DNA from: Gelatoporia subvermispora B
Lineage: Eukaryota > Basidiomycota > Agaricomycetes > Polyporales > Gelatoporiaceae
Direction: 5' to 3'
Length of the DNA: 64,000 bases
Assembly: GCA_000320605.2 (NCBI GenBank)
Contig: KB445801.1
Coordinates: forward strand, 128,397 to 192,396
Shown here: in pieces, positions 1-64,000 of the stretch
Layout: every line of letters begins with the position of its first letter
How positions within the stretch are numbered: position 1 is the stretch's first letter
Program-made: the position numbers and the translations under genes
The notes under the pieces: model-generated
What the model saw: only the letters and a program-made list of their open reading frames with translations
Databases searched by the model: none
Told to the model about the DNA's origin: nothing

Positions 1-336
1 TGGTGCGTTGATCACCAATTCTTCTCGCTAACTGGGATGTGTTGAGCTCTCAGAGTCTGAGGAATTAACGAGCTGAGGCACTGCAAAAGCTTGGACCTCT
101 AAAGGAGCGTCGTCGTTGAGCTAGACGACACTGCCAGTAATTATCGTCTCTAAGTATTGTATGGTGCATTACACTGAGAGCATGCTCCGCAAGGTCAGAT
201 TTGTGACCATCTGACGGTATCATGAGCTCGCTTCCGCTGTTTTCCTGGTCTACATCACCATCCGCCTAGTCGTTCACACGGTACAAGTGCAGGCAACTTG
301 TATTCGATGCGTTCTGCACACTATATACACAGGTTG
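1..336. other. 3' flank of K1, no gene seen
   Basis: This stretch lies downstream of the minus-strand K1 pseudogene. I see no open frame with recognisable motifs, no repeat and no RNA gene. Confidence 0.5.
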
Positions 337-3300
337 TTACGAGCTATATCCCCAGGAGGGTCTCATCACATTCATCGAAGTATTGGTAGCAATTTCCTCC
401 GCCCAAACATACTCTTCGGGGATAAGGGTGCCCCTGTCCGAGAGTTTGGGGTCTACCCAGTCAAACAACCCATCATTCTCCCAGCCTTCCTTCTGCATCC
501 GCTGCAGGAATAGACCTCGGATGAAGTTGTAGTTTGGTTTGTCCTCGAATGCAAGATTACGGCTGTGATCGATTAATGCCGTAAATTCAGGAGGAGACTG
601 CAGCAGTAACCGCCGCAGAGCCTCTCCGGCCTTCATCTCTCCAATTCGTCGTACTTTTGCCTTCATATCAGGGGCATATACGCCCTGCCAGGGCAGACGT
701 CCGTGAAAGAGGAAAAGAAGCGTTATGCCGAATGTTTCGATATCGTCTCGACGGCTTAGCTCTGTGACAACCAGAAGGAACTTGATGATAAGAAAAGCAT
801 GTGCGGGTCGTACAGACTCACCGCGACCAAATTGAGCGTTATGGCTGACGTAACGAGGCGTCCCGACTTCAGATCGCCCGTCCCTGAATGGGATATGTTT
901 CCTGGTAATAGGGTCCATGTACAACTTTGAGACACCGAAGTCGAACAGGTACACCACATTTCGGCTCTCCCCCAATCCGACCGCAAAGTTGTCGGGCTTG
1001 ATATCACGGATCAAGATGCCACGTGAATGTGCGAATTCGATGCGCATGAGCTGTAAGATATGAGTGGCCAGATTCCATTACGGCCATTCCTCAGAGAGTA
1101 CCTACCATTTGGAGCGCTAGCATGCAAATAGTCTTGAATGAGAAGCGTCCTCTGCAAAAGTGCCGCAGATGGTCCAGTGTTGGACCTAGCTTGTCCATTA
1201 CCATAACGCTACAGTTACGTTCATCGCCGTGCCAGCAAACAGACGGAAAACCACGATGATCTCGGAGGACAGCATAAATCTTCACTTCATATGGCAGGGC
1301 GTATGGCTGTTGTAGCGTCTCATCTGGGACATCGACTTTGACAGCCACTTCCTCACCCGTGAACAAATTGAACGCGTTGTATATGGTCCCTGTTTGCCCT
1401 TCAGCTCGGTTGGAATGTCGAATACTGCAATATCATACCAAAATCGCCCTCGCCCAATATGCCGTTGCATTGCCACAAGCGGTTGATTCGATACGGGGTC
1501 CAGAACCTGCGGTCCTCTCGATAGGTTCGAGTGTCTTCCCGATGATCCACGAGTACTTTGCATAGGTCCGAAAGGTTGACTGCGGTGTAGGTTGGAAGCA
1601 CTCATTCGTTGCGCGCTGAGGACTGCAGGCTTTCTGGTCGCGTAACAAGAGCGCTCTGTATTCCCAACCCGTGCGCAGGCTCTAGTACGGTAGGCAGCCG
1701 AGGTGACTAAGACAATGTCGGAGTACGCAAGCTCCTCGCTTGAAGTGTGTAGGTGCTTGAGAGAGGATAGCATATCGAAGCTCTGAGAGTATAAGCTATC
1801 GCGACTCGCTTGTGCAGGAGCAAGATGAAGCGAAAGTGTGTCAAGCGTCGATGAGAACACAGCGTCATGCACGGGTAAAGCTAGCATCGTGAATCCCTGA
1901 GCTCGTAGACACCCCAGCGCAAGCATAGTGTCCTCGTACAGCATCGGCTGCCGCAATACATCGAAAGCACGAGTCAGAACCACCTCATCCACAGTATGAT
2001 CGAGTCGTGCGGCGACATCCAGTAGAGCTCCATACATGTGCTCGGTGGGCATGACGCCAGGCTGAGCTCGGGTCCTAATACCCTCATACTCCACAAAAAT
2101 CTGCAACAGCCTTTTTCTTGTGTACAGCTTTTCGGCGTTCGGGTGCAGCACTAAAATAGCGCGGTAGATAGCACTGTCCCGATTCTAGTCACTCAGAAGA
2201 TCAGAAAAATTCACGAAATGACCACGGCGGCTTACAATCAATACGCCAACCGGATCAAAAACTATCACTTTGAACTCTTTCGCAGGAATTCGGGGATGAT
2301 GTATTGGATTATTTGCCATCTCGAGTTCTGGAGAAGGCTCGTCCGAGCCCCATACCGTCTTGTCCTCCACCTCATCCAGACAAGGGTCGCCGTCATAAGG
2401 GGCCTTGGTGGCCGACAAGGCATGGACGGCGGGACGCACGTGCTCATCGAACTCCGGCAGTTGATCATAATCTCGAGGAGCCTCTATAGCAAACGGCGGG
2501 ACTGTAGGGCAGAATTTGCCAGAAGTTATGGACTTCAGCCCGTCAGCGACCGGTACGTGCAGTTAACAGCTCAGAAGAGGGAGATACTTACATCTCGTAG
2601 ATCAAGCATCCACGGCGTCGTGAGATGAATACCCTTTCATGAATAGTCGGCTTGGAGTCTGGAAACAGAACATTTTCTGAGAATTCAGTCAACCATTGAG
2701 ATAATCTAGACGCACTGCCGTAGTAGCCTTAGATCGCGAAAAATTTCGGGAGTCTTGTAATTCGTAGGCATATGGCTTTGTGGTAGATATTCAAAGACGA
2801 AGTCGGCTAACCTGGGGGACGGACCCTTTTCTCTAAGCATAGAGATACTCCAGGTGTCCCAATGATCTTGGACGAGCTCAGGTCCACCGGAGGAGCGGAA
2901 TGACATGTCAACCATCCTTCTGCGTAGCTCAAACAAGTCTTTCTGTACTTGTGAGCAAAATACCCGAAAACTGGCGTCATCCATTTCAGACGGCAGAGGG
3001 TGGAAGTCGGTGTGTTTATCCATCGTTGCTTCAGACAAGGGAGGCACCGTATGAATATACAGCACTAGTCCGTCAGATGCAAGCGGTAGATTGACTGTAA
3101 GGATGTGTTTCCCATCCTCTTGAGCAGGCGACAAAGTGCAGTAGAAGCCCTTGTAGATCCCTTCGGGCTTCTGGGGCGATATCACGAAGAGCCTGCCCAT
3201 TGGTAGATATGTCCAACTATCACCAACATTCTGATAATCCGAAGCAAGGATCCGCAACACTAGGAAGGGACGAGTCTTCAAGTCAGAGGCCCTCTGGCGG

Positions 3301-3359
3301 CCAAGGAGAGGGAGCCAGTCCACGGTCTCCGCAGCGTTGAGCCTTGCCAGAGCAAACAT
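337..3359 (-). pseudogene. K1: broken copy of the unknown-domain / HAD / CK1-like kinase gene
   Basis: Seven exons can be traced: 3359-2716, 2658-2592, 2532-2236, 2184-1439, 1389-1106, 1050-822 and 761-337, with splice phases matching K2 and K3. Exon 1 encodes the unknown N-terminal domain (SPQKPEGIYKGFYCTL). Exon 3 ends in a degenerate HAD motif I (VFDPVGVLI, where K2 and K3 have GTLI). The last exons encode a CK1-like kinase with AVKVD, RDIKPDNF and FDFG, so the catalytic Lys, Asp and DFG remain. Two lesions are visible. Exon 2 carries an in-frame TGA at 2637-2639, and exon 4 is 746 bp where K2 and K3 have 745 and 748, which shifts the frame between about 1600 and 1650. The start at 3359 was chosen by alignment with K2; an ATG at 3368 is also in frame. 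The halves could still be expressed separately, but one full protein cannot be read through as the sequence stands. Confidence 0.75.
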
Positions 3360-4352
3360 CGGAGGCATGGCGGTGGGGCTTGGCCGAGTTCGTATGGATT
3401 GACAGTCAGCAAGGGAGCTGAGCGTGCTCGAATCACAAAAGGATCAACTATGAGATTGAGATTTATATAGCGTACGTCGCATGTCGGTACATGACCTCGG
3501 TGCCGTCTCTGAGTACCTGCAAAGGAAATTAGACAAATGAGTCAGCCTCTGTCTCACTGAGGCAGTTGGCTTTACATACCGAGTTAAACTAGAAGAGAAC
3601 TATGAATAATCGATGTTTCTTGTGTCTCAGTCCTGCTCAGTCAATTGTTGCCGATTCCCGAGTGCTAAGACTGCGATAGCAAGGCTGACCCGTTCTGGCA
3701 GAGTTGAATAGGAGTGAATGTGTTGCTTCGACATGAGAAAATTGAAATTGGTTAGTTCATGTTCAACGTCAACCTCAGAGGAACACGGAAAGTGCCGGAT
3801 GTGCGTTGCCGTCCTCCGGCAGCACTGGGCGCTCCTGGGGTGCTTAGACCAGGGACTGTTGGGATGCACATCATCCGATAACTGCCTGTTTTACATTATA
3901 ATCTGCCACGGTGATTGAAGGCGAGTCAGTCGAAGATGACCCACATACAGCAGACTCAGGGATCCCTCGAGCTCAATTTGGCCGTCTTGGACCATCCAGC
4001 GTGCTGCGTGCATACCGAATCGCCATCGAGATCGCTCACACTGCCAGACTGATTTGTTTATTGCTTCGTATGAAAACATCCCATATCAAGCAATTTTTGG
4101 TATGACTCCTGTGATGGGTTACGACACCCTGCACGCTCGGTTCACCTCCAGTAGGTGGGAGCCTCATGCGGAGTCTTGTGGCACGCCTCGATTCAGGATC
4201 CGCAAATCCAGCACGGTTGACAATCCGGAATCTATTCGGGTTGCGGAGTCATGCACCAACAGCTTGATTCCAAATGTGCCGTTCATATGTATTCCGAAGT
4301 ATAAGAGGTCAAGAGACATATTCCATCCAGGGATTCCAGTAGACACGTCGAT
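3360..4352. promoter_or_regulatory. Divergent intergenic region of module 1
   Basis: About 1 kb separates the diverging starts of K1 (minus) and P1 (plus). It must hold both promoters. A TATA-like tract (ttatatag) lies near 3461. Open frames on either strand here show no recognisable motif. No sequence block shared with the other two divergent regions was obvious by eye. Confidence 0.4.
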
Positions 4353-5189
4353 ATGGCTGACCCCTTCTTCGCTGCACCTGTACCTGCTCAAGCTCCACCA
4401 AGTAATCCAGGACTACTTCGACCTGGTGCCTTCATCATGCACAGGACACGGCGTCGATTATTCACAATCACGTCTGGTCGCGGTCAGATGCCTGGCCCTA
4501 GGGCTCATCCCTGTCTCATTCATGATGACTTTCAAGACATCTTCGGGAACCCGTGTGTTTGGGTAGTCTCAATGACAAAGGGCTCGTACTATGGGAGACC
4601 AGACGAGACCGGGCAAAGAAGGCTCTATAGGAAGCAGGAGGTATGTACTCGTATCAACGCGATGTGGCGTCAAGCTAAAATCTTCGAACATCATAGCTGC
4701 GTGCCAACTGGTGGCAACCAGTACATTGGCATCCTGCGTCGTACCCTACGCATTCGCATTGTGAGATTCCTCCTGACATGTGCACATTCCTTGGCCGAGT
4801 AATTCCACGTTCTCCAATCGACCTCTACTACTTTCCGATACCGGGGCTTGCCTACGATCAATACAACGCACAATATACTCACGAGGGGGTGTGTATCCCA
4901 TACGCTAAGCCGTCATACATGTGGGTAGGTGATGTCGGAGAGGCAATCACCCACGAGGAGACCCAGCGATACCACGTCATGAATCCTCATTACAGCATAT
5001 ATCCGTTGTCTTTGCACCAAATCCATCAGGAAATGGCGTATTGTATGTCGTCCGAGTCCGTCCTTTCTGGCGTATCCGAACTGATATACACTTACAGGGA
5101 GGCGGTTGGACGCCCCCAAGTTCGATGCCGATGACACTCAACCTCCACAAGAAGCATACTGGCGTTATGGCGAACCTATGGATAGGTAG
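4353..5189 (+). CDS. P1: module partner protein, function unknown
   Basis: Three exons, 4353-4640, 4697-5042 and 5098-5189, with GT-AG introns at phases 0 and 1, give 241 aa without a stop. I do not recognise the family. The N-terminal third holds a block RPGAFIMHRT, then HPCLIHDDFQD and CVWVVSMTKGS. The middle holds PYAKPSYMWVGDVGEA, the best-conserved motif among the three copies. There is no signal peptide or membrane segment, so it is probably intracellular. The alternation of an 'R-P-x-L-[IV]' strand and a 'V-W-[IV]-V-x-x-T' strand faintly recalls PemK/MazF-like SH3 barrels, but this is a weak resemblance and not a call. The gene diverges from K1, which is broken, while P1 itself looks intact. 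Confidence 0.7.
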
Positions 5190-6639
5190 CAAATTCTCCG
5201 TACCTCAATGCTCCTGTATATTCCCCGCTTTGTCCGTGCATTTGTCTGGTAGTAACGTAATGTGTTTGGAGAACCACGACCGTCGAATCTATGTCATAAA
5301 GGCGAAACGTAGACGAGGAAACATTCGCCTATGAGCTTCAAACGATTGGGATAACGTTTTCACAAGCCAACCAGTGCGGTGAATTCTGACAGGCATATGA
5401 GTGATATGAGGTGTCTTTCTGTATCTCTCAGACATTCTGAAATCAAGATGGCCCCCCTCACTTACTGTGAAACTTGAAGGTCCGCATAGTCCTCAGCATG
5501 CTCGCACGGGTTCAGCAAAAGATTCGCCAATTGCTCTGACGGGCGCACGGGTCCGGTACGGTCCGAAATAATGATCAACAGCATGGTACTTTCGAATGTC
5601 GGCATGAGATTTGAAGCACACAGATCAGCTGCTATCTGACAGGACGATGATAATTAAACAGGATACGGAACATACTTTATGTCCGTGGTTTGCGGCGCGG
5701 AACGCCAGACTGCAGCGTGCGTCTCGTGGCTCTCAGAGGCAAAGCTCCCGATATCAAAAGACAGGTGAACGTGTGTTGTATCAGAAGAAGCGTTCTGGCA
5801 GTGAATGCGTGACTGATGTTACCAAAGCGGAAAGATAATATCGCTGAAGCCGCCCATGGATCTATATCGTATGCTCAGCAAGAGTTCATTCTAGACAACT
5901 GGAGCCCGGGAGCTGCACTCAGATAGAAATTCGTCGCGTATGTGATGCCACAACAACATTCAGGGCCAGATCATGTACAACCTGGATATACGGAAATTGC
6001 CATGGAGTTGGAAGAGCGAAGGCAGCACAGCCTGAACGTAAAACACCTATGGGAGTTTATTGAGTCTCGAGGTAGAAACCTAGACATTCATAGGCCCCTA
6101 GTTTACATGGTGCTGATACGAGTCCTGGAAATGCTCCAGGCCACTATCTTTGTGTCGCGGGACTCATCCTCATGATATCGATTGTGAAATGATCGGAACC
6201 TAAATACCTAAGTATACAACCTCGCACTACTTGATGGGCCGAGTGTTGAGGATGTCTCTACTAGACTGTCACAATGTTGTAGTAGACCAGCTAAAGACCT
6301 GAGAGGCCTTACATGTGTACGTTGGAAATCGAGTGACGTTCTGCTCTGCGCAGGTCGTCCGACTTACGTACGTTAGCACTGGCACAGATGTGATCGGGTT
6401 GCGTCGGCCGGCGTCAACACGGGTCGTCTCTTTCATCCTTTACAATCCACCACCTCTTTTACGCCACACCATTGGCACACAGACAGGATCAGCTGGTGCA
6501 TGTGCTCAGAGGACAACAGCGACTGCACGGGCTCTGTTCAAGCTTGCAACATGAGGTGAGTTCAATGCGTACTCACGCATCACGTCTCAATCAACTTCGA
6601 GGTGTGAGTTATCAATGTCTGACGCAAACTGTCAGTGCG
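5190..6639. other. Spacer between P1 and F-box pseudogene F1
   Basis: No gene could be assigned in the first 1.2 kb. An open frame at 5942-6175 (77 codons) has no recognisable motif and no visible introns. The last 150 bp carry the conserved upstream block of the F-box family, listed separately. Confidence 0.4.
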
Positions 6640-6640
6640 A
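6490..6640 (+). promoter_or_regulatory. Conserved 5' block of the F-box family (copy F1)
   Basis: The words GTGCTCAGAGGAC and TTCAAGCTTGCAA, about 30 bp apart, recur upstream of F3 (about 16,630-16,680). A weaker version with GGTGCACAGGGGACCGTAG stands upstream of F4 (about 23,188). A GTGAGT- or GTAAG-like donor follows and a CAG acceptor precedes the start codon, which suggests a non-coding first exon and a 5' UTR intron shared by the family. Confidence 0.45.
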
Positions 6641-7946
6641 CGGCGTCATGCAGCCCTGTATCCAGACTTCCTTCGGAGTTGATCGATATGATTGTGAGAA
6701 GCGAGGGGCTATGATGGGACAAACAGACTCTCAAAGTATGTGGACTGGTCGCGAGGAAGTGGTACCTGCCATCTCGGATCCACTTGTTCGAACGCGCATT
6801 CCTTGATGACGAGAGAATCAGCGCCTTCAAGGACCTGCTAGACCAATCTCCACACCTGGGCCACTACATCAGAAAGATCACATTGTCCACCGAGTCTGCA
6901 GATCATCTATCTTGTATACCCTCAATCATCAAGTACGTCGACAATGCAGAGGAGCTTCACTTGACTTGCATTACGAAACCATTCCCACGTGCGGCGGCAT
7001 TCGCGAAAATCGGTCCAGTCAAGTATCTACACATCTATCACGGACGTCTGATTGAAGGCGACACGGAGGACCTGCTTGCAATTGCCGAGTACCTAGAGAC
7101 GTTTCCCTGTATCACAAAACTGTCTCTTCACAGTACATATTAGCTATCCCCAAATTTTGGCTCTGGCTTAGCTCGGATGGCAGATGCGCTCTCTGGGCTG
7201 AACATCACAAGTCTTCGAGTGGACAGCTACACGCCTCCTATCCTCGTTCATCACTTCAGGGACCATCCACCGGTAAACATAGAAAGAGTGGACATTCAAG
7301 ACCATGGAGGCGGCGACTTCAACCACAATCTGCAACTGATCAAGATTGTCGGAGGCCGCATCAAGGTTCTGCAAATTATTCTTTGGCAAGTTGCATGCGT
7401 TGAGTACATCTACCCGGGTGAGTGTGAATGTGTTCCCTTGACGCAATGTAGCTCACACCCATACATCTAGTTTCTCCGGCCATGGACCAAGCCTTTGGAA
7501 GTCTAACTCAATTGAAGTTGTTGAAGATGATCGCATCGCGTGCATACGTCGACTACGCTGCCGAACTCTTGTCGAGGCTTGTCGCGCCGGCTCTCGAGAC
7601 GCTATACATGGAGCTGGAGTACAATGACAGCTCCAACTACGCCGCTCGATTTCTCAATGCCTGCATCAGTATCTCGGACAAACTCAGTAACATCGACACC
7701 TTCCCTCGACTTTGTGGGATCATGATCTACGTATCAGGATCGACAGAGAATGAGGAAGAGTGGGAAATGATGGAAACGGTAGTCTCGCAACTCCTTTCCA
7801 GGGTATCAGCTCGCGGAATCCTCAAGCTGGAGTGTGAGTATCACCAGACATTTGGACACCATGTGATAATTGCTGACTCGCTCCAACATGGTAGTCCAAT
7901 ATGTAGTTTGGAATAGTGATGCAGCCTTTCGGAGCACTGGACCATG
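6640..7946 (+). pseudogene. F1: decayed F-box/LRR-like paralogue
   Basis: The reading frame matches F4 throughout: an F-box-like start (RLPSELIDMIVRSEGL), then CGLVARKWYLPSR, then leucine-rich repeats. The position of the family start codon reads ACG (6640-6642) instead of ATG. Two in-frame stops interrupt it: TGA at 6712-6714, and TAG at 7141-7143 where F4 has CAG. The family intron positions are kept: a donor after 7420, an acceptor before 7474, and another donor after 7832. In this family the F-box would bind Skp1 in an SCF ubiquitin ligase and the repeats would choose the substrate. With the start lost and two stops this copy should make no full protein. The 3' end is uncertain. Confidence 0.75.
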
Positions 7947-8374
7947 AGTTACAGCAAAGTCAGTGCAATCATGTAAATGGCCGTCATGTTCTGCACCACA
8001 CTCATCCGATCCCGCAGCGAGATGACGGTCACTCAAAAACAGTCTGCCCGCGAGAGTTCCTTTCGTCAAAGGTGTGATCAATAGGCAACGACAGGCAGAA
8101 CCAAGGAAGGACTAAGGGCTACGTGACTTAAGTGTACTCAAGGAATCCTACTGTGCGGGTATATGCGTTTAAGAAGATCTTCCAGCTTTGTAGCCTTCTG
8201 TCTCGTCCCCATTCCTGGTAGTATCAGATTTTGTGAAAGTATGATCTTCTGAAATGCAGTACAGATTCATCACAGATAAACTCCGTGGAATTCAGAGAAA
8301 ATCATGGTCCATATGTCTACGTTGCGCGCTGATCAACAGTCGCCTCTGAGATTTTGAGATTGCCGGGTAAGTGA
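7947..8374. other. Convergent spacer between F1 and K2
   Basis: This 430-bp stretch lies between the 3' ends of F1 (plus) and K2 (minus). I see no coding or RNA signal in it. Confidence 0.4.
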
Positions 8375-11300
8375 TTAATTTACCATAACTTCTCTCCAGG
8401 TGTCGTTGGCCACCTCTCTGTCCCAGACATATTCTTCTAGGACAAGTGTCCCCGTCTGGAGCATCCTGCCATCGACCCAATCGAACATACCATCGTTGGT
8501 CCACCCCTCCTGTCGCATACGGTCCACGAAGAGTTGCCTCACCATGTCGTAATCCGGTCGATCTTCAAATGCGAGACTCCTTGCATGTTCGACGAGAACG
8601 CCCAGCTCCGGAGGAGAGCGAGCGAGTAGTTCCCGCATAGGCGCCCCCTCCTTCATTTCGCCCGTCAAGCGCTTCTTCGTTTCCACGTCTGGCGTGTAAA
8701 TTCCCTGCCACGGAAGGCGTCTATGCCAGAAAAGTAACAGAACGGTTCCGAGAGCCTCGATATCGTCGCGCCGACTGAGTTCTATGGGCATTGGAGGTCA
8801 GGTCTCTCTGCAGGAGACAGATGCAGGGAAGAGGTACGCACCGCGGCCAAAGTGAGCGTTGTAGCTGATGTAGCGGGGGCTGCCGACGTCTGAGCGGCCC
8901 TCTCGTGCTGCCATGTGCTGCCCTGTTCTGGGGTCCATGTACAGCTTCGCAATACCGAAGTCGAACATGCATAGTATGCTGCGGTTTTCGTCGTTCCCCA
9001 TCGCGAAGTTCTCGGGTTTTATATCCCGAATCACAATACCGCACGAATGAATAAACTCGATGCGTGAGATCTGGCAACATGATAAGTATCAGGATCGCAT
9101 GTTCGAAGGAATGAACTGACCATCTGTAGCGCGAGCATGCAGATAGTCTTCATCGAAAATCTACCTCTGCAGAATCGGCGGAGATGCTCCAGTGTCGGAC
9201 CTAGCTTGTCCATTACCATCACGGTCGCTCCACCTTTCTCACCAGACCATCTGATCACTGGAACACCTGGGTAACCCTGTAGAACACGATAGATCTTCTC
9301 CTCGTAAGGTAGCGCACAAGGCTGGTCAAGCTCGTCGTCGGGCATATCAACCTTGATAGCAACCGCTTCGTTTGTGAATAGATTGAAGGCGTTATATACG
9401 GTCCCTTAGAACGTGCGCAGTTTTAGTAGTTAGTCGCAATGAGATTTCAGTCGAACATACCGAATCCGCCCGACCCGAGCACGTCGTTGCACTCCCATAT
9501 TCTTCTGATACGGTATGGTGTCCAGAAGTCTGGATCCTCCCAGTGCTCGCGGTCGAGGCCCTGTAGTAAGTGCAGGCGGTCGCAGATTGAAAGCAAGCCT
9601 TCAGCCTCATATGTGGGACCCGTCATTTCCTCTCGTGGCCATGAGCACCGCGAGCGGATAATATGCGCGGTCTGGAAGCTGAGCGTGTTTGCGGGTTCAA
9701 TGACGCGGTATATAGATGTTGATATGACTACTATCTGGTCGGCCGAGATACTGGGGGTCGAAAGCTGCGCATGTGCAAGTAACGCAGACAAGGTCCCTGT
9801 AATGGGCGAATAGAGGTCGCGATACCTAGTTGCCACTGGCAGCCAGTGCACACATGCGGGGAAGCTAGGCGCTGTCGAGAACAGATCTTCAGGAAGTGGA
9901 AAAGCAATAATAGATTGATTTTCCTCAATAGCTGTGAAGAAGGGTTGAGCGTCATGGGAGATCAGAGGTGTCCACAGGATACCCAGAGCCTGCGCCAACG
10001 CGTCATTGGTGAACGTAAGTCCCAGGCGGTGTGCCGTGACCCGGAGAGCATATCGCATGTTCTTAACTGCAGGAATGTTGGGATTGGCTCGTATCCCAAG
10101 TGCTTCACTTTCAACAAAATACGATAGTACTTGGTGCATTGGTGGTCTATTGCTCGAGTTAGGATTCAAGGACTGGACCGCTTCACATATAGAGGTCTCT
10201 CGGTCCTGTTGACACATTCTACTGAGCCCAGTGTCATCTTACGCGCGATGAAACATTACTCACAATGAGCGTGCCTATAACGTCGAAAGCGAGCAACAAA
10301 AATCTCGAAGGCAGTATTGGATGTGAGAAATGTTCGCGTGGAGCAAGCTCAAAACCTGGCGACGGATCCTCCCACGCCATGAGGGTGTTGTGATCGATGC
10401 CTTCCAGCTCAGGTTCGCCGTCGTATGGAATCTGGGTGGCGAAGAGAGTCTCCACGGCAGAGCGCAAAGTCTCGTCAATTTGCGGCATCTTCCCGTAGCC
10501 AGAAACTGCATTATACGCAAACTGTGGAGTTTCTGGTACGAAGTCTCCAGTATCAACGTCCTGGACTTTGCGATCAGAAATTTGAATATGATATCCGAAA
10601 ATGATAAGCCTGCACCTCACGTAAATGCATCACCCAAGGCAATGAGAGACTAATACCGATGTATCCGTAATCCTTCTCTAACCTGTTGTATGCCAGTCAT
10701 TTTGACGTGATTCCCAAATAGAGGTAGCAACTTACTGGCGAAGAAACCTGAGCTCTTGCGATATAGAAGGCACTTTTGAAATATCAAAGTTGTCCGGGCT
10801 TGAGAGAAACTCATATATGCACGCCTGCTGCCGAGGAGATATCTTCTTGTCCCAGCCGGGCCTCGCACTCCACGTCTCCCACTTCGGTTCATCAGGTATG
10901 ACCCCATCACAAGTTTGCTTGCCGACACTCCTCATCCTTCTGCGAAGCTCAGGCAGATCTCGCACCACTGAACGGCAAAGAACGCCCAAGCCTGCCTCGT
11001 CGAGCTGAAAATCGAGAGAAGGGGGGGCGATGGCTCCCATAGTATCCTCGAAGATCAGAGCTGGAAGTGTATGGACATAGAGCGTCTGACTCGCTATACG
11101 TGGTGATGAATGGCCAGTGATTACTCGCGATTCGTTCGGCTCCGCTGGATGTAAGGCGCAGTAGAAGCCCTGGTAGATGCCTTGTGGCTTTTGAGGAGAT
11201 ACCACGAAGAGTCTCCCGGACGTCAGAAAATCCAGGTCATCCCCTGAGCTTTCGTATTGACCCCCAGGCAGAAACAACGCGAGGAATGGGCTGGTCTCGA

Positions 11301-11388
11301 GTCCCATAGCTGTGTACTGGCCAAGCAATGGCAACCAACTGGCAGTTTCGCCAGCGTTCAGCTTGGCCACGACCAGAGTTCCGAGCAT
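8375..11388 (-). CDS. K2: unknown domain / HAD-like / CK1-like kinase fusion
   Basis: Exons 11388-10736, 10682-10616, 10560-10264, 10205-9461, 9404-9121, 9070-8842 and 8781-8375 join in phase to 893 aa without a stop. Residues 1-240 form an unknown domain (SPQKPQGIYQGFYCALHP) shared with K1 and K3. Residues about 320-560 are HAD-like: motif I AFDVIGTLI with Asp 333, then a hydrophobic strand (QIVVISTSIYRV) typical of the C-terminal part of that fold. Residues about 580-870 are a CK1-type kinase: glycine loop LGSGGFGTVY, Lys 605 in AIKVD, catalytic Asp near 698 in RDIKPENF, and FDFG. All key kinase residues are present, so it is probably active. There is no signal peptide or membrane segment. 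It diverges from the frameshifted partner P2. The physiological substrate is unknown. Confidence 0.75.
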
Positions 11389-12560
11389 CGATATGTGAGG
11401 TGAAACCCGTGATAGAACACAAAAAATCCCTGGTGGATGAGCGGTCGGTATGAGTACACGGGTCAAGGGCTGTCGTGGGGTGTGAGAGCTCAGGATGCAG
11501 ACATCGTAATGAAGTGGTCAGTGGGATGATACGACCTTTGAATGAACCCGAAGCACAATTACTCATGGCCCAAAGACACAATAACGCTTCTCCTTTGACG
11601 TTCCTGGTCTGGTAGTGCCGGAATGAGTGGATTGGACATGACAGCGCAGGCGTTGTGCTCAACGCCGACAGACTCCGTCCTAGCACTGTACAGCACAAAG
11701 CGCTCAACGCGGACTCCGAGTAACGCTCAGCGCTGGATCTTGATTCGAGCGGCGGTTCTCGGACCCTGGTGTCGTGTACCACATTAACTCCCACTACCCG
11801 TCTTTGTAGGGATGTCCTTGTTGCAATCCTTCGAGCATTGATTACTACAATAACACTCGGGATTCCGTCCGTCATATACGCAGACAACTGCGGCAGCTGC
11901 CATGTCGTTTAGATACGTAGTCCGCACATTCACCGGCCTCGGTTTCCAGGCTCTGCCAGAGCAGTAGGAGTTCATTAATGATTGTTGTACACAATGTAGA
12001 CCTATGACATATGTGACAAGCGTGTATTCGAGTATCCATGGAACTACAATGTTGGTACAGCATCACCGAGGAGCTTTTGTCTACCCATCCCGATCTCTTG
12101 TCTTGTGCTGGTGCCAAGCAGAGCCTCCTCGTGAGTTCTGAGTCTCCTGGTCCTTGACACATGAATGACGGGACAAAAGGATGCAGTGCTACGCTACCTC
12201 GTACTTGATTCGATGCTGAACATCTATCGGCGTCTACGTTCATCTCAAGGAGGTGGTTGTCATGTACGACTGGCGCATATCTCTGTGTTGAAGAAATCTC
12301 GTACATTGCCATTCAGCTTCCTTGTACCAAGTATGTGTACAAGAACGTGAGGGGCCACTTCTTGGGACGTCTAAACATGACAGGTGAATATTGCAGTCGA
12401 ACCCAGGATCCGCCTTCTCATGGCCAGAGCTCCCGCACATATAAATCTCACTTAATGCACCACATTCAAGTACACTCGTACCATTTCGGGCCCCGACGAA
12501 ACAACAAATTCGCAGCCATTTCAGTCTCGTCAGGGATCATACGGTATGCATGCCAATTGC
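11389..12560. promoter_or_regulatory. Divergent intergenic region of module 2
   Basis: About 1.2 kb separates K2 (minus) from P2 (plus). A TATA-like element (catataaatc) stands near 12,440, on the P2 side. The open frames here (for example 11,237-11,887 minus and 12,257-12,565 plus) have no recognisable motif, and the first overlaps K2 out of frame. Confidence 0.35.
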
Positions 12561-12613
12561 TCTGAGCCCGTCAAGGCGAAACTTATCCCATCGATGTAGA
12601 TGGTGACTCGGAC

Positions 12614-12799
12614 GTGCCCATGCTTCCGCAGGACAAAACTTACCCCCATGCAAAGCTGCAGAACTCAGCCATACAGCAGCAAGGGCATTCTCTTCGGTCT
12701 TCGGTCGTGCCCATGCTCCCGCAGGACGGAGGTCACCCCCATGCGATGCTGCAGGACTTAGCCATACAACAGCAAGAACCTCCCCCTCAATCTTCACTA
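12614..12799 (+). repeat. Two 93-bp direct tandem repeats within P2 exon 1
   Basis: Units 12,614-12,706 and 12,707-12,799 are imperfect copies. Each encodes 31 residues beginning VPMLPQD, followed by PHAxLQ and AIQQQ. The unit length is a multiple of three, so the frame is kept. P1 and P3 lack this segment. Confidence 0.85.
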
Positions 12800-14074
12800 G
12801 TTTCATCGTTGGTTCCCACTTGTCCGACGCAGGGTCAGACCAGGACCCGGCAACTCATTACCGAGAGTCCTGCAGAGACTCCGCCCTCTATCTCAGCAGC
12901 TCCGACATCTACAGCTCATGCTGGAAATCGCCCTTTGGGATCCACCTCCACTGGCTCTGCACGAGCTCGCTATCTGAAATCTAGGCCCACGTTTCAGCCA
13001 TATCCATCATCGAGAAGTCGACGCCCAACTTTGTCAGATGCTTCAACAGAGCGTACCAACCCATCTGCTAGCTCCATGGATTCTTCTCAAGCTCGCTGCC
13101 CCAGTGTTTACATATCGTCGATGACTTCACCTGCTATATCCCACCCAGCGAGACGCATCATGGAGGGAAGTGCAGAGAGTACGCATGATCGGGGTGACGA
13201 ACTGTCGTCCACGTCAGGTGGGCCACTTCTTGCGCAGTCTCCTGCCGATGAACGTGATCCGACGCTTCCAAACAATCCTTCGACATTCGGGTGGCCAAAA
13301 AATAATAGGTCCAATCATCTGTGGCGCGATAATCCAATCCGTCCTGGCAAATGGATCATGTATCGATCCACGCGTGTCCGGTTCGCTGAGACTTCCGGTA
13401 GAAGCAGAAAGGCTGCAAGATACATGCGTCCTTGCCTTATACATGATTTTTCTCTGACAAGGATGGCACTCGCATGTTTTGGCTTATCCCAATGACGGGA
13501 GGATCGGAAATCCGTGAATCGGATGGTGTTTTGGTGAGAAAACAAGAGGTATAATATTCTCTTGAAAGCGCGAACAGGATCTCATCGATATGTTCATGAT
13601 CTGCATATAGTTGAAGCCCAATTTATGGAGACCAGTACGGTGGTATGAAGATGGCAAACCAATATTAGACGTGGCACCAGATGACTGCTGGATCAAGAAC
13701 GGAAAGGAAAAGACGCCTCTTGCGCGAGAGCCCGTCAAAATCCGCTGGACTTCACCACGCAATAGGGCAGAGGGAAAACCTAATATTCCTTCGCCTAAGC
13801 CAAGCTACATATGGGTTGCCGATATTGGGGAAGCAGTAGACCCCTGTCAACTTGGCGAACAACATCTTCTTAGCCCGTATTACGAGATTGCAAAGGAGTG
13901 GCTTGATGAGATACATGCAGATATGGTATACTGTGAGTGAACTCAACTTTTAGTGAGTCTCATAATGGCTCACACGTTATGCTCGCAGGGAAAAGTCGTA
14001 ATGCAACACGGCCTGAAAGTTCACACCCCCGAGACTGGCCGGATTTCTACAGGAAGCGCATATTCCCGGATTAG
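12620..14074 (+). pseudogene. P2: frameshifted module partner gene with a long N-terminal extension
   Basis: Three exons equal those of P1 and P3 in phase: about 12,620-13,548, 13,611-13,932 and 13,989-14,074. The family core is present: NPIRPGKWIMYRS, MRPCLIHD, MFWLIPMTGGS, and PKPSYIWVADIGEAV near the C-terminus. The frame changes between the last two exon 1 blocks because of an apparent two-base TC duplication near 13,451, so direct translation ends at 13,495. About 230 residues precede the core, where P1 and P3 have only about 25-30. This extension is rich in Ser, Pro, Thr and Gln, has a 31-residue tandem repeat, and looks disordered. The first ATG in frame is 12,620, but the frame is open from 12,563, so an upstream exon is possible. 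It may be a pseudogene or carry an assembly error. Confidence 0.65.
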
Positions 14075-15394
14075 CATAGGCTGAGGATATGCGCGTCGAT
14101 TTCGACAATGACTTTTTGCGATTTATCAGTTATGTCATATGGTCATGTTGAGCAACTCTCATTATGTCTATCCTGAGAGAATCTATCAGGCATATTATCT
14201 TCGTCAAGCGAGACACCCAGACAGGCCAACTTCTGCGCCAACTGTCTATGTTCTTGTGATAAGGAAAGATAAGAACGGTCAACTAAACTTCCATGACGTC
14301 AGGAGGCACAGTAGCTGCCACGAGAAAAATCGAAGATCACTGACGGACGTCGCCTCACAGGTTTGCCGACGACAGTTACAAGAGGGCTACAACGGCAGCG
14401 CTTAGTGACCTTGTACTGCTGCTTTAGGAATGTCTGCGCCGACTGCACAAAACATATACGCCTGATTGGGAAGGTGTTGTGAGCGAAGGCACGGCGTCTC
14501 TCTATTTGGTCGTGTGGGCGTATGGGGACCTAGTACTGCATCCGAGCTCGGAGGCACGTCAAAAGTGGTCGATGTCTTTCAGAGCCCTCCGACGCAGTAC
14601 ATAAGAACATCACTTCTCCCCACACCTTGTTCTTTGAACTGGAACGCTCACGGCTCAGAAGCCGGATCCGTCATGGTATTGTGTCCATGAGTTATGCGCT
14701 GTAAGAGTCGAAGAGCGTTCGAACCAAGCGAACAGCCCAATTCAGAACTGCCCCAGATGCATAGGATAAGGTGAAGTCAACTCTTTTCATTGCGGAATGT
14801 ACGACACCACGTCCCGAAGCCCAGGAATTTGCGCAGAACAATGGGTCAGATCCGAGCCGAGCATGCCGGCAGGTCACGTAAGAGCGTCCCTGTATTCATC
14901 TTGACCGGTCGTCGATTGCCTATCACTCCCGACGCCCGTCATACAGCACCACGACGGTTGCTAAAGCTTCAATATTGATTTGCTGGCTGAGGAAGAGGAG
15001 CTCACCATCCGGGCCCGGTCTGCAATCTCGTTGCCTTCGATGCCTTTATCCATTTGAGATGTTGAACATCTACCAGCTGTCGTGGCTTCCGCAAACTCGC
15101 TAGAAGGTTTCCTCATAGCACAAGCCGCAAAGCCCTGAAGGGTACTCACTGATAGCGCTTTTTCCAGTGGTCCCTTCATGGGAGGTCGCAGTACTGATCC
15201 TGGACAGATGTCAGACTGGTTGCCTCCTGCAGTCTTGTAACCATGTTGTGGCAATACATCTAGAGAATTGAGAAGGGATGTGGTGTCAAGGAACTCAGCT
15301 TTCTCCTGTATTGCATCAGACCGGTTGACTAAACGTACTCCAGTGGGTGTCAGAACATCTTCGTAGCATAACAAATCCTACTCCGTCGCCCAGC
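14075..15394. other. Spacer after P2, no gene assigned
   Basis: Open frames at 14,139-14,405 plus (88 codons) and 14,961-15,374 minus (137 codons) show no recognisable domain, no paralogue in the window and no clear splice pattern. The region is probably decayed sequence. Confidence 0.35.
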
Positions 15395-15660
15395 GACGCT
15401 CGAATTAGACGAAGCCTTTGAGTCTCTTGCTGAGCTCAAGCCCCTGATAATCTCAGAATACTACGCGTATGTCGACTATGTTGCCGTGCTCAATCTGGAG
15501 ATTTTACATCTGGAATTGGACTTCCAGGTATACAAAGACTACGACGCTCGGTTCATCGACGCCTACAACAGCATCCTGGAGACACTCAATGAGGTCGGCA
15601 TTTTCCCTTGAGCTCGGGAGATCGTGATTCACGTAGGAGGGTCGGCAGAAAATCGGGTTG
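15395..15660 (+). pseudogene. F2: C-terminal fragment of an F-box/LRR-like gene
   Basis: The translation follows the second exon of F1 and F4: LDEAFESLAELKPL, then YAYVDY, then DYDARFIDAYNSI, then IVIHVGGS. The segment corresponding to ELLSRLVAPALE in the paralogues is replaced by a shorter, scrambled stretch. A TGA at 15,609-15,611 stands where paralogues have CGA (the 'FPRL' arginine), a C-to-T change at a CpG. No F-box half is found upstream, so this is a truncated relic. Confidence 0.65.
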
Positions 15661-15839
15661 ACTGGGGGATGATGAAGGGAATTTCTTTGCGGGGCTATCA
15701 GGTCGCGGCGCCTCGACTCTGGAATGTAGGCATCTCCAGATTGCGTGCAGCTCCAGCCACAATCAATAATCCTTTTCAACTGCTTTGCGACTGCAACAGT
15801 GGATTATTCAAGCTGGGAGTAGGTGAGATCAAGGCGCGG

Positions 15840-16560
15840 TGACCAATTTATCGGCATGTCAATCAAAGTCGAAGGTCGCGCCGCAGAGAATCAGGAAGCG
15901 AGCCGCCGGGTGCCCTGAGACGACCTGCTAGCTAGGTCTGAGATCCAGACCCTTACCAGCACTGTGCGCTCGCGCTGTGATGTGATACTTCAGGCAAAGC
16001 CAAGGGAGAGAAGGGCCTAGAGATGTACGCTAAGGACGTGTGCTCGGAGTCCGTGTACTCAAGACGACTTTCAAATGTTAACTGACCCGACCAGGTAACA
16101 CTTCGATTTCCACTCGTCCCATCGATGCACTTCAGACCGGATCGCAAGCAAGGCGAGGAGTGAGAGTATGCGGGACAGAAGGTCTGGCGGGTTGCGGCTC
16201 GCAGGGGCTCAAGCCTCAAACATATGATGAATGTCGGCGTGCAAAGCACAGGCGGCGCTGGGGAGTGTAGTATCATGGATGTAGGCCCCATCACGGCATG
16301 TACTCCGAAACTGCACAGTGCAGTAAGAGAGTTGTTAACGGGGCCCGTACGCACTATCCGAAGAAGTCGCAGTCATGCCTCAAGCGCTCGCGCTCAACGT
16401 TCGCAGTGCTGACCAGACTGTTGAGTATTTTGTCGGAGCCGCGGCGCATGGCTTCGACGCTCGCACAACCATGAGGCAAGGTAGCGACAGTGTGCAACAC
16501 GGCGTGTGTTACGTACAGATGTCATCTGACAACGCCGGCCTGCGCTGACGCAGGGCGTCT
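15840..16560 (+). repeat. Duplicated spacer, copy 1 (copy 2 at about 25,800-27,200)
   Basis: Two blocks here recur downstream of F5. CAGACCGGATCGCAAGC (near 16,134) matches CAGACCGGATCCCAAGC (near 25,933). CGCAGTGCTGACCAGACTG (near 16,400) matches CGCAGTGCTGACTGCGCCG (near 27,120), followed in both by a TGTCGGA(G/C)CCGCGGC block. Both copies lie after a truncated F-box relic, so a segment containing F-box plus spacer was probably duplicated and one copy later expanded. No coding capacity is evident. Confidence 0.5.
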
Positions 16561-17403
16561 CACTCACTTGACGACCCACTACGTCCTCTGAAGTCCAACG
16601 CCTCCATACATACTACCAGCTGATACGGGTGCTCAGAGGACCGTGGTAATCGCGCGAGTGTTGTTCAAGCTTGCAATATCGGGTAAGACAGCCCTTCAGT
16701 TATGCTTCATACCTTAGGTAACCTCGAGGTTGAGAAATTGATGTCTGACACGAGCACCCAGGGCAATGGGGTCATGTAGCCCTGCATCCAAGCTGTCTGC
16801 GGAGTTGATCGACATGATTGTGAGGAGCGAGGACCTGCGGCAGGATGGACAGACTCTCAGAGCATGCGGACTGGTCGCGAGGAAGTGGTATCTACCATCC
16901 CGGGTTCGACTATTCGAGCGCGTGGACCTTTACGGAGAGAGATTCAGCGCCCTTAAAGACGTGCTGGATCTGTCTCCGCACTTGGGCTACTATGTCAAGG
17001 CTATCCAATTCTCTGTCGGGCACGCGGACCACCTGTCTTGCCTAACCTCAATCATCAAGCGTATCGACAGTGCAGAGGTGCTCAGCTTGTACGTCACGGG
17101 GGAATTTCCACGTGCAGTGGTGCTCGTGAACATCGGTCCAGTGAAGGAGTTGCATATTTGTATAAATTCTTGGATCCAAGGTTATGTGGAGGACCTGCTT
17201 GCCGAGTACCTAGAGACATTCCCTCGTATCACGAAATTGTCTCTCTACACAGGAACGTCGCTACTCCCAAATCACGGTCCCGGCCTGGCTCAGCTGACAG
17301 ATGCGCTCTCCAACTTGAGCATCACATGTCTCCGAGCGGATGGTCATGCGTCCCCTGTCTTCGTTCATTGTTTTAAGGACCATCCTCCGGCAAACTTAGA
17401 GGA

Positions 17404-17607
17404 TGTTGAAGGATAAGCGCCCTGTAGGTTACGCGTTATACTACAAGCCCTGTAGGGGCCGTTCTTTGACATTAGGATAGTTTTACCTTCTTTTATTGTC
17501 CTTTGACCTCTTTTACTCTGGTATACATATATATAAGACTCGCCATGTACGCTACTACATCGCTATCTAATTTCCATTCGCCCCTGTCCCACTCTCGTGT
17601 GCCAACA
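17404..17607 (+). repeat. 5' LTR of the Copia element
   Basis: 204 bp with TG...CA ends within the inverted pentamer TGTTG/CAACA. A TATA-rich stretch (tatacatatatataag) at 17,522-17,537 is the likely core promoter for the genomic transcript. Confidence 0.97.
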
Positions 17608-17622
17608 GGTTATGAGCCCCGC
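17608..17622 (+). other. Primer-binding site, initiator-Met tRNA anticodon region
   Basis: GGTTATGAGCCCCGC directly follows the LTR. Its reverse complement closely matches the anticodon stem-loop of eukaryotic initiator tRNA-Met (GGGCTCATAACC, with anticodon CAT). This matches the half-tRNA priming known for Drosophila copia rather than priming from a tRNA 3' end. Confidence 0.75.
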
Positions 17623-17696
17623 ATAGCGCAGACGGGACACCACACAACGAACCTCGTATCTCATCATCTCCTATCTTATCTGTCGACTTACCCGAT

Positions 17697-20600
17697 ATGT
17701 CCACGACGATCATCGAGAAGACTCGTATCAGCCCGCTGAAGGGAGTCGAGAACTGGTCGGTCTGGAAGCTGCGAGTGACGCACGTTTTGCGCCAAAAGAA
17801 GGTCGACACATACGTGACGGGCAAGAAACCGAAGCCGGCGCAACCCGACGAGAAGGCCAAGCCCGAGGAGAGGGAGGAGAGATTGAAAACAATCGAGGAA
17901 TGGGAAGAGAAAGATCTAGATGCGTACTACGTCATTATCGAGCACATATCTGATCATCTCGTGACGCACGTCAAGACTGCAAAAACCAGCAGGGATGCGT
18001 GGGAGCGCCTGGCGGCCATGTTCGAGCCGAAGGGCGTTCTCGCGATTGTCCAGACGCGGCGCAAGATGTATCGGGCCACATGCGAGGAGGGCAAGAGCAT
18101 CGAGGAGTTCATCCGTCAGATGACGGAATACCGGAACGACCTGGAGATGCTTGACGTCGCTGTCACGGAATCGGAATTCTCCATGGCGCTCTTGGACGCG
18201 CTACCGGACAGCTGGGACCGATTCATCTCGGGTATCGATTACACCACTCAGCTCGCGGACTCGCAGAAAATCATTGCTCGGATGCTCGACGAGGAACGAC
18301 GTGTCAAAGGGCGCACCGATGAAACGGCGCTCCACGCCAAGGACACCAAGGGAAAGAAGAAGAAGAAGGGGAAGGTCCTGTGCCACAACTGCGGCAAGGA
18401 GGGTTACCAGCGAGACTGCCCGAACCATGACAAGAAAGGCAAGGACCGCTCCGAAAATGGCAAGAAGCCCGATAAGAAGGATGCGAAAGCTATGGTCGCC
18501 AATACGGCATCAGACTCCGAGGACTACGCATTCGTTAGCTCGGACGTCACACTGGAGATGTCAATGACGGCAATCGAGGCCGATGATTGGCTCGGGGACA
18601 CAGGCACCACCTCCCATGTCGCGCGCAACCGTGAGTACTTCACCGAATATAGACAAACCCCCGGTGGCGTCGTACAAGGGGCTGGATCAACCCCGATTTT
18701 GGGTCGTGGGACGATCCATCTCATTGCCCGGCACGGCGGCAAGGAACGTCGTATCACGCTTAAGGATGTCATTCACGCACCCGGTATCCCGCACAATCTG
18801 ATCTCGCTTGGGCGGATCGAGGCGGCCGGTCACACGGTGACTATGTCAGGAGGGAAATTGTCCATTGCAAATCAGACCGGGAAGACTTACGCAGAGGGAA
18901 CGCGCATCTCGCGCTACCTATACCGGATGGACGTTTCGACGGAGCGCGGCACAACGGCATGCATAGCAGCACCGGCGATCCCGCAGCGCGCACGTACCTG
19001 GGACGAGTGGCACCGCATCTTCGGACACCTCCACATGGCGGCCATCAAAATGCTCAAGACCAAGGGAATGGTCACGGGCATGCGTGTAGATGAGTCGAGA
19101 GAGGCATCCCCGCAGTGCGAAGCCTGCATACGAGCAAAGCAACATCAAACCCCGTACCCGAAGGAATCACTCACGAAATATTCCAAGATTGGCGAGATGA
19201 CAGTGATGGACGCATGGGGCCCGTCCCGCACGGCCGGTTTAGGTGGGCAACATTGGATGTTCCTGATCTCCGATGCATATGGGCGCTGGACGGCGACCTA
19301 TTTCGGCAAACACAAATCTGAGGCATACACCAAATTCACGTATTACAAGGCCATGATCAAGACTCAATTCGGCAGTGACCTGAAGGCCGTCCGCTTCGAC
19401 AACGGCAAGGAGTACGTAAACAAGGCCCTGACAGACCTCTGTGCTGAAGCCGGCATCAAAATCGAGACAACCGCGCCATACTCGCCTGCCCAAAATGGAT
19501 TGGCGGAACGCCAGCATCGGACGCTCTTCGAACACGCAGTGGCTATGCTACAGGAGGCAAACTTGCCGAAATCACTCTGGTGCGAGGCCGTCGCTTATGC
19601 CACGTATCTGAAGAACAGATCTCCGGCCCGCGCACTCGGTGACAAGACCCCGCACGAGGTCATGACTGGCCAGAAGCCCGATGTCTCGGACCTCCAAGCT
19701 TTCGGCACCAAGTGTTGGGTGCTGACACAAGGCAGGAACCGGGACAAGCTCAGCCCGAAGTCGGAGCCAATGGTGTTCGTAGGCGTAGCCGAGGGCAGCA
19801 AGGCTTGGCGCTACTGGGATTCGCGCGCACATCGCGTCGGTAAGAGCCGCAACCTCATATTCGTTGTCCCGCGTCCCGCAGGCATCGTCGCTGACGATGA
19901 TTACGTTGAACTCGAGTTCCCTTCGTCGCTCGAGGGGGAGCAAGGGACTACGAGCAGCGAGCGCCCTACGGAAACAAAGTCAGACGCGACAACAGGACAG
20001 GGGGAGCCGAACAAGCCGACAGGTGACAGTGCCGAAAAGCCGCATCAACTGACGACAGGTGACAGCGGGCGCGCATCAAGCCGCCTAGCTAACAAGCCGC
20101 GCCCCGACTACAAGCGCCTGCACGAACAGGGACGCGACATGTCTGCCCTGGCCAAAGAGACCTCCGAAGACGAGGCCATCTGCCTGCATACGCTCATTGG
20201 AACTGAGGTCGCGGACGAACCACGGAGTTACAAGGAGGCACGGGCAAGCCCCCAGTGGCCAGAATGGGAGCGCGCGATGAATGCGGAGATCAACCAGCTC
20301 GGCAAGCTCGGCACATACTCGATCGCAGATCTCCCGGCAGGACGGAAGGCCATCACCTGTAAATGGGTCTACCGCATCAAGCGAGATTCGGCCGGCAAGA
20401 TCCTGAAGTACAAGGCACATCTCGTGGCACGCGGATTCTCACAGGTACCCGGAATGGATTTCCTTGACACCTACGCACCAGTTGTCAGAATGGACTCGAT
20501 CCGCGCCCTCCTGGCCATCGCCGCGCAGCGTGATATGGAAATTGACCAAGTTGATGTCGTCGGAGCATACCTCAACGGCACGCTAGAAGAGGAAATTTAC

Positions 20601-21797
20601 ATGTGCCAGCCTGAGGGCTACACGGACGGCACCGGGCGAGTATGCCGACTCTGGAAAGCGATCTACGGCCTGAAGCAGTTGGGACGTGTCTGGAATATCG
20701 AATATCACACGAGACTAACCGGATTAGGCTTCAAACGGCTAAACTCCGACGTGTGCGTTTACGCGCGGGCATCCAAGGCAGGAATGACCTTCTTCGGAAT
20801 CCACGTGGACGACGGGCTCCTGTGTGCTGACACCCCGGATCTTTCCAGGCGGCTAAAACGACAGCTGTCAGAATTCTTCGACATCACGGATCTCGGCCCC
20901 GCACGCCTCTTACTCGGGCTGGAAATCACTCGCGACCGTGCACGCCGCATGCTCACTATTACCCAAGCACAATACATTCAAACAGTCCTTGAGAGGTTTG
21001 CCATGATGGACTGCAAACCAGTCTCGACCCCACTCGACCACAACCAGAAGCTAGCCAAAGTCCCGGACGATGCGGATCTTTCTGAAATGAAGAACATCCC
21101 GTATCAGACAGCCGTGGGAAGCCTCATGTACGCGGCGATCGGCACTCGGCCGGACATCAGCTACGCGGTGACTGCGCTCTCGCAATACAACTCCCGATTT
21201 AGCCAGGCCCACTGGCAAGCAGCGAAGCGCGTCATACGTTATCTCAAGGGAACCCAGAACTACGGAATCACATACGGTGGCCCGATCCAGGGGGAGCCTC
21301 ACGTGAGCGGATTCTACACCAACGTCAAGCTCGAAGGCTACTCCGATGCGGACTGGGGCTCGAACCCGGACGATCGCAAGTCAATCTCGGGATACGTCTT
21401 CCTTATTGGCGGCGGCGCTATCGCTTGGAGCGCGAAGAAACAGACCACCGTGGCGCTCTCGTCCATGGAAGCCGAGTACATGGCACTTTCGCACGCCACG
21501 CGGCACGTCATCTGGCTCCGCGCCCTATTGGCTGAACTCTCCTTCACACAAGACGATCCAACCCGGATCCGCGCCGACAATCAGTCCTCCCTCGCATTCT
21601 CCAAAGACAGCGGACAGCACCAGCGGACAAAGCATATCGACATACGACATCACTTCGTACGCGAATGTCTGGCAGCCAAAACCGTCCACCTGGAGTATTG
21701 CCCGACCGAGATCAACTCCGCGGATCTCCTCACCAAGGCTCTCGCGCGGGAACGGCACCACGCGCTCATCGCCCAAATCGGGATCTCGCGGATTTGA
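17697..21797 (+). CDS. Copia Gag-Pol polyprotein
   Basis: A single frame of 1366 aa. Domains in order: Gag (about residues 1-220); a zinc-knuckle-like motif at 229-241 that has lost its His; aspartic protease with DTG at 301-303; integrase zinc-binding region (WHRIFGHLH near 438, CEACIRAK); integrase core with D505, D568 and E604, a DD35E spacing; reverse transcriptase (about 890-1130) with HVDD near 1036 in place of the usual YVDD; RNase H with SDADWG near 1217 and SSMEAEY. No stop or frameshift interrupts it, so apart from the odd knuckle it could be functional. The start is the first ATG 90 bp after the LTR. The protein would form a cytoplasmic virus-like particle, copy its RNA and integrate the cDNA. 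Confidence 0.97.
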   Translation: MSTTIIEKTRISPLKGVENWSVWKLRVTHVLRQKKVDTYVTGKKPKPAQPDEKAKPEEREERLKTIEEWEEKDLDAYYVIIEHISDHLVTHVKTAKTSRDAWERLAAMFEPKGVLAIVQTRRKMYRATCEEGKSIEEFIRQMTEYRNDLEMLDVAVTESEFSMALLDALPDSWDRFISGIDYTTQLADSQKIIARMLDEERRVKGRTDETALHAKDTKGKKKKKGKVLCHNCGKEGYQRDCPNHDKKGKDRSENGKKPDKKDAKAMVANTASDSEDYAFVSSDVTLEMSMTAIEADDWLGDTGTTSHVARNREYFTEYRQTPGGVVQGAGSTPILGRGTIHLIARHGGKERRITLKDVIHAPGIPHNLISLGRIEAAGHTVTMSGGKLSIANQTGKTYAEGTRISRYLYRMDVSTERGTTACIAAPAIPQRARTWDEWHRIFGHLHMAAIKMLKTKGMVTGMRVDESREASPQCEACIRAKQHQTPYPKESLTKYSKIGEMTVMDAWGPSRTAGLGGQHWMFLISDAYGRWTATYFGKHKSEAYTKFTYYKAMIKTQFGSDLKAVRFDNGKEYVNKALTDLCAEAGIKIETTAPYSPAQNGLAERQHRTLFEHAVAMLQEANLPKSLWCEAVAYATYLKNRSPARALGDKTPHEVMTGQKPDVSDLQAFGTKCWVLTQGRNRDKLSPKSEPMVFVGVAEGSKAWRYWDSRAHRVGKSRNLIFVVPRPAGIVADDDYVELEFPSSLEGEQGTTSSERPTETKSDATTGQGEPNKPTGDSAEKPHQLTTGDSGRASSRLANKPRPDYKRLHEQGRDMSALAKETSEDEAICLHTLIGTEVADEPRSYKEARASPQWPEWERAMNAEINQLGKLGTYSIADLPAGRKAITCKWVYRIKRDSAGKILKYKAHLVARGFSQVPGMDFLDTYAPVVRMDSIRALLAIAAQRDMEIDQVDVVGAYLNGTLEEEIYMCQPEGYTDGTGRVCRLWKAIYGLKQLGRVWNIEYHTRLTGLGFKRLNSDVCVYARASKAGMTFFGIHVDDGLLCADTPDLSRRLKRQLSEFFDITDLGPARLLLGLEITRDRARRMLTITQAQYIQTVLERFAMMDCKPVSTPLDHNQKLAKVPDDADLSEMKNIPYQTAVGSLMYAAIGTRPDISYAVTALSQYNSRFSQAHWQAAKRVIRYLKGTQNYGITYGGPIQGEPHVSGFYTNVKLEGYSDADWGSNPDDRKSISGYVFLIGGGAIAWSAKKQTTVALSSMEAEYMALSHATRHVIWLRALLAELSFTQDDPTRIRADNQSSLAFSKDSGQHQRTKHIDIRHHFVRECLAAKTVHLEYCPTEINSADLLTKALARERHHALIAQIGISRI

Positions 21798-21804
21798 GGG
21801 GGAG
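21795..21804 (+). other. Polypurine tract of the Copia element
   Basis: TGAGGGGGAG immediately precedes the 3' LTR and overlaps the polyprotein stop codon (TGA at 21,795-21,797). It would prime plus-strand cDNA synthesis. Confidence 0.85.
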
Positions 21805-22008
21805 TGTTGAAGGATAAGCGCCCTGTAGGTTACGCGTTATACTACAAGCCCTGTAGGGGCCGTTCTTTGACATTAGGATAGTTTTACCTTCTTTTATTGT
21901 CCTTTGACCTCTTTTACTCTGGTATACATATATATAAGACTCGCCATGTACGCTACTACATCGCTATCTAATTTCCATTCGCCCCTGTCCCACTCTCGTG
22001 TGCCAACA
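21805..22008 (+). repeat. 3' LTR of the Copia element
   Basis: 204 bp, the same length as the 5' LTR and without a difference that I could see. Confidence 0.97.
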
Positions 22009-22637
22009 GAGGAAGTGAAGATTGAAGACGCTTTCGACTGCGACTTTGACCACAACCTGCAACTTCTCAATATTGTCGGAGGCCGTATCAGGGCGCTGGA
22101 CGTCGCCCTTACCTGGAGAGGGTCGTATGATCACACTAGTGAGTGTGTAGAGCTCCCCTGCAAAGGATGTATCTCACGTCCATTTGTTCAGTGGCGCCCG
22201 CCTTCGACCAAGCTTTCGGTATCCTAGCTCTACTAAGGTCACTCAAGATGTCTGTGAGCTGTAAATCCGTCGAGTACGCTGCCGAGCTCTTGTCGAGGCT
22301 TGTGGCTCCGGCTCTTGAGACATTATACTTAGGGCTGCGATACCATGATGCGGTCGGCTACCTCGATGAATTCTTCGATGCCTGCATTCGCGTTTCTGAT
22401 GTATTCAGTAACGTCGAAGCCTTCCCTCGACTTCAGGAGATCGTAATGCACGTAGAGATCATGGCGGATGAGGACGATTGCGCAAAAATAGAAACGGACG
22501 TCATGCAGACTGTCTCTGGGCTGTCGGCTCGCGGCATTCTGATACTGGAATGTGAGTGGCTGCAAGCATATATGCGTAGCTCCTACATTGATTGCTGACT
22601 TCGTCTAACTATGATAGTCACCAAAATCATATCTTGA

Positions 22638-23301
22638 TTTCTCATAATATACTGGGACGTCCTTGAGATTGTTATCACCTGCACTTAGAGAGCAGAAGTC
22701 TCTCCGCTGTCGTCTATGCTACAAACCAGTCGACCAGGAGATGTTGATTGCGCTCGCGACGACGGGGATGAGGGCCGGTGCAGTGCTTGACGCTGAACAG
22801 GAGTGGTATCTTTGACTGAAGATGAGACAGTGCCAGATGACAACGGCTGCATCCGTTTGGGGTAGGGAGCGCTGACAGCCTATTAATGTATTCCCTGGTT
22901 TTGCCGTGGGCAAAATCGCGACCGCACCTACGGTGTACATGGTGTACAAGTATATAGCCTATTAGCCTCTATCGGACATGAAAGACCGGTTTGCGAGACC
23001 ATGTATTATGAGAGGTTACGAATGAACCCGCATGATCAACGAGACGCAAACGGGCCAGTATGCACGTGCTGGGAATCCCACGGCTGCACATTTCTCTGAT
23101 GCAAGAAAGCCAACACGATGGTTTCCTGGGGCAACGTAACGACTCAACAAGTCTAACATCACCGTGCATACGGAAGTAGCTAATACAGGTGCACAGGGGA
23201 CCGTAGCAGTTTCGCGAACCCCATGCATAATATCAGGTGAGTTTGACTTGGACTCATGACCCATGTGTTGCATGCAATTTCTGATGCGAGCTCTCAGTGC
23301 A
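22638..23301. other. Spacer between F3 and F4 with the F4 upstream block
   Basis: No gene is visible. Near 23,188 stands GGTGCACAGGGGACCGTAG, the F-box family upstream block, followed by GGTGAGT near 23,235 and a CAG just before the F4 start. This suggests a 5' UTR intron. Confidence 0.4.
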
Positions 23302-24582
23302 ATGGCATCACGTAGCCCTGCATCCAAGCTGCCCCCTGAGCTGATCAATATGATTGTGAGAAGCGGGGACTTTTGGACTCAGATGGCATGTGGGCTGGTC
23401 GCGAAGAAGTGGTACCCGCCATCTCGGGCCGACTTGTTCAAACATGCTCTGCTCTATGGCCCAAAGCTCATCTCCTACAAGAACCTACTAGACCGGTCCC
23501 CGCACTTGGGCCACTACGTCAGAGAAGTTGGAATAGTTGGAATAGAGTCCGCGTATCACGTTTCTTGTCTCCTCTCGATCGTCAAGCATATCAACAATGC
23601 AGAGCGGCTCGAGTTGATTTTCAATACGCAGCCACCCCTACGTGCAGCGGAATTCACAAACATCGGTCCAGTGAAGGAGCTACATCTCGAATGTGCATCT
23701 CTCATCGAAGGTGACGAGGAGAACCTGCTTGCCATTGCCGAATACCTAGAAACATTTCCCCGTGTCACAAACCTGTCTCTAGCGGGTATATATCAGCAAT
23801 CCCCAAATCCCGACTCTGATTGTGCGCGGCTGACAGACGCGCTCTCTAAAATGAACATCAGAAGTCTTCAAGTGGACAGCTACACCGCTGCTATCGGCGT
23901 TTCTTGCTTCAAGAACTATCCCCCTGCAAACCTAGAGAAAGTGGACATTCGATACTACTATAACAGCGACGACTTCAGTCACAGTCTACGCCTTATGAAG
24001 ACCGTCGGAGGCTACATCAAGGTCCTGCAACTTCAATTTCCGCTGAAGGAGGAGATCGACGGCATGGACCCAGGTAAGTGTTGAAATGCCTCTTATGTGC
24101 AATGCATTTCACGAGCACTTACTCTGGCCATAGACGAAGCTTTTGGAAACCTTACTCAACTGAAGTCGTTGGGGATGTACGCGTCGTATTTGTCTATGGA
24201 GTGCGCTGCCGAGCTCTTGTCGAGGCTGGTTGCCCCGGCCCTCGAATCGATACACATGGTGCTGGAGTACCATGCACAGCCCGACTACGCCGCTCAATTC
24301 CACAACGCCTGCGTCAGCATCTCAGACATATTCAACAACGTTGAGGCCTTCCCTCGACTTCAGAAGATCGCGATTGATGTAGCCGAGACGCCGCAAGATA
24401 TCATGATTGACCCGGAGGCAGTGGAAACGGAAGTCACGCAGTCTCTTTCAGGGCTGTCAGCCGGCTCGCGAAATTTCAAGCTGGAATGTGAGTATCTACA
24501 GACGTATAAGCACAGCTTCTACATCGATTGCTGACTCTTCTCAACTACGACAGTCAAATTTGGTGATGACGAGGACTACTAG
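23302..24582 (+). CDS. F4: intact F-box-like / LRR-like protein
   Basis: Exons 23,302-24,073, 24,134-24,487 and 24,554-24,582 join in phase to 384 aa. Residues about 5-50 form an F-box-like region (KLPPELINMIVRSGDF, then CGLVAKKWYPPSR). The rest is a series of leucine-rich units of the kind seen in expanded Agaricomycete F-box families, ending in EFKFGDDEDY. By family analogy the F-box would bind Skp1 in an SCF ubiquitin ligase and the repeats would bind a target; no substrate can be inferred. It is the only intact member of the local array (F1, F2, F3 and F5 are all broken). The start ATG was chosen because it follows a CAG acceptor and matches F3; an upstream in-frame ATG lies in the presumed 5' intron region. 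Confidence 0.75.
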
Positions 24583-25186
24583 GGTTGTGCATGTTTGAGA
24601 TCCTGGACCAAGACCGTACAGCAAACCTGATAGCAGCATGTAAATTACTGTTATGTCCTGCATCATCCTTTCCTATGAAACGCCAAATCGCTTATTTAAT
24701 TCCAAAAACAGTCTGCTGGAGAGAGTTTCTAGCACTGATATCCTGTCCAGTAGACACTGGCAGCCGTATACTGCTCAAGAGAGAGGATAATTCTTGATAT
24801 ATGTGTCCAAGACTATCTTTAAGCCTTCTCTGCACATGCCTCATACTCATGCACATACATACGGCTGTACCATGAGCACGACTTCTGGGTGTAGGCCAAT
24901 GCCTACATCCGTATGACGCGACTTTATCCTGATGTCGATCACAAAACGACCTCGTCGAATTTGCGACTGCCCCAAACGTAGCAGCAGGCGCCCATCATCT
25001 GGATGTTTTGTTGACGTCGGTGGAACATTGTCTATCGCATATTGTGACATGAATTACATAGACCTAAAGTTTTACCTACACTACACAATTGTTCGACCAT
25101 AAGGTGTTTCATCGCTCCCGAAGCAATACGCACGTGTGGACAAGTCTCTTGGACGTGACGTATCTAACTCCTATTATTCATTTAGT
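24583..25186. other. Spacer between F4 and F5
   Basis: About 600 bp with no recognisable gene. The first half of an F-box gene, expected upstream of F5, is absent. Confidence 0.45.
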
Positions 25187-25632
25187 AACGCTCGCCACAA
25201 ACGAGACTTTTGGAACGCTCACCCAGTTGAGGTCACTGGGACTCCGCGCAATCCATGCGTACGTCTATTATGCCGCGGAGCTCTTCTCTGAGCTCGTCGC
25301 TCCGGCCCTTGAGATGTTACACATGGAGCTGGAATACGACGCAAATGTCGACTACGCCACTCAGCTCTTCGACGCTTGCGTCAGGATTTCGGAGAAGCTG
25401 GACGACATCGACGCCTTTCCTCGACTTAGAGCTATCACGATCCTTGTATCAGGGACAACGGAGGATGAGAACCAGTGGGCGATGATGGAAGTGGTAGTCA
25501 TGAGAATCTTTGCTGATCTCTCGGACCGGGGAAATCTCAAGCTGGAATGTGAGTAACGTGTCTAGACATAACTGCTACAGGAATTACTGACCACTTTTGA
25601 CTACGATAGTCAAGTGTACGAGCTGGGAGTAG
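25187..25632 (+). pseudogene. F5: C-terminal half of an F-box/LRR-like gene
   Basis: The frame corresponds to exons 2 and 3 of F4: NETFGTLTQLRSLGL, then YYAAELFSELVAPALEML, then IDAFPRLRAITI. The family donor follows after LKLE, and a last exon encodes FKCTSWE and stops at 25,632. The acceptor TTTAG just before 25,187 is kept. The first exon, with the F-box, is missing, so the gene is truncated although the remaining frame is open. Confidence 0.65.
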
Positions 25633-28621
25633 GCATGCGGGTTGTCGGAACGTTGGGCCATTATCGTGCGGCAAACATAGTGTCGGTATGTAGATCATTG
25701 CTGGCCGTCGCGCTGTGGAAGATCAAGGAGACTTGAACTGCATTCCCTCTGTGGTGCCGATAGCCAAAGCTGAAAGAGTGAGCAAAGCGCATAATTTTCA
25801 CTAGGGCCGCACAAGTTTAGCGAGCCGCAGCCGATTTGACGGGGTAGCACTCCGGATTTCATCTGTCCTTCTGTACCGGAGCAGACATCACAGGTATCAT
25901 GCTATATGCGCAGCGAATTTGTCGAGGCACTCAGACCGGATCCCAAGCGAGGCGAGCTGCGATCTGCAAGAACGCATGAATATCCGTGATATCCGGCTTT
26001 AGTGAATACCGGCGGGTATAGCGCAGAGCGCTGGCGAGTGCAGTACGGCTATTTTCGTATCAATGGACGGGTCTCTTGGTAAGATTGTGAACAGGCGAAG
26101 TTCGGGGGACGAGAGAGAGAGCATGCCATGCGGCGGCCATCAAGGCTACTTTCCCCTGGCTAAGGATCGACCAATGGGCAAGTGTGCCTGCAGGCCCGCT
26201 CGAAGCCCCGCCCGTATGCGACTTTCGAAATTCGCCCATCGGTATGACAGCTGATGAGGAAACGATAGACCGCTTTGCACTTCCTTTTATTTATCTCAAC
26301 AAACAATGGCGGATCACACCTGCCGTCCGCTCCGCTGCTGCGGCCTGCGATCACATTCGCGAGCTACCCCAGCAACCAGACTCTCTCCGAGTGAAACCCA
26401 GAATACTTTGCGCGAGATGCAAAGCGGTCTATCGTTTCTTCACCAGCTGGAAAACGGGCTGCGAATAAATATCGTAGACGTGTCACAGAAATATGCGCGC
26501 TGTGCGCCGGTACACACGGACGTCAAGGAGCGTGTGGTTGGATCAAGGAATCATTATGCACCTCAGCGCAGCGCAAGATGCGCAGTGGGGAGGTACATAA
26601 TGATTCGGATGCTGGACCGCTGGTGGTGATGGAGGTGACGAATTCGGATGCTGGACCGCTGATGGTGATGGGGGTGTCGGTGTACACTGATGGTATCGCC
26701 GCAAGTCGCGTAAGGTTTGACATAACCTTAGAGTGCCTACGGACCATGCGAACATTCGGCACTGAGGTCGGATTTGACTGAGCACATAAACGAAATTGAC
26801 TGTGTGGCGGACGGTCGTCCGATAGAGATTGCCGTGGTGTTAAATCAAGGAACAGACAGCGGGATCGCAGCACCAGATGACGAGACATTGATTTGCCTAA
26901 AAAGATCCATCTTCCGGCGAAGTTGAGGCAAAATGTCGCAGAAATCTACTGGAGCGCGAGAACACGAGGGCACGCAGCGGGAAAGATGCACTAAGATCGG
27001 ATATCAGGTTAACCGGACAGCCCAGTGTAAAAAGAGATGCAATAAGACAGTTGTTCATGCCCGTGGGGCCGACCGTCCGAAGAAAGCGTAAACATAGTTC
27101 GCAGTCGCGGTCTGACGTCCGCAGTGCTGACTGCGCCGAGTGTTCTGTCGGACCCGCGGCACGTGGCCTTGCATAGCGTTCCGCTGTCGAGAAATAAAGC
27201 ACAGTCGGAGGGCGATCGTTTGCGCAGACTGCGCAGGCGTCGAGGGATCACACGACGGGACCGCAGGGGATAGCCTCGCGCACGTTGCGGGGTGGTCGTA
27301 ATGAATCGTCGTCGTCGCGAGCGCGTGCACAGGGTCGCCACCGACGCGCAGCATCGGTCTCGACGCGGTGCCGCCGCCACCATCCGCCCGGCGTCCACCA
27401 GCGGGGTGCGCGCGCTGTCGCCATCGCCGTCGTCGTCGCCGGCGACGAGGTGCGCGGTATCAACGCGATGGCTTTGGAGGCGGGTCGGGCTCGGGGTTCG
27501 GCCCCTGTTTGGTGTCGGCGCGTCGGACGAGGAGGTGCTATCTGCAGCTGGCCGTCAGCACGCACGGTCAGCGGGGAGGCGGGCCGAGGCCGGGGGAGGC
27601 CGGGGGACGCGCGAGATGACGCAGGGGTGGAAGGGAGGCTTGGCGGAGTGGCGGACGCCGTTGTCCTGCGGGACCAGCCTCACTTTCCAGAGCTCGCCGG
27701 GGTCCGACCTGCAACCGCGATTTCTGATTCCGTGCAACTGATTCCTCCCGCCAGGATTGTCATCTCGTCGTAAAGTTCTTCTGAGATAATGAGCTGATGC
27801 AGCTGCTTTAACGCGAGAACTCAGGCTCTATGCAGCCCTCAGAGAGAGGACAAATGGGCCATGCACTTCATCTGAACCACGAGAGAGTTACTTGGCAAAT
27901 ACTATTGTCGCTATTTTGCCTGATTGCCGGTATTTTGGCCTCTCTCCAGGCTCGAAATCCGAAGTCAACTATGTTCACGTGAACACCCTGCCCGGGAAGA
28001 GTACTTACGAAGGGAAGGTCGTCATCGCCGTAGTGACATGACAGACGAAGAACTGGCACTGACGTCACCCTACCTTCGCCCTTCTCTTTATGGATACTCT
28101 ATTACCTAGAAGGGAAGGTTCTTCATTCCAACTCCGACGAGCTTCTCCCGAAGCATGGTTTATATACCTGCAATACAGACGACTTGGAACATTCTGCGTT
28201 TGATACCACTCTACCTAGCTACGTGCGCAATGTGCTCCCCCTGCAAAGTCCCCTTATGTTTCTGTACTATTCGTGGACAGCGACAAAGCACAAGATATAC
28301 CGGGCGTTATTCAAGCGGCTAACTCTAGGCGTGGGAAAGGACCCGAGCCGACTCCCAAATCTTTCCTGAGCCGGGTGGGCCAGGGTGAGTTGGGCGCTGA
28401 GACGCGAGTGGGATGCGATCTCTGACCGGCAGCGGCCAGAGACTGTCTGTGTTAGCCCACGACCCTGCCAGCACGATCAGCCTCTTCCTGCGACGCCTGC
28501 CTCTCCTGCCAGCCCCTTGGACAGCCCAGTTTCGTCCGCAGACACAGATACCCGGACGCGCCCTGTTCCCCGCAGCCGTCCAACCGCGCTTGTTCCAGAT
28601 TCATAACCAACCGTTTCATCG
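25633..28621. other. Long spacer with duplicated and GC-rich sequence
   Basis: The first part (about 25,800-27,200) holds the second copy of the duplicated spacer described at 15,840. From about 27,240 to 27,740 the sequence is very GC- and CGNCGN-rich and so is open in several frames on both strands, none with a recognisable domain. From 28,100 to 28,620 it becomes pyrimidine-rich, as expected of the promoter and leader of the next gene. I assign no gene here. Confidence 0.45.
26602..26676 (+). repeat. Two direct repeats of about 35 bp
   Basis: ATTCGGATGCTGGACCGCTG followed by (G/A)TGGTGATGG occurs at 26,603 and again at 26,642, a period of 39 bp, with two or three mismatches. No function is apparent. 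Confidence 0.8.
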
Positions 28622-31600
28622 ATGTTCTCCTCACTATCCTCCTTCCTTCCCGCTGCGCTGCATTCCCCAGGCGATAAATCCGCATTCCCTGGCACACCAT
28701 CTGCGCGGCCTACACTCCCGCACCAGGAGACGACCCCGAATCTTCACGAACAGCAAGAACAGCAACTTATTAACGAGACACAGAATACGATGCCTGCCGA
28801 CGAGCAAGCACAGAGAAAGAAGAAAGAGCGTACGCACGAGGTACGTCGCCATCGTCCCCCTTCACTCTGTCCCCCTACCCCATCTTGTGCACGAGCAATA
28901 TCGACCTCCTTGCATTCATGCCGCTCCTTGGTGGCTGTGTACCCGTTTTATGCTACCAGGATCTTAACGGCACAAGCGAGCGGGTTGCCTCCTCACTGAG
29001 CGTGCCGCCTCATACCTGCCTCACGAGCATAGGCGTCCGTCTGGCTTTGTTGCCAATTGCCGTCGCAATCACCGCATCGTTAGCTTCTTGCAGGCAACAC
29101 TGTCGGTGGCGGACGTGCTCGTACGTTGCCCATCTCTGGGCATGCTCCTGGCTACGTCTACTGATGCGTACTTTTCTGCTGTAACGTCGGCAAGGTGACC
29201 CTCGACGTTCAACGGGAGGCGTAGTTGGTATTGTTCAGGGCGATGGAACCACATCGTGCTCCACGCGACGACATGCTTCCATTTGACCTGCCATTTTCCT
29301 CTGCGCCTATAGAGAATACTCCCGAGTCAAGCTCCTTACGCCCGTAGGGATTCGTGCATGCACGTGTGTCCCCATCCTTCGTTCGATGGGGGCGCGGCGG
29401 ATCGCTCTCAGACTGTTCCGCCGTTCTGCACGTCGCGAGATGACTGGCTGCTATCTCCTTCGCTCTGTTGATTTCGCACCGCCGAGCATCATGCATCAAT
29501 ACCACGTACCCGAATGTTTGCGTGTTTCACCGTCGTTTGCCTTCGGGCATGCTCACGACCTTCGGCGTGCGCGACTCGTGCGGCCGCCCGCATAAATCCA
29601 CTCTCAGCGACCACCCCGTGATGCTATCGGATATTGCTCCTCTTGCGCGCGTCATCATGGCACTTGACAATGCCCTGATCTCGCGTGCAACATATCAGCG
29701 CCGGGGCTACTCAACACCTGTGGAGAAGGTGCGCGCCCAGAATTGGCTTGGATTCGCAGGACTGTGTGCTATTCCGGCAGAGATCGGAATAGCTCGCTGT
29801 CCTTTCCCAAGCGCCGTCATGAGATGAGCCCAGCGTAGTGGCCGGAGGTTCGGAGGTTCGATGGGCCCCTTGCGCGTTCCCATCTGTGCACCCTTTGTAC
29901 CGCTTCAGGCTCATGGGCGATACGTCTTGGGGACGCCGCGCGTCTGGAGAACACAGCATGACGTGTTGCTTGGGCTGTGGAAGCCCCGGGCGTCATGGGA
30001 CGGCGCGTGGTCTCGGGAGCGGCATGTTGTGTAGCTCAGACTGCCGCCGGTTGCGTTCCAAGCAGAGGTGTCCCAGATGACACGTATCGGTAGCTCATAG
30101 GGCAGGGGTTGCGGCTCTGCGGCGTGAGCATGCTGAGAGTTCAGCAATGATTGTGGAATCCACATGCTTATTCGTCGGAGCGCCCCTGCCCTTCCGCGAG
30201 GAGCTGCCCTCGAGCGCTCTAGTCCGCGGCGCGCTTGACAGAAAGTGCTCGCCTGGTTTCTATGCGTTGCGCCAAGCGCATGGCGCATTTCACGTGCCAC
30301 GCCTCACTGAGTAAGGCACGCTACGATTTCTCTCATGCATGCCGACCATCCTCTGCTGAGTCAAGTTCTAGACGATACTGTTCGTGCACCGCCACCGCCG
30401 ATCCCCCTTCGCTCGCTAAAGACGAATCTCGCTGACGTCGTATCACAGTCATTCATCGTCGTGCGCCCGCCTCCGGCAAAGACGAATCACCCGCTGAATC
30501 TACAGGTGCAACTGGTCCCGCCAAGCAATGCACGGCCTTCGTCAAGCCGGCGGTCGATTGACTCGACATCGTCCCCTGATCCATTGGGCCCGTCAGACAC
30601 AGCGCTATCGCGTTCATCGTCCCGGCGCTCAGATACTTCCCTATACTCCGCATACTCGACATACTCCGGCGCATCTGCAGTCTCGGTTGGATCGACAACA
30701 AGCACGGCTAGCACGGCCAGCGGATCGACAACGCACACTCGCCGGATGATCATTCCCCTCTACAACCTCCAAGCTCACAACGTCATGACGAACGTGCTCG
30801 TTGACGCGGGCACAGACGCCAAGGTCGCGAAGTACGTCAAGCGCGGGCTCGAAGTCATTGGGCTCGCGGTGCTCGAACCGATCGAGCTTTGGGGTGTCCC
30901 GTACGCAGAAGTGGAGGCGCGCCCCGCGAGTGACGACTTCTCACCTGCGCACATGCAGTCGCCGGGTTCGTCCGCACAATCACTGATGTCGGACACCATG
31001 CCCGAGCCTGCCGCGACGCCCGAACGTGGACAGCGCAAGTTCCTCGGGCGGCTGTTCAAGCGGAAGGATGCCTCGGCTACGCCTACTTCTGCGTCCCCGA
31101 CCACGAGCCGCACGCCGCATGCACCACCGACTCCAATCCCGGTCCCCATGCCGATACCCGAGCTAGTCGTCCCCGAGCCAGCGCCCGCAGGTCAGACGCA
31201 AGTGGCCCAGCAACCAGTGCTGGGGATCCAGGCGACGCTGCGTGCGGAGCGATTCCCGCCAAAGGGCCGCGCGACGCAGTACGTGTGGGTCGTGCGGCGC
31301 TGGCTGAAGGGCGAGGGGGAAAGCGGATCCGTCGCAGGCAAGGGCAGCGGACTTGGGCGTGCGGGGCGTGGAATGCGGGAAGGTGTGCGCGAGGTTGTTG
31401 GTGGACGGAAGGGGGGGCTGGAGAGCATGGTGGAGGTGCGTTTTGAGTGGGTACGTGGGCGCAGTTCGCGCAAGAAGCCGGGGCGGGAGAGGGCGCGCGG
31501 GAGCAGGAGCAGGGCGCGGGGGGACAGTCGCGAAAGAGAGCGGTCGGTCTCGCCGAGCGTGCCGAGCGTGACGACGAATACCGCGGAAGATGGGGAGGAG

Positions 31601-32323
31601 GAGGACGAGCGGGCAGCCAGGCGGGCCAGCTCCAGCACGGGTACCGGACGGGGAAGGTCTGAGTACGACGATGAAGGCGCGGACAGTGATCCCGAGGACT
31701 CGGAGACGCCGTGGACATGTACGCTCGTTGTGCGCAGGCTTGCACCCCAAGGACGACCGCACTCGAGCATCGGCTTCCCCGGCCAACCTGCCCTCTCCCC
31801 CGTACCCGCTCACGCAAAATCCACCTCCACACATGCCCGCCCCTCCTCCTCCCATGCGCCGCTCTCCCCCTCGCCCCCCTCCGCCTCGACATCTTCCTCG
31901 CCACAGACACTCCGCATCAAGGTCGCGGCTGTCGTTCCGACACCACATCACCCGAAAGTTGTCTCCCTTCTCAAGGTGCCCTTCCCGCTCCCCGACGTCG
32001 AGATCCCACGCGTCCGCGCTCGGCGCCGCATCATCACGCCCATGGGCGTGGCGCGCCCCGCTGCTGACGACGAAGTTCCGCCCCCGCCTCCGCTGGAGTC
32101 TGCCTCGAGTGAAAACGGAAAGACGAACAGCGCCAGCCGCATCTGGGGCGCACTGTCCGGCGGCTCAGAGGGGCTGCCGCCTGGCCAGAGCGACCTGGTC
32201 TTGACGGCGGAAGAGATCAAGGACGTCGTTAGCGCGACCGGTTTATGGCTCGTTGTGCGCGAAGGGTTCGGGGGCGTCGGCCGCGAACGGAGGAGGGGAG
32301 ATGGGTGGAAGCTGCGCGGTTAG
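28622..32323 (+). CDS. Conserved Agaricomycete protein of unknown function
   Basis: Proposed exons are 28,622-28,840 and 30,449-32,323, which join in phase to 697 aa. Exon 2 opens with SFIVVRPPPAKTNHPLNLQV, a block I believe is conserved in mushroom-forming fungi, and later has a compact segment RRMIIPLYNLQAHNVMTNVL followed by a small alpha/beta-like region. The rest is low-complexity: Ser/Pro/Thr-rich, with a basic Arg/Ser/Gly stretch (about 31,450-31,560 in DNA) and acidic runs. There is no signal peptide, but a short hydrophobic N-terminus (MFSSLSSFLPAAL). The long open frames on the opposite strand are shadows of the GC-rich codon use. The 1.6-kb intron is unusual; a start inside exon 2 (ATG at 30,335) is the alternative. 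No function can be assigned. Confidence 0.65.
28841..30448 (+). other. Putative 1.6-kb intron of the preceding gene
   Basis: It begins GTACGT directly after the RKKKERTHE codons and ends TATCACAG before SFIVVRPPP. I found no transposon ends, no domain and no RNA gene inside. The neighbouring introns in the window are mostly 50-70 bp, so this one is about 25 times longer, or it hides a promoter for a shorter transcript. Confidence 0.4.
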
Positions 32324-34261
32324 TGGGTGAGACGTGCGCGATGAGCGTGTGCTTGATATATGGCCAGGCACGCCATGATGGCCTTGGCGAGATTTGGGTT
32401 TGGTTGGGAGGGAGGAGTGTGTGGTGCTTCGGCTGCGTGGGTGGCGAAGCTGTTCTACCCTCGGGTTGGGAGGGGAGTAGTCTGGGTACTGGATTTCGGG
32501 CGTAATCGGTATTTGTGTGCGTTTTTTATGCTATGGAACGTGGAACGGATGTGCTCTGGAATGGGAGGGAGGGTTCACGGAAAGGAGACGATCCAGGGTC
32601 TGATAGGTACGGGATGGCCTATCCAACGCCGTGATCACGAGGTTGATATGCTCATGGTCTCGAGCCTCTGGAACGACGTGTGTCATTTGTCGGAGGTTGT
32701 CTCCTCGGAATAGCGCATCGCCAAGTGCTAAGATAGCTACTGGCATATACGAGAGATAACGTGAAGACCAGGTGTGCCTGCAAGGGTGTTGTGTCATGAC
32801 TTAGGACGTCTGAACCTACCTGTCGCGCGAGATCATGCCAAGGTCAGCTTCATTGCAAGATGTGTCGGGGTTGCCGGGTTCCAGGCTCCAGGCTCCAGGC
32901 TCAAAACGACTGTCGGATTTGTAATCCACGCCATTCCATACGACGTTGTCAAATCCAGCGACAGACAATTCGTGGCAGCTGACGTCGCAGTAACATGGTG
33001 TGTGATCTCTCCCTATATGGAAGGAGTCGCGCCTATTCGGGAAATAAACAAGGTCGAAAGTGCGCTTCCAGATCGGGAGAGGAGTCGATCGATCGCGTCA
33101 TTGACTGTGACAGTGTCATTTGAACCTTTTGAGGCGTCTTGTATAGTCTTCTTTCTCCTCGTTTATGGCCCTGAATATGAACTGTGCCCTATGATAGACA
33201 ATACATACAGATAACTTTCGGAAAGGTATCGACTTCGGTCTGCATGGATGCGATAGCCACCTGTTGTATTTGAGCGTCCGTGGGTGCGCGATTTGTCTCT
33301 GTATCTCTCATCTCTCTTCTGCTTTGCAACATGAGCTCGTTGGACCCATCTGCTAGTGAGTTTCCTGTACCGTTGCAAATGGCAACCCACAGAACCAGGG
33401 ACGTAGTAAGGCTCAAGCTCCTGTATTGATGAACCGGTACTGAATTTTTCGTATGGATAGATGCTCTCAGATGATTAAGTCTGGTCCAAAAAATTAAGAT
33501 GCACCTCTGTTTGACGTAGTACGGTAAGGCCGGTGAAGGTCGAGATCAACAAGCGAGTCGTACCGAGTCACCGACCTTTATCATAGAGTAGAACAGGTAG
33601 GCCATTGGGTCAAGTACGAATATCTGACATGTTTTTGCCGTGGCGTCAACCACAAAAGCAAGTGGTCACGTCAGCTGCAGCTGCCTGCTATTCCGACAAA
33701 GATTGGGATTTACATCATACTCTATAGGAACGCGCACAGAACATACCCGCATGAGGCACGTCTTCCATCAGCTCTCGAAAACTTCCTGCGGATGACAGTG
33801 GACGAGCTTCGGCAAGTGACCAAAGTCAACGCGTCATTTGCCTGATTTCCCATGCTTACAGTGTATCTGATCATATATTGTCGAATTTACTTGATGCATT
33901 TTGGATATACACTTCGGCGCAACATTCAGCAAAGTGAAAGGTGGTCCCTAACAGATGCGGCTGTGCTGACAGATTTCGCACGCACCTTGTATTTTTTACA
34001 GGGTTTGCAACGCAGTTTGGCATGCCGTGCTGTGCTGTCAATAAAGGCGTTGAACGGTACGTAGTTGCTGCCGTTGCGCTAATGGAATATGAGAACAGTT
34101 CATGGACATACGATTCTTTGGAATAAGCTTCTTGTGATTATGGACACGATTATGAACACAGAAAAATTTACAACATTGAAGACCACGACGTTCACATTCG
34201 AAGTGCACTGAACAGATCATGGTACCACATTCAAGCAAAATCCAGCCCATTCGATTTGCTC
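32324..34261. other. Spacer between the unknown protein gene and P3
   Basis: About 1.9 kb. Open frames at 32,774-33,214 plus (146 codons) and 33,852-34,064 plus (70 codons) have no recognisable motif. A small triplicate of CCAGGCT stands near 32,880. No gene is called. Confidence 0.4.
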
Positions 34262-35104
34262 TCAAGCTCCGACATTGTACCGGCTCGGCAACGTATCAGG
34301 CTGGTGAACCCATTGCTGCGGACGATAATAAGCGATCCCTAAATGTGTGGTATCAGTATCATGTTCTCGACCAGGCTGAGACTCGACTCACAATGCTTCA
34401 TGCATGCGCGGAGATATTGTAGCTGTGCATTCGATATTGCGCGGTACTGATTTATCCGAATTAATCCCGTCGCGATCTCGTACGGTACACCCTCTCCGGT
34501 ATCCCCTACCCAGATATAACCGGATTTGAGAGGGCCCAAGGTGGTATTGGGCACCCAGGTGTGTTGGATGATTATAGGAGGACGCGGCAAAGCGGCCTCA
34601 ATTATCCATCCCATTGGCCCATTCCACTTCATATACTGATCGGGCGGGACAAGAACGTCGTTTACCGGCATATTGCTGCCATCTACATAACAGACAGGAT
34701 GCCACCAGCTATGTGCAACCTAATAAATCTCAGAGCCAGGTTATGGGAGGCAGAGGAGAGTCACACACCTTGCGCCGGAACTGTGGCGTTCCGTCCTCGT
34801 TCAAGACGTACGATCCGTCTGGATTTTTTGTGAATTCTCCACCGGTCGTTATGGGAACAATCCAGACGCAGGCTCTAGATTGCTTGTCCTGAAAGTCGTC
34901 AAACACAAGACAGGGCCGATCTCTGCGTGCGAAAGGTCGTCGGTTAGCCTTAAGCGACGATGTCTCCGCGAAATGTGAACGTGTCGGAGAGAACATAATG
35001 AATTCTCCAGGTCTGGGAGGTATCGGTATTGCAGCAGCAGGTTGCGACTGAGGTATGTTCCCGAATAGTATCGAGTCCGAGGCCATATTGTACGAGGAAG
35101 GCAA
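34262..35104 (-). CDS. P3: module partner protein, function unknown
   Basis: Exons 35,104-34,769, 34,635-34,392 and 34,338-34,262 join to 218 aa (or 212 from the ATG at 35,086) with phases 0 and 1, the same as P1 and P2. Family blocks are PPRPGEFIMFSPTR, RPCLVFDDFQD, CVWIVPITTGGE, and SGYIWVGDTGEGV. The segment between the third and fourth blocks is the most diverged. Short and long paralogues share no targeting signal, so the protein is probably cytosolic or nuclear. It diverges from K3, and both genes of this module look intact, making this the best module copy for study. I do not recognise the family; the PemK-like resemblance noted for P1 applies here too and is weak. Confidence 0.7.
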
Positions 35105-36020
35105 CTTTCTTCAAAGAATCTGCCTGGAGTGTACGAGCTGGAGAGTGCGAACCGCAAGAGGACCTCTTATACTGTCCAGAGGTACCTTGAGTTTGGCCAA
35201 CCGGGAACTATGGAAAGAATACGGGTACACGCTAGCCCTTCAACCCAAGAGCAGCCCATAACCGGTTCTCGACGAGCCTTCATTCGTCAAGTATGAGGCA
35301 TATAGGAAGGTGAGGGACGAGTCAGTCAACCCAAATCTGGAAAGTTGCGATCTAAATCTGAAGCATTTCGTGCAGCAGCCGCAAGGTTCCATCAAGAGCA
35401 GAGCAAGGACCGGAAGAATTGTTTTCTGCAGAGAAAAGGGGAAGATTTGGTTGATCTCGGCTTCTGCTCGCTCCCTGTTCCGTCGGAGTGCAAACGGACG
35501 GGATGACAAGTTGTCTCCATCCCGTTTACAGGCTGGCGTCTATGAGAGCCTCAAGCATCAACTCGAAGCTCGCCAATTGTGTTTTGCCATCAAGCACGAG
35601 GCGATTTGAGTGACTCATGTATTCTATATCACCGCGTTGGTCGAGAAGCGAGGACCGTAGGAGAGAGCGCGAAGGTAGCTTTTCATCCCAATTATCTTTG
35701 CGGGAGCAAACGATTACATCGATAAGCACAGATCCCGAACTGCGGATGAATGCGGCAGCCAGACCCTGGATGCATTCTTTCTCGAAGCAAGTCACCAGCA
35801 TCTTGTTCCATGTGCTTCCTCGGAGGTGCGCAGAATCCAGATGATGACAAACGCAAGCCAGCGCTCGTACTCCAGTGCGTGGGAAATGAACTTGGGGCGT
35901 GGCTCTGATCATACCCGAGCACCGAGTATATCGAACGTCGAACGTCCGACGCTCAACTGTCGAACTTTTCAAAGGCGGCGTTATCTGGTTCTGCATTGCG
36001 TTCTGCGCTACAGTGTTCTT
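35105..36020. promoter_or_regulatory. Divergent intergenic region of module 3
   Basis: About 0.9 kb between the starts of P3 (minus) and K3 (plus). Open frames on both strands (for example 35,526-35,996 minus, 156 codons) have no recognisable motif and overlap one another. No block shared with the other divergent regions was found by eye. Confidence 0.35.
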
Positions 36021-39000
36021 ATGGTGCTCTCATTCGTGCTGGTTGAACTGGATCCTGTGGCATCGTGTTCGGCCGAGCCCACCTACTGGCCTGGAGCACA
36101 AAAGGTGGCGGAACTCAAGACCCAGCCGTTCTTAGCATTACGTGTTCCGCTGGGCGATATTCCATGGGTTGAAGAAAGACCAGACTTTGTGAAGAAAAGC
36201 TACCTATTCCCAGTCTCGACGGAGAAGCCCGATGGACAGTACACCGGATTGTATCTGACTCTCAACGACTCTCTAGAGCCCGAAACACGTATCTTAAACA
36301 TCATTCCACCTCTGCGATACAAGGGGCAGCAGTTATACGTTCAGACTTGGACATGCTACACCGAAGTCCTGTCTCCCGGAGTTGTCGATCTTCCCCTCCC
36401 GCATCATTTGGACGAAGACACTATCGAGTCCTTTTTCGCCTGGCTTAGAGATGATGTCGTCAAACGGTATAAGGACTTCAAGTCTGTTCGCAGCTCTGGG
36501 GGGGAAGACGAAGTGCGGTCAAATTGGAGTACATGGAGTAATCAGTCCGTACCGGATTGGCGAACTAAGCCATTTACGAAAACATGTACGTTCAAGCATC
36601 TGCCCTGTTCCTCTGTAGATCGTGTAGCAGTCTCTATGCCTCCATCCATAGTACACGAAATGAGGCTGTTACTACGGTAAGTGTCCCGTTTTCGGCAACT
36701 CAGCTCGTGCTCAGGTGCCATGTTATTTTCAGGTTGATCTCGGAGTATTCGCGGTCAAGTGTAGTGTCGACTACTGCCTGGGTGCGGAGCTTACGGATGG
36801 TATGCGTCTTTCTCAGCAATTCCATGATGATGATGACTAATGGAGGACCAATCACAGAATATGTCGACTTACGATGGCATCTCATTTGCTAAGCATGTAT
36901 GTGTCCACGGGACTCTTGGTGAACTCGACGACACTGTAAGACGGGAGACCAGCGTATTGCACTCAATGAAGATACCGTTCGATGGCGAACCAGACCCAGA
37001 AATACCTGACGAGGTGTTCTTCACCCGCTGTGACTCGCCCTTCCCTGATCTCCCCTACGTTCAAGAACCGAGCGGACCTGTGCAAGCCGCTAACTTCAAA
37101 GTAGTAGCTTTTGACATGTTTGGCACTCTGATCGTCAGTCGTGATGTTACGGCTCCTCCCTAGATGTTGCACTAACATGTCCGCGCCGTGCAGGATCGCG
37201 ATACGGCTCTATATCAAGCAATCCGGCTCATTCTACCGGGTATCAAGGGATTTCTCATGCACAAAGCGACGCAACTTTTTCTTGATTGCGAGGCCAGGGA
37301 GTCCAACTCTTGCCCAAATCTCTCGCCGTTACATGTCTCTCGTAATGCTCTGGCTGAAATGTGTCATCGTATGCGCCTGTCCACTGACAAGACTGCAATC
37401 GATGAGGCGACGCGATGTCTACAGAAGACGATGCTTCACACTGACAGCGCTTCTTGTGTACAGAAGCTGCGATCTGCAGGCTTCGTTGTGCTAGCGCTGC
37501 CTTATCCCGAATCTCTATGTGCGTCTCATGGAAACTACCCTATCGGCGTCCCTTCCTGCTCGTTTGAACCGGGGCGACTTCACCGCCAGAATCCGTCTAT
37601 GTTCGTGGTGTTACTGGAACACCTCAAGAAGACTCTGCCTGGAATTACCCCGGCAGACGTGGTAATCGTGTCGTCTGCAAGGCATCAGACCGTAGAGGTC
37701 GCCGTGAAGCTCGGCTTCCAGACTGCGCTAATTCGACGACCCCAGCATCTTGAATCCCTCGTTGATCTAGAATCGGCCCCTCCTACCTACATTGCTGATA
37801 GCATGGCTCACCTGTGCACAGTCCTATGCCAACGCATACCTGTACCGAGTCGTCTTAAGGATCCGCGAGACTGGCGACCGGATCCCTTCAGAGTCCAGGA
37901 AATCTACCAAGATCGAGGTATCCTCGCCGAAGGTAGCGGTGGTGAGTTGTCGTTGTTCCTCGAATGAGTAAGATGTAAGAATCTGACTGATGTGGCCTTT
38001 TGCTCAGGCAAGGTCTATGACGCAATCAATGTTGTGACGGGCGAGAATATGGTTATCAAGATCGACATATCGGAGAAAGTTATCCAGAAGGAATGCACAC
38101 TACCCTACGAAGCTCAGGCTTATCGTATTCTCCGCGGCCATCGAGGGATCCTAGAGCCCCGGTGGAGCGGACATATTGGAGGCGGGAACGAAGAGGCGTA
38201 TGCGATTGTCTTTGAGAAGCTGAGCCCGGATCTCTCGAAGCTTTGTACTTTCTGTCGGGGTCGTCTGTCAATGAAGACCATCTGCATGCTCGCGCTTCAG
38301 CTGGTGAGAGTCTAGGTGTGTCGATCAGCGTCGATGCTCATATAAATTGATCTTCTCAGATAGACATCATCGAGTTCGTGCACTCACGAGGACTGATTAT
38401 TCGCGACATAAAACCTGAGAATTGTGCGACTGGAACTGATATTGATTGTAGCATCGTGTACATGTTCGATTTTGGTATGGCGAAGTTGTACCAAGATCCA
38501 GTCACAAAGAAGCACATCCCGTATAGAGAGGGGTTCATTGGGACTGGGACTGCCAGGTATGCTAGTCACAACGCGCACTTCGGGAGAGGTACGTCGTATC
38601 TGCTTATCATAGCTGCTGTCGTATTGCTAATATACTAGTCTAGAACTGAGCCGCAGGGACGACATTGAGATGCTCGGCCATTCGCTCCTCTACTTCTATC
38701 ACGACCGTTTACCATGGCAAGGCATATACGCACAAAGCACCGACGACAAATTGATGCGCATCGGACAGATGAAAACGGGCAAGACCTTCGAAGACTTGCT
38801 TCAACGCTCTCCGCCCGAATTAGCTGCATACTTTCATCACTGTCGCAGCCTGGACTTTGAAGATTCACCGGACTACGGGTATCTCAAGCAACAGTTCACT
38901 GTCCGAATGAAGAGGGAGGGCTGGCAAAACGACGGGAAATTCGATTGGATTGAAAGCAGCCATTCGGAAGACGGAACGTTACTGCCGGAGGAGTACAAGT

Positions 39001-39023
39001 GGAAGGAATGGCCTACGTCTTGA
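36021..39023 (+). CDS. K3: unknown domain / HAD-like / CK1-like kinase fusion
   Basis: Exons 36,021-36,676, 36,733-36,799, 36,846-37,133, 37,194-37,941, 38,008-38,303, 38,360-38,588 and 38,644-39,023 join in phase to 887 aa. Residues 1-241 form the unknown domain ([25 protein letters not shown]), more diverged than in K1 and K2. The HAD-like part has motif [10 protein letters not shown] with the presumed nucleophile Asp 331, and [19 protein letters not shown] further on. The kinase has a glycine loop (GSGGKVY), Lys 604, catalytic Asp 701 in RDIKPENC and Asp 722 in FDFG, then a CK1-like C-lobe ([19 protein letters not shown]). The key residues support kinase activity; the HAD part could be a phosphatase or a non-catalytic domain. 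It diverges from intact P3. Confidence 0.78.
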
Positions 39024-40734
39024 ATTCGATTACAATTACAGCCATGTATGTCAGTGCTTTGCAGACGACCCTAGAATCACGAACATGGGTCTCCAAATTG
39101 TTGACATTCGCATCAGCTTCGGCTTCTCAGCACACGCATAAGAGAGTCATCACTCTCATCATACACGATACACGCATGATGAGGAACCGTTTGAAGATCT
39201 GATATCTCAATCTGATGGGCCGCAGGAATACGGTGGATCGGAGAGCCGGTGCGGTACGAATCATGTCTCAGAGTACCTCTTATAGCCGCACTAGCAACCT
39301 TCGCAAGCCTCAGGAAGGTCTATTTGATGATCAATCTATCATCACATCACACATGAGCTTGCCTCCGTAGTCAGCGGACGTTCTTGTCTAGTATCGGCGT
39401 GACAAGCGCGAGGTTTCGGTTGCCGAATGTGCACGATAATCCTCATCAACACCCTGCACCCAGTAGCTTCAAGCGACGCGCAGTACGGAGTCAATAGAGA
39501 GGCTGCCGTGTGCTTGTTCATGTGGAGATGGACCCGATCATCACACAAGGCATGCGTGACTAGATTGAAGTTGGTGTTCTAACCCGGGCTATCAATAGCA
39601 GGGCGGGAAAAAGACTGCCGGAGCTTCTCATGGTTGATGTGTGTCAAAATATGTATGGGCGAGTTCCTAGCGGATGTTATCGAAGCTAATTACTTGTTCC
39701 AGTGAATCAGGTAGCAAACTGACAGAATTCGGTCACTTCGTTGCCGTAGGTACCATGGGTCCATTCATCACTTCCTGCCAGTTTATCGCATTGTCCCAAT
39801 CGATGATTAGGTCCGCCCCTTGCTTCATCCGTATGAGATAGCTTCACGATGCATATACAGAATATCTCATGGACTTGTTGTTGATCCTAATGTGGCATGA
39901 GTGTTAGAGCTAGAGATCCGAAGGGAATGTGACTCGGGCTGAATAATCGGTTGGGGGCTGACTGCTCGGTGCTCTAAGATTCGAAGGAATACGAGACCGG
40001 AGCACGTGAAGATTGGGAATGATACCGCCCACGAGAGTAGCAGTCCGATCCTCCGACCCTCTGAGAGCTCTGTAAACAGGTGATTTACCCGAAACGGGCC
40101 GACGGGGACCGAATCGCAGTATCTCGTTTCCCTAGCCAAGCAATAGGGCTCTCCTGTACTCCCTGGGACACGGAGTGCTAAAAGGGTGCGAAGTTAACTT
40201 AGGACGGTTCCGGCCTGCTACAATATCACCAAGCTCTACGAGCATATCAGTATTCGACAACAAGTGTTATGTGGCGGATGATAATGCCATATACTATAAC
40301 CTGAGAACTGGGCCAGGAGCTTCCCCGCCGAGGTACTGCAATGAAGATTTCTTTCTGGTCATTGACACCTCGACGTGGCGATTGCCGGTGCACTTCGGTT
40401 CGTAAGTGCTCCTGTCGTCTCCACTATGTGGCCTAGTTGTCCTATGTTTTCTCAAGATTTGCTTAGTGGCTTCGATCAACATTTATGCAATGAACACTCA
40501 CCAAAAAATCTTTAGCTCTAGGCTCACTGTGAATGAAGCATATTGCAAACCGAGCCTCGTTCACTTCATGCGAACTACCGCACGTGATCGCGATCGCTCA
40601 AGACTGCAACGTGTAAGGTGCGGACATCGATAGCCTCATCTCACTTAGGCGGCAAAGCCCGCTTGGCAAAAGTATATTACTGAGATCTGCTTTGACCGTG
40701 AGTTTAGTTTGGCCTTCCATCATCAATACATGCT
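39024..40734. other. Spacer between K3 and the monooxygenase gene
   Basis: About 1.7 kb. An open frame at 40,175-40,405 plus (76 codons; contains VFDNKCYVADDN) ends beside a GTAAGT donor-like site and might be an exon of an unrecognised gene, but no partner exon could be joined. Otherwise nothing is seen. Confidence 0.35.
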
Positions 40735-43013
40735 ATGCAATTCACTTACCGGCAAAGCCGATCCGGAGGAGACAGAAGCGCGAAGGACTGCAAGATATGT
40801 GTTGTCGGTGCAGGAGCAGCAGGGCTTATTACAGCCCACACATTGATTCAGGACGGCTTTCGGAATGTAGAGCTTGTCTCGCGAGATACATCAGCAGGAG
40901 GTGTCTGGGCCGCCGACAGAGTCTATCCTGGGCTGACCATCAACAAGTAAGTAAGGTTTCCTCTCGCTGTTTCCACTTGCCAATGATATGTTCCACCAGT
41001 GTGTATGGAGAGTTTCGGTTCTCTCCACTCCCCATGCCTCCGCCATCTAACGCTAAAGCAACTGGAGGGCGTCTCTCTGGCGAAGATATGAAACGATACA
41101 TGGGTGATTCCGTCTAACAGCTCTGCTCCAGAACAGAGAACTCATAAGCAATCACAGAATCCTTCGCCGCAAACTTTCTCAATGGACGAATTCAATACGG
41201 GAAAGAGGTAATCAACATTGAGGTACATGTGGACCAGCAGAATCATCGTCAGTGGTGCATTACTGTGGAGGACACCCATGACAGAGGGCGGCAGAACCTC
41301 ATGTACGACAAAGTGGTATTATGCACAGGTGTATGCACCATTCATTCGAATAAGCTCATCTCAAGGCTGACCAGCAATCAGGGATGTAGCGAACCCACAA
41401 TACCTCCTTCTTTGTCCACTACGGCCGCAAACGGCGCTGGATTCAACGGACTAGTATTCCACTCGTCCCAATTCCGGGAAAGGCTGGAAGAGGTGCTAGC
41501 AACCGTCGATCCGAAGAGTGCAGCTAAGCCAGGCTATGTCCTTGTGGTTGGTGGTGGCAAATCGGCGCAGGAGTACGCTGTGGTCTATTCTTGACTTTTG
41601 TCTACTCACGGCTAACTGATCTACAGTACCTCTGCATATCTCGCGAATCAGGGCAGGAAAGTGGGCATCGTGTTCGACACTGCGGACGCGTTCGTGGCTG
41701 CCCCGATCCCATTACCCGGCTTTATCCGGAAGAGCAGGTACAAGCACCTCAGTCGAATACAGGGGCTTGACCCAGATTGATGATGTCCTAGATTTCTCGC
41801 CATATTGTCACCACACATGTACCTGCGTACACGATTAGAGTAGGCGGACAACCTGGCCCATTCGTACAGGACATCTAATGAAATGACACAGGCGCTTTCT
41901 CCATAACACCTGGCTTGGAAGCAAAATTGTGCATGGCTTTTGGAGCCTTCTCCAGAGGAGCTCTGTAGGTCCACGAGAATTGCAGTAATTGGCACACTGA
42001 TCAAACAAGCCACAGTTCGATGCTCTATCAGTGCCTAAACATTCTCCATTGCGTCGAGCACATTCCCTCTTTTGGGGTATCAGGACGAATGACGAAGGTG
42101 TCGGCCGTCCAGATGGTTTCCATGCATTAGTGAATGCTGGAAAGATCGAGCTCATTGCCCCTGCGAAAGCGGTATCCTATGGCGAGGACGGACGAACCGT
42201 GCTGCTCAACGATGGGCGATCAATTGAAACTGATGCCGTCATCTTATGCACGGGCTATACTTCGTCTTGGACGAAGATCTTCGACAGTAAGCATCTTATA
42301 TTTCATTTCAAGAGAAGTATCTTATCTGCTGTCTCTCAAGAAAACACAGCGGACGAGCTTGGCCTCAGGCGGCAGACAACCGAGTCAATAGCACTCGCCG
42401 ACAAATTCGAGCATGTTTCTCTAAGAAGCGAGCAGCATTTCAGATATCCAGCAACGGAGGCTCAGGCATCGTCGATCTACCGCGGCCTTGTTCCTGCAAA
42501 GAACATCTTGAACCGCGACTTCGCTATCAATGGCGCCATAGTCAGTTCAATCACCCAATGGCCCAACTTTCCCTGATCTTTGCTTCTTTCAGTTCACGAC
42601 GAACAACGGATACACCTTCGAAGTTTCTGCACACTGGATCGCGTCATATTTCCTAGGAGACACATTCTTGCGCCTTCCGTCCAGCACCGAAGAAGCCATA
42701 AAAAATGCTGAGCGAAAATCAGCCTGGCTACGCCAGCGTTACCCAGACATGATCGCATGGGTCAACCAGAGTTATAGCAGCGACATTGCATTCTGGAGGT
42801 CAGTGCGCATCCTACCTTTCGTGTCGAGAGCGACTCATCCAGTTACATAGCTGGCCCCAATTGACGGATGAGTTACTGGAGGATATGGGTTTACCAAGCA
42901 TGCGAAGCGGGGGCAACTGGCTTACCTGGCCATTCAAAGTTATTGACCTGAAGGAGATCGAGAATTTGGGGCAGGAGCGAGCAGCTCTGCGACTGCAGCA
43001 AGGCGTTTCTTGA
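40735..43013 (+). CDS. Flavin-containing monooxygenase-like protein
   Basis: The protein should bind FAD and NADPH and insert oxygen into a small substrate; the substrate is unknown. The first exons (40,735-40,946, 41,000-41,103, from 41,158) join in phase. Motifs in order: an FAD-binding GAGAAG (ICVVGAGAAGLITAHTL) near residue 22; an FxGxxxHxxxF version of the FMO signature (FNGLVFHSSQF); an NADPH-binding GGGKSAQE; an ATG-like 'CTGYTSSW' block near 42,250; and a C-terminal part (ERKSAWLRQRYPDM, DELLEDMGLPSMRSGGN) ending at 43,013. At least six short introns are needed. Those around 41,330 and 41,960 I could not place exactly, so a small lesion cannot be excluded. There is no signal peptide. 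Such enzymes serve detoxification or secondary metabolism; no cluster partners are seen. Confidence 0.75.
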
Positions 43014-43182
43014 CATACCACCGAGAATCTGTTTGGCGGTCTCGCGTTTGTTTTAACGAGTTGGGGAGACGGGCGAGTCGTGACGTCATGATTGTTGCGA
43101 GGATACAAAACTGTGATGAATGCAATGCCTATGAATTTATACTACACCGTCCGTCTTCCATACTATCCTTCCTTACGCAGTT

Positions 43183-45849
43183 CTATGCCTGACTGAGAGG
43201 CTCATAGCCAGCTCGGCTACTCCCGCCCCGTCCAAGGCCGAAGCCCATGAGGAGGCTCTTTCGTAATGATTTACGCCCTCCCTCGTGTGGGTCCTCGCCT
43301 TCCTCTCGCACTCTGCGCCGCTTCGCCTCGACAAAGCCTTCGGGTGGGACATCATACACCCGCTCGTACTCGACGCCGAGCTCGCGCCCGGTCGTCCAGA
43401 AGTCCTGGCAGTTCCCAACAATGCCTAGGTCAAACGGATTCGGCGCACGGGCGGCGCGGGCGAGCCCGTCTGCGGCCTTCCCGCGCGTGAAGCGGTCGAA
43501 GCCCAGGAGATTCATGAGGAAGCCGCTGCCGCAGCCCGCGCACAGGCCGTGGCTGTGTCCGTGCGCACGCGGCGCGTCGCTGTCGGAGGAAGCTTGCTGG
43601 TGGCGGTGATGCTGGTGGCCCATCTGCGAGCTGAGATTTGCGCCACCACGCCCACCCATGAAGCCGTACCGCCCGAGATTCGATACCTCGAGCGTGGTGA
43701 GCTGACGCGCGACTTGCCAGTACTGGCTCGCCAGCAGCACGATCGTCCAGGAGAGCTGCAGGGTTGCCCAAACAGCAACGGAGAAGAGGAAAGTATCGTA
43801 TGATGTGATGGCACAGAGCTGGGTCGGCAGGATACATGATGGCGAGATGTCCGTGGGATCGGATGACACAGAGACTGCGGCGAAATCTGTCGATAATTGT
43901 GAGAGGTCTGAAGAATGACACGCATCAAGCTACACTCACAGGCGTAGGTGAGGTAATCAAAGAGTACGATACCAATCACAAGGGTAGTTACGAACAGTAG
44001 GAACTGGCGGTGGTTGTTGACACCGACTGCCATACTCATTTCAGCATCGTACGGGAATCAGATTCTCAACAGAAACGCACTGCAATTCCAGACCCATGGA
44101 CAATGGCTAATATGCCGAATTGAAATGTCAGCAGGTTGAACTAGAAGACGATGGAACTACATACTGATCATGCCGCGCAATGCAACGATCGCAGGTCCGG
44201 CAGTGCTTTGAGCGTAGAGGTTTGCGAGCCTGATTCGTCTCGGTAACTAGCCCTCTGTGTTAAAATGTTATCACAACGTACCATGCACTGGATGCAGAAC
44301 GTCTGTCCATTCAAGCGACCCTCGGAAGCAAGTTCTTCGATGATCTGTCACCAAATAGCTGAGAAACATCTACCGATAACTGTATTGCGGAACCACTAAC
44401 CGACTTCAGTTCAGCATCACTCGTTGGCTTTGGGCAGGTTCCCGCGTCCAAGCTGATTGCACGGAAGAAGTTGTAGGCACAAAGGCCGAACATGATGGCG
44501 AAAGTGAGATGTGTGAACGCATGCGACTGCGTCTCTGAAGCAACGATCAGAACCGCGGGTCAAGTTCTGATGTCGTTCTACGTACGGTGTACGAGGCGGG
44601 TCGCCCACGAGTACGCAACCCAAATCATTGAGGCAGTGATGATACCTGCGAAGTACGGGCTCTGGGTTACGCTGTCAGTGTAGTTGGCTTTATCCAACAA
44701 CACGCGGGTTACAATCTAAGGAAGCGCTCAGTGATTTGTGCTTCGCGATGGGACACACTGGGGCCCTTACATGATGCATGCCGAAGAATATTGCCATGGC
44801 GAGGATGACACCGGTATACCATGGCAGAACCGTCATAGTCATGAACATGAGCCATAGGAATACGGTAGGGAGTGTGAATATCGCAATCTTAGTATTGCGC
44901 TATGAAGACTGATGAGCGCATATACCAGGTTCAAAACAGTTCGGACTCACATCACTGAGCGGTCGTATCTTTTTGGTCCCCTCCTCATTCATGCCACCCT
45001 CCTCCAAGGCCCGTTTCCACGCGCCAAGGCTCTTCAACTCTACTGCCATATCCCGCGGCGTCCTACCTTCCCCGTCCTTCGCCGCGATGTCCGCGCCGCT
45101 CTCAATCAGCCTCCGGATGCACACACGGTTCCCCCTAACAACCGCCCAGTGCAGCGGTGTGAGCCCCGTATCATCTTTTGTGTTCGGGTTCGCTCCATGC
45201 TTCAACAACAGTTCAACGGAAAGCGCATCGCCTTGATATGCTGCCCACATGAGCGACGTGTGTCCCTGGGAGTCACGCGAGTCCACGTTGATCGGCTGGT
45301 GCAGAAGGTACAGCAGAGGCATCACGGACGACGAGTGCGTCACGAGATGCAGGGTGTTATATCCTTGGGCGTCGGTAATATTCGGGTCTGCGTTGTGCGC
45401 GATGAGGAGCTGGATCACATAGAGGTAGCCGTTGCGTGCGGCCCACTGCATCGGTGTGGCGACGAGGTCGCCGCCCAGCGCGTCCACCTCCGCGCCTTGC
45501 TCCAATAAGTAGCGGCATGCCGCGACCTGCGCGTTGATTGCAGCCCAGTGCAGAGGCGTGATATTCTGTTCGTCGCGATCGGTGGCCTTGGCCTTTCCGG
45601 ACTCTATGAGTTCCCGGATGGTCTTCACATCGCCCCGCTGGGCTGCAACAAAGATATTGACCTACAGGCCTCTCAGATGAGTCCCCAATCAGATGCAGAG
45701 CTCAAAATCTCAGCACGACGCACGTCGGGTTCCTGAACCGTCTGCAAGGCTTGCGCGAAGGTCAGATGCGTGGCCGACGCGGAGGTTGGATTCACCGCTG
45801 TACCTGATGGCTCGGCCTTCGCGTTGACTATCGCGGTGGGGTCCGCCAT
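43183..45849 (-). CDS. AKR1: AKR1-type ankyrin-repeat DHHC palmitoyltransferase
   Basis: The enzyme attaches palmitate to cysteines of cytosolic proteins, probably at Golgi or endosomal membranes. Reading 3' to 5' on the plus strand, the start is at 45,849 ([14 protein letters not shown]). About five to six ankyrin repeats follow ([39 protein letters not shown]) between 45,600 and 44,960, then several hydrophobic membrane segments (44,890-44,380). Then comes the zinc-binding cysteine-rich domain with [14 protein letters not shown] and HCPWVWNC, and then GVNNHRQF. A phase-2 intron falls inside the DHHC motif, so the genome lacks it as a continuous word although the spliced product has it. A last membrane segment and a cytosolic tail ([36 protein letters not shown]) match the AKR1 family. 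Several introns; not all borders were fixed. Confidence 0.9.
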
Positions 45850-47015
45850 GCTGGTTGTGGGTGCTGCAGACAAGCAAGTGCAGCAACGAGATGTAGTTAG
45901 GAAACGGCACTGAGATGGCTGTACGTGCGCAGACCTGCCCCCAGCTGCGGAATTACGTCTCCGGCGTTCAATTCGCAACTCAAACCGATCCGCGCGGCCG
46001 TCTGCAACCTGAGTCGAGTAGCAGCAATATCAAGTCAATAACAGTGCTATATATATTTTGGCCAAGAAGGAGCTATCCAGTGTCGTAATGGCGGCAGAAA
46101 TCGTTTTTCGAGAGCCAGGAAGCAGTAGAACATGCAGATTGCCCTGAAACAACGGTTCGAGAGTGTTCGGTTCACTTATCACGTGCGCGAACCGAACTCG
46201 ACAACCTCCGAGCCCGAGTTGCGAAACTTGGCAAATCACCTCAACGTCGACGACCGTAGGCGATGCCGTTCCCAGTGTTGGGAGCATTCCGCAGTGTGAT
46301 GATGAGCTGCAAATATCTCAGGCCCGACCCAACGCGGGATCCCCAATTCACTGAAGATGTCAGGCAACGTCATGTCAAGCTTTACATCTCGCTCTTGCAC
46401 CTCCAACTCGTGATACATATCCCCACACTTGACATTGACAATTTGCTGTGTTGCAAAAAGGGAAAAAAAGAGAAGAGGAGCATCAACATCAACCTGCCCA
46501 TGCACTGCTGATCATTCGGCAGTACTTATTTGCTTGTTGAGAGTGGGAGAGAAGCGTGGTGCCTTTATTCATGTCCTTCACAACTTCCGAGGAAGTCCAG
46601 TCCGACACAGATGTTCGCCATATGTCAGTGATTACCGCCAGTCCAATGCCCGCTATATCAAGGCAACCATCATCTCGCAGTTGACAGCGCTCGTGACTAC
46701 GGTCAAGACCGAACTCTGCCCTGCGAACATCTTCAGTTTGCTTGCTTGCTTGTCTTGTGCTTGATGATCACTCTCTGCTCACCCCACATAAGACCATGCG
46801 TGGTGCCCTCAGTTCCCCACTGTTGCTCTAATTTGTCCACGCCTTGAGCCTCCAAGGTGGCGCGACAAGGCGCTCCTGTTGTTACCTAAACACAGCCTGT
46901 TTGCTATTTGAGGCTACCACGAGTCGGGTAGGCATTGTAGACACAGTGAGTGCGCCATTCATTTGACGAAGCTGCACTGGACCCTCATGTCGCTTTAGTA
47001 TCCTGCTATAACAAC
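45850..47015. other. Divergent intergenic region AKR1 / unknown gene
   Basis: About 1.2 kb between genes transcribed away from each other. It should contain both promoters and 5' leaders. No coding motif or structured RNA was recognised. Confidence 0.4.
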
Positions 47016-48859
47016 ATGTCTACCCCCGATCGGACTGCCGGAGATTTCGATCCTGCACTCTTCAAGGCGCCAAGCGACGCGATCTTTGGTCATGCGCGCA
47101 AGCGCAGTTTGAGCAAGCCAAGGTCGGACGCGGAAGATCGCCCAGCGACCACTCCAAGTAACCCACCAGTGCAGAAGACAGTACCCAAAGCTCGCGCGGC
47201 TCCTTCGAAGCCCAAGCCAATCCGTAGGCCGGATAGCCCAGACATTGAGACTATTATAGCGAAGACGCCGAGACCGCGCAGACGGTCTTCAGCCACATTC
47301 CCTTCGCCCGCAGCTCGTCTACGCTCCCGGTCATACTCGACATTGGCAAGCGAATCTACGAAGAGTTCCACGTCGAGCGGGAAAGGCAAGGCGAACGAAA
47401 GTTTAGATGACGTGTCCGACTACGGGGTGCTCCTCCAAGAGAGCGTGCCCGAAGATACTGAGGAGGGAGACGGGAGCGAGTCGGATTCAAGCATTGACGT
47501 TCACACACCTCTCCCGTAAGGATCATACTTACTGCACATTTTCCCGCATGACATGAAAGATCTACCAGGCACCTGATGTTCCGTGATGGACTGCTGTCTC
47601 CCCGCTCAAAACTTCTGCCATCAGGAAATGCTCCGAACGGGCCATATCCCTTCCTGTTCAATAACGACGATCAGAACGATTTCGACCGCGCTCGTAGCGC
47701 TTTGAGTATTGTCTCCAACGGTAAATCATTCTATACGCATTGTACATCACATTCTGTCTGACAACGCTCCAGCGACGGTCGGTTCCGTGATGACGAAGTC
47801 AGGATATTGGAAAGATCCTCGAGACACCGAAAGGCGTCGCATTCGGCACAAAGATGGGCATCTTCTACGTGCAGGCATGGGCCTCACGACTGGGCTAGGA
47901 TGGAGTGATAGGTATACTTTTGCTCGAGGATCAAAGTTGAGACGTGGCCTGACGTTGGTATCAGCGAGGACGAAGATGCTCCCTCAATGCTCACCAGACG
48001 TCTCATATCCACGTCCATAGCAAAGCGTCCCGTAGGCACGACATCCCGTACATCCTCCCAGGTGTTGCGAGATTCAGTTGTGGCAGGCCTGTCTCGTTCG
48101 CCCGTTTCTCCGCGACCTTCTGTTCGAGACGTATCAACCAAGACATTCTCTCGTTCGCCATCTAGCTCCATCTCTTCGTTACGCTCAGGGCCGTCCCCCA
48201 AGATAGGGTCGCCAGTTCCAAGGATACCCAGGGCTCGGACCCAATCAAATGTGACGCAATCTACTCTGAGCACGAGCACGAGCACGCTATCCATCGCGTC
48301 AGTGTCCACTGTAGACGCTGGGTCGTCGACAGCCTCGCAATCAAGCTCGACGAGCACCGGGTCTGTCCCGCGCCCGCTTCGGCTCCCACAGTCGGCCCAC
48401 CTGCGACCGCGCCTCGGGCGTTCCGCGACCGGGACATCCATCCACTCGATGATCGATGCTGGCGCGAGGGCGACGCCCGAGCACCAGCGGGCGCGCACGC
48501 TGTCCAATCCGTCCGCCCTGTTTGCCAACACTCAGTCCACCGGGTCCCCGCGCCCCGTGCTGCGACACACGACGCAGCGACACACGACCGCGCAGCCGAC
48601 CACGCCGCAAGGCCGCCGTCTCGCGGGAGCGCCGCCCAGCATCAGCCCAAACTCAGTTCCTACCAGCCCAGCGCCGAGTGGCACTCGATCGCCTACGTCG
48701 CCAACACTCAGGGCGCGCCCGACGGTCGCCGGCCCTCGTCCTAAGCCACGTACTGGAACCGGCATGGTCTACCACAGTAGCGCGGCGTACTCTGCTGGGC
48801 AGCCTGAAACTCGCTATCGGAGCGTATCGATGGCGTCTACCTCATACGGCCGATTTTGA
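47016..48859 (+). CDS. Serine-rich basidiomycete protein of unknown function
   Basis: Exons 47,016-47,515, 47,569-47,720, 47,773-47,911 and 47,965-48,859 join in phase to 561 aa. The N-terminal third is basic and Ser/Pro-rich (FDPALFKAPSDAIFGHARKR, RRPDSPDIETIIAKTPRPRR) and ends in an acidic stretch. The middle has the only compact-looking segment: MFRDGLLSPRSKLLPS, then MTKSGYWKDPRDTERRRIRH and RHKDGHLLRAGMGLTTGLGW. The C-terminal half is low-complexity Ser/Thr/Pro/Arg with an acidic SEDEDAPS junction. There is no signal peptide, membrane segment or known domain. The composition suits a disordered, phosphorylated nuclear or cortical protein, but that is inference only. It diverges from AKR1. 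Confidence 0.75.
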
Positions 48860-49112
48860 AATATATCCGATTCCGCATATCCCTAGTCTTAGTTGGAAAT
48901 CACTCTCGCTCATCGCTAGCATTTCCGTACAGTCGTTTTGCGTTCGTTCACATCGCTATGTCATGCTCGCTATCTATATGCTGGTAAATCTACGTTATAA
49001 TTCGATTCGTCAGTCGATACGTATCACAACGGCACATTTGTACTACTACTTGAAAGAAAATTTCCGAGGGGAACACTTTACAGCAAGAACAGTACGGTGA
49101 CTAGGATGTCGT

Positions 49113-51032
49113 TCAAGCAATAATAATGGGCTTCTCTTTCATGAAACCTTCGATAACTTCGACCGGGATCCCCAGTAGATCCGAAGTGATCTGTGGCGGG
49201 GTAAGAGCCAACCTGAAGGTGACAATATTAGTTATAGGTCATAACATACAGACGGCAGGCACTCAGTATGCTTACCACTGCACGGCACTGAAGTCGGCGA
49301 ACTGAGGGGCCTTGAAGAGCTCCAGAAAAATGAGGGGCTCAGTTGGTGACGTATTCTTTATGTAGTGGCCGTAGGATATGGGGAATACAGCAGTATCTCC
49401 AGGCTGCATCGAGAATATGAGTATTCGGAATTGCCATGACAGCTTACCACGTACCTGGAAGTCGAATGTGCGAGAAGAGCCACTTCCCGCAAAGGCTGTC
49501 GCACGGCCAGTACCACTGATGATGTAGAGCCACTCTGGATAATCGCAAGTGTCACCGATGGCAGATATCAAAGATCCGAGACCCTTGACTTACCGTCATA
49601 CAGGTGCCAGTGCAGCTCCCGCATGCCGTTCGGTTCCACATAGACCAAAGCACTGGCAAGCAGCCTAGAAACGGGGAAGTTAGTCGCTGAGTCTTGGATC
49701 TTAATCCATCCTCCACCGCCAGGTGCCTCCTGCTTTGGCTGTTCATCCAGGTGGAAGACATATGGCATCGGAACCTGTCCGTTAGGGTCCTCGACGGCTT
49801 CCCCGTCAGCCTTCCCGAGCTGCGGCGGGGGAACCTTGCTGGGAAGAATGTACGGATCCTGCTGTGGGATGTTCTGGAGCATGCTAATGTTCACTCCGAA
49901 ATTCTGGGAAACAATGTCGAGAGGGGTACGTGCGAGCCAGTCGGAAAGCATGAAGGTCGTGCCGGTCTCGTCGAAGTTTCCATCGGTGAAGATGAGCAGG
50001 AGCTCTAGACCATCGTCAAGAGCCTGAATCGAGTGAGGCACGCCGGGCGGGAAACTGGATAACCAATTTTATATCGATGATCAAGGACGTCGGTCGTGAA
50101 GATTTCAATGACTCACTAGTAGATATCCGGGTCTGAGCCATTGGTAGGCCCTTTGATGTCCGAGATATAATTCTTCCCATTCTGGTCAACGGTCGCAATG
50201 CGACCATGGCCTCCGAGCATGTATCCCCATTCTGCGACACGGTGCCAGTGCCTACCGACAAGAGAATCAAGTATGAGACATTGAAGAAAAAGGTACATTT
50301 TACTTACAGCTCACGGTATGCATTCGGCGCGAGTCGAATTTCCGCTGCAGCAATATCTTTGGCTAATAAAATGTGAATCAATTATACCGACTCTGGAGTT
50401 TTGACCAGGCAGAGATACGTACACGGTGGGAGATCTGTGATAGTTTGCTCGCGAACGCAGCCTCCCTGAAGTACGTAATTATCGCTTGTCTGATATCTAA
50501 CTTTACTTCAAGCACATACCTTGAGGAGGCGAGTTTTAGACAGAGACATACTCCACTTTAGATTCACGACGCTACCTGATGACATTATTAGTGAATTGCT
50601 GCTGCGCACCGGAGGGAAAGATATACCTTGGTCTGACGTAGGCCCGGCAACGTTATCCAGGTTTTGTTCATCAATTTCGTGATTACTGTTAGCCAGGAAG
50701 GAGGCTCCCAGACCATTGCGCTCCGGCTCTGGGTCGTTCCCATTAAAATTGGCCTCCTGACCAATATCGGGGGGCGCGATCGAGTCGCGTTTGGTAAAGG
50801 GGTCGTAACGCTTGTATTCAGACGGGAGGTAATCGTCCGGCCGCAGGTGACGGGGATCATGCCCTGCGGCTGCACGGCGAGCCAGCGGTCCTAGAGGCTT
50901 CACGTAGGAGCCCTCAGCGAGCTCTCTGCTGAGAAAGTCTCGGATCTGTGGGTCATCGATCGGCGAGGCAAAAAGAGGACGGATTAGAGCAAAGAGAACT
51001 GCGAAGAGTAGAAGGCGGGTTTGGAAGGTCAT
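49113..51032 (-). CDS. Secreted bicupin oxalate decarboxylase 1
   Basis: The enzyme converts oxalate to formate and CO2 with manganese, and in wood-rot fungi it limits oxalate and acidity outside the cell. A signal peptide (MTFQTRLLLFAVLFALIRPL) and a propeptide-like segment precede cupin 1, which has HWHRVAEWGYMLGG and FPPGVPHSIQ (His, His, Glu, His ligands). Cupin 2 has HWHLYD spliced to EWLYIISG by an intron at 49,535-49,593, and later YGHYIKN. The lid loop aligned with the bacterial SENST loop reads FDETGTTF and keeps the Glu (codon at 49,967-49,969). Several short introns break the gene. The C-terminus is GFMKEKPIIIA. The start is the ATG directly before the signal peptide; an upstream in-frame ATG at 51,062 would add ten residues. 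The paralogue lies 2 kb upstream on the same strand. Confidence 0.92.
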
Positions 51033-53039
51033 CGCTCCTAATATACAACCACAGGAAGGCAAAAGCTTGCGTTTTGAGGCGAAGCAGCAAGACCTTTTTT
51101 ATCCTGTGCTCGTTAGCTCGTCATGTGCAGGACTCTGCGCCGATTGACAAGCAAACCTACAGGCGGCCAGGTGCATACACCCTTGGCGTTAATGCAACGG
51201 TACAGACGCTGCGATTGTGATGCGCTAACACGGACATAGCATGCGTGGCCGAAGACAGGCGCACCAATGTCTCAATGTACATTTGCTGATGAATTCGGTA
51301 TATCTAGCAAGTTTTCATGGAGCTTATAGATAGGAGCTGTGATGCAACACGGATGAAGTTCCAACATGAGGCCATCCATCGTTCATGCATGACGCCGGGA
51401 TAGAAGCGGTGTAGGACGTCGGATGCTGAGAATTGAATCGGCAGCAACATCGCTCGCGGATGTTCTCGGGAATGTCTGTCTGCAGTCTATGGAGTTTGTA
51501 TCTAGGACAAGGCGTCCAATCTTTGGCGGGACCGGAAGCATGCTTGCGGCGAGTGGTCGGGGGTTTCAAGACACGAGCGCCGCTGTAGTTGCGCTCCATC
51601 GCCAGATATGTTCAGTTGGAGATGGTTATGCGGGTGGATATGCCTGAGCGGAGCTCATCCAGTGTTCTGGGCCATTCATTGTGATACAGCGGCTATCAGG
51701 TACAGGTTTCCTGGCAGTATTGCGCCCCGGGATAAGCGCTCTGTTTGGCATGTCACTATCTTATGCATGGAAGAGTTACTGCACTGAACCATAATGTCGC
51801 GCAGCCATGATGTGTGTCGTATGAGCCGTGCACATGTGCATCCTCCGAAAGGGTCTGCAAACTTCCTTGCCTGTAGCCTTCATGATCCGGAGTCAGTATG
51901 CAATGTCTCAATTCCGAATTCGTACCCACCATTCGGAATTTGCTCACTAGTCTCGTCCTGTGGACAATCACCATAATGCCCGTCTGAAGTCATTTCAACT
52001 GAGCTGGGTGATCATGCTACTGTTGTGGCGCTATTGCTTCAGTTAGGACTCTGATCAAGCAAGACTATATGCTATGCATGACTCCCTTTCTCATGTATAC
52101 AGTGTACGATCGGATCCCGATTGTTGTCTATTTGCCAGCAATCGGAGACTCCCCAGATTTGCCAGGAGGGAAATGGCAAATGAGTCAGAGCCGCTATTCC
52201 CAAGTGATAGAGTGATTCGTCACACGTGGCTGCCAAAGCTCCCAGCGCAGCTATCCCAGGTCCTGAAGACTGGAGCATGTTGCAACGCACCCCGTCGACG
52301 GCACGAGACCGCCCACTTTAATCAGCGTCCCAGGCTACGGCCACCAAACAATGCAGCGATGAATTTCTGGTTGTTGCGGGAACGGAACTTGCAAGACACA
52401 TATAGACAGAGGTTATGCACTTAGCAACAGAAGAAAGCGCCGTGTACCCAGCAATCGTGACCTCCAGCTCGCGCACGGCGACCCTGCGAAGATTCAGGGA
52501 TCCAGCCAGCCCGAACCCTCCGGCCTGAACCCTCCGAATGTCACGTGCGGATTTCGAGAATGCGCTAGGTCCTCGTGAACCTCATCGCTGCGACGGTGTG
52601 TTCTATTCTTAGGACCGCTACATATCGCCGCGTTAGAATGTGATTGATGCATCTTGATTGTCGATTGGTGACTCCAGTTGTGTTCACGATATGCCGAAAT
52701 GTGCCGACGGTCACCGAGTTATGTCGTATGACGCAACTTACCATGGAGATCCACGTTCTTGAAATTTCCGAACAATGTCATCGAAATCTCTTTTGGCGTG
52801 AGATGATTGCGAACAATAGGTATACACCTGGTGATTTTACGTGCTTTATGCTTTTTGATCAAGTCGCCAATGCACCATTGTCTTGACGATCCACATTCGT
52901 AGGAAACTACAACGTAGTATATTGCAGTCAGAAAATTTCATTATACCATGCATATTAATCCAATACACGAGCAACCGAATGCAGAAGATATATCAAAATA
53001 TAGAATTCGAGAAACACCATCGACACCCTGGAAGAGGCA
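51033..53039. other. Spacer between the two oxalate decarboxylase genes
   Basis: About 2 kb holding the promoter of the first gene and the 3' end of the second. Short open frames show no motif. The inexact palindrome ATTCCGAATTCG and an ATTCGGAAT copy near 51,910-51,940 are noted without a function. Confidence 0.4.
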
Positions 53040-54913
53040 TCACGCAATCACATACTGCTTCTCCTTCTTGAAGCTTTCCACAACAGACGTGGAGATACCC
53101 AAGAGGTCGGCAGTGACTTGCGCAGGCGTGAGGGCCAACCTAATCATTGTGATGTGAGTGCAGAGCCCACACGTTCTCTATTCGGCACGATCCTTACCAT
53201 TGAAGGGCACTGAAGTCGACATACTGATCCGCCTTGAAGAGCTCGAGGAAGATCAAAGGCTCCGTCGGGGACAAATTCTTCATGTAGTGTCCGTAGGAAG
53301 TCGGGAAAACGGCGGTGTCTCCGGGCTTCATATCGAGTCCATTGAGACACGTATTGCACAACAATGACTAGTCACATACCTCGAAGTCAAATGTGCGCGA
53401 GGAACTCGAACCGGCGAAGGCAGTGGCACGACCCGAACCACTGATGATATACAGCCACTCTATTTCTATGGTTCAGGACTCTCCGACTCAATCAGTGGGC
53501 CTTGTACTCACCATCGTTGGTATGCCAGTGCAATTCGCGCATGCCGTTTGGCTCGACAAACACTAGCGCGCTGGCCAACATGGTAGAGAGAGGGAAGTTC
53601 GTCTTCGAATCCTGGATCTTTATCCATCCTCCGCCACCAGGCGCCACAACCTTCTCTTGCTGCGAGATGCGGAAGACGTAAGGCATGTCAGTGGTGCCTT
53701 GAGGGTCGCTGACTGCTTGCTCCGCGGCATCACCAAGCTGAGGCGGCGGGATCGTGCTCGGGAGAATGTAGGGGTCCTTCTGCGGGATGTTCGCGAGGAC
53801 GCTGGTGTTCACACCGAAGTTCTGTGCAACAATATCGAGAGGAGTACGTGCGAGCCAGTCGGAAAGCATGAAGGTCGTGCCGAGTGCGTCGAAGTTACCG
53901 TCCGTGAAGATAAGGAGAATTTCCAAACCATCGTCGAGTGCCTGGATCGAATGGGGTGTACCAGGGGGGAAGCTGCGGGAACAGAGTTAGCGTATTGGCT
54001 ATTTTCACAATCCCGAATTCACGGTTGCTCACTAATAGATATCGGGATCTGAGCCATTAGCCGGGCCCTGAATATCAGAAATATAGTTCTTTCCATTTGC
54101 GTCCACCACGGCGATACGACCGGTACCACCGAGAATATAACCCCACTCTGCCACGCGGTGCCAGTGACTAGAACGGATGTGAGGAATGGTCGCTCGCCGA
54201 ACAACGGGGTACATACAGTTCACGGTAAGCATTAGGAGCCAATCGTAACTCGGCGCCAGCAATATCCTGCGCTGATCGTCGGATTTTAAAGTCAGCAAAG
54301 TAGCAAATTCTCATTGAAGGATACATACACGGCGGAAGATCTGTGATCGTCTGTTCGCGGACCCATCCTCCCTGCGAATATGTCCAGATCAGTCGTAACA
54401 AATGCCACAACTGTACCGCACCTTGAGAAGCCGCGTATGCGACAAAGACATACTCCACTTCAGATTTGGGACAGTGCCTTTTCAAAATATCAAGACCACT
54501 GATGACTGGATATCTGTGGTCTGAGACTTACCTTGATCAGTTGTCGGACCAGCAACGTTATCCAAATTGAGCTCGTCAATTTCGTGATTGCTGTTGCTGA
54601 GGAAGCTTGCCCCGTTGGCTCCGCGAATGGGCTCCGGATCGCTTCCGTTGAAATCCGCAATCTGGCCAACATCCGCACCGGAGATTGCATTCACCGACAC
54701 AGTGTCGCGCTTGGCCATTGTCGGGACGAAATCCTCTGGCCGCAAATGACGCGGACTGCGACCGGACGCGGCTCGGCGAGCGAGAGGTCCAATGGGGTTA
54801 ACCGCTGGATCTGTGCTCGCCATGAACTCCTTGACTTGCGGGTCAAGGAGCGGTGAAGCCGCTGAGATGCCGGCCAAGGCCAGGACGAGAGACGTCAGGA
54901 TATGAGAGTGCAT
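53040..54913 (-). CDS. Secreted bicupin oxalate decarboxylase 2, lid residue changed
   Basis: A paralogue of the preceding gene in tandem, same strand. Signal peptide MHSHILTSLVLALAGISAAS, then the same propeptide pattern (GPLARRAASGRSPRHLRP). Cupin 1 has HWHRVAEWGYILGGTGRI and PHSIQALDDG; cupin 2 has HWHTND followed by EWLYIISG across an intron. The metal ligands of both cupins are present. The lid loop reads FDALGTTF: the residue aligned with the catalytic Glu 162 of the Bacillus enzyme is Ala (codon GCA at 53,885-53,887) where the first paralogue has Glu. The C-terminus is FKKEKQYVIA. Family knowledge predicts oxalate decarboxylation from the ligands, but the lid change makes decarboxylase activity uncertain; an oxidase-like or scavenging role is possible. 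Confidence 0.9.
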
Positions 54914-57131
54914 CTTACTCTAGCTTGTCTGAGAGGGCGGAAGCGCGGTTTGTTCAAGTGCACTGCGACCCTTCTTATACCGCTTCGCCTGCGGGTAAAG
55001 GATGCGATGCCTCGGAGGAGTCGGTGAGTTCGAGAGGGATCCGCATGGTCGGGACGCTCACTACAAATGTCCAGCAAGCACGGAAGCGAAGCGTGCGACG
55101 CTCTTTGCCCAGCGGAACCGCCAGGTATGAGCGTCAGTGATGCTAATGAAACGTGGGATTCGACACCGCACTCCAGGTGAGGTGGAGAGTGTTGTCAAGA
55201 TGACTATGCGAGGAGAGCCTGGCATATCCTTGATGTCGAGAAGCACCCCAGCCGAGCTCAGTCTGCAGGTGTGCATCTATCCAAGTGGACTTCGAGTGCC
55301 ATACCGGAGGAACAACTTCCTCGCGATGGACATGGATCCTACCAAGCAGCGTCGGGCCCGCCTGAGAGAGGGTTGCGCGATCCGAATCCCCAGCGGTCAC
55401 GCGAAGCGCACTCTCGTCTGGGATGTGGGAGATGTATATCTGTGAGCGAATCAAAGTGCAAGGTATTCAGAGAGGCAATGAGAGCATCAACGCTCAGGGC
55501 TTACACAGACAAGGCGATACGAATTCCGAATGTTCGTGACAATTCCGAATCCCCAGAACGGGGTATAATTGTTCATGTCAGACAACGTTTGAACATACCC
55601 TGCAGGCTCACCGTACAGGCCTCATGGAGATTATACCGAGGGTTGCCATTAGCGATGTCGGGGAGGCGACAGAGGGCGGGCAGAAGATCGACAACCGGAC
55701 ATATCGCCCCATGGCGTCATCCCAACATCGGGCGCGCAAAAGATGACCGTAGGCGCCTGAACCCTGCGACCCTTTCGCAGCATGTGCTCAGCGGCAGGGT
55801 GCTGCCGTAGCTGCAGGGCTACTACAGATGGACTTCGGGCAATTAAAATAGCTTTGACGGAACTATGAATAGACCGACTCACCTGATCAAGGGCGTCATA
55901 GGGTCCTCGAGTCTGTGGGGAACGGCGCTAGGACAAAGGAATCTCGAGGGGTTTAGTGCGTAAATCAGGGGTAAAGCGTCTCTCCCCCCCTCCTTCAACA
56001 TGACGGCATGTATACCTAGCAGTTGCCCTCCCCGGCGTAGCGTGCAAATGAATTAGACGGCAATTCAAAGAGCAAAGCTGGGCAGCATAGACTTAAAGCT
56101 GCTTGCGCGCTAGATCAACTAGCAAGGTTGTAGCCCGATCAGGTTAAAGCAGACAAGATTTGCAACCAGGAGGTACAGGCAATCATGATGTGCAAGTGGC
56201 GATCGCTACATTTCCTGTCTATGGAGTTTCAGCCACTGATACTCTGCATGAGCCACCTTTGACAAGTGTCACCGAATGCGTTCGAAGTGGGTGGCAAAAG
56301 ACAGGCAAACAGTGCGAGGAGACGTCAAGAGTCGGCAGTGGGATGACGAAGCGGGGACTGAAGAACGAAGTTGTTGGGCATCATAGGGTCAGCTCGTCTC
56401 GTATATATCACTGCTCAATGCTTACGACGTTGCCCGCCCTTGAGGCACTGAAGCGACCCTCAATTCTCTATTCGTTTTGAGGATGTCATGCCTGAACCCG
56501 GGAGGGCAAGAATTCGGAATTGATCACTGGCAATACTTCGGACAATCAGTTCGGTCGTCCCTCAGAAAATTCAGCTGCGCAGTTGCAACGAGTTGCGCGG
56601 GCGCGGCGAGGCCACCTGGAAGGCGAGCAGTGGAATGCTGGAGATGACCAGTAATATGAGATTCAGGGACATACCGAAGCGCGGACGGAGGGCGCGCAGC
56701 CTTTGACAATCTCAAAATCAGCAACGTCTTCTAGGATTTTACCGAAGGTCGTGCATTTGTCTCGCTTCATTGCGCGCTGTCTCTCCCGAAAGCGAAATTA
56801 CGATTGTATAGGGCGCCTGTTCATTCCTCGTCTCGCGAGGTGTGGATGAAGCCGACTCATCAGCTTCTAGAGTGCATCACTTCCCAGAACTCTTCTGATT
56901 CCTTTCAGAGTGGATGAACGCAGGCGTGTTTTCCTCGAGTCATAGCAGGTGGTCGTAGATGTACGTCTTCTATATTGGCCAGCATACTGAGGCCGTTATC
57001 GATTACTTAACTTTGTACATATTTGCATTTTGGTGTTAAAATGGAAATTATTTCCCATCTGTCCAAATTTTTCTGTTATCACTTGCTCATCATCACTAGC
57101 GACTTCATCCTCTTTCCCCTCCTCACCCAAA
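54914..57131. other. Divergent region between oxalate decarboxylase 2 and eEF1B-gamma
   Basis: About 2.2 kb with no gene recognised. It carries the promoters of both neighbours. A pyrimidine-rich tract just before the eEF1B-gamma start (57,060-57,125) is typical of highly expressed fungal genes. AATTCCGAATNTTCG-like words recur near 55,530-55,555 and 56,512. Confidence 0.4.
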
Positions 57132-58794
57132 ATGTCTTCTATTGGCACCCTCTGGACTACTCCCCAGCAATTCTCTGGGAAGCGCGTAAGTTATGCGGGT
57201 CTTTTGGAAAACCAGAAAGACGGAACTGACGACGGTACGACCATTAGATCCGCGCTGTTGCTGCGTTCGGCGGTGTGTCCGTCGACCTCCCCGAGAAGTA
57301 CACCCACTTCGAGGACAACAAAAAGCCCGAGTTCCTTGCCAAGTTCCCCCACGGCAAGATCCCCGCCTTTGAGTCGAAGGAGGGCTTCAAGCTGACTGAG
57401 GGTGCGGCCATCGCGCGCTACGGTGAGTACGCGTTTCCAAGGAGCATGTTGTCTTCGGAAAGGAAGAGAATCATTCATATCAGTTATCCCTGTCTTAATG
57501 ACTATGTCAACGTGTCGATATGTTCATAATTCTGATCACCTTGAATCTGACACCTGTTTTCGCGAGACTTTTGCTAACCCTTACTTGTAGTTGCTGCCCG
57601 TGCTCCCAACTCTACCCTCCTTGGCTCTTCGCTCGAGGAGGCCGCGCTCATCGACCAATGGGTTTCCTTCGCCGACTCCGAGATCGGCGCGCACACCTAC
57701 CTTGTCTTCCAGCTCGTTCGCGGCATCCTCACTCCCTACGCGAAGCCCGTGAGTCATGGTCACCCTATGAATTGTGACGGTAGCACTAACAATATTCTCC
57801 TTGATAGATCCACACCGCCTTCACTGACCGCCAGATCCGCTCCCTGAAGACCCTCGAGCAGCACCTCGCGACCCGTACCTTCCTCGTTGGCGAGCGCATC
57901 ACCCTTGCCGACATCACCCTCGCCTCCGTCCTCCAGCTCGCGTTCTCAGTCACGATTGACGCGCCCCTCCGCGCGCAGCTCCCCAACACACTGCGTCACT
58001 TCAACACCATCGTGAACCAGCCCCAGCTGAAGGAGATCTTCGGCCAGACTGAGTTCTGCGAGAAGCAGGCGCAGTTCACGCCCCCGGCGAAGGAGAAGAA
58101 GGAGCCCAAGCCCGCTGCCGCGCCCACGCCCAAGGCGGAGAAGAAGCCGAAGAAGGAGGACGACGATGAGGATGATGACCTCGTCCCCAAGGAGGAGCCC
58201 AAGGCGAAGAACCCGCTCGACTTCCTCCCCAAGTCCACCTTCAACCTCGAGGACTGGAAGCGTGCGTACTCCAACAAGGACACTCGTGGCGCTAATGGCT
58301 CCCTTGAGTGGTTCTACCAGAAGTGAGTGGCCCATCTGGCGAGTAGTGTTCCAGTTGCTAACGGATATAACAGCTTTGATGCTGAGGGCTTCTCCGTCTG
58401 GCGCGTTGACTTCAAGTACAACGACGAGCTGACGCAGACGTTCATGTCGTCGAACCAGATTGGTGGGTTCTTCAACCGTCTGGAGGCGTCGCGCAAGTAC
58501 CTTTTCGGCTCGATGGGTGTCCTTGGCGAGACCAACAACTCCATCATCTCCGGTGCTCTGATCGCGCGCGGTCAGGACATCAAGCCCGTCGTTGATGTTG
58601 CCCCTGACTTCGAGTCGTACGAGTACAAGAAGCTCGACCTCAGCAACGCTGACGACAAGGCGTTTTTCGAGGGTGCGCTCGCCTGGGACCTCGAAATCGA
58701 CGGCAAGAAGTGGGTTGATGGCAAGAACGTGAGTACTTGAGTATGACGTTGCGAATCGCTGATCTCTGATCCGTTCCATTTGCAGTTCAAGTAA
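57132..58794 (+). CDS. EEF1G: Translation elongation factor eEF1B, gamma subunit
   Basis: A scaffold subunit of the eEF1B nucleotide-exchange complex that recharges eEF1A with GTP in the cytosol. Exons: 57,132-57,185, 57,248-57,422, 57,591-57,748, 57,808-58,322, 58,374-58,728 and 58,786-58,794. Residues 1-80 form a GST-like N-domain (KPEFLAKFPHGKIPAFESKE); about 85-210 the alpha-helical GST C-domain (FLVGERITLADI). A Lys/Pro/Glu-rich linker with an acidic run (EDDDEDDD) follows. The C-terminal EF1G domain spans about residues 255-420 (NPLDFLPKSTFNLEDWKRAY, SSNQIGGFFNRL, EIDGKKWVDGKNFK). The last exon encodes only Phe, Lys and the stop. Length and domain order match the family. Confidence 0.97.
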
Positions 58795-59459
58795 GCCTGT
58801 ACACCTCCAGGTTCTTGGTTTCTTCTAGCTGTATCATTCCTCCCTGCTTGTCTCGTTACACCTCATTTGCTGGATTGTTGTGTTGTTGCAGTGATATAAA
58901 TTGAAGTGTGAGCATCTTTAGCCTCAGTTGACAGCGAGCAGTTTCGGTCTGCAGAAAGGCTGCTTTTTGCTCTGCAGTATCCCATCTGTTCTTGGCCGAA
59001 CGAGCTCGAACCCCGCAGGCCTCTATGTGGCGTCTATGTGGCTAGTTTTGATCTCCTACCCATTGTTTAAACAAGGTACAGTTTTTTCCTTGTAGCTTCC
59101 CGTAGCGAGAATCTCCGCGTGAATCGGAGACTGGGCGCTTCTTCGGACAAGGGTGGTCCGTGCGTGGGAGTGTTAAACACGTTTTCTTTGTTTGGTGCCG
59201 CTTGCTTGATTCTCACGTGCACCATATATAACGGCCCTCGTGACCGAAGACGTGACCTCGTTTCTTCCCCCGTGATCTCCCCCCGCCTCCCCCGCCGTCG
59301 CGAGTATCGAGCTCATCGCGGCCGACGACGAGCAATCACTCGTCGACGTCGTCCAGACTTGTGTTAATATCAATTAATCAGTCTTTGTCCACCCAGAAGG
59401 GATCCTGTTTGTTGTCACCAAACTCGACGTATACTGTTATCGACGACTGATATCCGAAT
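58795..59459. other. Spacer and bHLH gene promoter/leader
   Basis: About 660 bp. From 59,255 to 59,300 there is a strong C/T-rich tract, then the leader of the bHLH gene. No separate gene is seen. Confidence 0.45.
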
Positions 59460-60959
59460 ATGACTTCGACCCAACCTCCTCACGATCCCGCCCTCACACA
59501 TTCTCCCGCTGGGCCAGCCGGCGCACACGCCTCTGCCCCGGCCCCACAGCAGGCACCAGGTGCGCCAGGAGAAGTACCACCCAACGGTATACCAATGGCG
59601 CTGCCTCCAGGGTTGCCACAGGACCAGGTTCTCGCGTTGCTGAAGCATCTCCCTGCGTTTGTGAATAGAGTAAGTCGTCAATATAAGTTATTACCGCACA
59701 ACATGCCTTTGCATGCGCGACCCTCCTGTGCGCGATGCGCATCGCGCCTCACACGTGATCGTTGACAACGGTCACGTTTTGAGCGGCGGGCATCCATCAG
59801 GAACGTGAGCGCAGGCCGGGCGTGCCTCGCATCTCCGGGACGAGTTGTGCCTTCTCGAACATCCATTCAATCGTGAATAACACATCTAACATCGCCACAG
59901 CAAGGCGATCTGAAAGACTCCGTTGCTGCCGAGACACTCTCCAACCTCTCCCAGGCGGCTTTCAATACACACCAGGGTCATCCTCAGTCAATCCCGCACC
60001 CTCATCAGTTCCATGGCATACATCCTCACTTGCAGCACCCGCACGGCATACCTTCCGAGCCCGGTCCCTCCTCGCACCCTCGTGGGCCCCCTAATTTGAA
60101 CCACCTAACCGCCGCTGCGAATGCCCTTCAAGGTGGACCACAGCAGCCTCCCCCAACTTCTGCTGTGCGCAGTGGCAGTGTAGATGGAGGATCGGACGGG
60201 GATGTCAATGGCGACCCTACTTCCGCCGGGACTGATGGAGGTGCTGATGGCGCCGATAAGGGAGGATCCCAGAAGTCTTCTGGTGGCAGGAGGGGTGGAC
60301 GGAATCCAACAATGAGCAACGATGAGTGGACACGCCAACGGAAAGACAATCATGTGCGTATGACCGCCATCCCTGTGCTATCCTCATTTACTAACTCCTA
60401 TCAATAGAAAGAGGTTGAGCGCCGTCGCCGTGGAAACATCAACGAGGGTATCAACGAGCTTGGGCGCATCGTGCCCAGCGGCTCTGGCGAGAAAGCAAAG
60501 GGTGCGATACTATCTCGGGCGGTGCAGTACATCCACCACCTGAAGGAGAACGAGGCGCGCAACATCGAGAAGTGGACACTCGAGAAGCTCCTCATGGACC
60601 AGGCGATGGGCGACCTCCAGGCACAGCTCGAAGAGATGCGACGTATGTGGGAGGAGGAGCGTGTTGCGAGACAGCGCCTTGAGACCGAACTGCAGGTCCT
60701 CCGTGGTATGCAGACCGACCAGCCGGCGGGCGCTCCCCCTACTGCCCCTGCTGCTGCTGCCCCGGCGTCCTCGGCATCTACTGCCTCCGCGACGGCAGAG
60801 CAACCGGCGGAACAGGCTACTCCAGCGCCCGCGTCGGAGGGTCCGAAGGAGAATGGGAAGCGGGAGAGGGAAGAAGGGACATCTCAGGAGAGCGCACCAG
60901 CCGAGGGTGAGCACGCCGCGGAAGGCGAGGATAGGTCAAAGAGGCAACGCACAGATTGA
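59460..60959 (+). CDS. CBF1-like bHLH transcription factor
   Basis: Three exons (59,460-59,669, 59,901-60,353, 60,408-60,959) join in phase to 404 aa. Residues about 1-215 are Pro/Gly/His/Gln-rich and probably disordered. The bHLH starts with RKDNHKEVERRRRGNINEGI, which has the His, Glu and Arg that contact the CANNTG E-box and the Arg favouring CACGTG. Then comes LGRIVPSGSGEKAKGAILS (loop) and a second helix AVQYIHHLKE, followed by a leucine-rich coiled coil for dimerisation and an Ala/Pro/Glu-rich tail with a basic end (RSKRQRTD). The first intron falls after FVNR. The family includes yeast Cbf1, which acts at centromeres and sulphur genes; the exact role in this fungus is not shown. Confidence 0.88.
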
Positions 60960-61898
60960 TGTCGGCGCTCTATGACTGTTGGTCGTATTTTTCGTCTTAG
61001 TCGTGATCCGGGGACGGTGTACGTTGAGTAGCATCGGGTAGGAGGCATACGAGCTCCCGTCATTGTCTTACATTCTTAGCTGTATTTGTTACGATTTGTC
61101 ATTTCTTCTGTCTATGACATTACTTCATGCTCTCATTGTTAGTTTGGGATGGTCCGAACTGGCGACAGGTTGTCCGACCACTGTATAAATGGTGACTTCA
61201 AGGACTTGCAGGCAATCAGGTACACGTCGTGTCTGAATGTCTTTTGGGTGATCGTCGCGGAAATCGCAGGAGGGCTTTCTGCCAATGTATCAAATTTGCT
61301 CATATGCAGGCTGCCAGCTACAGCAATCTCTGCTAGTCCTTTGGCAAATGTCCACGCCAGTAAGAGGAATTAGCAAGAGCCCATGTCCTCGTGTCCAGGG
61401 TGTCTAGACCACTCTTTGCGATGTATGCGTGTCTCGCAAGTTCGAGAATCACTATCATACAGTCCACGGAGCTTGAGCCCAGTGCTGCGTTACAATCATG
61501 CCCATTATTGTTTTAGCATAATCCATGACACTTCCTGTCGGGCATCAGGGCCAAACTAACGTCGCATAATGAATGAAAAAAGTTCTAATAATACTGCACG
61601 CCATCAATTTAGTGCCAGCGAAGACACCTCGATCCAAAAATGGACATCGTTGTTTGAGCACTCCCATGAACGTTTGAACGTTTGATCGCTTGGAAGATGC
61701 GTGCGGACAAAACCGTCGTATGCACAGAAATTGCAGAAAATAAGCATGGACACTCGCTCTACCCAATCGTAACCTTCTCAGACCTCTGTGATCATGCACA
61801 TACAGGATTTACACAATCTGGCCAGTAAAATATATAAGAGCGATACAAATAGCGAGAACAAAATGAAAGATGAACCCCGAAATATGACCCTTTCATCA
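60960..61898. other. Convergent spacer between bHLH and GH79 genes
   Basis: About 940 bp between two 3' ends. No gene, repeat or RNA motif was recognised. Confidence 0.45.
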
Positions 61899-64000
61899 CT
61901 ATCTCAATACCGCAGAAACGGACAATGTCGCAGCGAGCATTGCAGCCAGTACAGCGAGACCGGGCACACCACCAGCCAAATGCATCGCACCGCTGCTGCC
62001 CTTGCTCGTACTGCTGATATTCTTCGTGCGCTGCGAACCGGCGTTGCCGTTGGATGTAGCGAGGACTGAAGAAGGCACAGTGGCAGTATTCATCGTCTTC
62101 GTGACGGCAGTAGTGGGGAAGGTCTGTGTGCTTGACGGCGTGCTCTCCTCGAAGGCGCCGTCGGAGAGGAAGACCAGCGCGAAACCGGGAGCTGGGACTG
62201 TGACAAAACAGGTGTTTGTCGTCTGCTCGCAGCTTACGGTCTGGACGTCCTCGTCGCCTGAGAAGCGGCCATCGACTTCAAATCGGTTTCCCAATGTCTA
62301 CATCATGACGTCGGTTCCTGATTTTAGAATGATATACACGATGGCGGAGGCATACCTGTCCCGCCCATGTGATGTTCTCCTTGACGGAGACAGATTCTGC
62401 AGATAGATACTTTACTTTCAACAAAGCTGGGGTTGCGTTCACTTCGTTCCACTGCATGCCACCGATGGTAATCGTTGTGGTATAGTCACTCTGACCGGTG
62501 GGGTCCGTGATGTAGTTGATAAGAGCGAGCCGGGCAAGCTGTCCATTCTCCCAGATTCCGTAACCTGGTGTGAACTCGTTGTTACTATTCTGGAACAAGT
62601 CGACGACTTGTGAGGTGTTGGAAGTCCCCAGCGCTTCAGCAATCGCCAGCATGCCATAGAATATAGGGCCAACAGTCCATTGCTGGAAGCTAGATTGATT
62701 AGTCTGGGGCGCTACGATCGAGATAAGCAGGTGCTAGTCATGATCCTATCCGAGACTCACGATTGAATGGCTGGAGCAAGCATCATCAGGGCGTATACCA
62801 TGTGACGTTCCTTGGGAACTTACATTGTACGAGACATCCTGACCACCAATATGCAACAAGGCTCCCGAGAAGTTCGCATAGGCCATCTGCAGGCCGTAGT
62901 CGATAAGCCAGAGAGCAGACCCAAAGCTGTCACTGATGCCCGGGAAACCTCCACAAGATGCAGTATTGGTCTCAAACATTAGCAGTGGCTTGCCCGCCTG
63001 TTGGGCCACTGTCGCTGTGTCGGTATAATCGTCCACAATGCTCTTGCCGGCATTATGGGTCAGATAATCAGCGAATATGGTCTGCGGGTCGATGGGGGGT
63101 CCGAATCCAGCTTCCGGGAATGCTGCAGCACAATTGTCATTAGGATAGCTGGGCAACTCTTATCAGAGAAACAATGCATGCGAAATTAGCCTATAACTCA
63201 CCGTTCCACGGACAGATACCCCAGAGCGTCGGTATATGCAGGAATGAAACCTGTATCCCAGATTGACTCTGGCGTCCAGTTGCCTGACAGGCTTGGCGCG
63301 ATCAAGCTGCCCTTGATAGGAATCAGCTGATCATTGTTGACGGCGTCAACGACAACGCCGAAGTCGTCGAAATAATCCGTTTGGTTCCACCAGTTAGGGC
63401 GATGTCCGTGCCTGCCGCCACATTGATTCGATGAATTCGGAACAAAGAGGCGACATACCCTGGGTAAAGATCAGGCTCGTTTCCAACCTGGAAGCCAAGG
63501 ATGTTGTCGCCCAGGATGCTCTCTGCGTACTCCGCTATCTGGAGACGCAGGTGGTTCGTATCGTTGAACGGGATACCTTTCAAACTTGTTCAATCGGCAT
63601 AGCATTGCGAACATACTTTGACTGCATACCTAGATACCACTGGATATTCACCAGAGAAGACACATTGGACATCATATACAGCATTTCCAGCGAGATTAGG
63701 AGTGCAGGAGTTTCGGTCTTAGGGACATTCAGCGATGTGATTGGCTTAGTACAAATGTGTAGTGACGCACTGGGTTGGTAGAGTCTGCCTTGTCCTTCTG
63801 GATCACTCTTCCACCTTCAAGGCTAGGTACAACGGTAGCGGTTTCTTGGGTGTTACCACCAACACGCATATGAACACTTCCAGCCCGCTCCGCCAGGAGG
63901 GAGATGAGATTCAGGAACGGGACTTGAAGATATGTTCTTTTTATCGGGCCAAGTTCTTTCGTCGATATACACTACGGCATGCTTTGAACTCTGCACTCAC
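61899..64000 (-). CDS. GH79 beta-glucuronidase-like enzyme (5' end outside window)
   Basis: A secreted glycosidase of the family that includes fungal beta-glucuronidases and heparanase. It should remove glucuronic acid or 4-O-methyl-glucuronic acid from glycoprotein or hemicellulose side chains. Reading from the window edge: MRVGGNTQET near 63,850; GFQVGNEPDLYPGYVAS with the acid/base Glu codon at 63,476-63,478; LLMFETNTASCGGF with the presumed nucleophile Glu codon at 62,971-62,973; and GALLHIGGQDVSYN. A beta-sandwich C-terminal part follows (TITIGGMQWNEV, VSVKENITWAGQ). The last 60 residues are Ser/Thr-rich and end in a hydrophobic tail (GGVPGLAVLAAMLAATLSVS), which suggests a GPI anchor or membrane attachment. 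Several short introns. The signal peptide and first exons lie beyond 64,000. Confidence 0.88.

Follow-up and report, generated by a model that had tools for sequence, protein, structure and literature searches.

Divergent homeodomain gene pairs, arranged head-to-head and present in repeated copies, are found at the mating-type locus of mushrooms. In MazF the Arg of the RP motif and the Thr of the PIT motif have a catalytic role. Spok, the spore killer of Podospora, unites in one protein a nuclease domain that kills and a kinase domain that gives resistance, and its kinase was placed nearer to eukaryotic-like kinases (PMC6660238).

The locus described here belongs to Gelatoporia subvermispora B (order Polyporales), the assembly of which comprises 37.7 Mb in 52 contigs. 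The window, meaning the whole stretch of DNA that was analysed, is contig C11:128397-192396 (64,000 nt) and carries divergent pairs of a kinase fusion gene (K) and a partner gene (P). These share with the mating-type homeodomain pairs a head-to-head layout in repeated copies. A mating-type locus was rejected as the identity of the region, the three homeodomain (PF05920) matches being on contigs C1 and C3 and none on C11. A type II toxin-antitoxin operon contains a small co-directional antitoxin, whereas the gene partnered with P is divergent and encodes about 890 aa. The likeness to Spok is that one system contains both a kinase part and a part presumed to act on nucleic acids; however, Spok is a single protein and K/P are two divergent genes with a CK1-type kinase, a comparison made by description (PMC6660238). 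In the open-access literature, within the terms used, no description of a gene pair with the K/P layout was found; the same literature gave no report of a native fungal MazF/PemK among the matches listed, and none of a HAD/casein-kinase pair in Agaricomycetes.

Results

Gene models in the window

The initial annotation had placed three divergent K/P pairs at 337-5189, 8375-14074 and 34262-39023 of the window, with seven exons in K, three in P and a divergent gap of 0.9-1.2 kb. All three pairs were present at these coordinates, with the following features (window positions):

337..3368, minus strand: K1, broken kinase gene of unit 1, seven exon remnants, from splice-aware alignment to K2
3369..4352, no strand: intergenic region of unit 1, divergent, 984 bp
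4353..5189, plus strand: P1, intact partner, 241 aa; exons 4353-4640, 4697-5042, 5098-5189
8375..11388, minus strand: K2, intact kinase fusion of unit 2, seven exons, 893 aa
11389..12619, no strand: intergenic region of unit 2, divergent, 1231 bp
12620..14074, plus strand: P2, frameshifted in exon 1; exons 2-3 at 13611-13932 and 13989-14074
34262..35086, minus strand: P3, intact partner of unit 3, three exons, 240 aa (CERSUDRAFT_124953)
35087..36020, no strand: intergenic region of unit 3, divergent, 934 bp
36021..39023, plus strand: K3, intact kinase fusion of unit 3, seven exons, 887 aa

The exon counts agreed with those first described, as K2 and K3 (893 and 887 aa) were open across seven exons with GT-AG introns, and P1 (241 aa) and P3 (240 aa) across three. 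In K2, K3, P1 and P3 together all 16 introns had GT-AG ends and measured 46-66 bp each. The start codons of units 1-3 were separated by 984, 1231 and 934 bp, in line with the gap originally given. The splice-aware alignment of K1 to K2 gave 405 identical residues of 876 aligned, and two in-frame stops and one frameshift were reported by the aligner.

The spliced P3 model was identical to CERSUDRAFT_124953 at 240 of 240 aa. The public model of K3, CERSUDRAFT_157667, is truncated at its start and covers just the final 529 aa. The frameshift of P2, which like the lesions of K1 was missing from the initial annotation, was read from the reading frames; this stretch is bypassed in the public model CERSUDRAFT_75269, which drops part of the MazF-like core described below, apparently by a forced intron that hides the frameshift. 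P2 (12620-13288), and probably also P5 (C11:113229-113960), has a long N-terminal extension that is missing in P1 and P3.

The K protein search, in which the 7999 candidates with most shared words were scored, revealed full-length K in two species only. Two Hygrophoropsis aurantiaca proteins (order Boletales), presumably both encoded on one contig of 33,397 bp, matched K3 over 99% of its length at 37-38% identity, and the architecture of K is therefore not an artefact of the gene models.

Other features were observed in the region. A Copia-type LTR retroelement at 17404-22009, with 205-nt LTRs that are fully identical, encodes gag, integrase and reverse transcriptase domains in a single frame of 1366 aa. 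It is inserted in a copy of an F-box-like gene (16.7-17.4 kb, resuming at 22.0-22.5 kb) and is flanked by the short repeat AGGA, or GAGGA when CA is taken as the LTR end. The F-box-like copies form a local family of direct repeats (6605-7733, 16731-22454, 23277-24381 and 25186-25448) with members around unit 1 and unit 2 and also in the interval from unit 2 to unit 3; one copy matched F-box at E 0.0062, below the cut-off. At window positions 49105-54919 there is a further local duplication, seen as similarity between the open frames of C11:177501-179494 and of C11:181314-183315. Telomere repeats were not found in the first 3 kb of C11.

Genome-wide census

Three P proteins and two K queries were searched against the genome, followed by tblastn, splice-aware alignment and reading of the loci. 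Seven K copies, one K remnant and five P copies were identified, and within the G. subvermispora genome these were located solely on C11 at 31-167 kb (about 136 kb), K-query matches on other contigs being confined to the kinase part. The copies outside the 64-kb window, absent from the initial annotation, lie on the same contig:

C11:34470-31436: K4, unit 4, no lesion
C11 about 36.5-37.3 kb: P4, unit 4, in-frame stop
C11:42300-42518: exon-1 remnant of an eighth K gene, standing alone
C11:111910-108889: K5, unit 5, no lesion
C11 about 113.2-114.7 kb: P5, unit 5, no lesion seen
C11:117248 to about 115.4 kb: K6, broken, from 117248
C11:120861-117830: K7, five in-frame stops and a frameshift

All five P genes found in the genome were divergent neighbours of a K, and five of the seven K genes had a P. 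The other two, K6 and K7, are both broken; neither a HAD part nor a P was found at the K6 locus, and no P was found beside K7 by genome searches with the P proteins and by reading of the locus. The broken genes were K1, K6, K7, P2 and P4, as read from the assembly, in which lesions could be assembly errors. Unit 1 thus combines a broken K1 with an intact P1 and unit 2 an intact K2 with a frameshifted P2; both genes are intact in unit 3, and unit 5 also looks intact. The start-codon gaps of units 4 and 5 were 2063 and 1318 bp, values that depend on the start codon chosen. Protein searches needing shared 5-residue words found no P outside the G. subvermispora genome, and no prokaryotic or viral relatives of P were confirmed.

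Origin and age of the pairs

Across the five units the identities were 36-62% for K and 28-44% for P. The K and P identity matrices correlated with an r of 0.947, which was equalled or exceeded in 3 of 120 permutations (identity permutation included), and this correlation of K and P distances indicates that one ancestral pair was duplicated. The pairs had been counted initially as three independent pairings, a view that does not survive the single contig and the matched K/P distances. The associated argument against chance holds for adjacency, seen for 5/5 P genes, but not for independent events, as there was one duplicated pair. A recent segmental duplication, raised at the outset as an explanation that would undo the proposal, was rejected on finding that synonymous sites were mostly saturated: with K6 excluded this held for 13 of the 15 K pairs, and among the P pairs it held for 8 of 10. 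In the unsaturated pairs, at high dS, the dN/dS was 0.13 for K2-K4, 0.19 for K5-K7, 0.20 for P2-P4 and 0.37 for P3-P4; past purifying selection has acted on K and P in these few pairs where it is measurable.

K3 was as distant from its own paralogues as from the Hygrophoropsis K proteins. The K tree, with two kinases of the same genome that we take to be CK1-like as the outgroup, contained three deep lineages, namely K3, the Hygrophoropsis pair, and K1, K2, K4, K5 and K7, and did not resolve their branching order (support 65/69). K3 too is accompanied by a P, which dates the pairing to no later than the divergence of K3 from the other K genes. Open frames of at least 45 aa in C11 28-48 kb and 100-192 kb were compared all-against-all (E 1e-6); nothing other than K and P fragments recurred in all five units, and no third member common to the five was found among these frames. 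K and P are best read as a single old unit of two genes that was copied on one stretch of chromosome with its head-to-head layout kept.

Exact words of 8-11 bases shared among the five intergenic regions were sought in five tests that required presence in a minimum of 3-5 of them, and none was found. Five 12-mers were common to two intergenic regions, and as many were seen in 12 of 100 single-base shuffles. With no clear shared words in the five intergenic regions, the co-regulation suggested in the initial annotation is left without sequence support.

Domains and residues of K

K comprises an N-terminal domain without a known family, a HAD-like domain and a CK1-type kinase, and the Pkinase and HAD-like matches obtained with the K proteins bear out the fusion originally described. 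The kinase stretch of K1 matched Pfam Pkinase at E 8e-17, and the Hygrophoropsis proteins at 6e-18 and 4e-18. The catalytic Lys, the loop Asp and the DFG Asp were present in all eight aligned K proteins, with DLG in the two from Hygrophoropsis, and by its catalytic Lys, Asp and DFG/DLG Asp the K kinase is CK1-like. The stretch RYxSxN...RRDD, which we take to be a CK1 signature, was also present in 8/8. The two comparison kinases of G. subvermispora, presumably CK1-like, aligned to residues 1-292 and 1-293 (of 325) of the Hygrophoropsis K kinase part with identities of 130/286 and 125/283. K differs from the CK1 family in having IRD (VRD in K4) in place of HRD and in its additional N-terminal and HAD-like domains.

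The HAD-like part of the Hygrophoropsis K proteins matched nearly the whole model of type II haloacid dehalogenases (TIGR01428), with E values of 8.6e-7 and 0.0013 that fall below the cut-off (at most 29.2 of 125.4 bits), and the HAD-like piece of K1 matched Pfam Hydrolase at E 0.21 at best. In haloacid dehalogenases catalytic roles are assigned to the nucleophile Asp and to motifs II-IV. The nucleophile Asp was present in all eight aligned K proteins, whereas motifs II, III and IV were missing in weak alignments to solved structures (E 0.11-0.23): the place of motif II is taken by Pro in 8/8, that of motif III has no Lys and motif IV has no Asp. With the nucleophile retained but motifs II-IV lost, the HAD-like domain is probably a non-catalytic fold. 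For the N-terminal domain of K1 all Pfam matches were at E 0.09 or worse. A relationship of the K N-terminus to P was rejected, there being no profile match, and its predicted structure had a pLDDT of 32.1, too poor for use.

A MazF/PemK-like signal in P

Three libraries (Pfam, NCBIfam and PDB) weakly matched one common stretch of P3, with a MazF-like core at residues 54-98. P3 matched Pfam PemK (PF02452) at E 0.013-0.022, with 15.4 of the 23.1 bits required by the curated cut-off, and the NCBIfam CptIN toxin at E 0.021. PemK or CptIN was matched by one of the five P members, and the P1 and P2 pieces had no Pfam match. In the PDB profile search the solved MazF 7ewi was matched at E 0.0055 with three P members and at 7.9e-4 with five, using an alignment that includes two broken members read with X. 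It was the best PDB match of the five-member profile, the next being at E 0.62, and the reversed profile gave a best E of 0.41. As a yardstick, a search with E. coli MazF alone gives E values from 7.6e-9 to 0.12 for the solved structures more distantly related to it. For P3 alone the match to 7ewi had an E of 1 and ranked behind four other chains, and P5 alone did not match 7ewi. Comparison of P with a seven-sequence MazF alignment using hhalign gave a score of 25.5 and a probability of 11%; none of 200 column shuffles reached this score (highest 23.7), and the reversed control scored 12.8. A six-frame search of the G. subvermispora genome with PF02452 gave no match, whereas 3 of 14 control genomes did give matches. 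Five PHROGs families each matched one of the five P members at E 0.2 or worse. The structure of P predicted by AlphaFold2 had a pLDDT of 38.5, too poor for use.

The core of P, RPCLV...WIVPIT, aligned by profile to 7ewi. The Thr of the PIT motif was present in all five P proteins and the Arg of the RP motif in three, being replaced by His in P1 and P4, which also have Ile for Glu at residue 41. The Arg-bearing P2, P3 and P5 each lie beside an intact K, although P2 is itself frameshifted; of the His-bearing proteins, P1 lies beside a broken K and P4 beside an intact one. With five units this pattern of Arg or His against K integrity is a hint only. P differs from MazF/PemK in being about twice as long, below the cut-off and fungal, in the change of Arg to His in two of five members, and in that no MazE-like partner was seen.

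Discussion

Our tentative preference is for a reading in which K controls P within an old kinase/partner unit, possibly resembling a toxin and its antidote. P would be a small protein with a MazF/PemK type of barrel that acts on RNA or binds it, and K would be its dedicated controller, binding P through the N-terminal or HAD-like part and phosphorylating either P or the target of P. P would then act when K is absent or inactive, as a toxin does with its antidote. The original proposal of a modifying enzyme and its target or antagonist remains the best guess, with some support from the MazF-like signal of P. Control of P by K is consistent with the presence of all five P genes beside a K, the joint duplication, the constraint, the kinase residues and the MazF-like profile match; K6 and K7, which have no P, count against it. 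The sub-cut-off PemK score, the match to PemK or CptIN in a single P member of five, the empty six-frame search with PF02452, the non-significant matches of P3 and P5 taken singly, the hhalign probability, the poor predicted structures and the two broken members in the P alignment speak against the MazF and toxin-antidote part of the reading. A strict need for an antidote would forbid an intact P1 beside a broken K1, P1 being one of the proteins with His for Arg.

Nearly as likely as this reading is an ordinary pair of a kinase and its accessory protein or substrate in fungal signalling or recognition, in which P is not MazF-like, nothing is toxic and the divergent promoter keeps dosage equal. 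Linkage and co-duplication are equally expected of such a pair and the intact P1 next to the broken K1 would be harmless. The MazF signal that it must set aside is short and sub-threshold, but grows as P members are added and is by far the best PDB match, with lower controls. We consider it rather unlikely that K and P are unrelated neighbours, passively co-duplicated in one chromosome region without joint function. Adjacency and orientation were kept in 5/5 units even though the copies are old, and no other neighbour recurs in all units, yet passive linkage agrees with the finding of every copy within about 136 kb of one contig, with a single ancestral pair accounting for all five units, with the solitary K6 and K7, with one broken gene in each of units 1, 2 and 4, and with the lack of shared promoter words.

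It appears improbable that the units are a spore-killer-like element, selfish or for allorecognition (cf. Spok of Podospora), in which P kills, K confers resistance and drive brought about the spread and diversification. The cluster of diverged and partly broken copies, and the finding of full-length K in two species only among the 7999 candidates scored, would suit such an element, and Spok too joins nuclease killing and kinase resistance domains, according to the part of the source cited (PMC6660238). However, two genes are involved here against one in Spok, and the K kinase is CK1-like whereas that of Spok lies nearer to eukaryotic-like kinases in the same part of that source (PMC6660238).

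Returning to control of P by K, its most specific form is unlikely, though less so than a spore killer: P would be a MazF/PemK-like ribonuclease checked by a divergent CK1-type K with a dead HAD domain, and the units, as a specificity array in one chromosome region, would constitute a toxin-antidote or allorecognition system of two genes, the first that is native to mushrooms. If K does control P, this would be a fungal two-gene system that joins an RNA-acting fold of bacterial type to a eukaryotic kinase, and the array would resemble those at self/non-self recognition or drive loci. Whether fungal arrays of this sort are toxin-antidote systems could then be tested directly on K/P. Should K/P have no such role, an old gene pair is still defined, together with the places where public gene models hide K and P.
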